Shown one piece after another: positions 1 through 64,000 of a stretch of 64,000 nucleotides of DNA. The stretch comes from Artocarpus heterophyllus. Taxonomy: Eukaryota > Streptophyta > Magnoliopsida > Rosales > Moraceae. The translations under genes were made by a program, and so were the position numbers. Numbering within the stretch: the first letter of the stretch is position 1; each line of letters begins with the position of its first letter. The stretch lies in NCBI GenBank assembly GCA_025403435.1, contig CM046330.1:18994239-19058238 (forward strand). Direction: 5' to 3'. The notes below the pieces were generated by a model. It was not told the origin of the DNA. It worked only from the letters and a program-made list of their open reading frames with translations, and did no database searches.

Positions 1-1268
1 GTGGAGTAGCATTAGAATTGACAATAATAAAATATGTATCTGGGATATTGTATTTTATAATTATAGGAGCTTGAACTACATGTGTCAATCGTGTCCCCTT
101 GGATAGCTTAAAATAATTCCTGTAACGACACGACATATTTTTCCTATATATTAGTGACTTATGTTAAATTATTAGATTGGCTAAAATTCGATAATATTGG
201 ATTTAATAATTCATGTTAATTTATTGGTTGAATTAATTTTGTAAATTAATTTATAATAAACATGTCAAATTATTTGGATAATATTTTATTTTTCTATAGG
301 ATTATCTGTATATGACTATTTTAATCAGATAACTTCTCTATTGAGTTATTTGAATTAGAACTGAGGCTCTATCTAAGATTCTCGGGTGGAAAATAAGATA
401 CTCTTAAGGTTCAAGATTATTGTAAGTTTGGCAAGATGATGGAAACTTCAACTTGACGATGGAGTAAGTTCGATAGGCAAGCTGATCTCCTAGATCGGCT
501 TGCCAATCGTGCGATAATTTGCATACTCATTTTTGACGTGTTTTTCATCAGAAGTTAATCCAGACTCAAATTTGAGGCCTAATCTGATAAGGTTTAACCC
601 CAAATTCAACCACTATAAATAGGGGTGAGCTTTCTTTGTTATTTAGATCATTTGAGAAGCAAAGAGCAAGTACTCTTGTTTGGAAAACTCTAAAGCTCCC
701 TGAGAGCTATTGTTCAACATCAAGAACCTTAGTTCTAGGTATTCTTAAATGGTTGGAAGGAGAGTCAACAAAGGAAAAGTTATATGTATGTGACCACCCA
801 TACTCCAATCGTGGATAGAGAATAGCAAAGAAGACCAGTTGGTAACGTTCTTCTAGGACGTTCTTTTTAAATAGGGGTGAGCTTTCTTTGTTATTTAGAT
901 CATTTGAGAAGCAAAGAGCAAGTACTCTTGTTTGGAAAACTCTAAAGCTCCCTGAGAGCTATTGTTCAACATCAAGAACCTTAGTTCTAGGTATTCCTAA
1001 ATGGTTGGAAGGAGAGTCAACAAAGGAAAAGCTATATGATATGTGACCACCCACACTCCAATCGTGGATAGAGAATAGCAAAGAAGACCAGTTGGTAAGG
1101 TTCTTCTAGGACGTTCTTTTCTTCATAGATTACAGTTGCTTTTCAATTCACAAAGAGGTTAATAAGATCTATCATTAATTTATGTATTTAGCATGTCAAA
1201 CTAGTGTTTTGGAAAATACTCTAACTTAAAATTTTTTAAATTTCTGTTGCATACTCATTTTTCCAATA
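1..1268 (+). repeat. Partial 5' LTR of Copia-1
   Basis: This matches the 3' LTR of the same element (from about 7450) and both Copia-2 LTRs. The left part is cut by the window edge. The end is CCAATA, where the other LTRs read CCAACA, so the terminal CA has decayed. A TATA-like TATAAATAGGGG lies at about 614-625. An internal tandem duplication makes it longer than its partner LTR over the matching interval. Confidence 0.9.
617..1120 (+). repeat. About 252-bp tandem duplication inside the 5' LTR
   Basis: The block starting AAATAGGGGTGAGC at about 617 recurs at about 869 with very few differences, through the TTCTAGGACGTTCTTT that ends each copy. The 3' LTR (about 8070-8330) has only one copy. 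The duplication therefore arose in this LTR after insertion. It covers the region just after the TATA-like box. Confidence 0.85.
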
Positions 1269-1270
1269 AT

Positions 1271-1282
1271 TGGTATTAGAGC
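1271..1282 (+). other. Primer-binding site (tRNA-iMet type), Copia-1
   Basis: TGGTATTAGAGC lies two bases after the LTR end. It differs by one base from the TGGTATCAGAGC of Copia-2, which is complementary to the 3' end of plant initiator tRNA-Met. Confidence 0.85.
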
Positions 1283-2599
1283 AAGGTTTTTATGTTGATT
1301 TTATGAGTTTGTGATCATGCTATATATATGAATTATGTGATCTTATTATCTCCAATGCTTAAATTTAATTTTTTAGAGAATTGGCACTCTAGGGTTTCTA
1401 TATAATTAAATGTTGTCATGAGATTATGTAGTGAATGTTTATTAATTAATTATGGTTAATTAACTTTTTATTTAAGTATTTATTTATTAATTAATTTATG
1501 CCAGTCATGGTTCCTTAGATGTTAGAATGTGTATCTAGGTTTTTCATGTAGTTAGGTGGCGGTCTGTCATCACCATATACGAATTATTATTTTAATTTTA
1601 AATTTGTAAAATTTTGTAATTAACTAATCATTCAAAGTGAAGACAGATCTAAAAGAAGAAGATGATAGAAGTTCCATTGTTTTTCTATTTTTATAAATTT
1701 TTATGTTTTTGAATTATTGAAAAACTGCTTAAAATCTATTTTTTGGAAAAACTCAAGTTCAGCTCAGTCGACAGACTGAACCCTTTAGATTGGTAGGATA
1801 TAACTTGAAGATATAAGACGAAAAATCAATAATATATTTCGATTGATGTTTTGTAATCTTTATTTTCTTTTCTCTATGATAGAACTATGATATTATAGCT
1901 ATTTATTTATTATTTTGCCCGTGGCTTTGCATGTAGCTTTGTTTGTTTGCATTATAATATGATTTGTCATATATGTTGATAACATGCCAAGTAGAATTGG
2001 GAGTGTTGCTTATTAAAAATTGTTCATGCATGTTAACATAAACCCTTAACTTTTAAAGTATTGCGTGGGAGAAGGTTTTCAAAGAAAGCACTTACGACCT
2101 CCATCGTTGGTTCATAGGTAGCACATGGTGATTTTTTCCCCTAGGAAGGGATTCATTATGTACCGGGTTGGATCTCCTAAGGGATAATTTATTTTAGCAT
2201 GATTTATCATTGTACACCCTTAGGTGATGATTATAAATCCTAGATAAAGTAGTTGAAACGATGGTTATACACTCAAAATTAATTTTCTTATTAACTTCCC
2301 CTAGGAGCTCTGTTAATGAAATTAATGGCCAACGAAAACAATTAATGATGTATGCTAGATCAGACGGGTCTTGGATGAGGTATATTAATTGGAGGGAACT
2401 CATGTTCCTAATTGAATTTGGCAAGTCTCCCTTAGGCTGCTTGTTAGATTCTGAGTTGGCAATTATCGTTGTAAGGTTGTGATTTTTTCAAGGTTTTGAC
2501 ACATAAACACAATTGTATGTTTACTTGTTTGTGTTTTCTTACTAAATTGTTATGGAATATTTGCTTATATTTGTATATGAATCTTTATTGTAGATTAAA
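1283..2599 (+). other. Untranslated leader of Copia-1
   Basis: This is non-coding DNA between the primer-binding site and the gag start, homologous to 10641-12346 of Copia-2. I see no reading frame of note. The GC-rich CGGCAGGCCGAT repeats of the Copia-2 leader are missing here, leaving only a short 'ctcagtcgacagactg' remnant near 1764. Confidence 0.7.
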
Positions 2600-3480
2600 A
2601 TGTCTAAAAATGCTTTATCATCGATACTTTATAAAAACATGTCAACTAGCAAGAATTACAATGATTGGAAAAGGAACCTGAATATCATCCTTTCCTTTGA
2701 GAACTGAAATTTGTACTAACCACACCATGTCCTCTTACGCCTATGGGCGAATCTATTAATAAACAAATCTAAGCGTATAATTGGTAGAAGGAAGCTTACG
2801 ATCAGGCCGGCTGTTATGTTATGCTTAGCATGAATAATGTGCTGTAGGCTCAACATGAAGATTATGACACTACGAAGTAAATCTTGGATATTCTTGAAGA
2901 CATGTTTGGAGGCAAGCCCTAACAAAATGGCAAGGGGCTCTTTAGAAACTCTTAAACTACAAATAAAGATTGGCGACTCCTATGAAGGAGAATATGATGT
3001 TAGTCATGGGTAACCTTACTGAGGCTCAAACCCATGGAGCTGATATCGATGCTGAGTCACAGATGACTATGGTCTTTAAGACTCTATCAAAGGAATTCAT
3101 CCTGTTTAGAGCTTCATATAATTTAAGCAATAGACAGGATGTGACCTTGACTGAGTTGATGAAGCAGTTACAAAAGTTCAAAAATCTAATCAGGGAAACT
3201 CTTTCTAGTGGTGAGGCTAACTTGGCGGGTGCATCTGGCTCTAATCTTAACCCTAGGAACGGAAAGAAACAGAGGGCTAAGAATGGAAAAACTTCTATTC
3301 CTACAAATGGCAAGGATAAGAAGAAAAAATGAGAGGAACATGAAGAAACTAAAGCGCTTTTTCTATGAAAAGGTTGGGCACATAAAGAAGGATTGCAATG
3401 GCTTCCTATCTAAAGGAACTAAATGCAGACTTCTAGTAATTAAGACTGCTTATTCAAAGAATCAAGTGACACTTGGGTCA
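2600..3480 (+). pseudogene. gag of Copia-1, degenerate
   Basis: The frame starts with ATG at 2600 (MSKNALSSIL...), equivalent to the Copia-2 gag start. It is broken by stops within the first 40 codons. A longer open stretch at 2970-3332 encodes the middle of a copia gag (VLVMGNLTEAQTHGADID..., UBN2-type). The zinc knuckle expected after the basic KKQRAKNGK region reads FFYEKVGHIKKDC, so the first two cysteines of the CCHC box are replaced. This gag cannot be functional. Confidence 0.85.
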
Positions 3481-6400
3481 TAGATTATGGTGCGACTAAT
3501 CATGTCTATGTTTCTTTTAAGGGATTTAAGGAAACGAGAAGTTTACTACATGAGCACTTCACGCTTCGGATGGGCGATGGATCCTTAGTGTTAGCTGAAG
3601 CAGTCGAAAACATCTATCCCTACTTTGATAATTATAGGACTTTGGTTTTCAGAGATTGTTTTTATATTCCCAAACTTAAAAGGAATTTAATATCTATTAC
3701 TTGTTTACTTAAAGGCTCTTATTCAGTCTCTTTAAATAATATAGTTGTGATTCATAAAAACAAATATTTTATCTATGGTCGATGGATACAAAACAACCTA
3801 TATTCTAATAAACCTAAGATAGACTCATTGCTGAACACTGAGATCAATGATAACTCTAAAAGACTTAAAATTTCTCACTCTAATAAAACTTATCTTTGGC
3901 ATTTACGATTAGGTCGTATTAGCCTAAATAAGATTCAAAAGTTGGTAAGGGATGGACCTTTAAGTCACTTAGAGATGGAATCTATACCACAATGTGAGTC
4001 TTGTTTGGAGGGAAAAATGACCAAAAGACCATTTTGATATAAGGGCAATAGGGCCAAAGGGGTTCTAGAACTTATGTATAGTGATGTTTGTGGTCCTATG
4101 AACATCAAGACACATTGAGGGTATGAGTACTTTATCAATTTTATTGATAATTACTTAAGATATAGGTTTGTGTACCTAAATTTTATCATAAAAATGAAAC
4201 TTTTGACAAGTTTAGGGAGTTTCGGGCTGAAGCAAAAAAGCAATTAGGTAAACCCATAAAGGCACTTCGATCCGATCGAGGTGGAGGATACCTTTCCAAT
4301 GTGTTCTTAGGATACTTATTAGATAACGGGATCTTATCCCATTTGACTGTGCCGGGCACTTTGCAGCAGAATGGCTTGGCTGAGAGAAGGAACAGGACTT
4401 TGTTGGACATGGTTAGATTCATGATGAGTTATTCAACATTACCTTTATCCTTTTGGGGATATGCACTATAAACCGCATGTTATTTTTTGAACAATGTGCC
4501 TTCAAAATCGGTTCTTAAAACTCCTCATGCATTGTTGATGGGTAGGAAGACATCCTTAAACCATATTTGCATATGAGAATGTCTCACTCATGTCTTGTAT
4601 GAGGAAGCGAACAAGTTGGAAGCATGTTCAAAAGTTTGTGTGTTTGTAGGATATCCAAAAGGGACTAAAAGGGGTAATTTCTATAACCCAAAAGAAAAAA
4701 AAAAGTCATGGTTTCAACGAATGCAACTTTTTTTGAGGAAAGTTACATGAACGACTTTAAGCCTCAAAGTAAAGTGGTACTCGAGGAGTTGGCGAGTGAT
4801 TCAATTACTCTGGGGGTTCCATTTGAAACCAATCCAATCAATGTAGAAAAACCGACCGAACAACAACCTAAGGAGCTTTGGCATAGTGGAGGATCAGGCG
4901 TCAACTCGAGAAGTATATGTTCAATGGTGAAGCCTACTTAACTAAACCAATAAAACATGATATGGATCCTTACACTTATTCAGAGGCTATGGATGATGTT
5001 GATTCAAAGCTCTGGATAAAAGCTATAAACACTAAAATGAAGTCTATGGAGACTAATCGAGTATGAGAACTTATGGATCTTCCCGAAGAGGTAAAACCCA
5101 TGGGCTATAAGTGGATCTATAAGAGAAAAAGAGGAGTAGATAGGAAAGTCAAAACATATAAAGCTAGACTGGTAGCTAAGGGATACACGTAAAAGGAAGG
5201 AATCAATTACAAGGAAACCTTTTCACCTATTGTCATGCTTAAGTCCATCTGCATTCTTTTATCCGTAGCTGTTGTTCTCGACTATAAGATTTGGCAGATA
5301 GATGTCAAGACGGTCTTTCTGAATGGCTACCTTGATAAGTCTATATATATGGTGCAGCTAGATGGGTTCAAGGCTAAAGGTTAAGAGGATAAGATCTGTA
5401 AGTTGCTAAAGTCAATTTATGGACTTAAGCAGGCTTCTCGTTCTTAGAACATAAGATTTGATTAGGTAATCAAGACTTACAGGTTCGAACAAAACATGGA
5501 TGAACCATGTGTTTACAAACATATTAAGGATAGAAAAGTAGTTTTTCCACTGCTCTATGTAGAGACATTCTGCTGATTGGTAATGACATTGGGGCATTAT
5601 CATTGGTCAATTTATGGTTGACCAAGCAGTTTGACATGAAAGACTTGGGTAAAGCTAATTATATTCTCGGTTTCTAAATCTTTTGGGATAGAAAAAACAA
5701 AATGATAGCTTTATCTTAAGCTGCATACATAGATAAAATTCTCGAGAAGTATGCAGTGTAGAATTCTAAGAAAGGTAGGCAATCATCTAGGTCTAGAATT
5801 ACTCTTTCTAAGAAAGACTCACCAAAGTCTAATGAAGAAAGAGAACACATGAATAAGGTGCCTTATGCTTCGACAGTGGGTAGTCTTATGTATGCTATAC
5901 TTTCTACATGAGCAGATATTTGTTATATGATCAGGAGAGTAGGTCGATTTTGGTCGAATCTAAGATCGAACCACTAGGTTATGATCAAGTATATTTTTAA
6001 GTACTTGAGAATGACTTGAGGGTATATGTTTGTGTATTTGGGTGAGGATCTAACACCTCTAGGATACACTAATTTAGATTTCCAATCCTGTTTAGATTCG
6101 AGAAGATCGACTTCTGGCTTTGTATTTATTCTGAGCGACAATACCATTATTTAAAGAAGTGTCAAGCAAGATTGTACTTCGGATCTAATAATGGAGGCCT
6201 AGTACATGGCAGCTAGTGATGCTTCAAAAGAAGCAAGAGTGGCTCCACAAGTTCCTTATGGATCTTGAGGTAGTTCTTGGTATGGATAAGGCGGTATCAC
6301 TACATTGTGATAACACTGCAACGAGAGCTAATGCTAAGGAACTAAGATTTCACAAGAAGAGTAAGCATATACATCGGGAGTATCAAATGATAAAGAACAA

Positions 6401-6500
6401 CATGGTGACTGGAAATGCGGAAATATGTTTGACCACGTCTGAGGACATTATGCCTATCGAGGTTATAAGGATGCGTAACATATCACATTTACTCACTTAG
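3481..6500 (+). pseudogene. pol of Copia-1: protease, integrase, RT, RNase H, heavily mutated
   Basis: The protease segment near 3480 reads DYG where DSG is expected. The stretch 3570-4037 includes the pre-integrase zinc region (LWHLRLGRISL...CESC), with the second histidine of the HHCC motif changed to arginine. Integrase core fragments follow (ALRSDRGG near 4265; NGLAERRNRTLLD near 4371). Reverse transcriptase motifs lie at about 5050-5600. A one-base deletion near 5558 destroys the YVDD catalytic motif (TATGTAGA-GACATT). RNase H remnants run to about 6500. Many stops are TAA/TAG/TGA at codons that are CAA/CAG/TGG in Copia-2, consistent with C-to-T decay. Confidence 0.88.
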
Positions 6501-6514
6501 TGTAAGTGGGAGAT
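6501..6514 (+). other. Polypurine tract of Copia-1
   Basis: TGTAAGTGGGAGAT directly precedes the 3' LTR. It is nearly identical to the tract of Copia-2 and is the expected plus-strand primer. Confidence 0.8.
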
Positions 6515-8476
6515 TGTTAGACATAGTGCCCTAAGGAGTAAAATGTTGTAATATGTTTTTGGAGACATTTTATCAATAAAGAGTTTATTTATTTTTCATA
6601 TAGTAAATGTTCTCCTCGTTACATTTATTTCTGTTCAATATATAATAAGCAAACAAAAGTTTGAGACTGTTGGTCTAAACCTTTAAAAATCGTACATATG
6701 ATGGATAGATTATGCAAAAGACATGAATCTTAAAAATGATGGTATAAATCATAAGATCCACAATCAAGAGAATAAAGTTGGGTAGTTTATTCATGCTAAG
6801 ATTATTATGTTGTCTACATCCCTAACGGGAGATGGCTTGTCTTGGTCATCGGAGTGGGACTCCATGAGTAGAAACATAGGTGTATTGTCATAGGTGATGA
6901 TGCATTAGATCAAGACAAAAAAGTTAAATTGATTTGGTTAATAATTCCATTGTGCATATCAATTCACTTTAGATAATCATACGTGTTGTGTCTTAATCCT
7001 GAAATGAATAATGGGCCCGTATTCTTAATTTATGTATTTTGATATACAAAGGGTGATATCCTGACTTAATAATGGTATACATACCGGTACGTTGGAGACG
7101 TGACTTTTGAATGATGTAGACTCGTTATTCATAGATATAGAATCTATAACTCTTTTTGTAGAGTTAATGATATTTTCTTATATGCATTATCCTATAATTA
7201 GACTACTAGAGTACTCAACCATTTGGATACATAGGCGTAACCGATGGTATAGTATCTATAGATAGTAAGTATTCCAATGGTGTGATAATGAAACATACGA
7301 TAAAAATAATTAGGAAAGTAAAATAGAATTTATGCTTAAGCTAATTATGAATATCCTATAGGGACATGACACATTATGATGTGTCATAGACGGTTAGCTT
7401 ATTGAAGCTTTGTAATTTTATATAGTTCAAAAGTGCAACTCTAAGCTTTTAGTAGAGTAGCATTAAAGTTGATAATTATAAAATATGTATCTGGCATATT
7501 ATATTTTATAATTATAGGAGCTTGAACTATATATGTCCATTAGATCTCCTTTGCTAGCTCGTAATAAATCCTGTAATGATACGACATGTTTTTTTTTTTC
7601 TATACATTGGTAACTTATGTTAAATTATTAGATTGGCTGAAATTTGATAATATTGGATTTAATAATTCATGTTAGTTTATCAGTTGAATTAATTTTGTAA
7701 ATTAATTCAAGATAAACATGTTGAATTATTTGGATAATATTTTATTTTCAATAGGATTATCTGTATATGACTGTTTTAATCATATAACTTCTCTATTGGA
7801 TCATTTGAATTAAAATTGAGGCTCTATCTAAGATTCTCGGGTGGAAAATAAGATATTTTCAGGGTTCAAGATTATCGTAAGTTTGGCAGGCCGATGGGAA
7901 AGTTCGGCTTGCTAATAGAGTAAGTTTAGGTGGCCAATCTCCCAGATCGACTTGCCAATTGTGAGATAATCTGCATATGTATTTTTGATGCTTTTTCATT
8001 AGAAGTTGATCCAAACTCGAATTTTGAGGCCTAATCTGATAAGATTTAACCCCAAATTCAACCACTATAAATAGGGGGTGAGTTTTCTTAGTTATTTAGA
8101 TTATTTGAGAAGCAAAGAGTGAGTACTCTAGTTTGAGAAACTCTGAAGCTCCTTAAGAGATATTATTCAACATCAAGAACCTTAGTTCTAGGTATTCTCA
8201 AGTGGTTGGAAGGAGAATCACCAGAGAAAAAGCTGTACGATGTGTGACCATCCATACTCCGATTGTGGATAGAGAATAGCAAAGTAGACTAGTTAGTTGA
8301 GGCACTTCTGAGATGTTCTTCTTTTCATAGATTGCTGTTGTTTTTCGGTTTACAAAAGTGGTTAGTAATATTTGTCATTAGTTTATGTATTTAGCATGTC
8401 AAACTTGTGTTTTGAAAATACTCTAATTTAATTTTTTTTAAAATTCCATTGTATACTCGTTTTTAAAATTCCAACA
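6515..8476 (+). repeat. 3' LTR of Copia-1
   Basis: This is a 1962-bp LTR that begins TGTTAGACATAGTGCCC and ends CCAACA. It aligns along its length with the Copia-2 LTRs and with the partial LTR at the window start, and carries a TATAAATAGGGGG promoter motif near 8066. The next bases (ATTTC) would be the right target duplication; the left one is outside the window. Confidence 0.92.
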
Positions 8477-8602
8477 ATTTCACAATCAAATAGTTATTTA
8501 GTCTACTACATTCCCCGTTGAGGAGACACTGTAGCCCACTATCTAACTAATTATATGTGTTATAATTTCCTAGATTCTATTTAGATTAGCTGTTCGCCTA
8601 AT
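8477..8602. other. 126-bp spacer between the two copia elements
   Basis: This short unique AT-rich sequence matches neither element. It ends with CTAAT, the left target-site duplication of Copia-2. I see no gene in it. Confidence 0.8.
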
Positions 8603-10626
8603 TGTTAGATATGTATGCCCTAAGGAGTAAAAATGTAATACGTTTTTGGAGACATTTTTATCAATAAAGAATTTATTCATTTACATATACCAAATCTTGT
8701 CCTCTTTACGTTCATATTTGTTGAATGTATGTTAAGCAAACAGTAGTCTGAGACTGTCAGTCTAAACCTTTAAGAATTGGGCATATGATGGACTGATTAT
8801 GCACAAGACACGATTCTTAAGGTGACGGTCTAAAACATATAATCTGCAATCGAGGGAATAAAGTTAGGAACTTTATTCATGCAAAGATTATTATGTTGTC
8901 TATATCCCTATAGGAAGATGGTTTGTCTTGACCATCGGAGTTGGACTCCGTGAAAAGAAACATTGGCACGTTGTTATAGGTGACGATGTGTTGGATCGGG
9001 ACACAAAGTGAATTGATTTAGATTAATAATTTTGTCTTGGCAAATCGATTTACTTTAGACAATCATTTGTATTGTATCTTAATCTTGAGATTGATAGTGG
9101 GCCCGTTGTCTCGACTTGTGTCTTTTGATGTACCAAAGGGTGACTCCCACATCTCAATAGTGGTATGCATGTCGGTACGTTTGAGGCATGACTCTTGATA
9201 GCGTAGACTTGTTACTTATAGATATGGAATCCATAGCTCCTCTATAGGAGTAATGATATCCTCTTATATGCGTTATCCTGTAATTGAAAAACTAGAGCGC
9301 TCAACCATTTGGATACATAGGTGTAACCGAATGGTATACTATCTTTGGATGGTAAGTTTTCTAATGGTGAGATAATGGAACGTAAGATAAAAATAATCAG
9401 GAAGGTAAGATAGAACTTGTCCTTAAGCTAATTATGGATTATCATATGGGGATACGATACACTTTGATATGTCATGGAGACTTAACTATACGGGCTTCGT
9501 AATTCTATAAAGTTCGAGAGTGCAGCTCCAAGCTTTTAGTGGAGTAGCGTTGGAGTTGATAATTGTGAAATGTATATCTGGGATATTGGGTTTCATAATT
9601 ATCGAGAACTTGAACTTTATAAGTCTATTTTGGTCCCCTTTGCTAGCTCACAAAATCCTATAACGATACAGCATGCTTTTTCAATAATTAGTGACTTATG
9701 TCGGATTTATCAGATTGGTTTAAAATTTAAAAGAATCAAATAATTCATGTCTATTTATTGGTTGAATTAATTTTGTAATAAAATTAATTTAAGATAAACT
9801 TGTTGAATTATTGGGATCGGATAATTCTTGTTTGTTTATCGGTTGATTTAATTGGATAAATTTAATCAAGATAAACTTGTAGAATTATTGTGAATTGATT
9901 TTATTTTCTTAGAGATTATCTTGATAAAGTTTGTTTTGATCAGATAACTTCTCCATTGAGTTATTTGAATCAAAACTAAGACTTTATCCTATAGAATCTC
10001 GGGTGGAAAATAAAAAATTCATGGAAATATTTATGCGGCAGTTCGGCCTGTCGATCTACGTGTTTGGCCTATCGATGGGGCCCTGTTTCGCCTGCCGATC
10101 AGTGAGAGATAAGATTACACGTTTTCACGTGGATCTTATCAGATATTGATCTGAACTTGATTCTATTTCGAGTTTTTGAGACCTAATCTGATAAGGACTG
10201 ACCCCAGCACCAATCGCTATATAAAGAGAGTAAGTCTCATGAGTTACTTAGATCAATTGAGAGATTAAGAGTGATACTCTATTGGTGAGCATCTGAAAAC
10301 TCCCTAAGAGCTTTTGTTCACGAATCACGAACACTTTCTTTGGGTTCTCTCAATTGGTTGAAAGAAGAGTCACCGGTGGAAGAGCTGTACGTGTGAGTCC
10401 ACACTCACTCCGATCGTGGATAGAGAATAGCAAAGAAGACCAATTGGTTGAGGCTCTTCTAGAACGTTACTTCTCTTCACGGATTGCGGAGGTTCTTCGG
10501 CACACAAAGGTTAGTAATATCTATTTAATTTATACATATAACATGTCAAACTTGTGTTTTGAAAAATACTCTGATGTTAAAACTTTTTAAAATTCCCACT
10601 GCGCACCTCACACTGTTTTTCCAACA
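8603..10626 (+). repeat. 5' LTR of Copia-2
   Basis: It begins TGTTAGATATGTATGCCC and ends CCAACA. A TATATAAA promoter motif lies near 10218. Upstream of it (about 10030-10100) is a GC-rich stretch of GGCAGTTCGGCCTG / GGCCTATCGATGG type, related to the leader repeats at 11262-11374. The right edge is fixed by the adjacent primer-binding site. Confidence 0.95.
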
Positions 10627-10628
10627 AT

Positions 10629-10640
10629 TGGTATCAGAGC
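10629..10640 (+). other. Primer-binding site (tRNA-iMet), Copia-2
   Basis: TGGTATCAGAGC lies two bases after the 5' LTR. It is the usual plant LTR-retrotransposon sequence complementary to initiator methionine tRNA. Confidence 0.93.
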
Positions 10641-12346
10641 CATTCATTTTTACATAAATTTACGAGTTTGTGATCATACTATATGTATAAATTTTGTGAT
10701 CTTAGTCTCTTCTATACTTGAATTTAATTTTATAGAGAGTTGGCACTCTAAGTTTCTATATAATTATATGTTGTCATGGATAATGTAGTGAATGTTCATT
10801 AATTAATTATGGTCAATTAAATTATTATTTAATTATTTATTTATTAATTAATTTATACCCGTTATGGTTCCTTAGAGGTTAGAATGTGTATCTAGATTTT
10901 TCATGAAATTAGATGGCGGACTATCATCTCCGTCTAGGAATTATTATTTAATTTTAAATTTTGTAATTAAATAATTGTTCAAAAAAGACGAATCTAGAAA
11001 ATGGATCTAGAAGATGGATGATGGCGCACCCAGGTATTTCCTGAGTCTCTAATTTTATGTTTTTGAATTGTTGAAAATAAAATTGATGAATTACATTAAA
11101 ATTGTATTTTTTGGGATGGAGATTTCTGCTCGATCGGCATGCCGGACCTTCAGTTTGGGAGACCAATGATCACAGATCGGTAGGCCGGACATGTGGTTCG
11201 GCAGGCCGTCTGTGGGGCAAAAGTAGGCTAGCTCTACCGGTAGGCCGAACTTCCAGTTTGGCATGCCAAACTTTCATGGGTCGACAGGCCGATCATTTCG
11301 ATCGGCAGGCCGATCATTTCGATCGGCAGGCCGATGAAGCATGACTGGCAGGCCGATCACCCAGATCGGCCTGCTGACCGAGAGCTACAACTTTTTCAGA
11401 AAAGGTGCAATTTTTGCGGTGTAGTTTTAATTTTATTTTTGGGACGATTATGAGAAACATTAAATTTGGATATGACCGAAAATATGAAGTATTCGATTTA
11501 TACGGGATTGAAGACTTGAAGATGGGAATTACATGAAGAATGATACAACTTGAGGATTCAAGGATGAAGAATCGATATATGTCTCGATTATTCTCTTGTA
11601 ATCTTAGTTTTATATTCTATAGGGTGGAACCATAATATTACGGTAATTATTATTTTGCTTGTAGCTTTGCTTGATTGCTTTGCTTGTCTGCATTATAATA
11701 TGATTTGCCATGTATATTGATAACATGTCATATAGAATAGGAAGTGCCGCTCATATTTAAATTGTTCATGCATAATTTTAAAATAAAACCTTGATTTCAA
11801 AAGATTGAGTGGGAGAAGGTTTTCGAAGAGAGAACCTAAGGCCTCCATCATTGGTCCATAGGAAGAACATGGTAGTCCCGACCCCTAGGAAGGGATTTCT
11901 ATCATGTACCAGATTGGATCTCTGAGCGAATAAGGCATTTTAGCATGATTTATGGTTGCATACCCCTAAGTGGTGATTATAAATCATGGATAAAATATTG
12001 AAACGATGGTTATACACTCACGTTAATTTTATTATTAACCTCCCATAGCAGCTCTGTTAATAAAATTAATGGCCAAAGAAACGATTATTAATATATGCTA
12101 GATCATACGGGTCCTGGATGGCATATATTAATCAGGAGAGAATCCATGTTCCTGATTGAATTTGGCATGACTCCCCTAGGAGCTTGTTGAATTCTGAGTT
12201 GGGAATTATCGTTGTAAGGTTGTGATATTTTCAAGGTTTTGACACATAAACACATTTGTATGTTTTTACATGATTGTGTTATCTTATTAAATTATTATGA
12301 TATGTTTGCTTATGTTTGGTATATGATTCTTTATTGTAGATTAAAA
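10641..12346 (+). other. Untranslated leader of Copia-2
   Basis: About 1.7 kb of mostly AT-rich non-coding DNA lies between the primer site and the gag ATG. It aligns with the Copia-1 leader except for the GC-rich repeat block at about 11120-11375. No conserved reading frame is visible; the open stretch at 11102-11344 is a by-product of the GC-rich repeats. Confidence 0.75.
11262..11374 (+). repeat. GC-rich CGGCAGGCCGAT short tandem repeats
   Basis: Near-perfect 21-bp units (CGGCAGGCCGATCATTTCGA) occur in tandem around 11282-11340. They are flanked by looser versions (GGTAGGCCGAAC, GGCATGCCAAAC, GGCAGGCCGATCACC). The unit core GGCAGGCC is close to palindromic, so hairpins are possible in RNA or single-stranded DNA. 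Similar motifs occur in an unrelated LTR at 55430-55640. Confidence 0.8.
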
Positions 12347-13190
12347 ATGTCTAAAACCGCTTTATCATTGATACTTGACAAAAACCTGTTAACTGGTGAG
12401 AATTATAATGATTGGAAACGGAACCTGGATATCTTCCTGTCCTTTCAGAAACTGAAATATGTTCTAACAACCCCTTGTCCTCCCGAGCCTATGGGAGACT
12501 CATCTAATGAGCAATTCCAAGCATATGACCGCTGGAAAGATGCTAATGATCAGGCCGCTGCTATGTTATGGCCAGCATGAATAATGTGCTGCAGGCTCAA
12601 CATCAAGATTATGAGACTGCAAAGCAGATCTTGGATAATCTTGAGGACATGTTTGGAGGCCAGGCCATAACAAAGCGGCAAGGGGTGCTTCGGAAACTCT
12701 TAAACTGTAGATAGAGACCGGGGACATTTGTAAAGGAGCATATGATGTTGGTTATGGGTTACCTCGCTGAGGCTCAAACTAATGGAGCCGACATCGATGC
12801 TGAAACTCAGATGACTATGGTCTTTGAGACTCTGTCTAAGGAATTTATTTCATTTAGAGCTACATTTAGTTTGAGCAATAAACGGGATATGACCTTGACA
12901 GAACTGATGAAACAGTTACAGAAGTTTGAACTACTGATCAGGGAGTCTCCGCGGGTGGTGAGGCCAACATGGTAGCTGCTTTTGGTTCCAACCCCAGCTC
13001 TGGGAATGGAAAGAAGCAACGGGCCAAGAACGGGAAGTCTTCTATTCCTGCTAATACCAAGAGGAAGAAGAAGAAGAAAAAGAACCCAAAGAAGCTTAAG
13101 TGCTTATTCTGTGGTAAAGTCGGGCATATTAAGAAACATTGCAATGACTTCCTTTCCAAAGGAGGTAGGTGTGATCTTCTGTATTTAAAA
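12347..13190 (+). pseudogene. gag of Copia-2 (UBN2 type with CCHC zinc knuckle), frameshifted
   Basis: The capsid/nucleocapsid precursor starts at ATG 12347 (MSKTALSLILDKN...), inside a longer open frame; the homologous start in Copia-1 supports this choice. It runs to a stop at 12578-12580, where one extra base shifts the frame. The sequence then continues as SMNNVLQAQHQDYETAKQIL in another frame. A stop follows near 12709, and a second frameshift lies near 12950. After a lysine/arginine-rich linker the zinc knuckle CLFCGKVGHIKKHC (13101-13142) is intact and should have bound genomic RNA. Three breaks rule out a full-length product. Confidence 0.9.
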
Positions 13191-13615
13191 ACTTGTTTGG
13201 TTGAGGAATCCAGTGACATTTGGGTCATAGATTCAGGTGCAACTAATCATGTTTGTGTTTCTCTACAGGGGTTCAAAGAAACGAGAAGTCTGCTGCATGA
13301 AGACTTCACGCTTCGGATGAGCGATGGATCCTTGGTCTCAGCGAAAGTAGTGGGAGACGTCCATCTTTACTTTGATAACTATAGGAATTTATTTTTGCAA
13401 GATTGTTTTTATGTTCCTAAATTTAAAAGGAATTTAATTTCTGTATATTGTTTATTTAAAGACTCCTACGTGGTATCTTTTAATGAAAAAGTGGTGATTC
13501 GTAAAAACAAATCTTTTATCTGTTCTGGATGGATGCAAAATAATCTATATTTTATCAAACCTAAGATGGACTTATTCCTTAATGCTGAGATGAATGATAA
13601 TAACTCTAAAAGACT
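13191..13615 (+). pseudogene. Aspartic protease and pre-integrase region of Copia-2
   Basis: This continues in the zinc-knuckle frame. The protease signature WVIDSGATNHVC (about 13218-13253) keeps the catalytic Asp in DSG, followed by LLHEDFTLRMSDGS and the hydrophobic core YRNLFLQDCFYVP. It would process the gag-pol polyprotein. The frame is lost at about 13615 by a 25-bp deletion relative to Copia-1: AGACTTA joins directly to TCTTTGGC. A 5-bp direct repeat ACTTA flanks the missing segment, which is present in Copia-1 at about 3865-3895. Confidence 0.9.
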
Positions 13616-14300
13616 TATCTTTGGCATTTGCGCCTTGGTCACATTAACCTAAATAGGATTCAAAGGTTGGTAAGGGATGGACCTTTAAGTAACTTAAAGG
13701 TAGAATCTATACCTCAATATGAATCTTGTTTGGAGGGTAAAATGACCAAAAAATCATACGGGTCTAAAGGCAATGGGGCTGAAGGGGTTCTAGAACTTGT
13801 GCATAGTGATATTTGCAGACCGATGAACATTCGGGCACGAGGAGGGTATGAGTACTTTATCACTTTTATTGACGATTACTCAAGATATGGGTATGTGTGC
13901 CTGATGCACCACAAAAGCGAAACTTTTGACAAGTTCAGGGAGTTTCAGGCTGAAGTGGAAAAGCAATTAGGTAGACCCATAAAGGCACTTCGATCCGATC
14001 GAGGTGGGGAATACCTTTCTAATGAGTTCTTGGGACACTTGTTAGAGAATGGGATTTTATCCCATTTGACTACGCAGGGCACTTCGCAGCAGAATGGCGT
14101 AGCGGAGAGAAGAAATAGGACTTTGTTGGACATGGTCAGGTCCATGATGAGTTATTCATCATTACCTTTATCCATTTGGGGATATGCACTACAAACTGCA
14201 TGTTATCTTTTGAACAATGTGCCTTCAAAATTGATCCCTAAAACTCCTCACGAGTTGTGGACAAGAAGAAAGACATCCTTAAACCATATTCGCATATGAG
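13616..14300 (+). pseudogene. Integrase of Copia-2
   Basis: The zinc-binding region (LWHLRLGHINL, later YESCLEGK with the first Cys of the CxxC pair changed to Tyr) is followed by a retroviral-type integrase core. Its DDE residues are readable: Asp in VHSDICRP, Asp in ALRSDRGGEY, and Glu in NGVAERRNRTLLD. The open stretch from about 13628 spans 223 codons and ends at a TGA at 14297-14299, where the paralogue suggests a Gly or Arg codon. The core is nearly intact, but the 25-bp deletion separates it from the upstream protease. Confidence 0.92.
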
Positions 14301-16270
14301 GATGTCCGACTCATGTCGTGTTTAAGGATCCGAATAAGTTGAAAGCACGTTCAGAAGTTTGCATGTTTGTGGGATATCCAAAAGGGACTAAAGGGGGTTA
14401 TTTTTATAACCCGAAGGAAAATAAAGTCATGGTTTCTACTAATGCAACTTTCCTTGAGGAGAGTTACATGGACGACTTTAAACCTCGAAGCAAAGTGGTG
14501 CTTGAGGAGTTAAGGAGTGATCAAATCACTCCACAGGTTTTGAATGAAACCGTTTCGATCAGTGTAGAAAAACCAAGCAAACTTGAACAACAATCTCAGG
14601 GGCTTCGGCGTAGTGGGAGGATCAGGGGTCAACCTGGAAGGTATATGTTCAATGGGGAGGTCTTCTTAGCTGAACCGGATGAACATGACAGGGATCCTTA
14701 TACTTACGCAGAAGCTATGGAGGATGTTGATTCAAAACTCTGGACAGAGGCCATGAACATAGAGATGAAGTCTATGGAGACTAATGAGGTCTGGGAGCTT
14801 GTGGATCTTCCTGAAGGGGTAAAACCCATAAGGTGTAAGTGGATCTACAAGAGGAAAAGAGGAGTGGATGGAAAGGTCGAAACCTTTAAGGCTAGACTGA
14901 TAGCTAAGGGTTATATGCAAAAGGAAGGAATCAATTATGAGGAAACCTTTTCGCCTGTAGCCATGCTTAAGTCCATCTGGATTCTCTTATCTATAGCTGC
15001 CGCTCTCGACTATGAGATTTGACAGATGGATATCAAGATGGCTTTTCTAAATGGCTATCGTGATGAGTCCATTTATATGGAATAGCCAGACGGGTTCAAG
15101 GTCATAGGTCAAGAGGGTAAGGTTTGTAAGCTGTTAAAGTCAATTTATGGACTTAAGCAGGCTTCTCGTTCTTGAAACATAAGATTTGATCAGGTGATCA
15201 AGACTTGTGGGTTATCACAAAATGTGAATGAACCATGTGTTTATAAACACATAAAGGATGGGAAGGTAGTTTTTCTACTACTCTATGTAGATGACATTCT
15301 GCTAATTGGCAATGACGTTGGGGCGTTGTCATCGGTCAAATTATGGTTGACCAAGCAGTTTGACATGGACTTGGGTGAGGCTAATTTTGTTCTTGGAATC
15401 CAGATCATTCAGGATAGGAAGAACACAATGATAGCTTTGTCACAGGCTGGCTACATAGATAAAATTCTCAGGAGGTTTGCAATGCAGGATTCCAAGAAAG
15501 GTGGGCAACCATCTAGGTCTGGAATTACTCTTTCTAAGAAAGACTCTCCAAAGTCTTATGAAGAAAGAGAATACATGAAGAAGGTGCCTTATGCATCAGC
15601 AGTGGGTAGTCTCATGTATGCCATGCTTTGTACACGACCAGATATTAGCTATGCGGTCGGGATTGTAAGTCGATTTCAGGCGGATCCAAGACTGAACCAC
15701 TGGGTTGCGGTAAAGCATATTTTCAAGTACCCGCGAAGCACTTGAGGGTATATGATTGTATATTTGGGTAAGGATCTGACTCCTCTAGGATATATTGATT
15801 CGAATTTTCAATCCTATCTGAATTCTAGGAAATCGACTTCAGGGTTTATGTTTACTCTGGGCGACGGTGCCATCAGTTGGAGAAGTGCGAAGCAAGATTG
15901 CACTTCGGATTCAACGATGGAGGCCGAGTATGTGGTAGCTAGTGATGCTTCGAAAGAAGCAGTGTGGCTCTGTAAATTCCTTGGGGATCTTGAGGTTGTT
16001 CCTGGTATGGATAAGGCGGTATTGTTGTACTGTGATAACAGTACGGCGGTAGCTAATGCTAAGGAACCAAGATTTCACAAGAAGAATAAACATATTGATC
16101 CAAAGTATCATGTGATAAAGGACTTCGTTGAGGGCGGGCATGTCACGGTGTGCAAGATCGCGTCAGAGGACAATTTAGCTGATCTATTTACGAAGACACT
16201 TACAGGGAGAGTCTTCGAGAAACATGTGGAAGCTATAGGGATGCGAGATTTGTTGTATTTACTCACTTAG
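14301..16270 (+). pseudogene. Reverse transcriptase and RNase H of Copia-2
   Basis: An open stretch at 14318-15022 covers the integrase C-terminus (VGYPKGTKGGYFYNP), a linker and the RT start (CKWIYKRKRGVDGKVE, FKARLIAKGY). It ends at TGA where YEIWQMD is expected. Further stops replace Gln (TAG near 15085) and Trp (TGA near 15173). RT then continues at 15194-15745 with the catalytic YVDD at 15284-15295. After another stop (TGA at 15743-15745), RNase H follows to 16270 (STMEAEYVVASDASKEAVWL, YCDNSTAVANAKEP, NKHIDPKYHVIKD). The motifs are well conserved, and the interruptions are mostly single-base nonsense changes. Confidence 0.95.
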
Positions 16271-16284
16271 TGCAAGTGGGAGAT
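16271..16284 (+). other. Polypurine tract of Copia-2
   Basis: TGCAAGTGGGAGAT immediately precedes the 3' LTR and starts at the stop codon of the RNase H frame. It is the expected plus-strand priming site. Confidence 0.85.
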
Positions 16285-18306
16285 TGTTAGATATGTATGC
16301 CCTAAGGAGTAAAAATGTAATACGTTTTTGGAGACATTTTTATCAATAAAGAATTTATTCATTTACATATACCAAATCTTGTCCTCTTTACCTTTATATT
16401 TGTTGAATGTATGTTAAGCAAACAGTAGTCTGAGACTGTCGGTCTAAACCTTTAAGAATTGAGAATATGATGGACTGATTATGCAGAAGATAAGATTCTT
16501 AAGGTAACGGTCTAAAACATATGATCCGCAATCGAGGGAATAAAGTTGGGCGTTTATTCATGCAAAGATTGTTATGTTGTCTATATCCCTATAGGAAGAT
16601 GGTTTGTCTTGACCATCGGAGTTGGACTCTATGAATAGAAACATTGGCACATTGTCATAGGTGACAATGTGTTGGATCAGGACACAAAGTAAATTGATTT
16701 GGATTAATAATTCTATCTTGATAAATCGATTCACTTTAGATAATCATTTGTATTGTATCTTAATCCTGAGATGGATAGTGGGCCCGTTGTCTCGACTTGT
16801 GTCTTTTGATGTACCAAAGGATGACTCCCACATCTTAATAGTGGTATGCATGCCGGTACGTTGGAGGCATGACTCTTGATAGCGTAGACTTGTTATTCAT
16901 AGATATGGAATCCATAGCTCCTCTTTAAGAGTAATGATATCTTCTTATATGCGTTATCCTGTAATTGGAAAACTGGAGCGCTCAACCATTTGGATACATA
17001 GGTGTAACCGAATGGTATACTATCTTTGGATGGTAAGTTTTCTAATGGTGAGATAATGGAATGTAAGATAAAAATAATCGGGAAGCTAAGATAGAACTTG
17101 TCCTTAAGCTGATTATGGATTATCATATGGGGATACGATACACTTTGATATGTCATGGAGACTTAGCTATACGGGCTTCGTAATTCTATAAAGTTCGAGA
17201 GTACAGCTCCAAGCTTTTAATGGAGTTGTGTTGGAGTTGATAATTGTGAAATGTATATCTGGGATATTAGGTTTCATAATTATCGAGAGCTTGAACTTTA
17301 TAGGTCCATTTTGGTCCCCTTTGCTAGCTCACAAAATCCTGTAACGATACGGCGTGCTTTTTTAATAATTTGTGACTTATGTCGGATTTATCGGATTGGT
17401 TTAAAATTTGAAAGAATCAAATAATTCATGTCTGTTTATTGGTTGAATTAATTTTGTAATAAAATTAATTTAAGAAAAACTTGTTGAATTATTGGGATCG
17501 AATAATTCTTGTCTGTTTATCGGTTGATTTAATTGGATAAATTAAATCAAGATAAACTTGTAGAATTATTGTGAATTGATTTATTTTCTTAGAGATTATC
17601 TTAATAAAGTTTGTTTTGATCAGATAACTTCTCTATTGGGTTATTTGAATCAAAACTGAGACTTTATCCTATAGAATCTCAGGTGAAAAATAAAATATTC
17701 ATGGAAATATTTACGCGGCAGTTCAGCCTGCCGATCTACGTGTTTAGCCTGTCGATGGGGCCTGTTCGGCCTGCCGGTCAGCGAGAGATAAGATTACGCG
17801 TTTTCATGTGGATCTTATTAGATATTGATCTGAACTTGATTCTGTTTCGAGTTTTTAAGACTTAATCTGATAAGGACTGACCCTAGGACCAATCGCTATA
17901 TAAAAGGAGTAAGTCTCATGAGTTACTCAGATCAATTGAGAGATTAAGAGTGATACTCTATTGGTGAGCATCTAAAAACTCCCTGAGAGCTTTTGTTCAC
18001 GAATCACGAACACTTGCTTTGGGTTCTCTCGATTGGTTGGAAGGACAGTCACCGGTGGAAGAGCTGTACGTGTGAGCCCACACTCATTTCGGTCGTGGAT
18101 AGAGAATAGCAAAGAAGACCAGTTGGTTGAGGCTCTTCTGGAACGTTACTTCTCTTCACAGATTGTGGAGGTTCTTCGGCACACAAAGGTTAATAAGATC
18201 TGTTTAATTTATACATATAGCATGTCAAACTTGTATTTTGAAAAATACTCTGATGTTAAAATTTTTTAAAATTCCCGTTGCGCACCTCACACTGTTTTTT
18301 CCAACA
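16285..18306 (+). repeat. 3' LTR of Copia-2
   Basis: This 2022-bp LTR is homologous to 8603-10626 over its full length. It begins TGTTAGATATGTATGCCC and ends CCAACA, followed directly by the target duplication CTAAT (18307-18311). A TATATAAA motif lies near 17897. Confidence 0.96.
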
Positions 18307-18311
18307 CTAAT

Positions 18312-20006
18312 TTTATTGGTGCTTATGTATTAGCGGATATTGCTATTGATGAGTGAAGTTCTGGTTTCTCCTAAAAAAAAAAAAAAACCTTAGGGGTACT
18401 ATTTCACCTATTAACTTCATTTGAATTAAATTTACCTTCTAAACAATTAGTTTTGATTAATAGAATTATTAGTCAAATGCAAGAAAATTACCTAGTTGCA
18501 TCTTCTGATATACTAGTAGGAATTTTTATGTTAATTAGAACCTTTATATTCCTATAAAGAGTTAATTTATATGTTCTCATTAACTTCAAGCATTCCTAAT
18601 GGTTACACATGCACTAAGAATATAATTCCTTTTTCAAATTGCATATGCTACCTTATTATTGATCATCCATTTTTTAATTTCATCCAAGTCCAACAACATC
18701 ACCTAATGATTGGTTAAATCATTAAGAGCATTAAGCATATAATATAATAGACAATTTCCATGATTCAATAATATTCCAAGAGAGCAAGAATAAAGCAAAA
18801 TCCATTAATAGGATCCATTAGAACCTGGAATACAAAACTAATACATAAATGAAAATAAAAAAAATAACCAATATTCAAGCATTTTTAGGATCTACAAAGA
18901 TTTAGAAAATAAAAATAGAAAAGAAGTCACCAAAGAGTAGAGGTGTCACAAACTCCAAATTCCTTCTTCCTAACCTTCTTTTACCTGCTCTTTATTGCTC
19001 CAAAAATGCTCTCTAATGGTGTCTTGATGAACATAAAAATCTAAATATTAAAACTAAAAAAAAATCCTAAAACTAAAAATAAAAACTAAAGTATCAATTT
19101 ATTTTTTTTATCTTTTTCTTCATTTCTCTCTCTTAGGAATTAGCTCCCAAAACAATGGAGCTTTCCCTCGAGTAATGTTCTCCCCCAAAAAAGAAATGCT
19201 CCAGCTTGCTTAAACATAAGCAATCAAACTAGGCATCTGACATGTTTACCATACAACGCAGGTAGGTTGGCGGAGGGAGCTGATGGGATGCTTGGCAAAA
19301 CTCAACTAGGTGGAGCTCGAGGTTGCACGAGAGGAGTATAGGCTACATCACACGAGATTGAGCACAGTGGGCTTAGTGTGCTGACACCACATGACACGTG
19401 GAGTGTTGCAAGTGGCGAGAGGCTACTACGTACGATCTGGTGGAGCCGAGTTATAAAAAAAATGGACGGAATTGGGTTATTTCATATTTGCTAACAAAAA
19501 AGAAGGGACATGATAACACATTATGAAAGTCGACATAACTGATATAGTTTGAGGGAAATATAAAAATATTCCCAAAAAAAAGGTATAAAAAACTAACGGA
19601 GTTGGATAGAAGGGGATACTTGCTAAAGAAACAAAGTTTGGGGGGATTAAATGGCATATTTTAGAAGTCAAAGGCAAAGTGACATAACTGGCATAGTTTA
19701 GAGGGCAAATGTAAAAATTATCTTTATTTTTATTATAAAGTTATGGATTTCTTTTATTATAGTATTAACTTCCTCTTCTATCTCAAATATTATGTCTTCA
19801 AAATAGAGTTATTGATTTCTAATCAAATCTTACATATTGGTAGATCAAAAAGTCATACCATATGTATATAAATTCAACAATCACTGAAGATTGAGATTTA
19901 TCCCATCTTAATAAATAGAATATAAATTCTTTATATTTAAAAAAATATTATTAAAGAACTATGTCTATCATAATACTTCATTGAAATGTCTCTTTTAATA
20001 ACCCCT

Positions 20007-20052
<46 letters not shown>

Positions 20053-21155
20053 AATGTTTCTATGTCTAACGTTGTCCTCTAAAAGTTATCCTCATAAATA
20101 TTATTTTTTCTAATTGCTCCACTAAAATATTTTCTTCCAAATGTGTCCTTATTTAGAAATCTTCTTTTGACAATCTTCTAAGCTAATATTTTTTTATAGA
20201 TACTTGTTTTCTAATTTGTACATGTTATAATTTCTCTAACATTCTACCACCTAAAAATTTTTTATTTAGTCATAATAAAAGGGATCCTCATAAACAGTTT
20301 TTTTCTTATCCACTTTTTTAAAAATTGTGTGTCTATCTGAATATATATTTTTTCTTTGCACCCATTATGTCTACTATGTTTGCATATTACCTCTTAACTA
20401 ATTTTTCCATTCGATTTTCTCAACAAATTAAGTTTTTTTCCTCAAGTTTCATGCAATTCTTGTTTATACATTAATAGTATTCAATTAAAACACTTTTTTT
20501 TTGTTCAAATATGTATTTCGATCTATTTCCTTTTTTTATATTTTGAGATATTATATTTTAAATTGTGTGTCATTAATTTGTTTTTAACTATCCTTTAGAC
20601 AAATTTTCTTAAATATAACCCACTTATTTTTTTTTTCGAAATATGACTATTATAAATATTTTTTAATCTTAATTACCATTCTTAAATATTTCTTAAATGC
20701 CTTCTTACTTAAACAATTTTATTAGATATCATTTCTGAAGCATGTTTTCTAAATAAAATATTATGTAATATACTATATAATTTATTTTAGGATTAATTAT
20801 AAAAGTTCCCTTTAACTATAGTTCTTGTAACACTATGCCTTAAAATTCAAAACGTAACATTTGTTCCATTTGATTTGTGAAATATTAATTAAAAAAAACT
20901 CCATAAATTATTATTTTTAACATAAATGACACAATATTATGCAAATAATGAGGATTATTGAATAATTTAACGAAACTTTACGGTGTTAGCTTACCCGTTG
21001 TAATCATATGGAAGTGAAAGAAGAGGTTTTTTTATAAAAAAAATTACGATTTTTAGTTATTTTCTTAACAATTAAAATTTCAAATTATATCAACTTTTTA
21101 AATTCAAATTAGTTTAAGACACAATAGAGTTACCAAAATACTCCATATTATGGGC
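18312..21155. other. AT-rich intergenic region with no recognisable gene
   Basis: No coding sequence with conserved motifs is visible. At 19240-19450 there is a G-rich island of unknown nature. Just after it, two copies of a short motif (GACATAACTGATATAGTTTG near 19534 and GACATAACTGGCATAGTTTA near 19681) suggest an old repeat. The stretch 20790-21000 (AAAGTTCCCTTTAACTATAG...) looks like a dispersed repeat remnant but could not be classified. Confidence 0.6.
20013..20049. repeat. (AT)n microsatellite
   Basis: This is an uninterrupted AT dinucleotide run of about 37 bp. It is likely to vary in length. Confidence 0.97.
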
Positions 21156-21727
21156 TCGTTTGGAGTGGCTTGTTTTAAGTTGCTTTTAGTTTATTCTATC
21201 TAAAAACTACTTATGAGTCAGTTTGGGTGACCTAAGAAAAAATACTTATGGCTTTTATAAGCACTTATTAGAGAAGTCAAGACAAAGTTGCATATGAAAA
21301 AAGCACTTATGAAAACCTTTTTATTTACACTTTTGACCTTATTAGCATGTTTGACATTAGTTGGTTTTGACTAACTTTTTAGCTAAGAACAGTGTAGAGC
21401 TCTTACATGCTACAGTAAAAACAAAAAAGTTGCTGCATTATAAAGCTTTTACATGCTACAGTGTTTACAGCTCTAATCAATAGTTCCCACCATGCCAAAC
21501 ACCATATTATTAGGAATAACAAATTACAAATTCTATCCATATCCTTGATTATACTATTTTTTATATCAATAAGGGCTTTTGACTTGCTTAATCAAACATG
21601 TTCAAAAGTTCATCACAGATCAAAAGGCATTTTGCCACGCACTATCCAAATACAAATTAAAAAGCTCTAGTCTATGTTTTTTTTCTTTTACTGTTTAAAA
21701 GCAAAAGCATAAGCCATCCCAAACGTA
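21156..21727. mobile_element. hAT-like MITE, degenerate
   Basis: The left end reads CTCGTTTGGAGTGGCTTGTT. The right end, reverse-complemented, reads ACGTTTGGGATGGCTTATGC, so an imperfect terminal inverted repeat of about 20 bp is visible. The interior has no transposase frame. It contains short GCTACAGTAAAAA motifs that also occur at 28930-28990, downstream of STE24. No clear 8-bp target duplication was found, so the superfamily is tentative. Confidence 0.55.
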
Positions 21728-22129
21728 TAGTATATATCAAATCTTAATTATGTATTATTTTTTTTTAAAATATTAACGAAAAGAGTTTTTTGTTAATATT
21801 TTATAAATCGGGAAGCACATTGTTACTTTGTTTCAAAGAACCTTTATTATTTTTTCAAAATAAAAATATTTTTTTCAGTGAAAAATAAAAATATGTTCTA
21901 TTAAAATATTTTCCCTAATAAGAATAAGTTCTATTTAATTATTTTCCCTAAATAAAGCCACAAGATAATAATACATAAAAATAAAATAAAAAATTAAACA
22001 AATTTTCAACTGGTTTGTATGTAAATCTAAACGAAATTGTTACATTTTTGCAGTACATAATGATAATTTTACAGAGTGACAAAAAAAAAAAAAAGATAAT
22101 TTTACAGTGAAATACGCGGTTTTAGAAAA

Positions 22130-22257
22130 GAAATATCTTCTCCCTCTATCTCGCTCCTTGAGCAAAAAAAATAGATTTTCCTGTTCTGCTTCTACCAGTT
22201 TACCTCATTGCCTTTCTCTCTGTCTCTCTGCGAAACTCTGCTAATTAGCTGTCAGCC
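22130..22257 (+). promoter_or_regulatory. CT-rich 5' leader of STE24
   Basis: A pyrimidine-rich stretch (CTTCTCCCTCTATCTCGC, TCTCTCTGTCTCTCTGCG) immediately precedes the STE24 ATG and is typical of plant 5' untranslated regions. The transcription start cannot be fixed, and no convincing TATA box is assigned. Confidence 0.5.
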
Positions 22258-25200
22258 ATGGCGTTTCCCTACATGGAAGCCGTCGTCGGTAACACACACA
22301 CTCTCTCAGCAGACATTTTTGTTCTCTATTTTTCTGTAAAGTCTTCGTTTTCTTGGCTTTTTGGCTGCAAATGATAGTTGTGGCTTCTTCGTCATGTCCT
22401 TTTTCTTCTTCTTGTTGTGATGTTGCGTATTTCGATTCTATGTCGTATTGTACGCTTTTCTTTCTGCGTTTTATCTGGTGCTCGCATGAGAGTGTGTTTC
22501 TTCTGCGTCTTTCTTTCTTTTTGGTTGATTCTCGGTTATATATTCACCGCTTCAATGTGAAAATGTTAGGGTTTATCCTTGCGATCCTGAATTTGTTCTA
22601 TGGATGGATCTTCTGGGCTTAAAGTGTTTCTTATTTTCCAGTTTCGATTCTTCATTCCTTTGGGTTGGTAGTAATGGAATGCTTCACACAAAAATCGCAC
22701 CTCTGATGCTTTGAAAATTGAGGAGAAATGAACCATTTACCAAATTTCTATGGATAAACTGCTAACTTTAGGATTTTGGGCTCCATTTCCTGTAAACTGA
22801 AACTAAGCGAATACATTATCTATTAGGTTGTTCATTTTTTATCAACCAAATGGTAAGTTTAAAGAAATTGGTGACAAATGGACTAAAATGGGTCCAAGGG
22901 TTCTTTGCCCGCTTTTGATATATATAGCCTGAGAGGACTTACCTTTTATGATTTTTAGTTCGGAAAGAAATAAGAAAGCGAATAATATTAGGTGTTAGCT
23001 GAAGGTTACTTTGTTGCCTTTTGCTGTTTTATATTATTTTTTTGCTTTGAAATGAGTTGTAACTTTTTTTGTCCTTTTTTTAAAATGCAATAATAATTTT
23101 TACTTTCATACTTTATAACTCTTTTTTCTAATTTATTTTCAGGGTTTATGATATTGATGTACTTCTTTGAAACATATTTGGATTTGAGGCAGCATGCGGC
23201 CCTAAAACTTCCGACTCTTCCAAAAACTTTGGTAGGAGTGATCAGCCAAGAGAAATTTGAAAAGTCTAGAGCCTATAGTCTTGATAAAAGGTATGTTATG
23301 AAGTAATTGGATTAGTTGCCTGACTGGATCGTCTATTAGTGTGCTATATTTGTGCACGAGTAGTACCCCTTTTTTTTTTAATGGAATGCTCATAGGTAGT
23401 ACTGTTTGTTAATGCCATAGTGTATGTATATGTTTGCATGTTCGCATTCGTGGGTTATTCTTGTCTGATTAATCTTTCTTCACTTTCAGCGACTTCCATT
23501 TTGTCCATGAGTTTGCAACCATACTGATGGATTCTGCAATTTTTGTCTGATTAATCTTTCTTCACTTTCAGCCACTTCCATTTTGTCCATGAGTTTGTAA
23601 CCATACTGATGGATTCTGCAATTTTGTTCTTTGGGGTGTTGCCTTGGTTTTGGAAGGTTAGTGATTGGACATTCGTGATAGCCCTTTCCTTTGTTGTTGT
23701 ATCATTCGTTGTTGCTTACTTAATGTCTCTTTCAAACTGCAGAAATCAGGAGATTTTGTGGTTTTAGTTGGCCTCAATGCAGAGAATGAAATACTACACA
23801 CTCTTGCATTTTTGGCTGGTGTCATGTTCTGGTCACAGGTGGAACTTGATTTCTCTTTACTTTTTTTTTCCATCTCAAAGTGTCTTTTTCTTCATCATGT
23901 TAGCTTTGTGATGACTAAACTCCATGCAAAGAATTATTCATTTTCCCTCTTTCTAAGGGATCCAATAACCTATCTCATTCTTGCGCTTAATGTTGCATGT
24001 GATGGGAAATAACCTAAGCCTAAATTGTATTTTCTTGGTGTATTTGGTAATAAACTGCATGGAGCTTGGAGTTTGACCTAAATTCTTTTCTCGGAAGTGG
24101 TACTTGCTTTATTAATGGAGCAAATAACGCTTTGTTTTTTCTTGGGAAGGAAAAGAGTGATACGATGTTTCTATTTGAAACTAATTTCTGTGTTATTTTG
24201 AAAGTTACGAGCGTTCGAAGTAATACAATTTGTTAGATGCATTGGAATTTTTGTTACCTTTTATGGTTTGTTGGTTTATGAAGGTGTTGACTTCGTTTTT
24301 GGAATGTCTTTACAGATCACTGATTTGCCATTCTCTCTCTATTCCACGTTTGTGATTGAGGCTCGGCATGGTTTTAACAAAGTTTGTATTCCTCCTCCCC
24401 TGAGTGATGTGGTTTTAAGAAAGTTTTATTTATGGCACATATTCATCTCTTCTTATGTCTCACTTGTACAGCAAACAATATGGCTATTCTTTAGAGACTT
24501 AGTTAAGGGAATTTGCCTTGCTGTCATACTTGGTCCTCCCATCGTGTCTGCAATCATTATTATAGTGCAGGTAAGATCATGACCCCCCAATTCAGCAAGC
24601 ACCATTTATTTGGAGTATTTGGTTGCTGTGTTTGACATAGATGGCCAATTTATTCTTTTAGCAAATCCATTAAATTAATTTTTGTCCCTATGATATTTCT
24701 GTTTTGCGCGGTGTCATTTCATATCTTACAACCTTTATTTATCTGGTCTCTAGTTCCTATTTTGTTTTACATCCCTATCCAGCAAAAGCTAACTTTTGTG
24801 TTACTATATGTGATTGCAGAAAGGAGGTCCATACCTGGCCGTTTATCTCTGGGCGTTTATGTTCGTTCTTTCAATTGTGATGATGACAGTCTACCCTATT
24901 CTAATAGCCCCACTTTTTAACAAATTCACTCCTGTGAGTATACAGAAGAGTGGTCATTTACTTACTGTCCGTGCCAGATTTTCGTTTTGTTTTGATTTCT
25001 TTTCCTCCGTTATGCTATATAGCTTCCAGAAGGTGGGCTCAGGGAAAAAATTGAAAACCTTGCTTCTTCCCTTAAGTTTCCATTGAAGAAGCTGTTTGTT
25101 GTAGATGGGTCAACAAGGTCAAGTCATAGCAATGTGAGTATTTAGCTGCCTATATGCTTGCTTGTTTTTGTATATGCGTTGCATTTTCTCTTGATATGAA

Positions 25201-28200
25201 TTGAAAATTAAGCTATTATTTTTTATGATAACTTAATTTTACTTTACTGTCAGTTTCCTTAAAAAAATTAAAAAAAAAAAAGCTAAAAGAAATACTACCA
25301 ATTTAGGGTTGGGCCATATGGTGAGGGGTTCCTAGTAAAAGGTGGTACCGAGTGATAAGGGGTTCCTAGAGGTAATAGTTGGTAGCGAGTAATATAATTT
25401 AGACACATAACACATTAAAGAAAGTTGCTTGTCCTCTCCGATATCTTGTTTCCTATTGAATGTTGAGCACAATTGAAAATGTTCTTAGATCGAGGAATTT
25501 AAACTTTGAAAACCTAGTAATGTTCTTGTTAATTGTTATTGGTAATTGGAGAAGGGAATCGTAATCCGCTTTATGTTCTTTGCTAAACTTTTTTGCATTA
25601 AAAAGTGATTGGTAAAATATGGGACTACCCTAACAAATGCTAGAGGTCAGTGATGTTTATTTAGGTGCTATTAAGCATTCTTCCACTGGCTAAAAAGAAT
25701 TCCAGAAGGATTGGGAAAGAGATTATCCTGAGCGGTTTAAACTGTTTTGAATTTAATATTTTCTGTGGCTAATTCATGCTACGATGCAGGCCTACATGTA
25801 CGGATTCTTTAAAAACAAGAGAATCGTTCTCTATGATACACTGATTCAACAGGTGAGGGGTTGTAATTTTTTTTAGTCCCTCAACTTGTTCTTTTTTTAT
25901 TTATGCTAGGTGTTATTGATTGTTTTATCCTTGAGTACCAAATTTATTTATTGCTCCTTTTTATTATTCTTTTTCTTAGGAATTTGAGTGCTGCATGATT
26001 AGTATTTGATAAATTCTTGGAAGGCCACAGAAGGCAATTAGTTGGCTGAAGCACTTTCAGATTTAAATTGTCAGAGACCGAGGAAAATTTTGAATTTTGT
26101 CGACATATCTAATTGTTTTCTAGAACTTTAAGTGACTATGAATGTGCTAGCTTAAGTGGGTATGGCATCATAGTGTTGTTGTTCTTTTGTAATGCTTCAA
26201 GCAATATTGTGGAAACTCCAAAGCTCTTATGCTATCTCTTGTTGACATTATTCAATTAGACTGCCCGTCTTGGAAAACTTTGCGGAGGATTTCAGCGTCC
26301 TTGACCTTAAATTGAGACTTTTTCCTCGTGATTTTCTTTCTTTTTTTCTTGCTTTCCTGTTATTCTTCTTTATTTTTTTTAAACTGTATAAATCATATTA
26401 TTGTTACGTTTCAATTTGTATATGTTAACTGATATCATTCCCCACTTTGTGCAGTGGCCAACTTTTCTGTTTATCACCTTTTTTCTATTGTTATAGGTTG
26501 TTTTTTCTTGTTGCTAATGATAATTGTACGTTTGGATATCATTTTTGCCTTCTAATGTTCATTTGTTTCTATGGATAATGGTGTCTTGTAGTGCAAAAAT
26601 GATGAAGAAATTGTTGCTGTTATAGCTCATGAGCTAGGGCATTGGAAACTTAATCATACAATGTACTCATTTATCGCTGTGCAGGTAAGATGCTGTTAAT
26701 CTCTTACCGACCTTAATTTTCAAACAAACACTTGCTTGGCTGATTTTGTGGCTTTTCTCGCAACTTGTACAGCTTTTTTGTTGGTACAAAACGGTAGATA
26801 TTTTCAAAGTGACCAGCATTTTTAATTCTTATAAGAAGCATATTGGTTGTGCTAAGTTCTGGTTTCCTTAGAAGAGAAATGCTAGGGATAGTAACTTTAA
26901 TCCTAGCTTGTATTCCAACATAGGAGTTGTCATGTTTTTATTAGTAGGTATTTAAAAGGTTGTCCCATCAATCGACTGCATCTACCAATGATTAATGATG
27001 ACTCATTCGTTGGGATAAAAGTTGAAATTAGATTTGGTATTCCTAGCATTATTCTTCCTTAGAATAGTTGAGTTTTATTTTGTGAGAGTGCTCTGCTTGG
27101 AACTTCTTTGTGGTTGGTGTCAAGAAAATCTTATGGTTTAGTCCTTGCAACTAATCCAGTGCGGGTCCCAACCTCGAATGATGTGCTGTTGAGGATTGAA
27201 GTGAAGTGGTAACACTTTTTGTGAGAAATTTTGAGGATTTCTGTTCATAGATTTTGTCTTCAGAATCTTGTGACGTTAGGTTTTGGCTCTGGAGAGTGCT
27301 TTACCAAGTGCCGCCTGCTTGCCTTATCATTTTTTTTTCCTTTGTTGTAATACAGATTCTTACATTTTTGCAATTTGGAGGATATACTCTTGTGAGGAAC
27401 TCAAATCACCTGTTTCGAAGTTTTGGATTTGATACACAGCCAGTACTCATTGGACTCATAATATTTCAGGTACTTGCATGTGAAAAATGAATTGCCACAT
27501 GGACAAAATACAATTTTGTTTGGAATTGCTCATTACACTAGCATTGCAAAATCTTGGTTTACTTGTGTTGTCTTTAGATAATATAAGAACATGATTAATG
27601 AGTTCTTGACACAGACCAAACTCGCATTATGTGCCCATCCTCTTACCATTATCTCTTCTGCGTTAAGCATAAATCATTGATGTTATTCTGACTCTGAAGT
27701 TGATCAAATTGCAAACTCCAATATCCTCTTGTGCGATATAGAAAATTTATACCCAGAATGTTTGCGCAACTTATCCTTATCTGGCTTTGTCATTTGCAGC
27801 ATACTGTAATTCCTCTCCAGCATCTAGTTAATTTTGGTCTTAACCTTGTCAGCAGATCTTTTGAATTTCAGGTAATTACTTCGCTGTTTAATTTTCCTTT
27901 TTTCACTTTCACAAACTTGATATTTCATTTATACATGGTTTTTTGTAGGCTGATGCCTTTGCTAAGAAGCTTGGTTATACCTCCCCACTTCGTGCTGCTC
28001 TTGTGAAGCTACAGGTAATATATTGCCGGTTCTTTCCCCGTCTCTGCTTTCATAGAAATTGTTTTAGATTTTATTTTGATAAATTTTGACTTCATACGTG
28101 GTGATCATTCATTTGTATTGTTTAGGCAGATTTAACATCCCAAAAGCGGCTTTGATTTACACTCAATAGGTGCATTTTGGTTGTATGATACTATGATGTC

Positions 28201-28528
28201 AAATTTTAGACCATTTTTCCTAAAAAAAAAAAAGAGAAAGAAAAAAAGAAGAAAGAAAGAAAAAGATCATTATACAACAGCTTGAGCACATCAATATGTT
28301 CAAGACTGGAATTGGTGTTGATGTTTATTTGCTGATGCTTTTGTAACTTGTACTTGTTTTTCGTCTGGTGAAGAGTTGCATTACTGAATGGTAGATATTT
28401 GCGTTTTACAGGAAGAGAATTTGTCAGCTATGAATACCGACCCGTTGTACTCTGCTTATCACTATTCACATCCGCCGCTTGTTGAGAGGTTGGCTGCACT
28501 TGATGCATCAGATAAAAAGAGTGACTAA
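22258..28528 (+). CDS. STE24: CAAX prenyl protease 1 (STE24/FACE1), 14 exons
   Basis: This is a zinc metalloprotease of the ER membrane (M48 family) that removes the last three residues of farnesylated or geranylgeranylated CAAX proteins. Exons: 22258-22288, 23143-23290, 23572-23656, 23743-23838, 24316-24381, 24472-24570, 24820-24933, 25023-25133, 25790-25852, 26592-26684, 27356-27469, 27800-27871, 27949-28014 and 28412-28528. All introns are GT-AG. From exon 4 on, every exon is a whole number of codons. The product is 424 aa, equal to Arabidopsis STE24 as I recall it. The zinc site is HELGH (residues 284-288, exon 10), with the third ligand Glu362 in FEFQADAFA across exons 12-13. Several hydrophobic membrane segments are visible. 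The C-terminus KKSD fits a dilysine ER-retrieval signal. The only oddity is a duplicated exon 3 acceptor region; the second copy keeps the frame. The gene appears functional. Confidence 0.97.
23461..23624 (+). repeat. 82-bp tandem duplication across the intron 2 / exon 3 boundary of STE24
   Basis: The unit TTGTCTGATTAATCTTTC...GATTCTGCAATTT occurs at 23461-23542 and again at 23543-23624. Each copy contains the polypyrimidine tract, the acceptor TTTCAG and the first 50 or so bases of exon 3. Splicing to the second acceptor (exon start 23572) gives the conserved [20 protein letters not shown]. Splicing to the first (exon start 23490) reads [20 protein letters not shown] and then TGA. The copies differ at only two positions that I can see. 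Confidence 0.95.
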
Positions 28529-28890
28529 CGTGGCTTACCGTTTGGATAACCAAATCTAGAACATCAAAGAGTATTGGGAATCCTTACAAGTAAATAGCTC
28601 TTTCTTATGGAGCTCGCACATCGTTAAAGTACCAGTACTATTATGAACTGTAGCTACCTGTGAAATCATTCACCAAGAAAATGGGAACAAAGAGAATATA
28701 GAGAGAGAAGGAAAAGTTGTGTTATAGATTCGTTTTGTTGGCATGAACTAACAAATCATAGCAACTTGCGCGAAGTTGTGCTTATTTTGTTTTCTGCTCT
28801 ATGATGTGTTGTAAGTTTCTTTGGGGAAGAACTTTCACCAGCAACTATCTTAACGGGCCTATTTAAGCTCTTTTGTATGCACAGTGAGAC
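28529..28890 (+). other. Probable 3' untranslated region and flank of STE24
   Basis: AT-rich sequence follows the STE24 stop and has no further coding frame. No strict AATAAA lies in a convincing position, so the polyadenylation site is not assigned. Confidence 0.5.
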
Positions 28891-28892
28891 AC

Positions 28893-29062
28893 TCGGCTTT
28901 GTTTGGGAACATTGTTTCAACATAAAAATTTCAATTGCTACAATATAAAACTTTTATATGCTATAGTAAATGTAAAAAATTGCTGTAGTAAAAAGCTTTC
29001 AAATAATGCAATTTTTAAGTTCTAACGAGGTTTTCAAATACAACCTTTGTCTCAAATGCAAT
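28893..29062. mobile_element. MITE-like remnant downstream of STE24
   Basis: It begins GGCTTTGTTTGGGAACATTG and contains TTGCTACAATATAAAACTTT and TTGCTGTAGTAAAAAGCTTT, motifs shared with the hAT-like element at 21156-21727. A right end, GAGGTTTTCAAATACAACC, lies at about 29028-29046. Terminal repeats are short, and no target duplication was found. Confidence 0.4.
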
Positions 29063-29397
29063 TCTTGGGCATGTGGGCTGCTTTAGTGCTTTATATGTCC
29101 TACAACTTGTGCCTGCTGACTTGGTATCAATTAATTAGGTACAGATTTTAGATATTCCCCATCTCTCACCTAATCTATAACTCAAACCCAAGGTTCTCTT
29201 TTTAAAAATTTCTTCAAGATATGTTATGTCTAGAATACCTGTTTAAATTCAGTAGTTCAAACTGTTCACAATATAAAACTCTCTTCCCTTTTGTGCAAAT
29301 TAATTTACTTTTTTTGTTCAGCTATGTTTCATACTTTTCTTTCTTTTTAAGAATTTAATTCATTGAACAATCTTTTTTCCGACACGATTGGTGGTGG

Positions 29398-29560
29398 ATA
29401 GGGATGGCAATAAGGTAAGGGTGGGAAATAATTTTTCGTTCCCATCTCCACCCCATCAAAACTATCCCAATGCTCGTTCCTATCCCTCTTTAATGTGAGG
29501 CAGGATAGGGGTTGAGATTCCCATTGAAAAGGGGAGAGGGCATCCTTATACCTATTTTAT
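29398..29560. mobile_element. Fragment of a hAT-type MITE (GGGATGGCAA end)
   Basis: ATAGGGATGGCAATAAGG resembles the TAGGGNTGGCAA termini of plant hAT MITEs. It is followed by the TCCCATCTCCACCCC-type interior often seen in them. The matching right end was not found, so it is at best a truncated copy. Next to it is a short AT microsatellite (29791-29806). Confidence 0.35.
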
Positions 29561-29888
29561 TCCCTATTTCATATAACTATATATTTTGAAATTGCTATAT
29601 GCAATTTTTTAAGGGTATATGCATTTTGGAATTAAAGCAATTTATAACAAAAACTAAAGTAGATATTTGCTATAAATATCAACCTAGATCAAAGATTCTG
29701 TCTGACAAATCAAATTCTAAACATATGCAAACCAAATCTTAATAATAAAGCCACAAGAAAATATCATCAAATATAGAAACTTAATATTTTATATATATAT
29801 ATATATTGAGGCAAAGGTGGGGCAGGTGATAGATGTAATGTCTAAAAAAATTTATTAATTTAAATCTAGAATTTATTTAGATTTAAAT

Positions 29889-30468
29889 AAGGGTGGCGAA
29901 ACAGGTTAGCAGGTCGGGTTCGTGTCGGGTTTGAGTTAATTTTTACAAAATTAGGTCGACACTAACCTGACCCGTGACACGAACGGGTTGAGAATTCTCA
30001 ACCGTAACCTGACCCGTTTTGACACGGGTTGACATGAACACGACCTGTATCAACCCGTTTCTTATGCACAGTGTCAAAAAATAATGACCCGTGATCCGTT
30101 TTTAACCCGTAACCCGATTATGACCCGCACACATTAATATATATAATATTAAAAAAAATAAAATTAGAAGAGTTTCATACCACTTCAACAAGAAGTGAGT
30201 GATAAGAGAGGTAGGGTTTAATATTTTAAGAGCTTATAATATATATGAAATAATATTATTTTTTTTAAAGTTAATTAATTAAATACGGGTCAGAAACGAG
30301 TCATTTTAGTGTCAGACGGGTTGACCCGAACACGACCCTTTTTTTGACGGGTCAGTTTCGGGTCGATACTAAAATGACCTGTAGTCAAATTTTTCGACAA
30401 TAACCTGCAAAAAAACGTGTCGGATTTGTGTCGTGTCGTCATATCGCAACCCATATTGCCAGCCCTAG
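29889..30468. mobile_element. hAT-type MITE, 580 bp, with 8-bp target duplication
   Basis: The left terminus AAGGGTGGCGAAACAGG pairs with a right terminus that reads CTAGGGCTGGCAATATGG in reverse complement. ATTTAAAT flanks it on both sides (29881-29888 and 30469-30476), matching the 8-bp duplication of hAT elements. The interior is full of inverted GACCCG/CGGGTC words (GTGTCGGGTTTGAG, GACCCGTTTTGACACGGG) and has no transposase frame, so it is non-autonomous. Extensive internal pairing suggests a foldback-capable transcript. Confidence 0.85.
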
Positions 30469-31486
30469 ATTTAAATAATAAATTTTTCACGAGTTTAGCA
30501 TAAGAGGACTCATCTAGCGATCATCAAAACACGGTCGACTTCTGCAGGTCTGACTTGATCTAGACAATGTTTTCAGTTAAAGTTCTGTACGATCTACGGT
30601 CTCTCTTTGTTCGTCGTTATAGGCGCTACATATGATTGAGAAGTTTAATTTAGACTCCTTGGAGCTAGAAATGCATAAAGTGAAAAAAGGAAAAAAATGT
30701 AAAAAAAAAATCAGATAGATCTGATTTAATCAAAACATGGGCGGCAAAATTTTTCTTAAAATAAAATCATAGACCACTTAAATTGCATCCTAGTTATTTT
30801 GCACCAAAATTATCCCAATAAAATAATAAAAATAATATAAAAAAATAAAAAATGTAAAAATTCATGTAAATAGTAGATTTCCTTATATTATGAATACCCC
30901 TTTTTATGCATTGTAATTCACATCTTTTGTGACGACCCGCCTTTTCGGGCAGTCACTTTACTTTCTTAAACATCGTTTCATAAACAGTAATCTTACTTAC
31001 TTGTAAGAAAAATACTGAAATAAAATTTTTTTTCTTTAAACGTTCTTTAAAACTGATGTGACCTCTATCGCATTTCAAGTTGAGACCTCGCTCAACACTT
31101 GCCCTTAAAATCATTTCAAATCGTTTCTTAAAATTTAATAAGAAACAATTATTAAATCATAGTTTAAAACTTTACTTTATAATTATATAAAACAGCTCGT
31201 AAACTGTATCTTAAAACTTTAAATACAATTCTTAAAACTCTGATTTTTTTAAAACTTCGCAAACACAACATTAAACAATGAAAAACCTTTTCTTTACATA
31301 GCAGAAGCAAACAGTGATGGTATCTATACCCAAATCTTCGCATCTGTCCTCCGCAGCACTCAGCTCTTCTAACGGGTCCTATTGGTCACCCATAAATTAC
31401 CTACAGCATGAAGAAACTTTTAATGAGCTTTCGCTCAGTAAGTTCAAACATAAACTCACAATTCATTTAATCAGGCTTTAAAACTT

Positions 31487-31740
31487 TTCTCATAAAAACC
31501 TTTCTCTTAAAACATTTTTCATAAACGTTTTCCATAAACATTTCTGAAAAAGTTTTTCATAAAACATTTCTGAAACGTTTTGCATAAACATTTTTCGTAA
31601 AACATTTCTTGAACGTTTATCTTAAAACGTCATTCATAAACCGTTTCTTGAAAACATGAAAACGTTCTTCATAAACATTTATCGTAAACATTTTTCAGAA
31701 TGTTTTCCATAAACATTTAACGTAAATACTTTATAATAAG
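31487..31740 (+). repeat. Degenerate tandem repeat, about 30 bp, within the solo LTR
   Basis: Successive variants of CATAAACATTTTTC / AAAACATTTCTGAAACG recur about eight times with imperfect spacing. Confidence 0.75.
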
Positions 31741-32139
31741 GAATACAAGCAAATTCATAATGCATTATTCCAATTATGCTCAATTATGAACTTTAATTAT
31801 GAGCATTTTATGAACATTCTATAAACTTAAATATTCCTTTCTTTCTCAACCTTTATTCTTGTTCCTTAACTTTCTTTATCTTATAACCTTCCTTTTCCTT
31901 ACTTTACTTTAGTGTTCGTACCAACTCATTAATCATGAGATCATAAACATGATGTTTCCCTTGTGGAAGACTTGAGACCATCAAACATTGAGGTCTTGTA
32001 CCTCACCTTTAGGAGGTCAAACTTTAATTTTACTTTCATTACCTCATAACAAAGAGGCTGGTATGACACTTTCTTTTTATCTTTACGTTACCTTCTTATT
32101 AACTTTAGTGAGCATTTCAAATGTAATCACATCATATGC

Positions 32140-32650
32140 AAACACACTTACAATTCATAGCTTGTACTGTAAAACCTATTGCATAAGAAATGCAACTCAT
32201 TGCATAACAAATGCAACATAAAATGCAAACACATTTTGCTAATCATAATTTGTACTCTGAAATTTATTGCATCACAAATGCAACTTATTGTATCACAAAC
32301 GCATCATATAACGCAATCACATTTTGCAAATTATAACTTTTATTCTGAAACTTATTGCACAATAAATGCAACTTATTGCATAGCAAATGCATTATGAAAC
32401 TTATAACTTAAACTATAAAACATTTTGCATTGTCATAATGCAAGACATACTTTCAATACTTTGAAAATCATAACTTACACTTTTAAAAAACACTATACAT
32501 ATCAATATGCCAATAGACTTTAAACATAACAATTACAAATTCATTGCAAATCTTTTTCTTGAACTTTAAAACTTTTTGCATAATAAATGCAAACATACTT
32601 TAAAAGAAACTTGCATAATAATTGCAAACTCATTTGCAAATTATATAAAT
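32140..32650 (+). repeat. Degenerate repeat of TTGCATAACAAATGCAA type within the solo LTR
   Basis: Words such as ATTGCATAACAAATGCAACA, ATTGCATCACAAATGCAACT and ATTGCACAATAAATGCAACT recur about ten times. Each contains a small dyad, TTGCAT...ATGCAA. The open frames seen here encode only repeat-derived peptides. Confidence 0.8.
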
Positions 32651-35287
32651 AAGCATTTAAAAATCATTTATTTCATGTTGTAGGTGAGATTTGAAACTTA
32701 CCTGAACTATGCTCTAGCGTTCTCTATTCCGTTCCTTTTCCTTCCATTAGTCGGTCTTTATGCCCTGATCAAACGACAGCCGATTTATTAGTTAACTTTC
32801 TTTATTATCAATCCACTCGATTGATAATAAAATGTAAACATTATCCATTCTTTCCTTTTAACTTAGCTAGTATACTTTCGTTTACCATTGTCTTTACTTA
32901 ACCTTATAAACCATCGGTTTACCTTTTCTTCGCTTAGCTTTGTAACCCACCGGGGTTACTTTTCCTTTTAACTTCGTAACCCATCGGTTTACCTCTCGTT
33001 TATTTAAACGTCCCTTGTTAAATCTCTGATCTCACATGACCGTTACGTTACTTAACATATTACGGAACATTTTTCATCTAATAACATTATGCTAAATCAG
33101 AGTGTTCGACTCCGTTCTAGCTGTTTCCTTAATAATGATGATTTTACCCTTAACGGGTTTTTCTACAACCTTGTAACGTTATAAAACTCATTCTCACATA
33201 AAATAGTGTAACAATAACTAATCATGCATTTCATAAATTTTTATGAAAGCATCTAAAACAATTTATTTTAAAACAGTTCATACTGTCGGCAAGATTCCTA
33301 CTTACTTGAACTCCAAGCTAAGTAGATCCAATTGTATCTCGCTGCATCTACAGTATGCGAAGCATCCTCTGCAGTGCTCCTCGAGCAACCATGAATGGCT
33401 AAGAATGCTTCCTGGAGATCATACATTCTTGAAAATGTCATTCTGGACTCCGATACTGCTGTTTGAATCGCCTCGATCTACGTGCAATCGGTACCAGATG
33501 ATTTTCACCGGAGTGGAATTAGTCAAATGGAGGTCACCATTGCGTTCAGAGCGTCGAAACGAGTCAGGAGACGGTCTCGGATCTTCGATCAGAGGTCCGG
33601 ATCACAAAAATCCAAAGTCGCCGTTGACCGGCCGTTGACTGGCATTGACCGGCCGTTGACCAACTTTGACCGGGGTTGACTGGCGTCAATCGGGGTCCGT
33701 TGGCAGCTGGGCTCGGGCCTACCTGTCCTAAATCGACCCTTCTGAGTCCAATGGCGGCGTCAATTTCACCTAATTCTGCCTCTAACATAGCGGCTCGTGA
33801 AGTACAACGTCGGTAGAAATGGATGAGCTCCGATCTTGATTCTCCGATGGTGGTGGACCAAAATTAGTTGAGAGCTTTTGCTACCCACTTGTTTCTGAGT
33901 CGAACGGTAGTGGAGGTGTACCTCACCGCCGCCGTAAGCAGCGGTTCCAAAGGTGGTGCGACGGCAAAGATGTGGTGCATCTGTCGGGCCTTTTCTAGCT
34001 AGAATTGAGCTGTAAGATTGGTGTCTTCTTGTTCCTCTCATTATGCTGAGTCCGTAGACACCAGGATCACGTCGATTGGACGTCAGACGGCGGAGAAATC
34101 ACGTCAGGAAAAATAGGTTTCACCGCCACTTTGGGCAGCGCGTGTGGCCTCCTCCGGCGGCGTTTTGGGCGGCGCGGCATGTCGTTGGACTCAGCTCGTC
34201 GAGAGCTTTCCATTGGTGCAGGAGGTGTTGAAAAAAGACACCGGAATCTCAAACGAGTTTTGAGGAGAGAGAGAAAATTCTAGAGAGAGAAAGTAGAGAG
34301 AGAGACCCGAATTTTGTGATATTTTCTTATTTTTTTCCTTTAATTGTACTTTTTGTCTTAATATAATCCTCAACTTAATGCATTTTTAATGCCTTAAAAA
34401 TATCGGATGTTACACCTTTCTCCATAATTTGAAGTTAATTCTCTTCTTTTCTCTTTTCTTAAATTAGTTTTCTTCTTAATTATAATTTTATGATTTTGTA
34501 AAATACTTCTAGTTTTTATGTTGTAAAATAGATATGCTTAGTAAAATTAAGTGTGTTTTTACTTTCAATATGTCTTTCTAAATTTCCTCCGTGTGAAGGA
34601 GAGTAGGGGAAATTTTGACAAAATTAAGGTAAATATTTTTAGTTTTTTAATATTTTCTAAGTTGTTATAATATCAAAATCATTTTTAAAAAACTTATGAT
34701 TTTCATGTTAACTTAGCTAAAACTCTTGCAAAATTAAGTTTTAATCCATCGTAGACATAGGCTAGTATAAGTAATGCTTAGGAACACTTTGATTATTCGT
34801 AGACAGAGAATAGCATGATAAATGCTTAATTATAATTTTTATTAGTAATTTTAGTTAGTTAATTTTAAAATCATACATATTTATTATAAATGAGTTTTTG
34901 ATGCTTTATAGAAATGAATTGACACATTAAATACTTAATAACTCTCGATTTATTGTAGACAAAAAATGACATATTGTACACTTAAATCATTTTAATAAAT
35001 AATTTTTGAAAAACTAAAACATATTTAAGTTAATTTGTCAAAATAAAACATTTAATCTTCAACATTGTTAAAATTGTTGTTTCTTCTATGTTAAATTACA
35101 CTTATTATTAAAGTTCCATCTTCTATTTAATTACACTTATTAAAGTTCCATTTACCATTCTAATTTAAATTACATTTCTTGTTAATGAAATTCTAAAAAT
35201 TACCAAAAAAAATCTAAAAATGGAAAAAGTACAAAAAATGTGTAAATATTGTAAATAAACTATAAATAATTAATTTTAATCTGTTGT

Positions 35288-36191
35288 GTATATATATGTA
35301 TCACATAATTTAGGCATTGTACACCCAACGACGATGTTTGTTCCGCAAAGTGGACTTGTCATGTTTGGTTTAGAATTAGCTATCCTTCTTCTCTCGTGAC
35401 GACGCGCCATAATGATGTTAATGGTGCAACGTCAGGCCCTAAAGGATAAAATAAATGTTTAATATAGAAAAAGGAAAAGGAAAGATATGTTCTTACAAAG
35501 TGTGCTTTATGCACTATGATAACTATATCAAAGATAACATGATTCATGCTATGGTTAAAATTTTTGAGATCACATAATATACTTACTAAGCTTAATGCTT
35601 ACATAAGTTAATCACGTTGCAGATAAGGGTAAGGCTATAGCTAAAGATAGAGGATGGACAGACAGATGTGTGTGCAAGGATGGTGGTGTTGGATCACAGA
35701 GTTATAATATGAAATGAAATAATCACAATGTAAATTTAAATTTAAATTTATTTCTGCAAATTATGGGATGTTTTTAATCATTGGATTGTCGAATTTGGTT
35801 TGTAATAATTCATCGGTTATAATTTATTTTCATGATATATAATTATTATGTTAAACTAACTATTCCATAGGTAGTTGGTTAGCCAAATACCTTGGGTATT
35901 CCGTCGGGCTAATTAAGGAGGAAAACCGTTTAAGGTAAGTATTGATTTTATTTGAAAGATGTGATCCTACGGAGTGCTAGTAATATACATTTAGAAATAA
36001 TCCAATTGTTTAAAAGTAAATTAAAATTTTAATTCATATGTTCACAAGGTAATATTAAATTAAAATAAATTTAATGAAAATTCTAGGTTAATAATTAGAT
36101 AATACCTACAAGTTTAGGTTTTCCTATCAAATAATTAAGAGATAACGATGAAAGTTAACGATTCCTGTAATGTCCAAAAGGAGCAGTTACA
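35288..36191 (+). repeat. Truncated 5' LTR of T1
   Basis: It aligns with 43266-44180 from GTATATATATGTATCACATA through TGATGTTAATGGTG to the 3' end (GAGCAGTTACA). About 2.8 kb of LTR sequence present in the 3' copy is missing on the left. Confidence 0.88.
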
Positions 36192-36195
36192 GATA

Positions 36196-36207
36196 CGGTA
36201 TCAGAGA
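36196..36207 (+). other. Primer-binding site of T1
   Basis: CGGTATCAGAGA lies four bases after the 5' LTR and resembles TGGTATCAGAGC. The leader that follows (to about 36430) reads like a chromovirus 5' leader and holds no frame. Confidence 0.7.
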
Positions 36208-36589
36208 GGTTTCCATCTCCAACACTCATCACCACACGTCTACCCTAAATCCTCCAAGTAAGTAAATTTTATATATAGGTGTTGATGGACATGTTATGTA
36301 TTTGTGTTTGTATATGTATGTATTAGTAAGACACTATTTCCGTTCCAAGGAGGGATCATGTCTCTAACTCCCCTAATCTACGATGTATTAGTAAAAAACA
36401 ACTATGAACAGCCAAAGTAAGAGGGGTGGACCCCACCGACAAAATTCCAGAATTGGGATTCTAATTTGTTCTTTTGTTTAACTCGGCCCAAATTGTCAAG
36501 GCCTGAACAACTCGACCCATTTCAGCCCAAAACGTTTAGGACTAGCTCAAATTCTGGCCCAACTCGATTTGATCTTCGTACGTTCCCTC

Positions 36590-36806
36590 TACACGTGTCA
36601 AGAACAGTGCTTCATTCTTTGTCTATTTATATGATTATTGTGCATAAAAGCTCCTTTCTCTGAGCTCACACTCTCTCTAATTTTTCATTCTCTTTCTAAT
36701 TCTTAAATCATCTTCCTTCTTTCTAGATCTTCTTTTTTTTCTCTAAAACTCCAAAATTCTCTAACTTTCTATCTCGATTCTTTTCTTTATCTTCCTCTCT
36801 TTTACC
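36590..36806 (+). promoter_or_regulatory. Promoter-like region and CT-rich leader of unit A
   Basis: ACACGTGTCA (an ACGT-core box) is followed about 35 bp later by TATTTATATG and ATTGTGCATAAAAG. A long CTCTCT-rich stretch then leads to the ATG at 36807. The same order (ACGTGTCAT, CATATACAT, ATTGTGCATAGGAG, CT-rich leader) occurs before ORF1 of unit C at 58250-58482. Conservation between copies suggests it came with the module; promoter function is inferred. Confidence 0.5.
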
Positions 36807-37191
36807 ATGGACTCAAAATACCAACACCTAAGAAAGTATATCCCTTCACATTCCTAGAAAGTCCTCAAGAAGAAATACAAGATGAGGATCACTTGATTGT
36901 GGATTCTAATGCTTTTTGGTAGTCCTAGTGATGTGAAGATGCCGATACAAGGAGATTCATCCAAGTGACTTCGATAAGTGTACTTCGCTTGGATTTGTTT
37001 TGGTAAATAGAGAGAGAAAATAAATTTCTATAAGGATGGACTTTCTAAGGAGAACTTGGATGACCTCCATGTTTCTCTTTAGAACCATCCTAATGGATAT
37101 GTCTAAGATGCAATTTCTAAACTCTGGCACAAATTCCATATAGAAAGACAACGTCTCAAGGACATGGTAATTCAAGATCCTATTTGCTAGA
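36807..37191 (+). pseudogene. ORF1 of unit A, unknown protein, degenerate
   Basis: Starting MDSKYQHLRKY, it matches ORF1 of unit C (start 58483). A stop follows at codon 17, with further stops and frame changes. Relative to C, the 114 bp at 58651-58764 (after GTGACTTC) are replaced by GATAAG. This removes the arginine-rich run and the CxxC cysteine cluster. The 3' part (GCAATTTCTAAACTCTGGCAC...) continues the homology beyond the C stop. I do not recognise the family with certainty; see the entry for unit C. Confidence 0.75.
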
Positions 37192-37880
37192 TCCTAAGAA
37201 AACTAGATGAAGAATAAATCGTCGCTCTTTAAAGGCCATCTAAGTGCTTGTTTGTTTGAAATTGTTACAATAGGTGTTTAATAATGTGTGTTCTTTGTCC
37301 TATAAACATTGCCTTGAATTCGGAATAATTGTTGTTTTTAGATTATTACAGTAAGTTTTGAATAATTAGTGTCTCTTTATTTTATTGTTTTCTAAAAATG
37401 TATATATATTGTCTTGTTAGGTATATCACATGTTGTACTGTACCATGTTTGAATTTTCAAAAACTTATCTAGACTTTTCAAGATTCGTGTATTATATTTC
37501 AACAATTCTACACTAGTATGTTGTTTATATCAATTCTCTAGATTCGGTATACATATATCAAAAAGTACATAATTGTGTTAGAATATCTTTTGTCGAATTA
37601 CCTTCCATTGTCAAAAGTTATATAGTTTGAGACTCACTTTTTTGAAAGCTAACCTGAATTTTCATGACTTGTCTGTCTTTTTTTCACCTTCTTACATGCC
37701 CAATATTTTGCTTAGATTATTAGATTACCTGCTCATTACCTACTTGTTTGTCTCTTTCGTCTTTTTACATTTTCATCAACTTTAAAATCCCATTTAGGGC
37801 TCAAGGTTTAGACAAAGTGGGCTTAAAACAAAAAAAAAAACAACAACAAAAAAAGAGTCAACCAGTCATATAAACCAAAC

Positions 37881-38481
37881 ATGTCTACCTCCTATTGCTC
37901 TAGGAAAATAAGAAATGTTTGTCTTTTATGGTTCCAGCCCTAGGAAAGATAAAGTCTACCCAGAAGCCACAAAACACTTAGGACAAAGATTATCATGTAG
38001 AAAGATTAACCTAATTTATGGGGCTGGTAGTTTATGATTAATAGGGAGTGTAGTGACAGCAACTAAGTCTAATGGTGCCAAAGTCATAGGAATTATCCCT
38101 CATCTTTTAGCTGAAGGGAACTTGTGTGAAAAAACCATAGGTAGGGACAATGGAGTTTTGGATATCCCTGAGCATCTTAAAACTATGATCTATAAGTTTG
38201 ACACTTTTGTAGCATTACCTAGTGGTTTAGGCACCCTAAATGAGATATTCATAGTTGCTAGTAGGAATTTATTAGGTATTCACTCTAAACCCTTAGGTTT
38301 CTTGAATGTAAATGGTTTTTATGATAGTCTTTTAAAATTTTTGGATTACGCTATGTAACAAGACTTTATTGTAGAGTCAGGTAGACAGATCTTTGTCACT
38401 GCTTCAAGAGCTAAGGAACTACTAGAAAAAATGCAAATCATCCATCTAGAGTCTGACACTGCAACATCTAAGCTTGATTGA
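37881..38481 (+). pseudogene. LOG-like cytokinin-activating enzyme gene, copy A, disrupted
   Basis: LOG enzymes release active cytokinin bases from their riboside 5'-monophosphates. The start MSTSYCSRK leads, after a frameshift near 37918, to FYGSSPRKDKVYPE, then NLIYGAGSL with a stop. A long clean stretch at 38053-38358 follows: VIGIIPHLL, DTFVALPSGLGTLNEIF and KPLGFLNVNGFYDSLLKFLD. These match the LOG order GSSxG, YGGGS, PGGxGTxxE, LLNVDGYY. The catalytic-motif Glu is kept, PGG is PSG, and the conserved Arg before it is His (CAT 38173-38175). The length of about 200 codons fits plant LOG, but there are no introns, unlike typical plant LOG genes. At least three disruptions make it non-functional. 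Confidence 0.88.
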
Positions 38482-39350
38482 GAGAAGGAAAGCTAGAAAC
38501 GGCCATTGGATTTGAACCTCCACCTGTAATCTTTTAGTTTTGCCTATAACATGAACATTTGCATATATTATATCCCGAATAACCGTTCTCCTCTTCATCC
38601 TATATTTTTTGTGGCATGCTGTTGTTAAAACATTTAGATTCATTATCTTTAATGTTGGGATGGCTGGTGTTACAGAGTATCTGGTACTCTCGAAATGCAT
38701 CCCATTTAAGGTCTGAACTTTTGTTTATTGAAGCTTCAGTATTCTCTATGCATGTATGATTAATATAACTTATTATAGGGAGTACTTTGTACTCTTGAAA
38801 CGTATCCACGTAATATTTGTAATTGTGAAAATGCTCCATATATATATGTATGTATGTTATTTTGTTTAAGTATTTGTATTATAAGAGAGAATGACTGTTT
38901 GTAGGAGAGCCTATAAGCTTGCCAAAGTTATGGGTTCCTTTTGAACTCCTTATTTATTAATTTAATGTACGTTTTTAATATAAATACGTATGTTATCCAT
39001 TTTGTTAGGATCGTGATGTAAGACAAGATGCACAAATGTTTTTCTAACAATATCTTCATCTGATTATAAATAGCAGTTCAAAAAACAATAAAGGGCTGAA
39101 AATGGTATGATCAACTTATGCACTTCGCTGATCATATTCCAAGATCACAATTCGGGGTACAAATATGAAACCTATTAGCAACACTCTTATCGAGAGATTA
39201 AGCATTTAGAATAAGTTTGATATATCAAGTAAATGAATAGAGACAAGGCAACCTACAATGGAGACAAATAATCTTGATGATGTAAAGTTGCCAAGGAAAG
39301 TATAATGGATTGTGATTTTTACATATACCATAGATTTAGAATTTCAAGGA

Positions 39351-40190
39351 CGTGACATTATTAATGGGCATAATTGTGACTAAACTTATTATTAGTGTAC
39401 TAATTAAAATTTTTGTAAAATTTTGTTTCATCTAAGATCTATTTCATATTATTTCTTTCACCTATTTCCAATTTTTCTAAAAGTTCTCCTATATCTATTT
39501 AGCATATTAACCAAAATGCCCTTGAAACTTTTGATTAATTTCCAAAAAATGCCATTTGGCATTATTTGCTACAAAGCCTCAAAAATGATTACAAGATGAA
39601 CATATCCCATCACAAAGATGACCATTTCTCATAATCATAAAACAATGACTAAGGATTTTGCAAGCAAAGTTGTCATTTTACACAATCTTGAGGTTAGATT
39701 TTTCTAAACTAAAACTTTGATTTAAATTTGTGTTTTAGAATAAAAAAATTGTTTTTAATATTTGTGGATGATTATGCAATGTTTTTGAAGCTTTACATAC
39801 TTCCAACTCTATTATGAATAAGTTCTTGAGTTAGTTTTTAAAAAATTTTCAAAATTTTGGTATTAGAATATATGTTGAGCATGAAAATTTGGAAAAAAAA
39901 AAATGGTTTACATGTGTTTTAGCATGATAGTCTATAGTTTTTGCGTATTTTCCAAGTTTTGAGTTTTGGTAAAACAGGATAGAAACAGTTGATCGATAGG
40001 CCGGTTGTAAAGTCCAATTAGGCAGTTTGTAACTTGTCATTTTTTGTCATTTTGTGGTTAGGAAATACTCCAAAGATTATATTTATTAAAAAAAATTAAG
40101 AGTATAAGTTTTCATATTAATGATTGTGGCACACTAATAAAAAATAAATGGTGCATTGACATAACTATAGGTTTATGAATTGAATTTACT
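39351..40190 (+). repeat. Partial LTR of the element C family (3' LTR of unit A)
   Basis: It begins GTGACATTATTAATGGGCAT and follows the 54488 LTR (ATTATTAGTGTAC, CATTTGGCATTAT, GTTGATCGATAGGCC, ATTAATGATTRTGGCACACT) with internal deletions. It stops at about 40190, where T1 pol sequence resumes. The 3' part of the LTR is missing. Confidence 0.82.
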
Positions 40191-40196
40191 ATCAGA

Positions 40197-40463
40197 ATGT
40201 CAACTATCCACAATGTCTTTCATGTCTCAATTCTTAAGAAGTACATCTTAGATCTTACACATGTAATTAAGCCTCAAGTCATCAAGATATGAAAAGATCT
40301 TAGCCATGAGGAGAAGCCGATTGAGATTTTAGACCGAAAAACCAAGACCCTAAGAAATAAAGAACTTGCATTGATTAAGGTCCTTTGGCATAACCACAAT
40401 GTAGAAAAGGCTATATGGGAACGAGAAGAAGAAGTAAAAATCAAGTACCCTCAATTGTTTTAA
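40197..40463 (+). pseudogene. C-terminal end of chromovirus-type pol of T1
   Basis: One frame reads HNVFHVSILKKYI..., then KPIEILDRKTKTLRNKELAL and VLWHNHNVEKAIWEREEEV, ending KYPQLF and TAA at 40461-40463. This is the characteristic end of Ty3/gypsy chromovirus (Tekay/Del) polyproteins, downstream of integrase. It has one in-frame TGA near 40290. Everything upstream of pol is missing. A purine-rich stretch (40464-40502) precedes the 3' LTR. Confidence 0.85.
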
Positions 40464-40502
40464 GTTTTAAGGATGAAACTTTTATAAAACAAAAAGAACA
40501 GT

Positions 40503-43500
40503 TGTAACACCCGCTGTTTTCTTTAATTGACGATATGTAATGTTTAATGATTTTATGCATCAATATGAAAAGAAAAATTATGACTTAGAATCACATTTTG
40601 TGTGATATTTTAGTATGATATTTATGATAATGAAATTTATTTTGAACTAACATCTTTTGTAGTAGATGGACTAAGGAAATTCCAACAACCTAAAGTGCCT
40701 AATGTATGTTTATTACATTTTGTTCGTAAATTGTTTGTTTTGGTGATCTATATGGATTTTATTTATTTGAATGTGATCTTTTGATTTTTATAATTTTTAT
40801 AATTTTTTTGATTCATTTTTTTATCTTTTGAAATTTCTAGAAATTATCTTTTTCAATTTTTAGAAATTATTTTAAATCTTCATATTCTTTCTATATACAT
40901 ATATAATGATGACAATAAATTTTTATTATCATCATAAGCATCTTCAATTACATAAAGGAAAAGTAATTTTAGAATTTTTTGAAAAGTTCTAAAAGTTTTC
41001 ATTTTGACTCCTCAACTTTTGGAAAATTTCACTTTTGCCTTAAATTTTGAAAATTTTTGCAAAAAAGCCCCTAATAATTTCTCTAGCCACAAACCCAAGC
41101 CCCCACATGCCTTCCATCCCTATTTTTAGCTGGTGTCTCCCATTAATGTCCCAAATAATTAACTTATACTAATTATTCTCCTTAACATAGCATTAAAATA
41201 ACTCACCACTACCTATACCTTTTTACCACTACCCATACCTTTTTTCCCTCCTACCCTCTCTTCTTCTACTTTTAAGACCACCAAAAATCTGTAAAGAACT
41301 TCAAAAAAACTTCAGCCTCCTTCCCTTGAGAGAATCCAAGAGAAAACCACAAGAACTCTTAAAGAAAATCCATCCAAAAATCAATTCTAGCACTTGGATT
41401 CAAGAGCTAGCATCTTTAAGCTTTTGTCTTCAAAGTGGTAGGTTTCCTTAACCCCAAATTTTTTTTTTTTGAAATGTTTGTTTATATATATTTAAATATT
41501 TTAGGAGGTAAATCTTTTGATCTTTAAGCCAAATGTTTTGAATTTGTGTGACAAACATGTTAGAGTTTAAGATTTTATGTTCTTGAGCTGTGTCTATTTC
41601 TTACATTTCTGGGATTTGATGAAAAAGATTCTTGAGGATTTGCTTTCATTTTTGAAAATTCAACATCCTAAGCTTTCCAACAAGCTATCATGGGTCTAAA
41701 TCGGAGTTGTATTATACTCTCTATGAATTTCCAAATTTTCAGTTAAAAAGTAGAAAATCTACCAATAGTAAACAACGGTCTTTGAATCGTAAAACGTAAC
41801 AAAAGTAATTATTGTTATCCAAATGAAATAAAATTAAATCTAAAGATATATATAGATGTGTAGTATATTGTACAAAAATTTTGGATTCAAATATACTATT
41901 TTTTATTTGTTTGAGAATTCCTACTAAATGTTGTTCTTAGGGTCCCTAAACTGCCTTTAAATGTGATGATTTGTTTGATGATGCTACAGGATGCGTTTAA
42001 TGCTAAAAAAAATTTTGAACGCTCATTTATGTCTCTAGTTTATGTCTACAAATTTTTAGTGTCAGCATATGTTAGAAATAAAGAAACAAATCATGGAATG
42101 AATGTTGCTCACGAGTTCGGTATTGTTAGTGCAACATTTTTGTAAAAATTGGTATATTTAAAAAATACTTAGAGTGATCAAAATATCATGAAAATAAATC
42201 TGATACTATAACACAGATGTTAAGAATGTTATGCTTAAATTTCAAATCAATTAGAATTTTGTGTGATTTTAGAAAATGCATTGATCATTTTCTGCCCGTT
42301 TGTAGTTTACTACGATAGATTGTTTTTATGACTTCTAAAATGTAGGAAAGATGCTTATACTAGATCAATTTTAATGAAATTAATTTTAGTAGTGTGTTTA
42401 GATTTCTAATATATCTTAGAAAAATTTCAAAGCCATTAGAATTTTAGTGATTTTTATAAAATTTATTTATTGTTATTACCTGAACCAAAATTCTAGCAAC
42501 AAAGTCATGACTTATAGAACATGAAATAATAGCTTAAATTGATCTAATTGTGATAAATTAAATTTGATGATTGTTATAGATGTTTCTAATGTGTGACAAA
42601 AATTTGAAGTCATTTTGAATTTTGTGTGAGTTTTAAAAATTCATAGAATGCTAACTATCTATGTTGTTCTTCCAAAAACGGAGTTGCATTTTAGAAAATA
42701 TAAAAATGTATGTAGACTAATCCAAAAGCCATGAAATTTATTCTCCTGATATGTATGCATGCAATAAGCGTTGTACTAAAATTTCAAAGCTATTAGAATT
42801 TTGTATCATTTTATAAAAATCGTGGAGTGGTAATTGCTGGATTAAAATATTGAACCTGCCTAAAATGTGATAATAGTGTTAGTTTAAGTGGTCAAGTATA
42901 AAATTACTTATTGTAATGATGATGAATGTGATGTTTTAAGTATGCTCTTATATCAAGAATGTTTCTTTTATCACAATGTTTGAATATTAAAGACGTTTGA
43001 AGCACTTAAGTCGTTGAAAGTAGATAGAAAACCATCCACTTGTAAGAGGTTAAGTAAAATTGCTACAAATCATGTAAATACATTCTTACCTGCAACATGA
43101 TTAAGGGTTATGAAAAGTTTTGAGAAATGTTGTGTTATTATGTTATTAATATTTATGCATTTCTCATTCAAAAGATTTCTTTTACCATGTTTTTGAAGAA
43201 CGACTTTTTATAGATGCTGTCAACGTTTTTTTCATGATGCAAAAGACGTTTGCACAAAAATATATGTATATATATGTATCACATAATGAAGATGTTGCAC
43301 ACCTAATGATGATATTTGTCCTGTAAGGTGGACTTATCACGTTTGGTGTGGGATTAGCGACCCCTCTCCTCTCATAACGGCGCACCATAATGATGTTAAT
43401 GGTGTAACTTCAGGGCCCTAAAGCATAAAATGAATGTTTAATATGGAAAAAGGAAAAGGAAAGATACGTTCTTGCAAAGTGTGCTTTATGCACTATGCTG

Positions 43501-44180
43501 ACTATATCAAAGATAAAATGATTCATGCTATGGTTAAAAATTTTTATAATATTTTGCGAGATCACATAATGTACTTACAAAGCTTAATGCTTACATAAGT
43601 TAATCATGTTATAAATAAGGGTAAGGCTATAGCTTTAGATGGAGGATGGAAGGACAAATGTGTGTGCAATGATGGTGGTGTTGGATCACGGAATTACGAT
43701 ATGAAATGAAATAATTACAACACAAATTTAAATTTATTTTGGCAAATTATGGGATGTTTTTAATTATTGGACTGTCGAGTTTGGTTTGTAATAATTCATG
43801 GGCTATAATTTGTCCTCATGGTATATTATTATTATGTTAAACTAACTATTCTGCAGGTTATCAGTTAGCCAAGTACCTTGGGTATTATGTCAGGCTAACC
43901 AAGGAGGAAAATCGTTTAAGGTAAGTATTGATTTTATTTGAAAGATGTGATCCTGAGAAGTGCTAGTAATATACATTTAGAAATAATCCAATTGTTTAAA
44001 AGTAAATTAAAATTTTAATTCATAGGTTCACATGGTAATATAAAATTAATAAAAAAAATTTTACTAAAAATTATGGGTTAATAATTTTATAATACTTACA
44101 AGTTTAGGTTTTCCTATCAAATAATTAAGAGATAAGATGAAAGTTAATAGTTCCTGTGATGTCCATAAGGGGGCATTACA
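40503..44180 (+). repeat. 3' LTR of T1, about 3.7 kb
   Basis: It begins TGTAACACCCGCTG, right after the pol end and purine tract, and ends GGGGGCATTACA. The last 915 bp match the truncated 5' LTR. It contains a degenerate array of about 180 bp (42180-42860). The open frames inside it are short and unconvincing. Confidence 0.85.
42180..42860 (+). repeat. Four degenerate units of about 180 bp within the T1 LTR
   Basis: A block containing AAATTTCAAA..ATTAGAATTTTGTGTGATTTTA recurs with its core at about 42251, 42436, 42615 and 42793, a spacing of 178-185 bp. The units are strongly diverged, so the expansion is old. Confidence 0.7.
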
Positions 44181-45425
44181 ATTATGAAGTTTCAACTCTT
44201 GAAACTCGTGAATTCATTGAAACAATGTGTAATGGAGAATTACTTAATAAAGAACCTGATGAAGCGTTAGATTTTCTATATAACTTAACTGATAACTCTC
44301 AATGCTGGCAACATGGTAATTCTAAATGCTCAATTAGGTCTAATCTTGCTAATGCTCAAAGAAGTGTTCATCAACTTAGTTAAGAAAATGATCTAAATGC
44401 TAGGATTGCATGTTTAACTAAAAAGATTGAAGCCATGGAATGTAGGAATGTTCAGGAACCTAAAATTAAAACTTTATATAGTATTTGTCAAACTCTAGGA
44501 CATTCAACTTATAAATGCCCATTTTTTAAGAAAAAGTCCCATGAACATATAAATTAGACAAATCAATTGGACTTACTTAGGAAGCAATTTCCAATCCACA
44601 TTCTCACACATATAATCCACATTGAAGAAATCATCCCAATTTCAATTGGAGAAATGATCAACCATAATAGCAATGTCAATCACCACCGTTACTTCTACCT
44701 CAAAATTCTCTAAATCTTTGACAATTTCTACAACAATCTCAAAATTCATAATTTCCATTAAATTCGCTAAATTACCAAAGGCCTTCTCAAAATTTTCCAC
44801 CTTCTGAAAATCTTCATTCTCGTGTCAAAACTCTTGAAGACACTTTGCAATCATTCATGCAAGCTCAAAAAGCATGCATTAAAAAACAAGAAGTTCACAA
44901 TACTCACACTACAAAAGACATTCATGAAATTAAAGAGTCTATTTTTAAGCTCACTTCTTCACTTTGCATTCAAGAAAAATACAAATTTTCTGCTCAACAT
45001 GTACATTATCCATCTGTTAATAAAGTTGCCTCTTCTAGTTCACCATCACAACAAGAAACTATTAATCTTGTCACAACTTTTTGAAGTGGAAAAACAATTG
45101 ATAAAACCTTTTTTTTTTAAAAGATCAAAAGGTTAATTAAACTTTAAAAAGTGATGATAAAGTTAATAGTGATAAAGAAAATTCTAAAAAAAAGGTTGTT
45201 TTAAAAGAAAAATTTGTTCCAAAGGTTCTATTTCCTCAAGCTTTGCTTTCAAAAGAGAAGTATGATAAAAATGCTGCAATTTTTGAATTCTTTAAACAAC
45301 TTGAAATTAACATTTCACTTTTAGAGGCAATCAAACAAGTCCCATCTTATGCTAAGTTTTGGAAAGATTTGTGTACAATTAAAAGAAAGCATAATGTGAG
45401 TAAGATTGTATTTTTAATTGAGAGT
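44181..45425 (+). pseudogene. Athila-type gag, degenerate
   Basis: Readable segments are TREFIETMCNGELLNKEPDE and ALDFLYNLTDNSQCW, a hallmark of Athila gag. A knuckle-like ICQTLGHSTYKCPFF follows, then LQSFMQAQKACIKKQE and, near 45320, LEAIKQVPSYAKFWKDLCTI and KRKHNVSK, which leads into the protease. Several stops and frameshifts separate these pieces. The N-terminus is missing because T1 ends at 44180. The frame is interrupted at 45425 by a solo LTR and resumes after 46080. Confidence 0.85.
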
Positions 45426-46071
45426 GTTGGAGGTGTGCTCGGCGTTTTTTCTGAGAACCACCTCCACAACTGTCTGGCCATCATGCTTGGGATCAGTCGT
45501 TGGAAGCCAATTCAAAGCTCCATGCCATCATTTCTCACCAAGGTGCCCCGTGTGGGCTAATTAGCTACCACGTAAGGCCCTCGACTCCTTGAGACAAATG
45601 AAGTGCTTGGGTCGGACTAATAAGGCCTACACCCAAGCAACAACTCACCATAGAAGGTCAACATATGGCCTCATTCTAACCCTCAGATGGAGATTAAACC
45701 TCCCATGGGGATCATGGCACTTGTCACCTACCACTTGACACATCTTGATATGACACACGAGTTGCAGGGCAAGCCCACCTAACATCTGGATCAAGTAGTA
45801 GCCTATAAATTAAGCATATTTGCTGCATCTCAAGGTAACATGCACTTTTCCCACCTAACCTTGCTCCTGAACTCTGCCGAATAGGTATCTGACTTAAGCG
45901 TCAGAGAGCCTTTGGCTGGCACCACACCGATGCCCCTGATCTTTGAGGCATTCTTCTTCCTCTTGTGTAGGTCCACCTTGGGAGGCCGAAACAAGCAAGA
46001 AGAGCCGTCCGACCACCGTGCATAGCCACATGTGGTATTGATCTCTAGTGAAACAAAGCTAAGCATCAACA
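45426..46071 (+). mobile_element. 646-bp solo LTR with GAGAG target duplication
   Basis: The element starts TGTTGGAGGTGTGCTC and ends AAGCATCAACA (inverted TGTTG/CAACA). It is flanked by GAGAG at 45421-45425 and 46072-46076. A TATAAATTA box at about 45805 and a following leader-like stretch (GACTTAAGCGTCAGAGAG...) indicate plus orientation. The leader style resembles Tat/Ogre-group Ty3/gypsy LTRs, which is tentative. Its higher GC content contrasts with the AT-rich gag around it. Confidence 0.9.
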
Positions 46072-46080
46072 GAGAGTGTT

Positions 46081-46943
46081 AGTTCCATTATTTAATATGA
46101 CTTATCACCTAAGTTCAAAGATCGAAGTTGTCCCAAAATTTCCTGTATCACAGGAAACACTTAAATTGAACATGTATTACTAAATTTTGGTGCTAGTGTC
46201 AACCTTTTGCCTTATTCTGTTTACCAATAATTAGGTTTAGGTGGACTTAAGCCAACATCTGTCACACTTTAGTTAGCTAATCGTTTTGTAAAAATTCCAA
46301 AAGTTGTTTTGAGGATGTATTATTTAAAATTGATAAATTTTGCTACACAGTAGATTTTATTATTTTGGATATACAACTTGTTGCTAGTTCAAATATTAAA
46401 ATTCATGTCATTTTAGGTCATCCATTTCTTGCTACTTCCAATGCTTTAATTAATTGTGGAAACGGAGTACTAAAATTGCCTTTTTGAAGTATGACTTTAG
46501 AATTCAACGTGTTTAACATGGCGTAATCTCTTTCTGGAAAGTGTGAAGTGAACTTTGTTGAGGACAGTGCATCTGGAACATCTGTTGATCCTTTAGCTGA
46601 CTTGGCCAATACCTTTGATTCAAATGTCCTATTAAAAGTTGAAAACTATCCTATGAATGTTTTAACTAATGAAACTCTTGAAGTTGAAAATTCAAATTTC
46701 AAACCTGAATTTGGAAATGATGTTTTTGAAGAAGAACCTAAAGATGAATTTATGGGTGAACCTATGGATGAATTTATGTGTGAACTCATGGATGAAGATG
46801 AGTTTAAGAAAAGATTTTTTGAAGCATCTAGTAGTTTAACTTTTTGGGAATGTTATCTCTTGGGAAGGTTTAGGGCAACTATTCCACCAGTCATCAACCT
46901 CGTTGATTCTGACTCCAAAGATGATATTACAAATATAGTTTAA
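46081..46943 (+). pseudogene. Athila-type aspartic protease and downstream acidic region
   Basis: The retropepsin-like segment reads LGASVNLLPYSVYQ, GLKPTSVTLXLANR and, after frame changes, FIILDIQ and KIHVILGHPFLATSNALINC. The catalytic Asp precedes the GASVNLLP motif only if a one-base shift is allowed. An open acidic stretch at 46548-46943 (KDEFMGEPMDEFMCELMDED) follows and ends TAA. In Athila, reverse transcriptase would come next; none is visible downstream. Confidence 0.8.
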
Positions 46944-47289
46944 TGCATGTATTATGTTTTTGTTTTTATTTCTATATTTCTTTGTTTTTGTTTTTTTGTA
47001 TTTCTGTGACTTTGCTTTCGTGTGTTGTATTTTTATTTTCTTTGTTTTTGCTAAAATTCAGAAAAATAATTTAAGAAGTTCATTTAAAGTGGCTAGGGGT
47101 TATGAAAGAAATAATCAAGTTTGATTAATTGGTATTTTATACCAACAGCCTCTAGAAATGTATTTAAGTGAAATGATTAAAGTGAAAATTTTTTATTCTT
47201 AAATATTTTTATTAAACTAAAAAAAATTTAAAATCACAAAAATATTTTTTTCTTTGTAAATAATTGTTGTTGTTTTTCACCATTTTTTT
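46944..47289. other. T-rich non-coding stretch before unit B
   Basis: It is dominated by TTTGTTTTTG runs. I see no coding motif and no RT homology. Confidence 0.6.
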
Positions 47290-47800
47290 CTTTGTAAGTA
47301 TTACTTTCCTTCCCTTTCTCAGAAAGAAATTAGGTAGAAGTAAAAAGCTTGAATCACTCATCTTTGGGTCCTTTCTCATTTTAAACTTTCAATTAATATA
47401 AAAATATATACAGAAGGTCTTATTTGTCCTAATGATGTCACAAATAAAAGTCTTCCTAAGATGGTACAAGTCTTTGTGCTAGGAAAAGAAGAGCACGAGC
47501 TATAGCTTTAAAGTATCCTAAATGCTCTCGTCAAAATTATAAGCATAAGTATAAGTCAAAAGGTCTAACATCTATAAATAAGGAAGATAAAATATTTTTT
47601 TGCAAGGATTAGCTTTCTAAAGAAAACTTAAATAATCTTCAAAACTCTCTTTTAGGCCATCCTAATAGTTATGTTCAAGGAGCTATTTGTAAACTTTGGC
47701 CTTAATTCTATGCTGAAAAATAACATTTAGGGAATCTGACGTTAAGAGACCTACTTGTGTAGTTCGCAAGAATGTTAGAAGAGAAACAGTCACCTGGTTC
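47290..47800 (+). pseudogene. ORF1 of unit B, degenerate
   Basis: It is alignable with ORF1 of unit C from the RKKY region onwards. The recognisable parts are a PNDV segment matching PGDV, then KRRARAIALKYPKCSRQNYK, NKEDKIFFCKD and SYVQGAICKLWP. Several stops break it. The arginine run is present, but most cysteines of the C-unit cluster are lost. The homology past the C-unit stop suggests an original protein of about 165-180 residues. Confidence 0.72.
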
Positions 47801-48436
47801 GTCTAGTTTTAAGCAAAATCTATAAAATATTTAGTTTTGTGTGTTTTTGTTTTCTTTAAAAAAATTGTGCAAAAATTATTTGAGATATGAATTTCATTTT
47901 AGTGAAAAATCAACAAAATGGCTGAATAACAGATTTTCTAAAGACGCATTTTGATGAATATGAGTTTTTATTCATTCTCAAATAAATTTTTATCAGAAAA
48001 AAATCAAAAAACATAAGAAAATACTTTTGTTTTTGTGATTGTTATAGTAGTTGTTTATTTAATTATTGTGTTTATCCTGTTTGCTTTTCATATTTTATCT
48101 TATTTGTCAGACGCATTATTTGGTAGGTATTTGGTGTGTCATATACATTTTGGTTTTGTTCCATTTTGTCAAAAGTTGTACAGTTTTGTTTAATTTTTCA
48201 AAAGTTGAATAGTTCTTGCCGTATAAAATTTTTAAAAGTTCTATAGTTGAGTCACATCTGTCTATCTATCTTCATCTGTCTTCACCTGCCCATTTGTCTT
48301 CGATCACACTCAACCATATATTATATCTCATCCGTCACTAGAGTCTTACTTAGAGTAGTGTAAAAAGTTCTCAAGTCATAAAAAAAACATAAAATTCTAA
48401 AAAAAAAAAAAGAGTCTTAGTTTCTTAGAAACTATT

Positions 48437-49044
48437 ATGGAGTCCTCGTCTTAATCTTTTTGAATTTCTAAAAAATCTATGTGTTTTGTGGTTTGAATTT
48501 TGGAAAGGATACTGATTATTTAAATGCTGCATTCCATTTAGGGCAAGTCTTGGCTTAAAATAAGATAAACCTTGTGTATGGAGGGGGTAGTCTTTGTTTC
48601 ATGGGAACTGTTGCAGCTGGAGCCAAAGTAGGAGGAGTCCTAGGTATTATCTCTTGTTTTCTTGTTCAAGATAATCTTTGTAGTGAAACCATAGGAACTG
48701 AGAAAATAGTCAAAAAAATTCCCTGAGCGTTTAAAACTTATGATTCGTCACTCATATATATTCATTGTTTTACTAAGAGGTCTAGAAACTCTAGAAGAAA
48801 TTTTTATAGGTAGTTGGAGTCAGTTAGACATTATTAATAAACCACTAGGTGTGTTTTATGTTAATTGTTTCTTTGATGGCCTTTCAAGTTTTTTAGATAA
48901 TGTTATGTAACAAAACTTTCATGTAGAATCAACAAGAAATATTTTTGTCTCTGCTCCTACTATTGAGGAATTGCTCGAGAAATGCAACTCGTCACTCCCG
49001 ATGCAGACAATGCATCTTCAAAGCTTAACTGGAATTACAAATGA
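48437..49044 (+). pseudogene. LOG-like gene, copy B, disrupted
   Basis: It reads VFCGLNFGKDTDYLNAAFHL, then a stop, then NLVYGGGSLCFMGTVAAGAK. After a one-base insertion near 48720 it continues PERLKLMIRHSYIFIVLLRG, LETLEEIFIGS, KPLGVFYVNCFFDGLSSFLD. Copy B keeps the VYGGGS glycine run and the Arg before the signature (CGT 48728-48730), but PGGxGT has become LRGLET. It is intronless and about 200 codons long. The most diverged of the three, it is broken by stops and frameshifts. It lies 1.5 kb after an Athila protease. Confidence 0.85.
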
Positions 49045-50873
49045 GATTTTGATCTTTTTCTCTAAACTCTTTGATCTTTTAGTTTTACCTACATCATGTT
49101 TCTTTATATTATGTTTATTTTTCTTTGTATGTTTTGAATAACCACTCTTGTATATATATGTTGTTACTCTTTCTACTTAATCTTGTTAAACATTAAGGAT
49201 AGTGTTCAATTTAGGATGATGGAGATGGGTTTGTGTCAAAATTTTTCAAATTTATGCCAAAGTTTTTAAAGTTTGAGTCTGTTTTTGTGTGTTTAAAATG
49301 AGAGTTTTTTTAAAAAAACCAAGCATATAAAAAAAGCCCCAAAACATGAAAAATTAAAAAAAAAAAGAAAAAAAGAAAACAATGGTGTGCTGTTTGTATA
49401 ACTTTTAGATTATTGTTTTAGTGTCGAGATGGCTTAGTGAAGGAGCTTGTCTTGAAGCGCATCTCTATTTGGTGCAAGAATGTCATCTTGCATATATTTT
49501 CATTTTTTCTTATATTCTCCATGTTGTGTGCTTGCACACATGTTTAGAATAGCTAAGTTATGGAGTACTTAGCATTTTTGAGAGTGTCCTAATCATATTT
49601 GTAACATATTTCACTCTGTTGAGTTTGTCAGCATTTGCATCTTTTAAGGGGAAAAAAACCAAAAATTGAAAAATCTTAAAAAAAATAAAAAAATTTGAAA
49701 AACCTAATAAAAGTTTTGCAAATTTTATTTTCTCTGTTTTTTTATTTTTAAAGTGCCTCCTATCTGATGAAGAAACATGGTTATATCATGGCTTGTTATA
49801 AGATTTAGATATTGTTTAAGCTTATATTAATTTCTTGTGTTAGCATCGTATTTAGATTGATTTTTCCCAATATATGAGCACTTAATCTTAGACTTTGGTT
49901 TGTTATACTAATTTAAAGATTGTTTATGTTAATATAATTTGGTTTATTTTTATAAAATCTTATGATTTGGTTGAATCCCTTTCAAGGCAAAATCCTAGAT
50001 AATACTAAGTTGAGGACGTAATTTAAGCCATCGTTGGATCATTTGAGCCTTTCAAGTTTACCTTTATACATTTTATATCCTTAGTTACCCTGTTGTGCTT
50101 AATGTTTTACTCTTTTTCTCACTCACAAATTTTTAGCCTAGCTTTTTTAATGATTTCATGCCCTTTCTTTTTACTTTTCATTCCTAAGATATATGATCGA
50201 TTTGGATGTATTTTGGGTTATTATAATGTTATGGGACGATGGGAAGGGTTATGAAAAGAAATTTGTTTATTCTATAAGTCTATAAATTTAAAAAAAAATT
50301 TCAAAAAGAAAAATAATACTAATGAAAAAAATGAATAAAAGTTTAAAAAAAAAACAATAAAAAGTGGATGACGAGTGAAAGTTTACTTCAAGTCTGGATT
50401 TGTTACTTGGGAAATAATTTGTAAATTTTAAAGATCCAAGAATAATGTAAGTGTTTTATGGATGAATTAAGCTTCAAATTTATCTTTCATCCTACTTTTT
50501 CACCGTGGCCTTACATTATAAGCTGAATAAAGTCTTAATAGCCTTTAATTTATTGTTATTCTACATTGATGGAGAGAAGAATGAAGAAGAAACTTGTAAG
50601 ATTTTGTTAAAATAAATCTGGTTTGTATACAATGATTAGTGATAGAATAATACATACACACAGAAAAATCCATCTTAAATGTGAGACATATTCTTGAAAT
50701 ATAACGTAAACTTGAATAATATTTGCATTTTATTTTAAGCCATGATTTTAAAACAACCCCTAAGGACGTTTTGTAAGGAGTCACAAGCTTTTGAAAAATC
50801 AATCATTTGGTCTATTTTATTTTTTTATCGCTTTAGTTACTTGGGACTTGCAATAAGTTGGTTAAGAGTATGG
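49045..50873 (+). other. Non-coding tail of the Athila-type element after LOG copy B
   Basis: About the first 600 bp match the tails of units A and C (the AGATGGCTTAGTGAAGGAGC block with ...TGAAGCGCATCTC, and the following GGAGTACTTAGC region). The rest is AT-rich with no frame. It ends with TTACTTGGGACTTGCAATAA, the kind of sequence that precedes the 3' LTR in Athila-type non-autonomous elements. Confidence 0.6.
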
Positions 50874-52850
50874 TGAGATAATGAAAATACACATTTCTTA
50901 TGGCTAAATATCATCATATTGCATTATCTCACTAAATCCTTTAATTATAGCATTTGTGTGATAATTAGTTTTTTTGTGTGTTTGTATGAAAATATGTTTA
51001 AAAATATGTTTTTAGTACGTTTTTATGTTTAACAATATTTTTAGTAATTTATAGAATCATTTTTGTGTGATTAATAATTAATTAGTTTGTAAATAATCAA
51101 AACAGTAAAAATAATATTGTGTGATTTTATTTTGAGTCTTAAAATGTTTGTAAATATATTTTAAAATATTTCTTGTAATTTCTGAAAATATTCATAAGTT
51201 TTAAATAGTATATATATTAAGGTTTCTTAATTTTAGAAGTTTTTATTTATTTTTAATGTATTTTGTGTGTTTTATTGTAAAATGAATATTTTTAAATTAT
51301 TGTAAAAATTATGCTTATAAAATTATAATTTATAGTTTATTTTATTTTATTTTAAATTTTAAATCTGCAAGAAAAACAAAAAAAGGCTCAAAAAATGGTA
51401 AAAACGGACCTCAAATTCTCAAGAAAATCAAAAAAAGAAAATAAAAACTAAGGATTTGCCATGTGGCGAGCTCAAGAGCATCCAATCAATCTTCCTATGC
51501 AATCCAAGCCGTCCACAAGTCCAGGTCCAATGCAGGGAGTCCAATTGGCTTGTTGTTTATTGTCTATCCGATCAGCATCAGAAGATTGATCCAATGATCC
51601 TCAAAACGTGATCGACTATAGCAGATTTGACTTGATCTTGGTCGTGTTTTCAGTCAAAGGTCTACATGATCTATAGTCTCCCTTTGTCCATCAGTTACAG
51701 GTGCCACAACAGATTGGGAAATTAAATTTAGGAAACATGCAAAGAAAAGAAAGAAAAAATAGAAAAAATGTAAAAAAATATATATCTAAATCTGATTTAA
51801 TCAAAACATGGGCGGCAAAATTTTTATTCAAAAAATCCTAAATCACTCAAATTGCATCCCGGTCATTTTGTATTAAAATTATCCAAATAAAATAATAAAA
51901 ATAATATAAAAATAAATAAATAATGTAAAAATTCATGTAAATAGTAGATTTCCTTCTACTATAAATACCACCTCTTCTATGCATTGTAATTCATATTTTT
52001 CTCCATAATTTGGAGTTAATTCTCTTTTTTTCTCTCTTCTTACTTTAGTTTTCTTCTTAATTATAGTCTTTATTTTGTAAAATAGTTATGCCTAGTAAAA
52101 TTATATGTGTTTTTACTTTTTGTTGATGAGAAAGAGGGAAGTTCTAGCAAAATTAAGGAAAATATTTTTAGTTTTTCAATGTTTTCTAAATTGTTATAAT
52201 TTCAAAATCATTTTTAAAAAACTTATAATTTCATGTTAACTTAGTTAAAACTCTTGCAAAATTTAGTTTCGATTTATAGTAGACATGGGCCGGCACGGGT
52301 AATACTTAGGAACACTTTAATTATTCATAGACAAGGAATGACACGGTAAATGCTTAACTATAATTTTTGTTGGTAATTTTAGTTAGTTAATTTTAAAGTC
52401 ATACATATTTGTTAAAAATGAGTTTTTGATGCATTATAAACATGAATTCACATATTAAATGCTTGGTAGCCTTGATTTATTGTAAAAAAAAGTTGGCATA
52501 TTGTATGCTTAAACCATTTTATAAATAATCTTAGAAAAACTCAAACATATTTAACTTAATTCCCAAATTAGAACCTTTAATCCTCAGCGTTGTTAAAATT
52601 ATTGTTTGTTTTAAGTTAAACTTACACTTATTATTAAAGTTTCATCTTCTATTTAATTGCACTTATTGAAGTTCCATTTACTATTCTAATTTAAATCACA
52701 TTTCTTGTTATTGAAATTCTAAAAATCACAAAAAAAAAACTTAAAATGGAAAAGGTAAAAAATGTGTAAATATTGCAAATAAATTATAAATAATTAACTT
52801 TAATCCTCAAATTCTTTAACTAACAAATAAAAATAATGTAACTTATATTT
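50874..52850 (+). repeat. Right LTR of the Athila-type element
   Basis: The start is placed at TGAGATAATGAAAATAC; the end is approximate. From about 51595 it matches the left LTR. It carries a TATA box (CTATAAATACC near 51960) and the uninterrupted empty site for the solo LTR at 30928-34414. Sequence past 52810 (CCCAGTGAGATCAACCTCGA...GAGTTTTATTGCTTGAAC) resembles the post-LTR border of such elements. Confidence 0.75.
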
Positions 52851-54487
52851 TGGACCTTTGTAATACATTTTTCCCAGTGAGATCAACCTCGAATACACCG
52901 AGTTTTATTGCTTGAACAACCTAATACTTGAGATTATATGGGACTTATATTTTTAGACCCGAACAATAGTACCTGGAATTGATTCAAAACTGCCTTAAAC
53001 AACAAAATGTCTGCTGTGGAAATGACAAAGCAAGAAGTGTAATAAAGACAATGTAGAAGACAAGAAACTAAATAAACTGAGAAGAATAATAGAATAAGAA
53101 GAAGTAAAATAAAGGAAAAAAAGCATATAAATAGGAAAATAATTTGTGATAGCAATATTTATAGACAAAAAATAGATTTAAAAAAGATGATGGAGCTAAT
53201 AAAGTAAGATGATTAAGTTTTCAGTTATGGGTCAGGACATTTAAAGTTTCGAATAATATTTTTTGCTATTACTTTAGCATCAAATTAATATTAAAGTTAA
53301 TATGTACAATCATATATTAATATAATGATATGCATGATAAAAGCCAAAGCCTTGGATATAAAAAAAAAATGTTAAGAAAAATGGTTTAAATTTACTTACT
53401 CAGTAGTAGTTTACCTAAAGTTGGAATAGTTTCCGTTGGTATTATTTCAGCATCAAATTAAAATTAGATTTAGTATGTACAATCATATATTAATATAATA
53501 ATAAGCAAGATAAAAGCCAAAACCTTGGAAACCCACAAAAAAAAAAGAAGAAAAAATGGTTTCAATTTACCTACTTATAGCAAATGATATTGGAACTAGA
53601 TAGATGTCAACATTGTCGAAAAGTGTGCACAAAAATGTTTGTTTCAACGGGAAGAAAGAGAGAAAAAAGAAACAACATATAAAAGAATAAATCGTGTATG
53701 GAATTTTAAAATAAATAAATAAGAGTTGTTAGAAAGATATATATTTTTTTTAAAGAGAAGTCATTGTATTAGTTAAAAAGAAGGAAAATGTTGGGCCAGG
53801 CAACCTTTTTAATATTCAAATCAATCTTTGAAAATATTCTCGATACTGCTAGAAATTGATTTCATTGTGACTTATTGTAATAATATGATTATAATATGTT
53901 GGTCCTATAAAAACATGGTTATGATATCATATGTAGAAAAAACAGGAGGAGAAATAACAATAATACATAATACAATATAGCAACTTCAATCCACAACATT
54001 AGAAGGGGAAAAAAAACAATAGAAGGGGAAAAAAACAAACTCAATTATAAACATATATGTCAAAAAATATCATTTTTCACATAGAAAACAATGGAACAAC
54101 CAAAGACATAAAGTGTTAAAACAAATGATTCTTTTTGTTAAGAAAGGAAGATATAAGAATAGAAAGCAAAAACAAAATGAGAAATTAATTAGCATCTGCA
54201 ATGTGTTAAAAGACATTATGGATCACAAAACCATTGCCAAAAAATCAAAGAAAATGACCAAAGAAGATTCAGATGTACAACTAAAATGACTACAAAGAGA
54301 CCACGGATTCAATAAGATTCAAGACCATTATAATAAAATTCAATAAAGATTAACAACATTTAGTAATAACACAATAAAATAATATGCCAGAACAAATTTC
54401 AAAGTGAGAGAATAAACATTAACTCCAAGATAGAAACAAAATATATTCAAAATCAAAAGCACACATTAATGAATAATAAAACCTATT
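52851..54487. other. AT-rich region between the Athila-type element and element C
   Basis: No gene is recognised. It contains a tandem duplication at 53230-53577 and purine-rich stretches near 54000-54070. Confidence 0.6.
53230..53577. repeat. Two tandem units of about 173 bp
   Basis: The landmark AGCATCAAATTA is at 53276 and 53449, and both units contain TACAATCATATATTAATATA and GATAAAAGCCAAARCCTTGG. The copies differ by point changes and small indels. Confidence 0.8.
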
Positions 54488-56963
54488 TGTGACACCCGTT
54501 ATTTTTCTAACAGGCATAATGGTAATTAAATTAATTATTAGTGTACCAATTTAAAATTTGTCTTATCTAAAATCTATTTTATACTATTTATTTCTGCCTA
54601 TTTTTAAATTTCCTAAAATTTACTATACCTATTTATTATATTTACCGATATGCTCTCAGAACTTCTAATTAATTATGAAAATACCATTTGGCATTATATG
54701 AGCTAAAGTCTTCGAAGGAGACATAATGCATCAAACTCTTACCTGCTTGTCTCCCATTCTCTAATCTTTTCTTTTTTCAACCGAGCCCTCCAACAAAGAA
54801 AAACATATCTTTCTTTTCTTTTCTCCATGAAACACTCAGCTCTCTCTCTTCCTCTTTGAAACATCTCCCACTCTCTTTCTTCTTCTTCTTTCTTCTACTC
54901 TCTAAGTATGAGAAACCCAGCTCCATGTTGTTTGAAAGTCTCCGTGCCAAAGTTGAACATGAGTTTAATCCCTTGATTTGATGACTTAAATTTTTCAATG
55001 AGATTTTGTGGTAAGATTTTTAGAAAACGAATATGGTTTTATCTACCATCTTCACTCTAGATTTACTCATTTAATTTGCTGTATAATTGAGTTTCATGAG
55101 ATATTGACACACACCTATCTTGTTGTTCTTATAGCATATGAGTAGAAAATATTGGTTTTAAATGAACTTTGAATTTGTAACCTTTGATTGCGATTGGGTA
55201 TATCAATTCAAGGAAGTTTGTTTATCTACATCTTAGTATGTTTTCAAAGCGTCTTAAACGAGTTTTATGCATTAAAAACTAATTTGGAGTAGAAAAATCG
55301 TTTTAAAACATAATCTGTCCACCTTGGGACGAACTTGGTAGAACCCAGTTCTAAAGGGTCGCGGTTGACCACGTATGGTATAGTGCGATCGACTGCTCTA
55401 TGCAGAATTGGCCAGGCAACAGCCAACAAGTTCAGCAGGCTGAATTGGCAGTTCAGTAGGTGGAACATCGACAGTCCAAACTCAGCAGCTTAACAGGCCG
55501 AACATCGGCAGTCCGAACTCAATAGTTCAGAAGGCCGATGGCTGAACAATATCGGCAGGCTAAACTTTGAGACCGGTAGGCCAACAGAAGGTCCAAAAAT
55601 AACAGTTTTGTTCAATAGGCTAGAAACAGTTGATCGATAGGCCAATCGGGCAGTCTAAACACACCTATTTTTTATTGTTCTATGTTACGCAATGTTCCAA
55701 GGATTTCATATTAATGATTATGGCACACTAATAAGAATAGATTGTAAATTAACATGATTATAGAATAGGAATTAAGTTAAAGTATAGCTATTTTATACGT
55801 CGTAGGATAACAAAGTACTTGGAGCTTATGTGATGAGCTTGGTATCGTGAGCTAAAAGTTATCGACATGGTATTTGTCAAGAGGTAGGGAATCTATTACT
55901 CATCTTTTGTGAGGTTTTCATGGAATTAAAATTGGTTGTTTGTTTGCAAGATATATATGTATGTTGAACTACTATTATATGAATATCAAATATGAACAAT
56001 GATATAAACTCGTCCTATATTGTATAGTGAGAAATATATTGATTTGATATATGTTGTTGTAAATTGAGAAGCATGGTTAGGAATATTAACTCTACAAATA
56101 CTGATTGACTATTGAGGAATGGTAAGACGTGAAGAAGGTGGCGGTTACGACCTTGGGAACGAATACCCTAATAGGTAAATTAGGAGGAAGGTGACGATGC
56201 TCCCTTAGGTTGAAAGTCCCATAATGCACTGTACAGGAATTGACTTGATGAGGATCTAGGGCTTGTTGTCCCCTCACCAAAACACCCTTAGAATGTATGG
56301 AGTGTGGTCAAACACTCCTATTCGGGTTTCAATGAGTTGAGTGATAAATACTCCATTGGAACGTGGATACCTAGGAACATTAATGGACTGTAATATTTAT
56401 ATATATGTATATGTATGGAACTCAGTAATGATTAATGTAAGGTATCCATGAAATATGATCATAATGAATCTCATAAGATGAATAATGAATAAGAACTAAC
56501 TAACCATGTAGGTTTTGATGTGGCAATGATAAAAACCTAAAGGTGAGTTATGGTTTTCTCTATTGAGAATGTTGTCACTCATTTTCCTATATTTCTATCT
56601 TTTTTCAGGACTCACCAAGTGTGAGGTGGCTACAAGAATATACATGAGGAAGCTATGTAGCTGTATAACATTGGATTTGCTTCATTTGTCAAGAATGTCC
56701 ATCATGATAATGTAAGCATTGTGTGTTACTTTCTGAGATTGTATTAAGATTGTGTTGAGGGTCGGAATGATGATGATGACAGTTTTATATTATTAAATTT
56801 AAGGTGTTACATTAAACTGTGGTTTAATTGTTTTTTATATTTTTATTTCGATTTTGAGAGTTTTCATTTAAGTCATGGGCAAATTTCTTTGATGTTTTAT
56901 TTTTATTTTTTGATCTTTATTTAGTTTATTAAAAACTATTAACCTTCACTTAGGCGCGTTATA
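54488..56963 (+). repeat. 5' LTR of element C
   Basis: It begins TGTGACACCCGTTATTTTTC and ends GGCGCGTTATA, where GTTACA would be usual. It is followed by AATTTT and the primer site. A GC-rich stretch of GGCAGTTCAG/GGCCGAACATCGGCAG words lies at 55430-55640. The first 250 bp match 63702-63946. Confidence 0.88.
55430..55640 (+). repeat. GGCAG/GGCCGA word cluster in the element C LTR
   Basis: Loose repeats such as AATTGGCAGTTCAGTAGG, AACAGGCCGAACATCGGCAG and CAGAAGGCCGATGG recur through about 200 bp. They resemble the GGCAGGCCGAT repeats of the copia element at 11262-11374, although the two LTR families are otherwise unrelated. Confidence 0.65.
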
Positions 56964-56970
56964 AAATTTT

Positions 56971-56982
56971 TGGTATCAGAGC
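56971..56982 (+). other. Primer-binding site of element C
   Basis: TGGTATCAGAGC, complementary to initiator tRNA-Met, lies 7 bp past the LTR end. Confidence 0.9.
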
Positions 56983-58101
56983 CTAGGTTCAGTTAACCTA
57001 GGGAGTATAGCACCACTTTAAAAATCTGTTTTCGATATGGTTTTAAAGGTAAATTTTTAATGTCATCATCAAAATGAACTTTCATATTGATTTATATAGT
57101 CTAGGAGAATGTAACATGGAACGGAGGCCCTAGAATGAAAGTATTAATGTTTATGTAGGAACGATAATTGTATGGAATGAATTATGTGTAGATTGATTGC
57201 GAGAGATTCTTATAGATACAAGGAATTAAGAGCCTTTTATCTTGTGAGAAATAATAAGAAATATAAGGTTTAAGTTGTTGATTTCAAAGTTTGGCATAGA
57301 TGTGCTAAATTCTTCATAATTAATTCAAACCTATGTAGTGCCTATGTGTGGACTCGATTGAGTACTTAAGTGTCGATAACTTTTCTTGAAAGTTTTATTT
57401 ACATAAGGAATATGAGTTAAGTTTAGAATCTATAGTATTGAACCTTGAGAGAGATAAACGTTAGTCTTTTAGTCTGTTGAGACTGTAAAAAGGCAAAGAA
57501 TGTATGAATCTTAAGGTTGGAATATTTCTATTGTTTACATTGTATTTAAGTAGATATAATATGAAGTAACCAATAGAAGTTTCCTTAAGTAAATCATAAT
57601 ACTTAAGGCATTTGTAATGATTTTAGACCTTTACGATGAAAGGTTTAACTTTTAGATGCTTAGATGTGAATCTCTTAGTTACTTGAGGTTTTAGTAAATG
57701 AGGAAATTAAAGATTGAATACGTGGGATGATGAAGATAGTAAATGTCCTTAAGTAGTAACATCAATGGCCTCTGCTCATTAGAGGCCATTAATGTGGCCT
57801 AAGTTAGAAGATAGAAAGTGTATTGATTTCAAGGTTAGTCACATTTAAACCCTTGGTAGTGTTAATAATGAATATATATTAACAAATACTGAGTATTAAG
57901 GATAAGATAAGAGTGTATGCATTGGTCAACAAGGTTTTGATTAAAAACAAATTATTTAAGTTACAAGAGGATTTTGTTATTATGGAACGATTTGGATAAT
58001 ATTATGGGGAAATTCTAATTTTTATCAAATCAAGTTTTGTCATTTATTTTGGTCAATTCTGTTTTAAGTGGGCTTTGAATTGGGTTTAAGATCTATACAA
58101 G
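56983..58101 (+). other. Non-coding leader of element C where gag would be expected
   Basis: About 1.1 kb has no open frame longer than a few dozen codons and no gag or zinc-knuckle motif on either strand. I recognise nothing in it. Confidence 0.6.
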
Positions 58102-58224
58102 TTGGGTTTCAATTCCATACTTGTCATTTAACTCGTTTCAAATGTGTTAAGGCTCGAAATAACCCGAGCCATTTTAGTTTAGAACATTTGGGCTTAGTCC
58201 AAATCCTGAATCAGTTCGATCCAT

Positions 58225-58482
58225 ACTGTCTCTCGCACGTGGTCTCTATACGTGTCATCTATAGCGGTTTAATCATTGTCTACATATACATCTATTGTGC
58301 ATAGGAGCTCATTTCTTCAAGCTCACTCTCTCTCTAAACTTGTCATTCTCTCTCTAAATCACAAATCATCTTCCTTCTCTCTAGAACTTCTTCTTTCTCT
58401 CTCTAAAAGAAGAAGGATTTCTAGGATTCTACAACTTGCTATATCTATGTTCCTTTTCTATTCACCCTTCTTTCATCTCATT
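58225..58482 (+). promoter_or_regulatory. Promoter-like region and CT-rich leader of unit C
   Basis: CACGTGGTC and ATACGTGTCATC (ACGT cores) are followed by CATATACATC, ATTGTGCATAGGAG and a long CTCTCTCTCTAAA-type leader, ending at the ORF1 ATG at 58483. The same arrangement precedes ORF1 of unit A. The open frame reaches upstream to 58276, but the pyrimidine-rich part is not conserved as protein. Confidence 0.5.
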
Positions 58483-58869
58483 ATGGACCCAAAGTACCAA
58501 CACCTGAGAAAGTATTTTCCATCACTTTCCCAAAAGATTCTTAGAAAGAAATACAAAACTAAGATCACTCGATTGTGGATTCTTATGCATTTTGGCATCC
58601 CTGGTGATGTGAGGATGTTGATAGAGGGAAAGATCCATTCGAGTGACTTCATTCAAGACGTTGGTTTACCAGGTATAGGTACTAGTCGTAGTGTGATGAG
58701 AAGAAGAGCTCGTGCCATCGCGGTCACTTGTAATAAATGTGGACGGCAAAATTGTAATAGTAAATGTATTTCACTTAGTTTTGTGCCTATAAATAGAGAG
58801 GATAAAATAAGGTTTTGCAAGGATAGATTTTTTGAGGAGAACTTAGATAACCTCAATCCTTCTCTTTAA
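58483..58869 (+). pseudogene. ORF1 of unit C: basic Cys-rich small protein of unknown function, truncated
   Basis: 128 codons are open from MDPKYQHLRKYFPSLSQ to a TAA at 58867-58869. The N-terminal third is basic (SQKILRKKYKTKITR), then IPGDVRMLIEGKI, then an arginine-rich run VMRRRARAIAV and a cysteine cluster CNKCGRQNCNSKC, a plausible zinc-binding nucleic-acid contact. The tail FCKDRFFEENLDNL follows. Homology with B continues past the stop to about 58976 (GAIFKLWPKFYAERQ), so the original protein was longer. I do not recognise the family. The order of arginine run then cysteine cluster resembles the small nucleic-acid-binding proteins of some filamentous plant RNA viruses, but that is only a shape similarity. 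It lies 0.8 kb upstream of the LOG-like gene and may once have been co-transcribed with it. Confidence 0.7.
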
Positions 58870-59663
58870 GATCACCTTAGTTGATATGTTTAAGGAGCTA
58901 TCTTTAAACTGTGGCCTAAATTCTATGCAGAAAGACAACATCTCAGGAATATGCTATTTCAAGTTCCTATTTGCTAAATCACAAGAAAACTAGATGGGGA
59001 ATAAGTCATCACTCTATAAAGGTTGTTCAGTCTTTACCTGTTTGAAATCATTTTAGTTGGTTTTCAATAATCTGTCTTTCTCTGTGGTAAAAAAAATTGT
59101 TTTGTACTCAAAATATTTGCCCTTGTATTCAAAATAATTGTGATTATTAGATTGACACAGTAAGTGTTAGTGTCTTTTTTAATTTATGGTTTTCTTTAAA
59201 ATATATATTTATAATAAAATATATTATCCTATCAGACAATTCACATGCAGTACTGTAACATGTTTGATATTTTGAAACATATTTAGACATTTCGAGATTT
59301 GTGTCTCAAATTTCAAAAGTTTTACAGTATTTGTCGTTTATATTACTTTTCTAGATTCGGTGTATATCTGTTAAAAGGTCTATAGTTGTGCCAGAGTATT
59401 TTTTGTCAAGCCATTCTCAATTGTCAAAAGTTATACAGTTTGTGTCTAACATTTTTTAAAAAGTAAATAAGACTTTCCATAAATTGTCAATCGCTTCTTA
59501 CTTTCTTACTTGCACAATATTTTGTTTAGACCTTTGAATTGCCTTTTCATTACCTACTTGTCTGTCTCTTTAATCCTTTTGTGTATTCCTCATCTTTAAA
59601 ATCTCATGTAGAACCCCAAGTTAAATGGAGTAGACATAAAGCAATCACTCATACAAACCAAAT
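58870..59663 (+). other. Spacer between ORF1 and LOG of unit C
   Basis: Apart from the remaining ORF1 homology to about 58976, this is non-coding. It contains repeated CAAAAGTTATACAGTT-like words (about 59316, 59374 and 59415). The same words occur in the spacers of A (about 37500-37640) and B (about 48171-48245). Confidence 0.65.
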
Positions 59664-60263
59664 ATGTCTACCTTCTAGTCTACCAAGAAAAAAAATGATG
59701 TTTGTATCTTTTCTGGTTCCAGTCCAGGAAAAGATAAAGTATATATAGAAGCCGCAAAAAACTTAGGATAAGCCTTAACATATAGAAAGATTAACATAAT
59801 CTATGGGGGTTATAGTATGAAAATGATGGGAAATATGACGATAGCAGCTAGATCTATTGATGCCACAGTTGTGGGGATTTGGCCTCGTATTCTAGCTAAA
59901 GGAAACCTTTGTAAGGAAACTATAAGTAAGAAAAAAGGAGTTATGGACGTCCCTAGGTGTCTTAAAGTCATAATCGATAATTTTGATGCGTTTATAGCAT
60001 TACCTAGTGGTCTAGGTACCCTTTAGGAAATATTTGTGATTGCTAGTAGGAATTTATTGGGTACTCACTACACCCTTGGGACTTTTAAATGTAAATGGTT
60101 TTTATGATGGTCTTTTAAAATTTTTAGATTACACTGTGAAAGAAAACTTCATTGTAGAATCGAGAGACAAATCTTTGTTACTGCTTCAACAGTTGAGGAA
60201 TTGTTAGATAAGATGCAAATCATCCATCCGGAATCCGACACTACAACATCCAAGCTTGAATAG
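59664..60263 (+). pseudogene. LOG-like gene, copy C, disrupted
   Basis: From MSTF, with a stop at codon 5, it reads VCIFSGSSPGKDKVYIEAAK and, after another stop, TYRKINIIYGGYSMKMMGN. An open run follows (59817-60026): VVGIWPRILAKGNLCKETIS, then MDVPRCLKVIIDNFDAFIAL and PSGLGTL, a TAG, and EIFVIASRNLLGTH. A one-base loss near 60070 shifts the frame; LNVNGFYDGLLKFLDYTV follows. LOG landmarks GSSPGK, GGYS (for GGGS) and the signature Glu are readable. PGG is PSG, as in A, and the Arg before it is Cys (TGT 59958-59960). It is intronless and ends TAG at 60261-60263. Confidence 0.88.
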
Positions 60264-62612
60264 GAAAAGGAAAGCTAGGAACGGCCATTTGATTTGAATC
60301 TCCATTTATAATCTTTTGATTTTATCCATGGCATGTATGTTTTTATTTCATGTGTCACAAATAACCATTTTCTCCACACTCTATATTTCTTGTGGTATGT
60401 TGTTGTTTAAGCTTTTAGATTCATTGACCCTAATGTTGGGATGGCTGGTGATACAGAGCACTTGATGCTCTCAAAACGCACTCCACTTAAGGTCCGATCT
60501 TTTGTTTGTCGATGTTTTTGTATTCTCTAAGCATGCATGATATGGGTAGCTGGATATATGGAGTGCCTTGTGTTGGGTTTTGTTGGATTTTATGATTCAA
60601 ATAAGCAGCAAAAAATCAAAATTAATTCCCACAAAACCCTCGCAAAATCCATACAATTCAATTATATTGATAAAAAACTCATAGAATCTTACTAGGATGA
60701 CAAAAGGGGCAAGATCACTAGAAGGAAGAGAGCAGGTTCACTCTAGTGACACTTTAACTCAAGCTTTTCATATTCAGGATTGGATTCAAACGTTGTTACT
60801 TAGAGCAACGCCCTCTGCAAGTATTCACAAGAACAAACTCTCTCAAAAACCAAATTGGTCTGCTAGCACCCTCTCCTTGCGTTAAACGACTCTCTCTAAT
60901 TTTAAGGTTTTTAATGTTTTTGCCTTTTAGAATAAGAGAGCGCCTTTTCTCTTCTAATTCAGCTAAAAACCATAAAATATATATATATATATATATATTG
61001 ACTTCGAGAAAGAGTCAGATTTTAACTAGAGTAAACTGCAATTCAAATATGATTCATAGAATCTAAACAATATCAAATTTAATGAACCTAGACATACCTA
61101 GTACATCGAATCTGGACATTATCAGGCTCATTGAACCTAGATACAGTAAACCTAAAATTTGTTTTTGGTCTGTTCTAAGTGTGCAACCCTGTAGGTTCAC
61201 ATAACGTTGGTAGTGGGCTTCAAATTCTATTTTTGGCCCACAAATCATAAGTGGCCTCTAGTAAAACATTATGATTACTCAAGTTATGCGAATGTCAATA
61301 GTCTGACATAACCTAATATACAATAAGTATTAAAATCCTTTTGTCACTAGATACCTCGATTGAACATAAGGCATGGTTTATGTCATCCTTATACTATTCA
61401 ATCATATTATTTCTCAATCTTAAGTAGACTAATAGTGATAACCCTTATCAATTCCTTCCAGTATGGCCATACATTTTTTATCAGTCTAACTTATCGATGG
61501 GCCGATAGATATCTTTCTCATAATAAAGGAGAGACAAATTCCTTCTTGATCACACATATTCCTCACATGATTCACTCTATATCCAACAACAATCCATTCC
61601 ATTATCCTGTTAAAGATAATATTAGAATGTGTCAAAATATAAAACTTTTCATATAAGAAACAATGGTGATTTCAGGTCAGAGTACTAGGATAATACTATT
61701 GTGATGAGAATTACTTATGAAAATTATCCATGCAGTATTCTCATAGCGTGTTGATCCAATACATCATTTCTCAAATATATATCTATGAGCTGACTTAGTA
61801 TCTCATACACATGATTAGTAAAACATAATCATCAATCAAACTTCATACTAGTCTTCATTCATTATTATCCCAATAATAATGACTGACTAGGGATAATTTA
61901 GAATAGAATTCAATTTTCATCTAAGAGTTTTACTATCAAGTCACATATTTAATGACCTTAGGCAGAATTAACCATTCATGGAATTAGAATAAAAAACAAT
62001 AATGAAAATGCCTCTTTATTAATAAAATACAAATGTAACGAAGTCAAAATGTGGTCATTACATAATTATCCTAGGGCACATCACTAACACCTTGTACTTT
62101 CAAAACGTATCCGTATCATGTTTGTAATATGTACTATTCTGTTAATGTTTTGTGGAAGCACTAAAGTAAATTGTGGGAATGCTCCATAGAAAATAGGAGT
62201 ATGTTATTTGGGTTAAATGTTTATGTCATGAGGGTAGCTGTTTAATGAAGAATCTGTCGAGTTTGCTTACAACTACGAGATTCCTTCCAATATCTCTATG
62301 TAAGAGTTTAATGTATGATTTTAAATTGAAGCACTTGTGTTATATATATTTTATGATTATGTTTTAGTTTAACATTTAGAATATGAAATCAACTATCCTT
62401 GACTTTTCCTTACTCAGAAAGGAAAAAGGAACCCAAAGATGAAGTATACAAAAATTTCTTGACAATCTCCTTAGTGTAATTGTAAATCACGGTCCATGGA
62501 CAGTAAAGGACTGGAAAAATAGTATAATCATCATGTGTACATTTCTAATAAAATCCCTAATATGGTATTGTAGATTTGGAGCCTACTAAAAATATTCATG
62601 ATGAGGAACTTA
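60264..62612 (+). other. Conserved non-coding tail of unit C (interrupted by a solo LTR)
   Basis: 60264-60570 and 62095-62612 match the unit A tail (38482-39240): GGAAAGCTAGGAACGGCCAT, AATGTTGGGATGGCTGG and ACGTATCC..ATRTTTGTAAT. No frame is visible. Conservation of this tail in A, C and partly B shows that the copied module is wider than the two ORFs. Confidence 0.7.
60571..62089 (-). mobile_element. 1519-bp copia-type solo LTR with CCTTG target duplication
   Basis: The termini are TGTTGGGTTTTG and ATCACTAACA, flanked by CCTTG at 60566-60570 and 62090-62094. In reverse complement it begins TGTTAGTGATGTGCCCTAGG and has AATAAAGAGGC early on. This resembles the LTR starts of Copia-1/2 (TGTTAGACATAGTGCCCTAA...AATAAAG), so minus orientation and a related copia family are likely. 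Unit A shows the empty site (GGGAGTACTTTGTACTCTTG near 38780). It contains an (AT)n run at about 60976-60998. Confidence 0.9.
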
Positions 62613-63522
62613 GGGTCTATTTGTTTCGAATATTATTTGGACTCAATAGACTTAAATTTGCATTTGAGTATTAAGAATCCTTTGGATACGTGTTTGTTTC
62701 CTTAAAAACCGAATCCTTTGAGTATCAAGAATAGTTTTAGAGTTCTCATCCTCCTTAAACTTTTGATACTCGAATATCTCTGCTATAGTAAAAACAAAAT
62801 TTCTCTCTCTTATATTTGAGGGAAAAAATCATAATTTCTTCATTTGATATCCAATTGAGATAATTCTTTTTTCAGTGTATTCCTAGTGAAGAAAGGAATA
62901 AATTAAGATCTATATTGCATATTTTTAATATCATTAACATTAAGATTTTATTAGATTTGTTAATAAATCAAAAACTATATTCACTACCACTCTAAACACA
63001 AATTTTATTAGATTTTTTAATATCATTAACATTTGAGTATTAAGAATCCTTTGGATACATGTTTGTTTCCTTAAAAACCGAATCCTTTGAGTATCAAGAA
63101 TAGTTTTAGAGTTCTCATCCTCCTTAAACTTTTGATACTCGAATATCTCTGCTATAGTAAAAACAAAATTTCTCTCTCTTATATTTGAGGAAAAAAATCA
63201 TAATTTCTTCATTTGATATCCAATTGAGATAATTCTTTTTTCAGTGTATTCCTAGTGAAGAAAGGAATAAATTAAGATCTATATTGCATATTTTTTAATA
63301 TCATTAACATTAAGATTTTATTAGATTTGTTAATAAATCAAAAACTATATTCACTACCACTCTAAACACAAATTTTAATTTTATTTCATACTCAAATTAA
63401 AACCAAAATGTACATCCAAACTCCAATTTGGATAACAATTCAAATCACTAACTCAAATCCTAATTCAAATCACACTAACTCAAATCAAATCACTAATTTG
63501 AATCTATTTACCAAACAGACCC
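62613..63522. mobile_element. Tourist-like (PIF/Harbinger) MITE with internal duplication
   Basis: Ends GGGTCTATTTGTTTCG and, in reverse complement, GGGTCTGTTTGGTAAA form a terminal inverted repeat. TTA flanks both sides (62610-62612 and 63523-63525), as in Tourist elements. A block of about 360 bp starting ATTTGAGTATTAAGAATCC occurs twice (62662 and 63031, offset 369) with only a few differences. This doubles the element from roughly 540 to 910 bp. No transposase frame is present. Confidence 0.85.
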
Positions 63523-63688
63523 TTAGTATTTAGAGTAAGGTTGATATCCAAGCAAATGAATGGAGAAACGGTAACCCATATTTGGAGACAAACAACATTG
63601 ATGGTATAGAGTCAAAAGCAAAATCATAACGGAATTGTAATTTTTACTAGTATTTTTAGATTTGAAATTTTGAGGACGAAATTTCTTT

Positions 63689-63701
63689 AATGGGGTAGAG
63701 C
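63689..63701 (+). other. Polypurine tract of element C
   Basis: AATGGGGTAGAGC precedes the 3' LTR, after TTTTGAGGACGAAATTTC, a sequence commonly seen at the end of chromovirus internal regions. Confidence 0.82.
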
Positions 63702-63946
63702 TGTGACACCTGTTATTTTTCTAACAGGTATTATAGTAATTAAATTAATTATTAGTATGCCAATTTAAAATTTGTCTCATCTAAAATCTATTTCATACTA
63801 TTTATTTCTACCTATTTTTAAATTTTTTAAAATTTCCTATACCTATTTAGTATATTTACCGAAATGCCCTTAAAACTTCAATTAATTACGAAAATACCAT
63901 TTGGCATTATATGAGCTAAATTCTTCAAAGGAGACATAATGCACCT
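63702..63946 (+). repeat. Start of the 3' LTR of element C
   Basis: TGTGACACCTGTTATTTTTC... follows the 5' LTR closely up to GGAGACATAATGCA, then diverges abruptly at 63947 because of another insertion. Confidence 0.88.
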
Positions 63947-64000
63947 TGTTGATGTCTGAGTTTGACATAACACCACGTGCGGGGACGCACAGTGGTCGAG
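63947..64000 (-). mobile_element. Edge of another LTR inserted in the element C 3' LTR
   Basis: TGTTGATGTCTGAGTTTGAC...ACCACGTG...CACAGTGGTCG replaces the expected LTR sequence. It resembles the reverse complement of the 3' end of the solo LTR at 45426-46071 (TGTTGATGCTTAGCTTTG...ACCACATGTGG...CACGGTGGTCG). It is therefore probably the same family in minus orientation. The window ends 54 bp in. Confidence 0.6.

What the first reader, a model, noticed from the sequence alone, without database searches (positions are those of the whole stretch)
36430..60263. A LOG-like cytokinin-activation gene paired with an unknown ORF travels in three retroelement copies
Seen: the same intronless two-gene order (basic Cys-rich ORF1, about 0.7-0.8 kb spacer, LOG-like gene, conserved tail) occurs at 36.8-38.5, 47.3-49.0 and 58.5-60.3 kb, in three different LTR-element settings. 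Known: LOG enzymes convert cytokinin riboside monophosphates to active bases, and plant LOG genes normally have introns. Inferred: a retroelement lineage captured a LOG-like cDNA (or took the pair from another mobile source) and amplified it. An intact relative could alter host cytokinin levels.
Basis: partly seen in the sequence, partly recalled or inferred. Interest (0 to 1): 0.88.

Follow-up and report, generated by a model that had tools for sequence, protein, structure and literature searches.

The report
Jumping genes carrying hormone-activation cassette
In this plant genome, two families of jumping genes carry the same pair of extra genes, one related to plant-virus proteins that block RNA silencing and one related to the enzyme that activates the growth hormone cytokinin, and this pair would likely help the elements spread in dividing cells.

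Summary
Three decayed copies of one two-gene module lie at 36.5-38.8, 47.3-49.1 and 58.1-60.6 kb. The genome holds many more: of the 150 best-scored LOG-domain places, 124 have no stop. Eleven of 13 copies fetched with their flanks sit between long terminal repeats, in two different LTR families. Type A is Athila-like: gag-protease + ORF1 + LOG, no polymerase seen. Type B holds ORF1 + LOG only. Outside the module the families share only a weak leader match, so the pair has moved between LTR families. ORF1 belongs to a large plant family related to carlavirus/allexivirus nucleic-acid-binding proteins (some are silencing suppressors in print); in one contig from elsewhere it follows an Athila-type integrase. 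Between subfamilies both genes show purifying selection (dN/dS 0.07-0.21 for ORF1, 0.18-0.31 for LOG). Type A LOG keeps the catalytic Arg; type B LOG has lost it. LOG (YgdH) domains in Ty3/gypsy elements of Citrus and Populus are already in print, so this is a new variant of a known kind. I found no report of the virus-type partner gene, the polymerase-less carriers or the module exchange. Cytokinin activity and silencing suppression are predictions, not shown.

The parts
35287..36191 (+). Copy 1 (type B, old): 3' part of its 5' LTR, ending GTTACA; partner of 43265-44180 (85%)
36197..36206 (+). Copy 1: primer-binding-site core GGTATCAGAG (degenerate form of the type B site)
   Evidence: sequence read; tRNA-iMet assignment recalled
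36807..37208 (+). Copy 1: ORF1 (NABP-like) remnant, Cys-rich part deleted
37921..38490 (+). Copy 1: LOG-like remnant
   Evidence: tblastn E 3.5e-41 (AtLOG3) and 2.1e-41 (Musa LOG)
39375..44180 (+). Copy 1: 3' LTR (starts TGTGAC), interrupted
   Evidence: 68-75% partial matches to type B LTRs, and 85% to 35287-36191
34465..35281 (+). Copy 2 (type A): piece of Athila-like LTR
   Evidence: 70%
44182..47278 (+). Copy 2: gag-protease remnant (44182-45428 and 46072-47278)
   Evidence: 83% and 76% to L041, whose ORFs match Retrotrans_gag and Asp_protease_2
47520..47786 (+). Copy 2: ORF1 (NABP-like) remnant
48463..49041 (+). Copy 2: LOG-like remnant, frameshifted
   Evidence: tblastn E 1.1e-27
49376..50863 (+). 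Copy 2: type A tail between LOG and 3' LTR
   Evidence: 68% to L042
50871..52936 (+). Copy 2: 3' LTR, Athila-like
   Evidence: 68-69% to type A LTR
54488..56966 (+). Copy 3 (type B): 5' LTR, starting TGTGACACC (aligned pieces 54488-54894 and 55882-56966)
   Evidence: 70-79% to L024 LTR; 91% of 54488-54730 to 63702-63943
56971..56983 (+). Copy 3: primer-binding site TGGTATCAGAGCC
   Evidence: sequence read; tRNA-iMet assignment recalled
58483..58869 (+). Copy 3: ORF1, open for 128 codons, then stopped (full-length type B copies 173 aa)
59700..60262 (+). Copy 3: LOG-like remnant with stops
   Evidence: tblastn E 9.4e-25; 4 stops in the frame from 59667
60572..62089 (.). Probable foreign insertion inside the tail of copy 3
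   Evidence: tail homology breaks off at 60571 and resumes at 62090
63702..64000 (+). Copy 3: start of 3' LTR (runs off the window), after GAGGACGAAATTTCTTTAATGGGG

Best explanation
The three window copies are decayed members of two LTR-retrotransposon families without a polymerase gene that carry the same two-gene cargo, a gene related to viral nucleic-acid-binding proteins (ORF1) and an intronless LOG-like gene, which would likely act as a host-manipulation cassette, ORF1 predicted to blunt RNA silencing and LOG predicted to raise active cytokinin where the element is expressed. Shown: anatomy, LTR/TSD/PBS/PPT, the shared module in two LTR families, selection on both proteins between subfamilies, and the state of the catalytic residues. 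Inferred: an Athila-type Ty3/gypsy ancestor held the pair behind pol (the env-like place); type A lost pol; the module was then transferred into the type B element; both are moved in trans by polymerase-bearing relatives. Untested: expression, enzyme activity, silencing suppression and benefit to the element. In type B the LOG has lost the catalytic Arg and changes faster than ORF1 of the same copies, so there it may be on the way out while ORF1 is kept.
For: LTR pairs flank 9 of 10 type B places fetched with 10-kb sides (83.9-99.95% identical) and 2 of 3 further modules fetched with 8-kb sides (L030 96.0-97.4%, L036 96.5%; L031 without a clear pair). Exact 5-bp target duplications: 4 of 9 type B (CGAAA, GATGA, AAAAC, TAACT), two more at 4 of 5 bases; L036 of type A (CACCT; L030's 5' end lay outside the stretch). 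No gag or pol ORF in the type B internal region read (L023/L024). Type A: gag (1.4e-21, 5.9e-23) and aspartic protease (9e-7, 9e-6) but no ORF of 120 aa or more between protease and ORF1 or between LOG and the 3' LTR. Of 140 gag-protease places, 94 have a LOG place downstream on the same strand within 15 kb (81 at 2.3-3.3 kb); 2 have one upstream or on the other strand. Of 86 Athila-type integrase places 0 lie within 12 kb of 246 module places. Type A and B align from ORF1 to just past LOG (58.9%), with a weak 92-nt leader match. NG86 dN/dS between subfamilies: ORF1 0.07-0.21, LOG 0.18-0.31. Type A and B LOGs form one clade, 100/100, in a tree with 49 of 120 listed hits. Arg kept in 8 of 8 type A and L031, Asn in 6 of 6 type B; that Arg and the motif Glu are the proposed catalytic residues of CgLOG, and Ala changes at the active site nearly abolish activity (PMC4979012, passages). 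ORF1 family: 14 of 15 hits carry PF01623; L046 ORF1 exceeds the Viral_NABP cut-off (34.2 vs 23 bits) and follows an integrase (2.4e-16). A carlavirus and some allexivirus relatives suppress silencing (PMC3689765, PMC12115993, passages).
Against: No expression or activity data. Canonical LOGs read MHxRKAxM; the Lys after the Arg is replaced in all 15 full-length element LOGs and in 103 of 114 listed hits, so substrate or activity may differ. Type B LOG lost the Arg, which speaks against a need for cytokinin in that family. Within groups LOG dN/dS is higher (type B 0.37-0.63, type A 0.13-0.71; most YN00 values higher still) and, as copies die after insertion, within-group values cannot be told from neutral decay. 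ORF1 of type B falls below the Pfam cut-offs (16.3 vs 23) and its Cys spacing differs from carlaviruses; one carlavirus relative (CVB p12) did not suppress silencing in the tests cited in PMC3689765 (passage). LOG was not seen in L046, whose contig ends about 1 kb after ORF1. One gag-protease copy (L045) has neither module nor polymerase. The ORF1 model was poor (pLDDT 65).
Confidence: 0.55

Rival explanations
1. The LOG-like protein is no longer a cytokinin enzyme; it works as another nucleotide hydrolase or nucleotide sensor of the same fold that serves the element, for instance by acting on host signalling nucleotides.
For: The Lys of the RK pair is replaced in all 15 element LOGs while Arg and PGGxGTxxE mostly stay in type A; element LOGs lie in a clade apart from canonical plant LOGs (60 rows, 99/94; inner clade of 52 rows, 100/97).
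Against: Closest solved structure is Arabidopsis LOG3 (E 3.1e-57 for type A); nothing found points to another substrate.
Confidence: 0.25
2. Passenger genes: ORF1 and LOG were picked up by chance and ride along without benefit to the element.
For: Catalytic Arg lost in type B LOG; higher dN/dS of LOG within groups; one gag-protease copy (L045) lacks the module.
Against: dN/dS 0.07-0.31 between subfamilies for both genes; the pair is shared by two LTR families, and relatives of both genes occur in many plants.
Confidence: 0.12
3. Endogenous plant virus: an integrated virus brought ORF1 (virus-type) and LOG.
For: ORF1 matches viral NABP families.
Against: LTRs, PBS, PPT and 5-bp target duplications; the type B internal region read holds no other long sense ORF; 42 and 39 pattern stretches in IMG/VR gave no ORF1 relative.
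Confidence: 0.04
4. Ordinary host LOG genes duplicated in tandem or as single retrocopies, with LTR elements nearby by chance.
For: LOG is a plant gene family; canonical peanut genes mostly have 7 exons (PMC13257298, passages).
Against: Same module between LTR pairs on many contigs, gag-LOG distance of 2.3-3.3 kb in 81 of 140, target duplications.
Confidence: 0.01

Closest known systems
Ty3/gypsy elements with a YgdH (LOG) domain in Citrus sinensis, C. clementina and Populus trichocarpa (PMC9289625, abstract and section 12 read; it cites Steinbauerova et al. 2011, not read)
   Same: LOG-family domain as an additional gene in plant Ty3/gypsy LTR retrotransposons
   Different: Those were found by anchoring on reverse transcriptase; the section read names no NABP partner. 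Here the carriers lack polymerase, LOG is paired with an NABP-like gene, and the pair occurs in two LTR families
Orchid Ty3/gypsy elements with an AlkB RNA demethylase (PMC9289625, abstract and section 12)
   Same: LTR element keeps an enzyme domain similar to plant proteins, proposed to counter host control
   Different: Other enzyme; large (25 kbp) elements
Carlavirus/allexivirus cysteine-rich nucleic-acid-binding proteins (PMC3689765, PMC12115993, passages)
   Same: Basic motif followed by a four-Cys cluster; Pfam PF01623/PF05515
   Different: Cys spacing C-x2-C-x4-C-x3-C rather than C-x2-C-x9-C-x4-C; 173-184 aa rather than about 11-15 kDa; carried by an LTR element
Plant LOG enzymes (Arabidopsis LOG3, PDB 2a33)
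   Same: Homology over nearly the whole length, PGGxGTxxE, catalytic Arg in type A
   Different: Intronless, RK pair changed, Arg lost in type B
Non-autonomous plant LTR elements with gag only or without genes (TR-GAG, LARD; recalled)
   Same: LTRs, PBS, PPT, no polymerase
   Different: Carry a conserved two-gene cargo
Acutely transforming retroviruses with a captured growth gene (recalled)
   Same: Works like: retroelement carrying a growth-promoting host gene
   Different: Not related; kept for long evolutionary time, in plants

Membership tests
LTR retrotransposon | Direct LTRs with TG..CA ends | tested here: met
   9 of 10 type B places and 2 of 3 further modules
LTR retrotransposon | Target-site duplication | tested here: met
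   exact 5 bp in 4 of 9 type B pairs and in L036; two more at 4 of 5; the rest truncated or not determined
LTR retrotransposon | Primer-binding site and polypurine tract | tested here: met
   TGGTATCAGAGCC and AAGGGGGG in type B; TTTTTGGCGCCGTTG and TTGGGGGGTG in type A; tRNA assignment recalled
Autonomous Ty3/gypsy (Athila/Tat) element | gag and protease | tested here: met
   type A only: PF03732 1.4e-21 and 5.9e-23, PF13650 9e-7 and 9e-6; lineage name Athila from recall
Autonomous Ty3/gypsy (Athila/Tat) element | reverse transcriptase and integrase in the same element | tested here: not met
   no such ORF in the copies read; 0 of 86 integrase places within 12 kb of 246 module places, all capped lists
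Cytokinin-activating LOG enzyme | Sequence homology over full length | tested here: met
   2a33 E 3.1e-57 (type A), 6.5e-43 (type B); TIGR00730 over cut-off
Cytokinin-activating LOG enzyme | PGGxGTxxE motif | tested here: met
   13 of 15 full-length element LOGs intact at all scored positions; one type A (L036) has Ser for Pro, one type B (L016) Asp for Gly
Cytokinin-activating LOG enzyme | Catalytic Arg (Arg99 of CgLOG) | tested here: inconclusive
   met in 8 of 8 type A and L031, not met in 6 of 6 type B
Cytokinin-activating LOG enzyme | Phosphoribohydrolase activity on cytokinin nucleotides | not testable with these tools
   needs an enzyme assay
Host LOG gene (canonical plant gene) | Several introns | tested here: not met
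   each of the 150 best-scored places covers at least 121 of 131 domain positions in one frame; intron-split genes would score lower, so host LOGs may be missing from that list
Carlavirus/allexivirus NABP | Pfam profile over curated cut-off | tested here: inconclusive
   L046 ORF1 34.2 vs 23 bits; L024 ORF1 16.3 vs 23; 13 of 17 members match PF01623 at E<=0.01
Carlavirus/allexivirus NABP | Basic motif plus zinc-finger-like C-x2-C-x9-C-x4-C | tested here: not met
   basic KRRAK-type motif present, Cys spacing C-x2-C-x4-C-x3-C
Carlavirus/allexivirus NABP | Suppression of RNA silencing | not testable with these tools
   needs an assay
YgdH-bearing Ty3/gypsy elements in print | LOG domain inside a Ty3/gypsy element | tested here: met
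   type A gag-protease plus LOG between LTRs

The most novel reading that the evidence does not exclude
Plant retrotransposons evolved a portable host-manipulation cassette, a silencing suppressor of viral type joined to a hormone-activating enzyme, that passes between unrelated LTR families, a plant counterpart of oncogene-bearing retroviruses that makes its host's meristem cells divide and keeps its own RNA unsilenced.
Probability: 0.3. Interest if true: 0.9.

Novelty: new variant of a known kind. Interest (0 to 1): 0.66.

Why it matters
The origin and function of most additional genes in plant LTR elements are unknown. Here both cargo genes have testable predicted functions, and young copies with both frames open exist (LTRs up to 99.95% identical). 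If the predictions hold, transposons act on a plant hormone and on the silencing pathway with proteins of their own. It also warns that counts of plant LOG genes may include retroelement genes: two Populus hits labelled LOGL10 (P0023, P0032) fall in the clade that holds the element LOGs.

Tried and rejected
Host LOG exons were not found: the 104-aa and full-length canonical queries listed 150 places each, capped, in which I recognised no intron-split gene, and the 49-aa query did not complete. So a tree of element LOGs against this plant's own LOGs is missing; canonical LOGs of Arabidopsis, Musa and Dioscorea stood in.

A retroviral-type splice for LOG was considered. The spacer is T-rich (38-45%) and a GTAAGT donor lies in 6 of 6 type B but 0 of 4 type A/L031 spacers: not supported as a shared feature. 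An internal promoter before ORF1 was considered: CACGTGG and ACGTGTC about 245 and 231 nt before the ATG in 8 of 9 type B genome copies printed and in window copy 3; the ninth (L027) has neither, window copy 1 has one CACGTG, one type A copy (L030) has a CACGTG at about -310, L036 and L031 none: prediction only. The ORF1 structure model was poor (pLDDT 65, pTM 0.32), so no fold search was run. IMG/VR gave no ORF1 relative and one weak LOG hit, L047, not followed. NF058542 (LOG equivalog) is below cut-off for element LOGs, but so it is for canonical Musa LOG, so it says nothing. I first called type B LOG 'relaxed'; its within-group dN/dS (0.37-0.63) overlaps that of type A (0.13-0.71), so that claim was dropped. 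Literature: the search for the Pfam names of ORF1 listed 2 papers, on other subjects by title; searches for LOG or YgdH with retrotransposons gave PMC9289625 as the one relevant report that I recognised. The library lacks most subscription papers, among them Steinbauerova et al. 2011.

Full report
WHAT IS IN THE WINDOW. The two-gene module is real. Self-comparison places it at 36453-38790, 47302-49112 and 58102-60571. An Arabidopsis LOG finds all three LOG remnants (E 3.5e-41, 1.1e-27, 9.4e-25; best of 20 shuffles 0.26), and an ORF1 from elsewhere finds all three ORF1 remnants. All three are dead copies: ORF1 of copy 3 is open for 128 codons, and no window copy has a full-length LOG frame.

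THE GENOME COPIES. The window lies at G000:C4:18994239-19058238 of a 985-Mb assembly. ORF1 DNA of copy 3 gave 40 scored places out of 1977 first-look candidates, 39 of them at 87-88%. The Pfam LOG domain gave 150 scored places out of 4846 candidates; each covers at least 121 of 131 positions in one frame, and 124 of 150 have no stop. Only the best candidates are scored, so these are lower bounds, and intron-split host genes may be missing. I fetched 10 of the 40 ORF1 places with 10 kb on each side, 10 of the 150 LOG places as short modules, chosen for high score (so biased to intact ones), and 8-kb sides for three of these.

TYPE B. In 9 of the 10 ORF1 places the module lies between direct repeats (long terminal repeats, about 2.0-2.5 kb where uninterrupted) that are 83.9-99.95% identical. 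With recalled rates of 7e-9 to 1.3e-8 per site and year, ages run from about 0.02-0.04 to 7-13 million years. The tenth (L011/L012) had no such pair in the stretch. Ends are TGTGACACC...TTACA. Five-base target duplications are exact in 4 of 9 and match at 4 of 5 bases in two more. The primer-binding site reads TGGTATCAGAGCC and the polypurine tract AAGGGGGG. In L023/L024 the internal region is about 4.2 kb and holds ORF1 (173 aa) and LOG (216 aa); no gag or pol ORF was seen. Both ORFs are full length in 6 of the 10 places (L014, L016, L018, L020, L024, L026).

TYPE A. Around L030 and L036 the LTR pair is a different one (L030 96.0-97.4%, L036 96.5% identical; TGATGAG...GACCA; target duplication CACCT for L036; site TTTTTGGCGCCGTTG, Athila-like by recall). 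Ahead of ORF1 lies a gag-protease frame (Retrotrans_gag 1.4e-21 and 5.9e-23, Asp_protease_2 9e-7 and 9e-6), broken by a stop in one copy and a shift in the other; no ORF of 120 aa or more lies between protease and ORF1 or between LOG and the 3' LTR. An integrase in L042 lies beyond the 3' LTR and belongs to another element. Window copy 2 is a type A element (gag-protease 44182-47278, module 47296-49246, tail 49376-50863, LTR 50871-52936). Of the 140 best-scored gag-protease places (2035 candidates), 94 have a LOG place downstream on the same strand within 15 kb, 81 of them at 2.3-3.3 kb; the control (upstream or other strand) is 2 of 140. The 207 LOG places used were merged by hand. Of the 46 without, I could read one (L045): protease runs after about 150 nt straight into the LTR, without module or polymerase. 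Both ORFs are full length in 4 of the 10 chosen modules (L030, L031, L033, L036). L031 has a type-B-like module, but no clear LTR pair was found within 8 kb.

ONE MODULE, TWO LTR FAMILIES. Type A and type B align from ORF1 to about 110 nt after LOG (58.9% over 2004 columns), with a weak 92-nt match in the leader; beyond that only short low-identity matches appear on the same strand. L030's 5' LTR also holds 1.2 kb of type B LTR in inverse orientation, which I read as a nested insertion. The LOG proteins of both types form one clade (100/100) inside a clade of 52 rows (100/97) with LOG-like proteins of other plants; the tree used the 15 full-length element LOGs, 49 of 120 listed hits and 4 solved LOGs. 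So, as far as these samples show, the pair moved as a unit between LTR families in the line leading to this plant; the direction (A to B) is inferred.

ORIGIN. ORF1 finds 15 relatives alone and 855 with its alignment (120 listed), in Xanthoceras, Populus, Acer, Hibiscus, Rhamnella, Orobanche and unnamed assemblies; clusters of up to 566 member sequences suggest repeats there too. 14 of the first 15 carry PF01623 (carlavirus NABP). Of 17 members scanned here, 13 match PF01623 and 11 PF05515 at E<=0.01. One contig filed under a bacterial MAG (L046, 3330 bp, coverage 4.3, in my view plant contamination) has an integrase ORF (rve 2.4e-16, H2C2 1.4e-12) followed by ORF1 at 34.2 bits for Viral_NABP (cut-off 23). 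That puts ORF1 in the env-like place behind pol of an Athila-type element; LOG was not reached, as the contig ends. An ORF1 (P0146) and a LOG (P0056) have the same longest contig length, 8723, which suggests but does not prove one contig. In this genome integrases of that type have frames of up to 1788 aa, but 0 of 86 scored places (19549 candidates) lie within 12 kb of 246 module places (207 LOG, 39 ORF1, a few of them the same module). The carriers examined are thus non-autonomous and possible helpers are present; trans-mobilisation is inference.

SELECTION AND CATALYSIS. NG86 dN/dS between subfamilies is 0.07-0.21 for ORF1 (one pair undefined) and 0.18-0.31 for LOG; many dS values exceed 1, so these are rough, and YN00 failed for most of these pairs. 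Within groups LOG is higher: 0.37-0.63 in type B (ORF1 of the same copies 0.08-0.43) and 0.13-0.71 in type A; YN00 gives mostly higher values (0.50-0.76 for type B LOG where it ran) (only full-length ORFs; L007 left out as a duplicate place; pairs with fewer than 12 differences not printed). The catalytic Arg is kept in 8 of 8 type A and in L031 and replaced by Asn in 6 of 6 type B; the neighbouring Lys is changed in all 15 and in 103 of 114 listed hits; PGGxGTxxE is intact in 13 of 15. In CgLOG that Arg and the Glu are the proposed catalytic residues, and Ala changes at the active site nearly abolish activity (PMC4979012, passages). Type A LOG is therefore predicted active, type B predicted inactive.

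MECHANISM. Relatives of ORF1 in carlaviruses and allexiviruses bind nucleic acid, and several suppress RNA silencing (PMC3689765 and PMC12115993, passages); [quoted passage not shown] LOG enzymes are important for shoot and root meristem activity (PMC3866579, passages). A retroelement that damps silencing and favours division of the cells from which the germ line arises would gain on both counts. This is inference; no activity was measured.

WHAT IS KNOWN. A YgdH (LOG) domain in Ty3/gypsy elements of Citrus and, with a laxer filter, Populus is in print (PMC9289625, abstract and section 12, citing Steinbauerova et al. 2011, which I could not read). A review and a survey of additional ORFs gave no match for YgdH or LOG (PMC7264820, PMC11963269; term searches only). 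I found no report of the NABP partner, the polymerase-less carriers or the module exchange, within an open-access library only.

Noticed in passing
window 1-18320: Ty1/copia-like elements (by eye) in a repeated, partly tandem order with open stretches of pol at 12969-16270; not studied.
   Followed up: no
L017 79-4214 and 5852-10000: Two type B modules in tandem with repeated LTR-internal order, as expected from recombination between LTRs.
   Followed up: partly
L045: A type A gag-protease frame that runs after about 150 nt into the LTR, without module or polymerase.
   Followed up: partly
L040 (upstream of L030): About 1.2 kb of type B LTR in inverse orientation inside the 5' LTR of a type A element: nested insertion.
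   Followed up: no
L046: A contig filed under Candidatus Nomurabacteria that holds plant-type Ty3/gypsy integrase and ORF1; probably contamination of the bin.
   Followed up: yes
window 62656-63400: A 369-bp tandem duplication (96-99%) inside the tail of copy 3.
   Followed up: no
L023, about 245 and 231 nt before ORF1, and the same place in 7 other type B copies: CACGTGG and ACGTGTC boxes with a TATA-like stretch near -198 in most; a possible internal promoter.
   Followed up: partly
L043 (downstream of L031): ORFs that look like Helitron Rep/helicase, by eye.
   Followed up: no
L011 2166-3639: Athila-type integrase, broken into frames, about 6.4 kb upstream of a type B module; no ORF1 follows it there.
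   Followed up: partly
L047: IMG/VR contig with a weak LOG-like hit (38%, E 8e-6).
   Followed up: no
P0020, P0023, P0032, P0055 (Populus): Proteins labelled LOGL10 or hypothetical in Populus share the changed RK pair of the element LOGs; possible retroelement genes counted as host LOGs.
   Followed up: partly
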